The position numbers and the translations under genes were made by a program. Source: an uncultured Blautia sp. (GTDB lineage Bacteria; Bacillota; Clostridia; Lachnospirales; Lachnospiraceae). From it: 14,433 nt of DNA. Shown one piece after another: positions 1-14,433 of this stretch. Position 1 is the stretch's first letter; the number at the start of each line of letters is the position of its first letter. The notes beneath the pieces were generated by a model. It did no database searches, was not told the origin of the DNA, and worked only from the letters and a program-made list of their open reading frames with translations. The stretch lies in assembly GCA_900543715.1 (NCBI GenBank), contig UQSX01000076.1:1-14433 (forward strand), read 5' to 3'.

Positions 1-870
1 GTGATAGGGGAAGGGTTATCGCTGGAAAAGGCAACCCTGGATTTAGGCGATAAAATCTGTCATTGCATAGACCTTCAGGAAATTTATTCGGATTATTGCA
101 AAAATGCTAGACCAATGTTTTCTATTGTGAAGGATACATTGGATTGTTTCCGGGAGTTTGGTACAGTACAAAGAGAACAGGTGGAATGCATAGAAAGTGT
201 TTTAGCCTGTGTAACAAACTTTGAGAAAAGCAAAGAAATCCTGCGGGGTAAGGGTATACCATATTTGGCAGTAGGTGACATGGCAGTATATTTCAGGTTT
301 GATTATGAGCTGCCTTTCGGCGGTACAATGGAAAGTATTGTAACAAAAGACCATCTCCTAAAATGGAAGTTTTCAGCCGAAGAATTATTCAATATTGTTA
401 GGCAATGCGAGGCACAGAAAATCGGTGCCTGTGCTTATGACTGGGTGGAAAGCCTTCAACCATATGATTTTGGCCATATACCTGTGATTGCAAGAGCAGA
501 AGATATCTACAATGCGCCATATGAGCTGTATGGATTGAACGGTGCCGGGGCGATACTTTACCCCGAAGTGCTGCGTCAATTTGAAGAGGCTTTTCATGAG
601 CGGGTCATAATCGTACCGTATTCAGAACGAAAAGCGGCCATATTACCGGAAAGCCGTATACAGGATATGTGGGTACAAAGAAAAATCCGGGAGTATACGG
701 AGGATACGGACGCGCGGTTATTTTTGTCCAGGCAGGTTTATTCGTATACAGAGGGGAAGTTTTACAGGCTCAAGGGTGGTATAGAACAATTACAGGCTGT
801 CATTGATCAGAAATTGGAGACAACTATGAATCATGAGAAAACACTGGTCGGTAAAAAGCAAAGCAGATAA
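1..870 (+). CDS. DUF5688-like protein, paralogue 1 (5' end cut off)
   Basis: First of five tandem DUF5688-like paralogues. The biochemical role of the family is unknown. The frame is open from the first base, and the N-terminal region carried by the siblings (for example the opening of the gene at 3742) is missing, so the GTG at position 1 is probably an internal codon. Family landmarks are visible: the segment YLAVGDMAVYFRF near residue 90, a KDHLLKWKFSAEELFNIV segment near 115-135, and near 175-215 a GAGAILYPEVL block followed by IIVPYSERKAAILPES. These match the GDMAVYFQF, LKQWGLTVQELF and VMPLSNDK blocks of the gene at 3742. No signal peptide or membrane segment is seen. The protein ends in a basic tail, GKKQSR. 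The next gene starts 24 bp downstream behind its own AAGGAGG site, so they are probably co-transcribed. Family assignment is from recalled sequence pattern. Confidence 0.75.
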   Translation: MIGEGLSLEKATLDLGDKICHCIDLQEIYSDYCKNARPMFSIVKDTLDCFREFGTVQREQVECIESVLACVTNFEKSKEILRGKGIPYLAVGDMAVYFRFDYELPFGGTMESIVTKDHLLKWKFSAEELFNIVRQCEAQKIGACAYDWVESLQPYDFGHIPVIARAEDIYNAPYELYGLNGAGAILYPEVLRQFEEAFHERVIIVPYSERKAAILPESRIQDMWVQRKIREYTEDTDARLFLSRQVYSYTEGKFYRLKGGIEQLQAVIDQKLETTMNHEKTLVGKKQSR

Positions 871-893
871 AATCTCAAGGAGGACAGACAAAG

Positions 894-1799
894 ATGGAAT
901 ATGAAGAATTCATCCAGTTTTTTACCCATGAAGTCAACTATAATTTAAAAATGCTGGGTGTTCCATGGCGGGCTAAGTATGAGAACACAGGCGGCAGAGA
1001 AGAAGTTTTGGTGGTAATCCATGGTGGAGGGCATGATTTTCCTCCGATTAAAGTTCACGATTATTACTAGGAGTTTTTGCAGGGGATGCCCTGGGGAGTC
1101 GCTGCACGGAAAGCAACACAGGATTTCTTTGATGATGAGAGCACAAAATGTGCACTGATGGATATGGGGCTTTTTCATGCAGATATGGTAATTCCCACTT
1201 TTATGAACACAGAGGAAAATGAGGAACTATTGAAAACCGTTCCATATTCAAGGTTTGAAGATTTAGCAGTTATACTTCAAATTGCATATCAGTCCCTGGG
1301 CGGTATCAATCTCAACCTTGTGGTAACAGACGATATCTTACAGGGATGGGGGCTGAGGTATGATGAACTTTATCAAATGGCCCTGGATAATCCGAGGAAT
1401 GTTGAGTCTGTACAGATGATAGAGTTGCACAAGATGATAGATATTATATCACCCGATGAAACAGTAGAGGATTTACCTCCCTTCTATGTGGTAACGAATA
1501 CTGGTCAACATTTAGGCGCTGCAGGTATTCTTTACAAAACCAGAATGTATGAACTTGCAGAAACTATGGGGGATGATATCTTATTGGTTCCTATGAGCGT
1601 TGACCATTTTTTGGCAATGCCGCTTTTAGACCAAAAGGGCATAGATTATATATCTAATGCACTACACAGTAGTAAAGAGGTAATCACTGGAAGTATAAAG
1701 CCCCTGTCTGGGAATCTATACCACTATAATTGTGAAACCGCACAGTTTCGTATGATTACTCCCAGCCAGTTAAAAGAAACGAAAAAACGAGGCAGATAG
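894..1799 (+). pseudogene. DUF5688-like protein, paralogue 2, interrupted by an in-frame TAG
   Basis: An ATG at 894 follows AAGGAGG (877-883) with good spacing and opens a frame of 58 codons. The frame ends in TAG at 1068-1070 and continues in the same phase to 1799. Both parts belong to one DUF5688-like protein. The first half (MEYEEFIQFFTHEVNYNL...) aligns with the start of the gene at 1809. The second half carries FEDLAVILQIAYQS, DDILQGWGLRYDELYQMALDNP and GAAGILYKTRMYELAETMGDDILLVP, close to paralogue 3. TAG is an ordinary terminator here: this gene, 7125-8167, 9108-10022 and 12816-13382 all end in it. A nonsense mutation (for example CAG to TAG) is therefore the simplest reading. Re-initiation at TTG 1077 or the ATG at 1086 could still give a C-terminal fragment. 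The end KKRGR is the basic Arg-terminated tail. Confidence 0.75.
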
Positions 1800-1808
1800 G
1801 GGGAGGGT

Positions 1809-2741
1809 TTGAGAAACGATAGATATTCAATCATAGAGAAAAGGGAATTTTATGAAACCTTTGTATATGAATTAAACAATAATTTACAAAAGATGGGATT
1901 AGGGTGGAAGGTGGTGCTGCCTGACCATATTTCGGATGGCTGTGTGATCAGTTTACAGGGCAGCCCAGAGAAAGGCTCAGAAATATTTCCTTTTGTAGCA
2001 TATAACCGTCATACACAGTTGGGAGAACCCCTGTGGCTGGTAGTCAGGAATTCGCTAGAGTTTTTATTGCGGGATGACCGGATCACCAAAGCCGCATTTA
2101 AAGAGATGGGGGTGTTATCGCCAAATCTAGTAGTTCCGACATTGATGAACGCGAAAAGAAATCAAGAGGTATTGGACAATTTCCCACATAAGCTATATGG
2201 AGACGGGGACCTTGCCATTGTATTGAGGATTATTTATCATTCAACAGATTGTTTGCTTGAAGATATGCACCTTAATTTAAGAGTGACAAGTGAAATGCTG
2301 AATGAGTTTGGAATGGATTTTGATACCCTTTATCAGTGGTCGCTTGATAATCCGGAAAATCAAAGGGCTGTTTCCGTGGAACCGTTTGGGACAGAACCGG
2401 AAAAGAAGGATATCTACATTATGACAACAGAGAGCTTTTACTGGGGTGCTTCTGCTTTTTTATACAAAGAAAAAGTACACGAGCTGTCAGATAAACTGGG
2501 TGGCGATATGATACTATTTCCTACAAGTATCAATCAATGCGTGGCATTATCAAATAAAAACAGGGACGGAAGAAAATGGATTCAGGAAACCCTCTACGAC
2601 TCTAAACAAAATGGTTTTCAGCAGAGGGAAAAAGATTTATCCGATTATATTTATGTTTATAGCCGGAAAACAGATGAGATCCGTAAAACAAGTCAAAGGA
2701 TGCGGCAGAAGCCAAAAGTGAATAAAAACCATAGCAGGTGA
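1809..2741 (+). CDS. DUF5688-like protein, paralogue 3
   Basis: 310 residues, function unknown. The TTG start lies just behind GGGGGAGGG (about 1799-1807), an unusually short spacing, 9 bp after the stop of paralogue 2. The closest relative in the window is paralogue 2: shared blocks are NLVVPTLMNAKRNQEVLDNFP (residues about 107-127, against MVIPTFMNTEENEELLKTVP), DGDLAIVLRIIYHS, MLNEFGMDFDTLYQWSLDNPEN and SAFLYKEKVHELSDKLGGDM. It is full length and so shows what paralogue 2 looked like before its stop codon. The last about 25 residues are basic and low in complexity, ending NKNHSR. The last two sense codons and the first base of the stop (AGCAGG, T) are also the 5' arm of a terminator hairpin. 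No catalytic motif, signal peptide or membrane segment is seen. Confidence 0.75.
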   Translation: MRNDRYSIIEKREFYETFVYELNNNLQKMGLGWKVVLPDHISDGCVISLQGSPEKGSEIFPFVAYNRHTQLGEPLWLVVRNSLEFLLRDDRITKAAFKEMGVLSPNLVVPTLMNAKRNQEVLDNFPHKLYGDGDLAIVLRIIYHSTDCLLEDMHLNLRVTSEMLNEFGMDFDTLYQWSLDNPENQRAVSVEPFGTEPEKKDIYIMTTESFYWGASAFLYKEKVHELSDKLGGDMILFPTSINQCVALSNKNRDGRKWIQETLYDSKQNGFQQREKDLSDYIYVYSRKTDEIRKTSQRMRQKPKVNKNHSR

Positions 2742-2777
2742 CTTTTCAGAGCGATTCAGAAAAGAACCTGCTTTTTT
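2733..2777 (+). terminator. Intrinsic terminator overlapping the 3' end of paralogue 3
   Basis: AGCAGGT (2733-2739) pairs perfectly with ACCTGCT (2766-2772). An inner stem CTTTTC (2742-2747) pairs with GAAAAG (2759-2764). The loop is 11 nt, and the right arm runs into T2772-2777. The left arm contains the Ser-Arg codons and the first base of the TGA of the upstream gene, so translation to the end should compete with folding. It splits the DUF5688 cluster into two transcription segments with possible read-through. Confidence 0.75.
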
Positions 2778-2788
2778 CATTTAATCAT

Positions 2789-2795
2789 AAAGGAG
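2789..2795 (+). promoter_or_regulatory. Ribosome binding site that fixes the start of paralogue 4
   Basis: AAAGGAG lies 8 nt before ATG 2804. The frame is open further upstream, to a GTG at 2738 that overlaps the previous stop. That stretch is inside the terminator hairpin and has no family similarity, so 2804 is preferred. Confidence 0.7.
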
Positions 2796-2803
2796 ATAAG
2801 AAT

Positions 2804-3745
2804 ATGAACCTCAAATTATATAAACAGTTTTCAGATGCTTACCAGCAATGTATTCGTTCCGCTTTTGAGGATTCCGCAATTCGCGGGGAAGTTAGAACGG
2901 TGGCTAGGGGTCTCCCGACCGAGGGAATCACAATTTTATTTGAGCAGGAGGGGCGGTACTGCCCCGTCATTCCGGTAAGGGAGGCTTTTTTGAGAGCGGA
3001 GATGTTTGACACCTGGGAAGAGGAATTGGCAGACCGGGCGATGGAAGTGTTCTCTGATGCGGAAGCGGAAGATCTGCGTATTGCAGTAGGCCAGTTGGAA
3101 CAGCCGGAATATGTGGCAGTATATGCCGCAAACCATAGAAGTGACCTGGAAGCCCTGAAAAAGAATGATATGCCTTACCAGGTTATGGGGGACATGGTGC
3201 TCTACTATATGTTTCACGCACCGCTGGGAGACGGGCGTTATTATCAGGCAGAAGTAACCAATAAACATCTGGCATCCTGGAAAATGAGAAAAAGTGATTT
3301 TCATAATTTTGTACTGGAACATTCGCTGGTATCCATGGAGAGCAAAATCTATCCGTTGTGTGAGAAGATTGAAAATGTGCTGGAAGGTATTTCGTGCTGT
3401 CTGAACAATGGAGAGGCAGAGGATAGCCTTGGTTATGTGGTCACGGGACCTGGAGGAGCGGCAAGTGTATTATACTGGGATACCTTACAGGAACTTAGCC
3501 GCCTGATGCCGGATAGCTTTTATATTTTGCCATATTCAGAGAGGGAGGCTTATATCCTGCCTGATACTATGGGAGCACTGGCACCAGCATTTTCCATTGA
3601 AGATGTCCACAAGAATGGGAACCGTCAGGTTCGACACAGCTTGGCTGGGTATGCCATATCAAGTCATGGTTTCCACTATTCACCATCGGAGAACAAGAAC
3701 AAATTGCTGACCATACGCGAATGGTTGAAGGGTGTAAATGAATGA
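2804..3745 (+). CDS. DUF5688-like protein, paralogue 4 (no Arg tail)
   Basis: 313 residues from ATG 2804, chosen for its good Shine-Dalgarno site. It belongs with paralogues 1 and 5: MPYQVMGDMVLYYMFHAP (residues about 126-143), NKHLASWKMRKSDFHNFVLEHSL, and a C-terminal GGAASVLYWDTLQEL block followed by FYILPYSEREAYILPDT. The last is nearly the same as IIVPYSERKAAILPES in paralogue 1. Its stop overlaps the start of the next gene (ATGA at 3742-3745), so translation is coupled. It is the only DUF5688-like member in the window without the basic Arg-terminated tail: it ends LKGVNE. No export signal or membrane segment is visible, and function is unknown. Confidence 0.75.
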   Translation: MNLKLYKQFSDAYQQCIRSAFEDSAIRGEVRTVARGLPTEGITILFEQEGRYCPVIPVREAFLRAEMFDTWEEELADRAMEVFSDAEAEDLRIAVGQLEQPEYVAVYAANHRSDLEALKKNDMPYQVMGDMVLYYMFHAPLGDGRYYQAEVTNKHLASWKMRKSDFHNFVLEHSLVSMESKIYPLCEKIENVLEGISCCLNNGEAEDSLGYVVTGPGGAASVLYWDTLQELSRLMPDSFYILPYSEREAYILPDTMGALAPAFSIEDVHKNGNRQVRHSLAGYAISSHGFHYSPSENKNKLLTIREWLKGVNE

Positions 3746-4647
3746 CATATGAAGAATATAAACAGGGACTGATTACAGAACTTGGGCGTCACATTGATGA
3801 AGAGCATCAGAGATTGATAGTAATAGCAGAAGGTACGGACAATGAGGAAATAGCCCTTGAACTTATGCAGCCGCCTGTGTGTAGCCAGTCATTGTCAATC
3901 CATAGCTTATATAGACAGTGGAAAGAAGGCGAATTAACGGCCCAGGTAAGCAGTATCTGCGATTATTTTGAAAAAAAGCGTGCTATTGAAACGATTGAGC
4001 AGTTAGAAAATGTTACGATTTGGGCGGCTAATTTTGAAAAGGCAGCCGAAAAGCTGGAAGGGAATGATATACCATATCTGCCTGTTGGGGATATGGCTGT
4101 ATATTTTCAGTTCTTTGATGAAGTCTATGACGAGGATGAACAGTGGCCTCTGGATTATAAAAGACCTGTCCAAAATGAACATTTAAAGCAGTGGGGACTT
4201 ACGGTACAGGAATTATTTGATAAAGTCAAATATTTCGATATGAATGAACGCTTTCAGACGGTTTTGGATACGAGCAGAGCTGTTCTGGCTCATACATTAG
4301 GGGCATTAAGCGGGGCGCTTCCAGACACAAAAGACTATTACGGGGTGTACAGCGAGAATGGGATTGCAATCATGTTCTATCCCGAGGGTTTGAGTGAAAT
4401 CTCAAGGCGTTTGGATGATGACCTGTATGTTATGCCGTTATCAAATGATAAAATCCTTGTCTGTCCAATATCAGGACACAGTTTGGAAACTTTGCAGGAA
4501 ATAGTAAAAAAGAGCAATGAGATGGATAAAAGAGCAGAAGTGTTCCCTGTCCAGGTCTCTAATATGGTGTTCCAGTTTGATGCCGAAAGCCTTGCAATCC
4601 AACCGGCGGCACAGATAGAGAAAAAAACGAGACATAAGGCAAGATAA
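3742..4647 (+). CDS. DUF5688-like protein, paralogue 5
   Basis: 301 residues, starting at the ATG of an ATGA overlap with the preceding gene. It gives the clearest complete example of the family here: an N-terminal helix MTYEEYKQGLITELGRHI, a central WAANFEKAAEKLEGNDIPYL then VGDMAVYFQFF (residues about 93-130), EHLKQWGLTVQELFDKV near 145-160, and a C-terminal YYGVYSENGIAIMFYPEGL with LYVMPLSNDKILVCPIS. It ends with a basic tail, KKTRHKAR. It is probably the last gene of the first transcription unit, because a 183-bp gap follows. Biochemical function is unknown. Confidence 0.77.
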   Translation: MTYEEYKQGLITELGRHIDEEHQRLIVIAEGTDNEEIALELMQPPVCSQSLSIHSLYRQWKEGELTAQVSSICDYFEKKRAIETIEQLENVTIWAANFEKAAEKLEGNDIPYLPVGDMAVYFQFFDEVYDEDEQWPLDYKRPVQNEHLKQWGLTVQELFDKVKYFDMNERFQTVLDTSRAVLAHTLGALSGALPDTKDYYGVYSENGIAIMFYPEGLSEISRRLDDDLYVMPLSNDKILVCPISGHSLETLQEIVKKSNEMDKRAEVFPVQVSNMVFQFDAESLAIQPAAQIEKKTRHKAR

Positions 4648-4830
4648 GATGAAGGCAAATCTTTGAAAGGGGGTGGTTAAGCCCAATCCAATAAAAATTC
4701 AGCAGTCATAGAAATTTAATTTGTACCAGTAGCTCGTAACTTATTCGGAAACTGATTACATTCAAACATTTGAAAGGAGGTAAGAGGTAATCCCGGGTAA
4801 AATGTGTAGCTACACCCTCTAAGAAGGGAA
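4648..4830 (+). promoter_or_regulatory. Leader region of the methyltransferase gene, with a 12-bp palindrome
   Basis: A 183-bp gap that probably holds the promoter of the methyltransferase gene, although I could not find a convincing -35/-10 pair. GTGTAGCTACAC at 4804-4815 is a perfect 12-bp palindrome ending 15 bp before the TTG start. It could be an operator or autoregulatory site. A strong AAAGGAGGT at about 4770-4780 is not followed by a credible reading frame at normal distance; the ATG at 4802 opens only six codons. Confidence 0.4.
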
Positions 4831-6345
4831 TTGGATTATAAATTAATAAATTTTTGTGAGTTTGACAAATATGCAGTAAAAAGTTATTGCGCCATACATG
4901 GGGTTGACGAGAGTGCCAACCTTGGGGATATTACGAAAGTTGATGAGAAAAAGCTACCTTATTTCAACTTTATCTGCGGTGGAAGCCCGTGTCAGGATTT
5001 CTCCCTAAGTGGGAAGCTGGCCGGTTCCGTCTGGAGGTGCAGAGATTGCGGGCATGAGGTAAACCCGCTGCAGGTACATTGGAGCAAACGGGATTTTTGT
5101 GAAAAATGCGGCTCAAAGAATCTGGATAAAACAAGGTCCTCTCTCCTTGTAGAGTGGCTTCGGGTTATCCGGGAAGTAAAGCCGATGTTTGGAATTTATG
5201 AGAATGTAAAAAATATTGTTCAGGCAAGGTTTCTAAACAGCACATTCCGTCTATTTGAGCAGGAATTGCAGGAATATGGATACAACACCTATTGGAAGAT
5301 ATTGAACGCGAAAAATTATGGGATTCCGCAAAACCGGGAACGGGTATACCTCGTCCTGATTAAAAAGGAATGTGATAATGGAAAATTCGTATTCCCAGAG
5401 CCAATGGAAAACGGGAGGCGGCTGATGGATATCCTTGAAGATGAGGTAGATGAGAAATATTATCTGTCAGATGATAAAGTGCAGAAACTGATTACAGACA
5501 TGAAGGAGCGGAAAGCGCTTCTGTATATGCCTGGGGAAGAGGAACTGAAACAGTGGGAAAATAAACTGTATAAAGTTGGACAGGTTCAGGGGTATCTTGG
5601 CGATCCCCAGACTGGCAGGGTATACTCTGCAATCGGTTCCAGCCCTACTTTGCTGGCAAGCGGTGCCGGAAGAAATAAAATAGCCGTGGTCGGAAGTATT
5701 GGAAATTCCCAACAGAGTGTTATACTATCAGGGATGGGAACTGCCAATACCCAGCTTGCGAGCCACGACCAGACAAAGATTTTGCAAGTGGGGGCAATCC
5801 GTGGAAGATATAATGAAGAGGGAAGAGTCGAACAGCACCTGGAACTAAAGGATAAGCCTTGGTGCAGCTATGCGATTACCTCCGTACAGAAGGATAACAT
5901 CATTCTGGTGCGGCAGGACACCGTAAAAGGCTACGAGGAATGTATGGCAGAGGGAGTTGTAAATATCGCCTATCCGAATGCTGCCGGAAAACGGGGCCGG
6001 GTACAGGGACATGGGACCATCTGCCCGACAATCACTGCGCAGGGAAATTCCCTGTGCAGGCTGGAATCAATCCTTCGTATCAGGCGGCTTACACCATTAG
6101 AGTGCTTCAGGCTGATGGGTTTTGATGATGAAGATTACCAGAAGGTCCTGGAAGCGGGCATCAGTAACAGCCAGGCATATAAGCAGGCAGGAAATTCGAT
6201 TGTAGTGAATGTCTTAACCAGTATTTTTGAAGCTTTATATAGCGCTATGCCTTACCTGTTTGAAGATGTAAAGATAGGAAGCTTTTTTTCCGGGATAGGT
6301 GCCTTCGAGAAAGCACTGGAACGATTTTATGGGAACCGTCAATGA
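4831..6345 (+). CDS. DNA cytosine-5 methyltransferase, apparently circularly permuted, with zinc ribbon
   Basis: 504 residues. It should transfer a methyl group from S-adenosylmethionine to C5 of cytosine in DNA. Motifs seen: motif II-like NFCEFDKYAVKSY (7-19), GDIT (32-35), motif IV GGSPCQDFS with catalytic Cys54, ENV (124-126), QNRER (167-171), RRLTPLECFRLMGF (418-431) and GNSIVVNVL (454-462). Motif I, normally at the N-terminus, is instead near the C-terminus as KIGSFFSGIGAFEKALERF (481-499). The N-terminus begins exactly where the chain would continue after motif I. C70, C73, C90 and C93 form a CxxC...CxxC zinc ribbon between motif IV and ENV. The region between about 185 and 410 is long and should read the target sequence. 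The TTG start follows GAAGGG at very short spacing, and the frame is open back to a TAG at 4807. No restriction endonuclease is adjacent, so an orphan, anti-restriction role is likely. The protein ends GNRQ, without the Arg tail. Confidence 0.88.
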   Translation: MDYKLINFCEFDKYAVKSYCAIHGVDESANLGDITKVDEKKLPYFNFICGGSPCQDFSLSGKLAGSVWRCRDCGHEVNPLQVHWSKRDFCEKCGSKNLDKTRSSLLVEWLRVIREVKPMFGIYENVKNIVQARFLNSTFRLFEQELQEYGYNTYWKILNAKNYGIPQNRERVYLVLIKKECDNGKFVFPEPMENGRRLMDILEDEVDEKYYLSDDKVQKLITDMKERKALLYMPGEEELKQWENKLYKVGQVQGYLGDPQTGRVYSAIGSSPTLLASGAGRNKIAVVGSIGNSQQSVILSGMGTANTQLASHDQTKILQVGAIRGRYNEEGRVEQHLELKDKPWCSYAITSVQKDNIILVRQDTVKGYEECMAEGVVNIAYPNAAGKRGRVQGHGTICPTITAQGNSLCRLESILRIRRLTPLECFRLMGFDDEDYQKVLEAGISNSQAYKQAGNSIVVNVLTSIFEALYSAMPYLFEDVKIGSFFSGIGAFEKALERFYGNRQ

Positions 6346-6552
6346 CAGAGATATAAAATCTTAATATAAAGAACATCAATGCAGAATGGATTGGGAAAAA
6401 CAGAACTATTTTAAACAGCAGGTCAAGGGATGCTATCAAATGCGGCAACCTAGTATCAAAAACAAAAGTGGAATTCTGCTATCAGGTTTAATTGACTGAT
6501 AGCAGATAACCTTGGAATGTGATATCACAAAGCCTTTGATGATATCATACTC

Positions 6553-6598
6553 CATACTGCCTGCTATCAGATATATGAAGCTGATAGCAGGCAGTATG
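6553..6598. repeat. 18-bp perfect inverted repeat with 10-nt loop
   Basis: CATACTGCCTGCTATCAG (6553-6570) is exactly complementary to CTGATAGCAGGCAGTATG (6581-6598), with loop ATATATGAAG. There is no T-run after either arm, so it is not an intrinsic terminator. It contains one decamer pair of the array at its apex. Confidence 0.85.
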
Positions 6599-6607
6599 TG
6601 ATTTGAG

Positions 6608-6633
6608 GGGAAACTGCTGTCAGTTTCCCTTTT
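6608..6633 (+). terminator. Intrinsic terminator downstream of the methyltransferase gene
   Basis: GGGAAACTG (6608-6616), loop CTGT, CAGTTTCCC (6621-6629), then TTTT (6630-6633). A compact 9-bp stem with a tetraloop and a short T-run. It probably ends the methyltransferase transcript; a decamer variant overlaps its loop. Confidence 0.65.
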
Positions 6634-6689
6634 CTGCTATCAGATTTTCGCGTAATATCCGCGGAATTGATAGCAAAAAATTGTGAATG

Positions 6690-6796
6690 ATATCAGCTTT
6701 TTGAGGCTGATATGGGGGTATTAGGGGATCTCCCCTAACAAGATGGATTTTGTACGGCAAAATCCGTATCTTGCAGAGGACTGGCAAAGCCAGTCC
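6690..6796. repeat. Four closely spaced hairpins
   Basis: ATATCAGC/GCTGATAT (6690-6697 and 6706-6713), TTAGGGGA/TCCCCTAA (6721-6728 and 6731-6738), the bipartite stem at 6739-6773, and GGACTGGC/GCCAGTCC (6778-6785 and 6789-6796, loop AAA). All arms listed are perfect apart from a 2-nt bulge in the third. Together they cover nearly all of 107 bp, as in transfer origins, single-strand origins or a folded RNA. Confidence 0.7.
6739..6774. other. Candidate origin of transfer (oriT) with nic-like sequence
   Basis: The bipartite inverted repeat CAAGAT-GGATTTTG, loop TACGG, CAAAATCC-gt-ATCTTG ends in TATCTTGC (6767-6774). This is one base away from the IncP-type nic consensus YATCCTGY used by several MOBP relaxases, and the window encodes a MOBP-like relaxase with MobC. 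Against it: the relaxase gene is 4.6 kb downstream, and the mismatch lies inside the core. The inverted repeat is certain; the oriT role is inference. Confidence 0.35.
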
Positions 6797-6874
6797 GGAC
6801 CGGCCCCTTAGATTTTCAGAAGTAAAGAGGGCAAAAAGAAAAGGGAAGGAGCTGGAACTGTAATAGAACCTATT

Positions 6875-7099
6875 GTGAAAGAGCAGATATTGGTGGTCAG
6901 GGATACTGGTGAAACCAATATGTTTGACGTGACTGCAGTTACGAAAATTGCACTAAAAATGGGATTTCTCGAACTGGCGGAATATTTGCAGAACCATAAA
7001 AGCGAATATTGCCATTTTATTATATGGGGGAAAACTTCCGAACAAGAGCATCAGAAAAAGGAGGACATTCCCAAACAGGACAGACAGAAAAATAGATAA
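6875..7099 (+). CDS. Small DUF5049-like protein with an added basic tail
   Basis: 74 residues from GTG 6875. Residues 1-52 (EQILVVRDTGETNMFDVTAV..., then FLELAEYLQNHKSEYCHFII) resemble DUF5049, a short family of unknown function found in phages and mobile elements. Residues 53-74 are charged and repetitive and end RQKNR, apparently an extension beyond the usual end of the family. The start is uncertain: AGGGAAGGAG (6842-6851) is about 24 bp upstream of the GTG, and no ATG, GTG or TTG lies at the ideal distance in frame. ATA 6863 or ATT 6872 would fit better. It is likely the first gene of the second accessory operon, with the next gene 25 bp downstream. Confidence 0.65.
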   Translation: MKEQILVVRDTGETNMFDVTAVTKIALKMGFLELAEYLQNHKSEYCHFIIWGKTSEQEHQKKEDIPKQDRQKNR

Positions 7100-7124
7100 T
7101 ACAGAATGTAAAGGAGACAGAGTA

Positions 7125-8167
7125 TTGAGGTATGAACCAGAGGAATTTGAACGATTAAAAGATTACGTGGACGAATTCATGAAGAGAGGACCATTGGGAG
7201 ACATTTTTACCCCATTTTTCTATAAGCCGTATCCTTACAACCAAACCGAAAATGTTCTGGATACGCTCCGGTTTGCGGATGCCAGGAAGCTGCTTATTGA
7301 TTACTTATATAAGGTCAGCCGTGCAAAAAGCATTGAGGTTACAAGGCAGACAGAAGGCTTGATCGGAGAACTATGGGAATATGGATATCCTGACAAAAAT
7401 AGAGAGTCGGACTTTTTGAAAAATCTGGCCTGGGATATATGCAGAATGACAAAATCTGTTGATTACTGGCAATGGGAAGCGATGCGTTTACCAGGAGAAT
7501 CGGAGTCGGACGTACCTATCAGGAGATAAAGAATCCGGAGAAGCGGCGTGAGTTCATGCAATTCTGGATTGACTATTTGGAACGTATGAGGCCCAAATAT
7601 GAACTGGAAATACAGGCTGCGGAAGTTTTAACAAGACTAAACAAAGGATTTACGCACATGGAAACTCCATTTATGGAGAGAATTAAGGTACTCGTAGAAA
7701 ATAAAAAATTTTTAGATTCTCAAAAGTATCATGATGCCAGTATTTACTATATCCTAAAAAAAGAACAGGATGGGGCCGTCAGTTACAAGGGAGTTGCTGA
7801 ATATGAGCAGGAAATGGCAGTCTATTTTTCTATTTCTAAGGAAGAAGTTACTGAAATTTATATAGGTGATACATCGGTTCATGAGGATCTGTTTAAACCG
7901 ATGGAAGAAGGCTATAAAATAGCGGCGATTACGATGGATGGCCACTTTAATGTCTGGGACGAACTTGACAGGGAGGGCCTCGACGCGTTGCCCCATAGAG
8001 AGGGATTTGAGGATTACCTTATTTACTGTAAAGAAAGAAATATCACAGCGGCGTCTATTACAGCGTCTATCGGATGGAGTGTAGGAGATCTGCTTGATGA
8101 GGTAAAATTACAGAAGCAGGATTATATGAATCATGTGAGCCAGGCAGACAGAAAAAGGACTCGATAG
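7125..8167 (+). pseudogene. Two-module accessory protein, frameshifted near 7506-7512
   Basis: A TTG start behind AAGGAG (7111-7116) opens a frame that stops at 7527-7529. A second frame carries on to 8167. The homologous gene at 8260 shows they are one protein: in frame, GESESD is followed after the break by VGRTYQEIKNPEKR, against GESEAHAVERMCREINNPEKK. Restoring 10 bp by doubling TCGGACG (7506-7512) around CAG gives a gapless match and a protein of about 350 residues. The N-terminal module (MRYEPEEFERL... through EFMQFWIDYLERM) is also in the gene at 12816. The C-terminal module (IYYILKKEQDG... GYKIAAITMDGHFNVWDEL... DYLIYCKERNIT) is shared with the genes at 8260 and 9108. It ends DRKRTR. 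Function is unrecognised. The intact C-terminal module could be made separately from internal starts, but no good ribosome site is seen. Confidence 0.72.
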
Positions 8168-8259
8168 TGAAAAAACTGAAATGGCAGGTAAACCGCCATG
8201 TAAAGGGCAGGGTAAGAAAAATGGCTATAACGGTTATTTAGAAAAGAGGAGACAGGACA

Positions 8260-9084
8260 TTGAAATATGAACCGGAAAAGTTTGAAGCATCAGGGATACA
8301 TGAGGTGAGAGAACTGGGAATGGGGAAGGATTTATCCAGGGATATCTGCAATATGCTGAACGCTGTTGGGGGTGGGGAATGGAATGCAGCGCGCTTACCC
8401 GGAGAATCAGAGGCACATGCGGTGGAAAGAATGTGCAGGGAAATAAATAATCCAGAGAAGAAACAGGAATTTATGCAGTTCTGGCTTGACTATCTGAAAC
8501 GCAAGCAGCCAGAATATGGGCTGGAAATACAGATTGCAAGAGTCCTGACGGAATTAAATAGTCTGCCCCCAAAGATACAAAACCCCCAGATGGATGTACT
8601 CAAAGTGCTTTGTGAAAACAAAGAGTTTTTGGATTCGCAAAAGTACCAGGGAGCCATTATCTATCATATTTTAAAAATGGAGGCGCACGGAGAGGACACC
8701 TATCAGGGATTGGCAGAATATGGGCAGGACAGGGCTGTTAGTTTTTCTCCTTCTGCGCATAAGACTGTTGAATTTAATATTGGATACGCATATACAGATA
8801 AATATCTGTTTGGGCTGCTGGAGGAAGGGTACAAAATTGCTGCAATGACAATGGACGGCCATTTGGACGCCTGGGAGGAACTGAGCAGGTGGGGCATTGG
8901 AGCAATCCCCCATAAAATGGGGGTAGCGGATTACCTGGAATACTGTAAAGAAAACAACATTTCAGCAGCGGCTATTAAGGCTGCTACTGGGTGGGAGGTA
9001 TTAGATTTATTTAAGATGGCAGAACTGGAAAAACAGGACTCTGCTTATAAACCGCACCTGGAGAGCAGACACAACAGCCGTTGA
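8260..9084 (+). CDS. Accessory protein of unknown function; shortened paralogue of the 7125 gene
   Basis: 274 residues, TTG start after GAGGAGA (about 8246-8252). The opening MKYEPEKFE matches MRYEPEEFE of the previous gene, but about 85 residues of the N-terminal module are then missing. Similarity resumes at DLSRDICNML (24-33), through ARLPGESEAH and NPEKKQEFMQFWLDYLKR (64-81). The C-terminal module spans about 130-255: IIYHILKMEAHG, a GYKIAAMTMDGHLDAWEEL block (190-208), DYLEYCKENNISAAAIKAATGWEV. The DNA is also visibly similar to 7450-8160, so the two genes arose by tandem duplication followed by an internal deletion in this copy. It ends ESRHNSR. No catalytic signature, signal peptide or membrane helix is seen. 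Confidence 0.75.
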   Translation: MKYEPEKFEASGIHEVRELGMGKDLSRDICNMLNAVGGGEWNAARLPGESEAHAVERMCREINNPEKKQEFMQFWLDYLKRKQPEYGLEIQIARVLTELNSLPPKIQNPQMDVLKVLCENKEFLDSQKYQGAIIYHILKMEAHGEDTYQGLAEYGQDRAVSFSPSAHKTVEFNIGYAYTDKYLFGLLEEGYKIAAMTMDGHLDAWEELSRWGIGAIPHKMGVADYLEYCKENNISAAAIKAATGWEVLDLFKMAELEKQDSAYKPHLESRHNSR

Positions 9085-9107
9085 TAAAGAAATAGGTGAG
9101 GTGGAAT

Positions 9108-10022
9108 ATGGAAGCAAAACAGACAGAAACTGAGAGATTGATCTATGACAGTAAGGAGTATCTGAAACGAAACCACTTTGGAGAATACACCCTGCTGTAT
9201 ATCTTGAACAAGGACAGGGTGAAGGGCAGCCCATACCAATATGCAGCAGTTGCGAGTACCGATGAAGCCAGGTTATTTTTCAATGTGTACGCTAAGGAAG
9301 ACCAGCCTGATATTTACCGGATTGGAATGTGCAGTACAGATGATGACCTGTTCTATGACTTGGAATTTGATGATTGTACGATAGCAGCCATGACAATAGA
9401 GGGCCATTATGATACATGGGAGGAACTGGCTGACACCCCATTGGAGGAAATTACATATTTAGGGGGACTGGAAACTTATCTGGAATATTGCAGGGAAAAT
9501 AACATCACAAAGGAATCCATACAAAAAGCTGTTGGCTTGGAGGTGTGCGACATTATGGAGAGACTGGATAAAAATAAGAGTATTCCTTTACAGGGAATGG
9601 ATGAGGAGTACCAGCAGCTACAGAAGGTTGTGGATACAATCCTAAATGGAACAGATGAGCGTGATTTGAGATTGGCGCAGGACATGCTGAATGGTATATG
9701 GTCTATTGATCAAAAGGAACCTATTTTAAAGCGCACGGATTTACAACAGGCTGCCTGCGATATCTGTATTTTAGTCCGGGATCATATGCCGGAGGTTTGG
9801 GCGGAAAAGCTGCAGTCTGGAGATACCGAAGTTGACCTGGCAAAAGAGACATACGGCAGGCTGGCAACATTATATGGAAGGAAGACCGAAGCGCAGTTTC
9901 TGCGAAATGCTGAGATGGGGGAACTTCCGGAGACGGCCCGTAAAAAAATAAGTGAGATTCTGGCGGTATTAAAAAAGTATGAAAACAAGGATAAGAAGCC
10001 GCTATCAGGACATAGCCGGTAG
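9108..10022 (+). CDS. Accessory protein of unknown function with the shared GH-W-EL module
   Basis: 304 residues from ATG 9108, preferred over the in-frame GTG 9096 because GAGGTGG lies directly before it. Residues about 25-155 repeat the C-terminal module of the two preceding genes: LLYILNKDRVKG, CTIAAMTIEGHYDTWEEL, LETYLEYCRENNITKESIQKAVG. Residues about 160-290 are a separate helical region (EYQQLQKVVDTILNGTDERD, then AACDICILVRDHMPEVW) not seen elsewhere in the window. The tail is lysine-rich and ends LSGHSR. The next gene follows after 23 bp with AAGGAGG, so they are one operon. The order module A + module B (7125), shortened A + B (8260), B + new (here) indicates domain shuffling. Confidence 0.75.
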   Translation: MEAKQTETERLIYDSKEYLKRNHFGEYTLLYILNKDRVKGSPYQYAAVASTDEARLFFNVYAKEDQPDIYRIGMCSTDDDLFYDLEFDDCTIAAMTIEGHYDTWEELADTPLEEITYLGGLETYLEYCRENNITKESIQKAVGLEVCDIMERLDKNKSIPLQGMDEEYQQLQKVVDTILNGTDERDLRLAQDMLNGIWSIDQKEPILKRTDLQQAACDICILVRDHMPEVWAEKLQSGDTEVDLAKETYGRLATLYGRKTEAQFLRNAEMGELPETARKKISEILAVLKKYENKDKKPLSGHSR

Positions 10023-10045
10023 GATACCGGGCAAGGAGGCATTAT

Positions 10046-10462
10046 TTGAAACAATTGAATACGGCCACGGAACTGCTGGCCTATCTCGATGACTTTTCTA
10101 TACCATTTTCACTGAATGAGGAACATGCCCAGGTTCTGTTGGACTATATGGAGGGAAGTGCCTATGGGCTACACGTAGATGAAAAAGGGCAGCTCTATTG
10201 GGTGGATTTAGAGGGAGAACAAATAGAAGAAATCACCATGGACGAGGTTACATTCCTTGCCTGTGAATGGAACAATGAATTCATCTTAGATTCCAGACAG
10301 AGACTGGAAGAGAAAGCTGGAAGCAGTGAAGAGAGGGAAATCATAGACAGGATAAAACAGCTAAAAAAAGATGAGAGGCTGTTAGACGATATATATGAAC
10401 AGACCTCCTTATGGAAACAGGTAAATCAAAAAGCGACACCGGCGAAGAAAAATTCCCGCTGA
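10046..10462 (+). CDS. Small acidic protein of unknown function, tandem copy 1
   Basis: 138 residues, TTG start 7 nt after AAGGAGG (10032-10038). Paired with the next gene: both share LxxYLDxFxIxFxL (residues about 9-22), a GQLYxVDxExG segment near 48-58, an ACExN block near 73, and LKxDExxL near 107-114. The body is strongly acidic, while the last about 15 residues are basic and end AKKNSR. No known family is recognised. It is predicted soluble, with no signal peptide or membrane segment. Confidence 0.72.
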   Translation: MKQLNTATELLAYLDDFSIPFSLNEEHAQVLLDYMEGSAYGLHVDEKGQLYWVDLEGEQIEEITMDEVTFLACEWNNEFILDSRQRLEEKAGSSEEREIIDRIKQLKKDERLLDDIYEQTSLWKQVNQKATPAKKNSR

Positions 10463-10492
10463 TAGAATGAATTATGGAAAGAAGGGGATGAT

Positions 10493-10933
10493 TTGGGACG
10501 AATTGAAACATCTGGAAAATTAATGGAATATCTTGACGAGTTTGATATACTTTTTCCACTTACCCGCGCGGAGGCTGAACAGGTAGTGGGGTATACAACT
10601 AAAAGTGGCTATACATTAGAAACAGACGGCCACGGACAATTGTATAAGGTGGACATGGAATCTGGTGATTCTTTGGAGACGGATATTGACCAGGTGATTG
10701 ATGCTGCGTGTGAGCAGAACTACAAGATGATATCTGATACCAGGGACTATTTTAAGTTAAGCAGACACTCTGAATGGCAAATTCTTCATAAAACCCTGGA
10801 AGGATTGAAAGCGGACGAGAAAATACTAAATGCCGCTTTCCAGAGGACCTATTATCAAAAGGAGCTGCGTGGAAAGATACAGGAAATCCTGCCTCCCGTG
10901 GATATCACGGCTGGGCGGAGATCAGTAAGATGA
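10493..10933 (+). CDS. Small acidic protein of unknown function, tandem copy 2
   Basis: 146 residues, TTG start after AAGGGGATG (about 10482-10490), 30 bp after copy 1. It is the same length class and fold signature as copy 1: LMEYLDEFDILFPL, HGQLYKVDMESG, ACEQNYKMISDTRDYF, LKADEKILNAAF. It has diverged enough that the duplication is not recent. It ends AGRRSVR and is the last gene before a strong terminator, closing the second accessory operon. Function unknown. Confidence 0.72.
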   Translation: MGRIETSGKLMEYLDEFDILFPLTRAEAEQVVGYTTKSGYTLETDGHGQLYKVDMESGDSLETDIDQVIDAACEQNYKMISDTRDYFKLSRHSEWQILHKTLEGLKADEKILNAAFQRTYYQKELRGKIQEILPPVDITAGRRSVR

Positions 10934-10950
10934 TAAGTAAAGTATCAAGA

Positions 10951-10994
10951 GGGAAGGAATATAGCTGATTGCTGTGGTTCCTTCCTTTTCTTTT
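10951..10994 (+). terminator. Strong intrinsic terminator closing the accessory operon
   Basis: GGAAGGAA (10952-10959) pairs perfectly with TTCCTTCC (10978-10985), with a possible inner AGC/GCT pair, followed by TTTTCTTTT (10986-10994). It lies between the last accessory gene and mobC, so the mobilization genes need their own promoter downstream of here. Confidence 0.8.
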
Positions 10995-11045
10995 GCTGTT
11001 TATTCGATGAAAGGATGTGAGTAGAGACTGAGAAGCGTAAAAAAG

Positions 11046-11369
11046 ATGAACTGCCGGAAAGAAATTCGGCTGTCATGCGAGGAATTGGAGGAGCTGAACA
11101 GGAAGGCAAAAGAGAGAGGGCTATCCGATTCGCAGTATCTGAGGATGCTGATAACCAACCGCCCCAGAGATTATCCGGAACTTCTGGAAGCATTACAGAA
11201 TCTCACGAATGAGATAAACCATATCGGGATAAACATCAACCAAATTGTCAAAAACAACAACAGCGGCTTATACCATGAATCCGATAAAAAACGTCTGTAT
11301 GTTTATATGAAGCAGATCAAGGAGGCAGTCATGCAGGTAGTCAGCCATTTGGACATAGCGGGTAATTAA
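11046..11369 (+). CDS. mobC: MobC-like relaxosome accessory protein
   Basis: 107 residues. MobC-family proteins bind near oriT and help the relaxase nick. The N-terminal half (RKEIRLSCEELEELNRKAKERGLSDSQYLRMLI) looks like a ribbon-helix-helix DNA-binding segment. The middle has the family signature INHIGININQIVKNNNSG (residues about 57-74), followed by a helical C-terminus. The start is uncertain: ATG 11046 has no close Shine-Dalgarno site, while AAGGATG (11011-11016) suits a start near 11028 (CTG, in frame), which would add six residues including Arg and Lys. The relaxase gene follows after 2 bp, the usual mobC-relaxase arrangement. No Arg tail. Confidence 0.82.
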   Translation: MNCRKEIRLSCEELEELNRKAKERGLSDSQYLRMLITNRPRDYPELLEALQNLTNEINHIGININQIVKNNNSGLYHESDKKRLYVYMKQIKEAVMQVVSHLDIAGN

Positions 11370-11371
11370 GT

Positions 11372-12826
11372 ATGGCTATCAGTAAAATTCTGCATATGGG
11401 ATGTGCAAAATCGGGATTTCAGGCAAAGCATCTCGCAAATACGATTAATTATATTACGAAGGACAGCAAAACTGAAAATGGGTTGTATGTTTCAGGCCAT
11501 AACTGTCTGCCGGAGACTGCACTGAAACAAATGCTGAACACTAAGCGAAGGTACGATAAGATGGGGGGACGCCAGGGATACCATATCATTATCTCATTTG
11601 AAGAGGCGGCAGATACCGTTGATAAAGATGTTGCCATGAAGATTATAGGGAAATTTGTAGAGGAGTACCTTGGAAAAGAGTTTGAGGCAGTCTATGCGCT
11701 TCATGATGATACCGATCATATCCACGGCCATATTGCATTTAATAGTGTCCGCTGTATTGGAGAAGGGAAGAAATATGATTACCGAAATGGTGATTGGGAC
11801 AAAATCATACAGCCGCTTGTCAACAAAATCTGTGAAGAGTACCATATGGCAACGCTGGACATGGATAAAGTACGTCAGAACAGAAAGAAAAAAAAGGAAC
11901 GCATCTGGGACCAGGGTAAAGATGGTAAATTTAGTTGGAATGATATGATCCGCCGTGACATCGACCAGGTGGCGGCCGAGGCGGAAAACTGGGATGAGTT
12001 CCTTATTGGAGTGGAGGAACGGGGATATGAGATAAAACAGGGAGCGCATATTCTGTTAAAGCCGCCAGGTATGGATAAGGGACGCAGGCTGGATACCCTG
12101 GGCGGCGATTACACAGAAGAAAAATTACGGGAACGGCTAAGTATCCCCATATCTGCAAGAGAAAAGGAACTGCCGGAGCCAGTATTGGAACTGCCGCCCA
12201 GAGTCAAAAAAGTGACTGGTTATATTCCCAGAAGAAAGTCCCCATTGACTGGATACCAGAAGATGTATTTTACAAAGTTATACCGGCTGGGCGTCCTAAA
12301 AAAACAGCCTTATTCCGATGCTTGGAAATATAAAGAAGATATCCGGAAACTTCATGAGATACAGGAGAAATATAATTTCATTTCGGCTTATCAGATACAT
12401 ACAGACAAGGACTTGGAAAATATCAGGAAAGCATTGGCTGAACAGGCAAAATCGCTTAGGCAGGAGAAAAAGAACCAAAAAGAGAACCGTGAAGCCAATA
12501 CAGAGATATTTGAGCTTTGGGAAAAGCTCCAGGAACTGAAGGTTGAGGGTTCTTTATATGAGGAGGGGGATCAGGAATTTAAGGGAGAATACCTGCAGGC
12601 AGAGCAGCTAAAAACGCAGTTGTTGGATATGGGGTACACGTTTGAATCAGCAGAGCGGTTGTACCTGAATTTCCAGGAGAAAAATCGCCGGCTCAATGAG
12701 GTTCTTGCGGAGGTAAGACGACAGCAGAGGATAGGGAAGAAAATCATGCAGGAGCAAAAGGAGAGAATGCAGAGCAGAGACAAGCAGAAAAGCAGGGAAA
12801 GAGGAGGAGAAAGTCGTGATCTATGA
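11372..12826 (+). CDS. MOBP-type relaxase (mobilization nuclease)
   Basis: 484 residues. It should cleave one strand at oriT, stay linked to the 5' end through a tyrosine, and pilot the strand into the recipient. Motifs: likely catalytic Tyr27 in TINYITK (motif I), GYHIIISF (69-76), and the metal-binding motif III HDDTDHIHGHIAFNSV (111-126) with His116, His118 and His120. The C-terminal half is charged and helical (for example residues 365-480, rich in Lys, Glu and Gln), possibly coiled coil; no helicase or primase domain is seen. It begins 2 bp after mobC without its own clear ribosome site, so it is probably translationally coupled. Its end overlaps the next gene by 11 bp. It ends RDL, not Arg, in contrast with its accessory neighbours. 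Confidence 0.92.
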   Translation: MAISKILHMGCAKSGFQAKHLANTINYITKDSKTENGLYVSGHNCLPETALKQMLNTKRRYDKMGGRQGYHIIISFEEAADTVDKDVAMKIIGKFVEEYLGKEFEAVYALHDDTDHIHGHIAFNSVRCIGEGKKYDYRNGDWDKIIQPLVNKICEEYHMATLDMDKVRQNRKKKKERIWDQGKDGKFSWNDMIRRDIDQVAAEAENWDEFLIGVEERGYEIKQGAHILLKPPGMDKGRRLDTLGGDYTEEKLRERLSIPISAREKELPEPVLELPPRVKKVTGYIPRRKSPLTGYQKMYFTKLYRLGVLKKQPYSDAWKYKEDIRKLHEIQEKYNFISAYQIHTDKDLENIRKALAEQAKSLRQEKKNQKENREANTEIFELWEKLQELKVEGSLYEEGDQEFKGEYLQAEQLKTQLLDMGYTFESAERLYLNFQEKNRRLNEVLAEVRRQQRIGKKIMQEQKERMQSRDKQKSRERGGESRDL

Positions 12827-13382
12827 GCAGGATAAACTGGAAAAACTGGCTTCTGAAATAAAAAAATATCTTTTGGAATGTAAGCTGGGAGACGCATATA
12901 TTGAGAGCTTCCGTGATTTAGTACCAGCAGGGGGGAAAATACCTGGGATTAGAGCGGTCTTAGACAATCATAGATTGAGGGACCATCTAACCTGCTTTTT
13001 GATGTACCGTTCTTCGCTCTTACCAGACCAGGACAGAAAGCAGGGCGTGAGTCTGGCAGATAAATTAGATGAGGTCGGAGCTGTCAGGAAAGCAGATAAG
13101 AAGGAAGAAATGGCGGAAGTGGCATGGGAACTGAACGAAGTGATGAAGGAAACAGACTTTATCCATTATCTTGATGCAGGATACATGAGAGCCGGGGACA
13201 ACCAGTCCGATCCGGTAAGACGTATCTACAGGGATATTGGAGACCGGGAAAAGCGCCAGGACATCATAGACTATTTAGAGACTGTTTTGGAAAAAGTTCA
13301 CAGTGAAAAAATTATGGCTCTTATTTCTTCTTTAGAGAATATAACGGATAAGGTTCCGGCCCGATCAGGAAAGGTACGGTAG
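12816..13382 (+). CDS. Accessory protein sharing the N-terminal module of the 7125 gene
   Basis: 188 residues. The GTG start overlaps the relaxase 3' end and follows GAGGAGGAG (12801-12809). MIYEQDKLEKL...KLGDAYIESF parallels MRYEPEEFERL...PLGDIFTPFF of the gene at 7125. The region VAWELNEVMKETDFIHYL... then SDPVRRIYRDIGDREKRQDIIDYLE aligns with LAWDICRMTKSVDYW... and the KNPEKRREFMQFWIDYLE region there. It lacks the second (GH-W-EL) module, so here the first module stands alone. It ends ARSGKVR. Function unknown; co-expression with the relaxase is implied by the overlap. Confidence 0.75.
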   Translation: MIYEQDKLEKLASEIKKYLLECKLGDAYIESFRDLVPAGGKIPGIRAVLDNHRLRDHLTCFLMYRSSLLPDQDRKQGVSLADKLDEVGAVRKADKKEEMAEVAWELNEVMKETDFIHYLDAGYMRAGDNQSDPVRRIYRDIGDREKRQDIIDYLETVLEKVHSEKIMALISSLENITDKVPARSGKVR

Positions 13383-13400
13383 GGGATTGCTTGATATATA

Positions 13401-13406
13401 GGAGGA
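13401..13406 (+). promoter_or_regulatory. Ribosome binding site that fixes the start of the 13412 gene
   Basis: GGAGGA lies 5 nt before TTG 13412. An earlier in-frame TTG at 13391 precedes this site and has no ribosome signal of its own, so 13412 is preferred. Confidence 0.65.
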
Positions 13407-13411
13407 ATAAT

Positions 13412-13819
13412 TTGAAGTATCAATTTTTCGACAATGATGGGAAAGTGACTGAATCAGAACAAAAAAGTTATACAGACGCACTAAAATTTGCAGAGGAGCG
13501 AGGCATTACATGCCTATCCATGCCATATAAGCTATTCATTGCGTCTTTTCGTGAAAAAATCAAATTGCTGGAAAGCCACACCCAGTATAGTAAGATTTCG
13601 GAATATGCAGAAAAAATGATTATCTTGAACCAGGGTGCAGGATATCAGGCCATAGCTGCGAATGATTTCATGAAAAAAATTATTGTAACACCGATTGACG
13701 ATATTAGGGGATGGCTTGAGGAACATGGAAAAAGCGAGTTTGAACCAGTATCCCAGGATTGGCAGGAAGGTAAGGCGGAAAAACAGAAAAATAAAGCAAA
13801 TTCCCCAAAAGTAAGATAA
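13412..13819 (+). CDS. Small protein of unknown function
   Basis: 135 residues from TTG 13412. It opens MKYQFFDNDGKVTESEQKSY, resembling in start context, but not clearly in sequence, the MKYEPE openings elsewhere. The middle is helical (DALKFAEERGITCLSMPYKLF, then FREKIKLLESHTQYSKISEY). There is a charged low-complexity end of about 20 residues (EGKAEKQKNKANSPKVR) that finishes in the Arg tail. It lies 29 bp after the previous gene, in the mob operon. I recognise no family, and no signal peptide or membrane helix is seen. Confidence 0.68.
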   Translation: MKYQFFDNDGKVTESEQKSYTDALKFAEERGITCLSMPYKLFIASFREKIKLLESHTQYSKISEYAEKMIILNQGAGYQAIAANDFMKKIIVTPIDDIRGWLEEHGKSEFEPVSQDWQEGKAEKQKNKANSPKVR

Positions 13820-13830
13820 GAAATGAATCG

Positions 13831-13859
13831 AGAGGCAGCCGATTGGATTGTCTTTTTTT
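13831..13859 (+). terminator. Weak intrinsic terminator after the mob operon
   Basis: GGCAGCC (13834-13840) can pair with GATTGTC (13846-13852) with two G-U pairs and one mismatch, followed by seven Ts (13853-13859). The stem is poor but the T-run is clear. It may allow partial read-through into the next gene. Confidence 0.4.
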
Positions 13860-13875
13860 ATTGCAGGAGGCAGAT

Positions 13876-14433
13876 ATGACAATAGAAGAACAGAAATATT
13901 TAGAAGAGTGCCGTAAAAAGCTGGGGGCGGACCAGATTGAAGTAATACAGATGGCTTTCCAATACGGGCTGGGCATTAAAGACGTGCGGCGGGTTGCAAT
14001 CCCAAAGCTTAATGCGGAGCAGATGCGTCAGACCGTTTTTGCAATGCTTGAAGATGTAGACGGGGAACTGGTTGATTTGTGCTGTCAGGGCACATTTGAC
14101 CAGTACCAGATACCGGAAATTGTTTCTGGTTCCGTCTCTGGGCTTACGAAGGAAGAAATCATGTCCTATGCGACACCGGATCTGCCGGCGAGCCGGATGA
14201 AAAAAATGAGGACACAATTGATTGAGGCCAAAAAGAATGCTGGTAATTCCGCAGAAGGCGCGGCGTTTAAGGAGTATACAGAAAACCTGATAAAAATGAT
14301 GGAGACATCTCTGCAGCAGTTTAAAGAGAATAACGAGAAGTTTGAGGTGCTCTCAACACTGGTGAAAGAACACGTCCTGGACGAGAAAAACCAGGAGATT
14401 AAGGATTTATATGAGAACCTAAAAGATAAAGAC
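13876..14433 (+). CDS. Repeat-containing protein of unknown function (3' end cut off)
   Basis: 186 residues are visible from ATG 13876, 6 nt behind GCAGGAGG; the frame is still open at the window edge. Three units of exactly 29 residues are visible: 20-48 (QIEVIQMAFQYGLGIKDV...), 49-77 (EQMRQTVFAMLEDV...) and 78-106 (QIPEIVSGSVSGLTKEEI...), with a fourth beginning at RMKKMRTQLIEA. Each starts near a Q/M-hydrophobic pair, has a small-residue turn in the middle and a short [AG][TI]PxL-like end. Similar helical repeats occur in proteins of Firmicutes mobile elements. Residues from about 130 on are charged and probably coiled coil. It has its own strong ribosome site after a weak terminator, so it may begin a new operon. 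Confidence 0.7.
   Translation, partial: MTIEEQKYLEECRKKLGADQIEVIQMAFQYGLGIKDVRRVAIPKLNAEQMRQTVFAMLEDVDGELVDLCCQGTFDQYQIPEIVSGSVSGLTKEEIMSYATPDLPASRMKKMRTQLIEAKKNAGNSAEGAAFKEYTENLIKMMETSLQQFKENNEKFEVLSTLVKEHVLDEKNQEIKDLYENLKDKD

What the first reader, a model, noticed from the sequence alone, without database searches (positions are those of the whole stretch)
1..13819. Arginine-terminated C-terminal tail shared by 12 of 16 proteins from unrelated families
Last three residues, in order: QSR (gene ending 870), RGR (1799), HSR (2741), KAR (4647), KNR (7099), RTR (8167), NSR (9084), HSR (10022), NSR (10462), SVR (10933), KVR (13382), KVR (13819). Position -1 is always Arg, -2 is usually small (S, A, V, T, G), and -3 is polar or basic, on a short basic and probably disordered extension. 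The terminal codon is AGA, AGG, CGA, CGT, CGG or CGC: all six Arg codons occur, so it is not a DNA repeat and selection acts on the peptide. Families differ (DUF5688-like, DUF5049-like, several unknowns). Exceptions are paralogue 4 (VNE), the methyltransferase, MobC and the relaxase. A common address fits: secretion with the DNA through the conjugation channel (basic C-terminal signals are known for some T4SS substrates such as VirE2 and VirF), a sorting or assembly tag, or a C-terminal degradation signal. I know of no description of this exact motif.
Basis: partly seen in the sequence, partly recalled or inferred. Interest (0 to 1): 0.88.

Follow-up and report, generated by a model that had tools for sequence, protein, structure and literature searches.

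The report
C-terminal arginine tag in conjugative elements
A family of gene-transferring DNA elements in gut and soil bacteria ends many of its unrelated DNA-handling proteins, but seldom the parts of its transfer channel, with the same last amino acid, arginine, which looks like an address label for proteins that travel with the DNA.

Summary
12 of 16 complete window genes end in Arg against 20 of 268 genes sampled from the carrier genome (P = 4e-11). The excess covers the whole conjugative element (31 of 59 genes, flanks 5 of 59) and recurs in many related elements. Six families are Arg-ended in all members although end-anchored identity at -2 to -10 is only 0-19% in pairs under 60% identical. 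All six Arg codons occur, Lys is not enriched, GC content does not matter. DUF5049 proteins at 16 other loci stop 0-7 residues past the domain match; this element's copy carries 21 more, ending in Arg. Relaxase, PcfB, ArdC-like and Toprim proteins: 108 of 148 Arg; channel and anchoring proteins 21 of 472. Best explanation, inferred: a one-residue C-terminal recruitment/translocation tag for the type IV secretion system. Against: the window's own relaxase subclade ends Asp-Leu/Phe, pCF10 has 0 of 22, no transfer data. No published description found.

The parts
1..870 (+). DUF5688 paralogue, tail ...KKQSR (start lies outside the window; G001 ORF is 320 aa)
   Evidence: ORF; PF18941 E 2e-20
1077..1799 (+). 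DUF5688 paralogue, tail ...TKKRGR (shortened ORF in the window; G001 holds a 301-aa ORF)
1809..2741 (+). DUF5688 paralogue, tail ...NKNHSR
   Evidence: of 14 homologues found, 11 end in Arg; the other three are short (174, 228, 257 aa)
2738..3745 (+). DUF5688 paralogue without the tag (...KGVNE)
3742..4647 (+). DUF5688 paralogue, tail ...KTRHKAR
4831..6345 (+). C5 cytosine methyltransferase, not tagged (...NRQ)
   Evidence: PF00145
6875..7099 (+). DUF5049 domain plus a 21-residue appended tail ...DRQKNR
   Evidence: PF16468; the 16 other loci read stop 0-7 residues after the match (2 of those 16 happen to end in Arg)
7125..8167 (+). unknown protein, tail ...RKRTR; two ORFs in the window, one 350-aa ORF in G001
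8260..9084 (+). paralogue of the preceding gene, tail ...SRHNSR
9096..10022 (+). unknown protein, tail ...LSGHSR; similar to the two preceding genes
10046..10462 (+). unknown family, tail ...KKNSR; distant homologues keep Arg after tails of very different length
   Evidence: alignment A3; 33 of 34 distant and 115 of 120 listed homologues end in Arg, 86 of the 120 being close variants of the window protein
10493..10933 (+). paralogue of the preceding gene, tail ...GRRSVR
11046..11369 (+). MobC/NikA-like relaxosome protein, not tagged
   Evidence: family 0 of 42 Arg
11372..12826 (+). relaxase (PF03432), ends RDL; more distant sister relaxases mostly end in Arg
12816..13382 (+). unknown protein, tail ...RSGKVR
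13391..13819 (+). unknown protein, tail ...NSPKVR; two homologues in the fetched loci, both Arg-ended

Best explanation
The window is the accessory/relaxosome part of a conjugative element with a type IV secretion system of the PrgI/VirB4(CD1110)/VirD4(CD1115) kind. The free C-terminal Arg, held on a flexible, hydrophobic-poor, mildly basic tail, is a recruitment tag: a cytosolic receptor of the transfer machine, most likely the coupling protein VirD4, recognises the terminal Arg and its carboxylate and takes the tagged protein to the channel, so that relaxase, ArdC-like, Toprim/primase-like, giant proteins and accessory proteins such as DUF5688 and DUF5049 dock at, and probably travel through, the channel with the DNA. 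Shown: the element-wide excess, constraint on the last residue while the rest of the tail changes, tails of varying length, an appended tail, and the split between DNA-escort and machinery proteins. Inferred: the receptor, and translocation into the recipient.
For: Element-specific excess: 31 of 59 against 20 of 268 in the same genome. Arg only at -1: 26.8% of proteins in the tagged group of loci against 5.3% inside proteins; Lys at -1 8.2% against 7.6%. Terminal Arg 32-37% of soluble proteins in every GC class. Six families of 6-33 members are Arg-ended throughout although -2 to -10 match in only 0-19% of divergent pairs. Tail length varies widely with Arg last in 8 of 10 aligned members of one family. 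Tag on soluble proteins (352 of 998), rarely on proteins with a predicted membrane segment (27 of 416). Escort classes 108 of 148 against machinery 21 of 472, and against MobC, VirB4 and VirD4 2 of 202. ArdC and TraC1 are reported to be transferred during conjugation and polyvalent proteins are proposed to be (PMC5512222, passages). Plasmid pBD-II: relaxase, ArdC, PcfB and DUF3991 all end ER/TR; MobC, TrbL, PrgI, VirB4 do not, VirD4 does. Of 42 loci with both genes, relaxase ends in Lys in 3 of 3 whose PcfB ends in Lys and in 2 of 39 others (P = 9e-4, not corrected for kinship). PcfB model: last 23 residues pLDDT under 50.
Against: The window's own relaxase ends in DL, and the seven best hits P0001-P0007 (the first a 97%-identical copy) end Asp-Leu or Asp-Phe, so the protein most certain to be transferred lacks the tag here. 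pCF10, of the same broad T4SS kind, has 0 of 22 genes read ending in Arg; E. faecium L175 has a tagged PcfB but untagged relaxase and ArdC and an Arg-ended PrgI; the Cohnella and Brevibacillus plasmids have Arg-ended VirB4 and untagged relaxases. Some loci near by VirB4 lack the excess (L034 0 of 10; L126 0 of 14, L142 0 of 13, L122 1 of 13). Several soluble non-machinery families are untagged (HEPN 0/5, nucleotidyltransferase 0/5, MT-A70 0/8, PBECR4 0/5, a 396-aa family 0/18). The escort grouping was made after seeing the ends. No transfer data. The VirD4 comparison gave only two acidic columns (positions 172 and 540 of L078's protein) and no obvious pocket.
Confidence: 0.58

Rival explanations
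1. Docking tag without translocation: the terminal Arg binds a common cytosolic hub (relaxosome, VirD4 or PcfB) and gathers the element's DNA-processing proteins in the donor, but they do not cross.
For: Same distribution data. PcfB, the most uniformly tagged large family (33 of 33 in one cluster), is encoded just before VirD4 in G001 and in five of the six plasmid stretches or one or two genes before it, and its model has a stretch like the FtsK gamma winged helix (TM 0.78 by the target's length, 58 columns, Foldseek E 0.006), which would suit a donor-side DNA protein.
Against: The relaxosome protein MobC is never tagged (0 of 42), odd for a relaxosome-gathering tag. Relaxase, ArdC and primase are the classes reported or proposed to travel (PMC5512222, passages).
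Confidence: 0.22
2. Stability tail: terminal Arg protects the element's proteins from, or delivers them to, a protease of the host.
For: Tagged ends are poor in hydrophobic residues (23% of the last 15 against 39% in other soluble proteins).
Against: Lys, also charged, is not enriched at -1. MobC and VirB4, with cytosolic ends, are untagged (0 of 42, 1 of 86). Other conjugative loci in the same order show 10% Arg among soluble proteins and the sampled chromosome 7.5%.
Confidence: 0.1
3. DNA- or translation-level cause (Shine-Dalgarno of the next gene, stop context, codon bias).
For: Terminal AGA and CGA are commoner than the same codons inside the genes (41% against 23%, 16% against 7%).
Against: All six Arg codons and all three stops occur; read by eye, the clear Shine-Dalgarno-like stretches at the 12 window genes lie after the stop.
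Confidence: 0.02
4. Plain basic DNA-binding tails that happen to end in Arg, or composition.
For: Tagged tails are more basic than others (mean net charge +1.4 against +0.2 over the 20 residues before the last).
Against: The strong enrichment is at -1 and for Arg only; it is alike in AT-rich and GC-rich loci; in 127 of 352 tagged proteins the terminal Arg is the only Arg of the last ten.
Confidence: 0.06

Closest known systems
C-terminal Arg-rich translocation signals of Agrobacterium VirB/D4 substrates (Vergunst 2005, as told in passages of PMC10025392; original not seen)
   Same: C-terminal, positively charged, in the last tens of residues, on unrelated substrates, used with a VirD4-type coupling protein.
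   Different: There a consensus Arg motif (form recalled, R-X7-R-X-R-X-R); here one residue, the very last. That pattern is in 2 of 352 tagged proteins.
Polyvalent proteins / ArdC-type escort proteins of conjugative elements (Iyer 2017, PMC5512222; passages seen)
   Same: These elements carry ArdC-N-like and DUF3991/Toprim proteins, and giant proteins, 10 of 13 of which fall in my ArdC-like profile group (not scanned against Pfam). The paper proposes that such proteins enter the recipient with the DNA.
   Different: The paper suggests the N-terminal ArdC-N domain as a header; the passages shown describe no C-terminal tag.
pCF10-type T4SS (Prg/Pcf) of Enterococcus
   Same: Gene content: PrgI, VirB4 CD1110, VirD4 CD1115, PcfB, ArdC-like protein, MobC, relaxase.
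   Different: No Arg ends among 22 genes read; PcfB and the relaxase end KL.
BID domain, XVIPCD, E-block T4SS signals (passages of PMC10025392)
   Same: C-terminal or C-terminal-domain signals shared by several effectors.
   Different: Those are whole domains or Glu-rich motifs, not one residue.

Membership tests
Agrobacterium-type Arg translocation signal | signal lies in the C-terminal tens of residues | tested here: met
   the constrained residue is the last one, on variable tails; appended 21-aa tail
Agrobacterium-type Arg translocation signal | consensus R-X7-R-X-R-X-R (form recalled) | tested here: not met
   2 of 352 tagged soluble proteins (last 40 residues), 0 of 646 others
Agrobacterium-type Arg translocation signal | tail is needed and sufficient for transfer | not testable with these tools
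   needs a mating reporter assay
Conjugative element with PrgI/VirB4/VirD4 T4SS | relaxase, MobC, VirD4, VirB4, PrgI and cell-wall hydrolase in one cluster | tested here: met
   in the window and G001; the VirD4 frame in G001 is in two pieces
Conjugative element with PrgI/VirB4/VirD4 T4SS | integrase and defined ends (for an integrative element) | not tested
   ends were not mapped
T4SS substrates | transferred into the recipient | not testable with these tools
   relaxase and ArdC by analogy only (PMC5512222)
Polyvalent / ArdC escort proteins | ArdC-N, Toprim or giant multidomain protein in conjugative elements | tested here: met
   DUF3991/Toprim in G001, ArdC-N in sister loci, giant ORFs; none lies in the window itself, and the giant proteins were not scanned for domains

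The most novel reading that the evidence does not exclude
A one-residue address code for conjugation: a receptor in a large group of Bacillota T4SSs reads a terminal Arg with its free carboxylate, so any protein given a flexible tail ending in Arg is carried with the DNA, and new accessory genes are enrolled simply by gaining such a tail (as DUF5049 seems to have done). Kindred elements would use other dialects (Lys in some, Asp-Leu/Phe on one relaxase subclade, perhaps Leu in pCF10 and Tn1549-like elements), which would let substrates be listed from sequence alone.
Probability: 0.45. Interest if true: 0.93.

Novelty: new variant of a known kind. Interest (0 to 1): 0.85.

Why it matters
Which proteins travel with the DNA in Gram-positive conjugation is, as far as I know, largely open. 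A single conserved last residue would turn a genome scan into a list of candidate transferred proteins, give a possible role to families such as DUF5688, DUF5049, DUF4313, DUF3801 and DUF6075, and offer a simple test (remove the last residue) of how the machine picks its cargo.

Tried and rejected
Nucleotide cause: disfavoured on codons, stops and Shine-Dalgarno positions. Composition: disfavoured. VirD4 comparison of 54 proteins of the tagged group with 27 others for a group-specific acidic pocket: only two acidic columns passed, besides some basic and aromatic ones; not convincing. Fold search of the PcfB model: nothing at E <= 0.001; a weak FtsK-gamma-like stretch. A second C-terminal code in Tn1549-like elements (GGEAL, RGQEL): suggestive by eye in DUF5688 and PcfB, but soluble proteins there show no dominant last residue; left open. 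NCBIfam gave no usable names for the ten window proteins tried.

Selection effects in my own counts. The tagged group is 86 loci: the G001 element, 80 loci chosen by VirB4 similarity and five of the 40 loci (L032, L033, L035, L036, L037) added after their Arg ends were seen; L034, of similar VirB4 identity but 0 of 10 Arg, was not added. L073 is nearly identical to the G001 element (VirB4 100%), so that element counts twice. Loci are related, so sequence counts are not independent events. That the six wholly Arg-ended families agree at -1 is true by choice; what informs is that such families exist with otherwise unlike tails. Mixed families agree less at -1 (relaxase 0.45, DUF4313 0.53, Toprim 0.53, ICE_256616 0.12). 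Genes were called with my own hexamer script; genes with N were dropped. The element spans used (79 of 180 inside, 15 of 156 outside) were drawn knowing the ends. In one search families are profile assignments and can include split genes; some giant proteins count under ArdC.
Full report
What was checked. The window's own assembly is not held; genome G001 shares 100% of its sampled words and holds it on one 3.59-Mb contig. Gene calling over 190-310 kb of G001 and 14 stretches of 20 kb elsewhere gives 20 of 268 background genes with terminal Arg (7.5%), 31 of 59 in the element (226.8-285 kb), and 3 of 38 and 2 of 21 in the flanks (Fisher 2e-14 for element against background). The excess is therefore a property of the element, not of the window stretch.

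The element. Pfam places DUF5688 paralogues, DUF5049, a C5-methyltransferase, NikA/MobC and a MobA/VirD2-type relaxase in the window, and DUF3991/Toprim, DUF3801, VirD4 (two pieces), N6-methylase, PrgI, a VirB4-like ATPase (TraG P-loop), DUF4313, DUF6674, RadC, NlpC/P60, DpnD-PcfM and SpoVG around it. NCBI names on plasmid homologues are VirB4 CD1110 family, VirD4 CD1115 family and PcfB family. A nested element with a ribosomal-protection-like (elongation-factor-like) gene, Mob_Pre, ParB and a large serine recombinase sits at about 270.4-281.5 kb and appears to part the giant gene: both pieces hit proteins with the same ends, RRER and EGNR, and the far piece ends in Arg (MSR).

Relatives. The VirB4 protein found relatives in 62 of 196 genomes of the order; 40 loci, one of them G001's second element, were fetched, and 80 more by VirB4 similarity. 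Soluble proteins of the tagged group are 35% Arg-ended, those of the other loci 10%. The trait is not universal among near relatives: L034 0 of 10, L126 0 of 14, L142 0 of 13, L122 1 of 13. G001's second element shows none of it: 1 of 15 genes from 291 to 310 kb (my reading) and 0 of 18 in L051.

Constraint on the last residue. Arg is at 26.8% at -1 against 5.3% inside proteins; Lys stays at background at -1. Families tend to all or none: DUF3801 33 of 33, a 63-aa family 14 of 14, the ICE_263472 family 12 of 12, DUF6075 7 of 7, a 302-aa family 15 of 16, ICE_249756 6 of 6, against TrbL 0 of 98, pilin-like 0 of 62, MobC 0 of 41; there are mixed ones too (a second DUF3801 cluster 10 Arg and 9 Lys of 23; NlpC/P60 14 of 84). 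In the six wholly Arg-ended families, positions -2 to -10, anchored at the end, agree in only 0-19% of pairs under 60% identical. For the window family at 10046-10462, tails range from a few to tens of residues past the conserved part and end in Arg in 8 of 10 aligned members; 33 of 34 distant homologues end in Arg. DUF5049 proteins at 16 other loci end 0-7 residues after the match (2 of 16 in Arg), the element's copy after 21. Of 30 DUF5688 loci read, 20 end 6-20 residues after the match and 10 have longer tails; 6 of those 10, and none of the 20, lie within 10 kb of a VirB4 hit on the same contig (searches set side by side). Only 2 of the 30 end in Arg; tails in Tn1549-like elements end GGEAL, GGEVL or TEPVI, so a tail does not imply Arg outside the tagged group.

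Who is tagged. Soluble proteins 352 of 998, proteins with a predicted membrane segment 27 of 416. By profile assignment: relaxase 31 of 49, PcfB 44 of 57 (9 more Lys), ArdC-like 19 of 24, Toprim 14 of 18, DUF4313 22 of 28; MobC 0 of 42, VirD4 1 of 74, VirB4 1 of 86, TrbL 0 of 70, pilin-like 0 of 60, PrgI 9 of 73, NlpC/P60 10 of 67. Giant ORFs over 1,500 aa in the tagged group, the whole-element stretches and the Cohnella plasmid: 8 of 15 end in Arg. The seven others are the G001 copy parted by the nested element, G197 (looks split from its layout), L099, L108, Cohnella, and two second large ORFs of G198 and G200 that stand beside an Arg-ended one and were not identified. Untagged soluble families include HEPN and nucleotidyltransferase (a likely toxin-antitoxin pair, recalled), MT-A70, PBECR4 and a 396-aa family between relaxase and PcfB. 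Cargo genes of the Cohnella plasmid: 2 of 25. The relaxase family in the protein database: 79 of the 120 listed; the seven best hits P0001-P0007 end Asp-Leu/Phe.

Plasmids. pBD-II (L. paracasei): PcfB, ArdC, relaxase and DUF3991 end in ER/TR; VirD4 also ends in Arg, against the pattern. Cohnella: DUF3991, a 304-aa protein of the ArdC profile group and the 63-aa protein are tagged, PcfB ends in Lys, the relaxase in His, VirB4 in Arg. P. urinalis: relaxase and an FtsK-named protein before VirD4 tagged. Brevibacillus: DUF3801 tagged, relaxase not, VirB4 Arg-ended. E. faecium L175: PcfB tagged, relaxase and ArdC not, PrgI Arg-ended. pCF10: none of 22.

Mechanism. The distribution fits a signal that cargo needs and the machine lacks. 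ArdC and TraC1 are reported as transferred with conjugating DNA, and polyvalent proteins are proposed to be (PMC5512222, passages); C-terminal positively charged signals are known for VirB/D4 substrates (PMC10025392, passages); an F-type T4SS moves several plasmid proteins into recipients (PMC8406263, abstract start in the listing). I therefore commit to a recruitment/translocation tag at 0.58, with docking without transfer as the main rival. The receptor is unknown; VirD4 is the natural candidate but one search shows no clear pocket. The tail is predicted disordered in PcfB.

Literature. Searches listed no paper that, by title, abstract start or passages seen, describes a shared terminal Arg in these elements, within the open library held. 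In a 2025 review of T4SSs (PMC12857230, passages seen) the words arginine and translocation signal do not occur. Most subscription papers and preprints are outside this library.

Noticed in passing
G001:C1:270422-281479 (L016): Nested element with a ribosomal-protection-like gene, Mob_Pre, ParB and a large serine recombinase inside the giant gene; three of its own proteins (59-aa KKGR, Mob_Pre KER, ParB DSR) also end in Arg, which might let it use the host element's channel.
   Followed up: partly
window 11372-12826; P0001-P0007: The window's relaxase subclade keeps a different C-terminal pair, Asp-Leu or Asp-Phe, in otherwise varied tails.
   Followed up: partly
L129, L131, L138: Relaxase and PcfB both end in Lys instead of Arg in these three loci.
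   Followed up: partly
L182, L186, L187, L191, L194: These DUF5688 proteins have long tails ending GGEAL, GGEVL or TEPVI; a PcfB cluster of the non-tagged loci ends only in Leu or Arg (8 and 7 of 15).
   Followed up: partly
L139, L144 relaxase: An NEHRRR stretch like the terminus of sister relaxases is followed here by about 15 more residues ending GGI.
   Followed up: no
G001:C1:246344-249250; L073: VirD4 is in two reading frames in the G001 element (and L073); a single 706-aa VirD4 exists in Hungatella (G197).
   Followed up: no
window 1077-1799 and 7125-8167: Reading frames broken in the window relative to G001, where intact ORFs exist.
   Followed up: no
PcfB/DUF3801 model m2d2d1541e7f7: A stretch resembles the FtsK gamma winged-helix domain (TM 0.78 by target length, 58 columns, E 0.006).
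   Followed up: partly
NlpC/P60 proteins of many loci: The cell-wall hydrolase often ends in or near a Gly/Ala-Arg-Pro motif (RPCR, GRP, ARPY, GRPR).
   Followed up: no
L083:3022-4209, L090:2274-3734, G001:C1:243795-244691: Three long untagged proteins of separate clusters lie between relaxase and PcfB in different elements.
   Followed up: no
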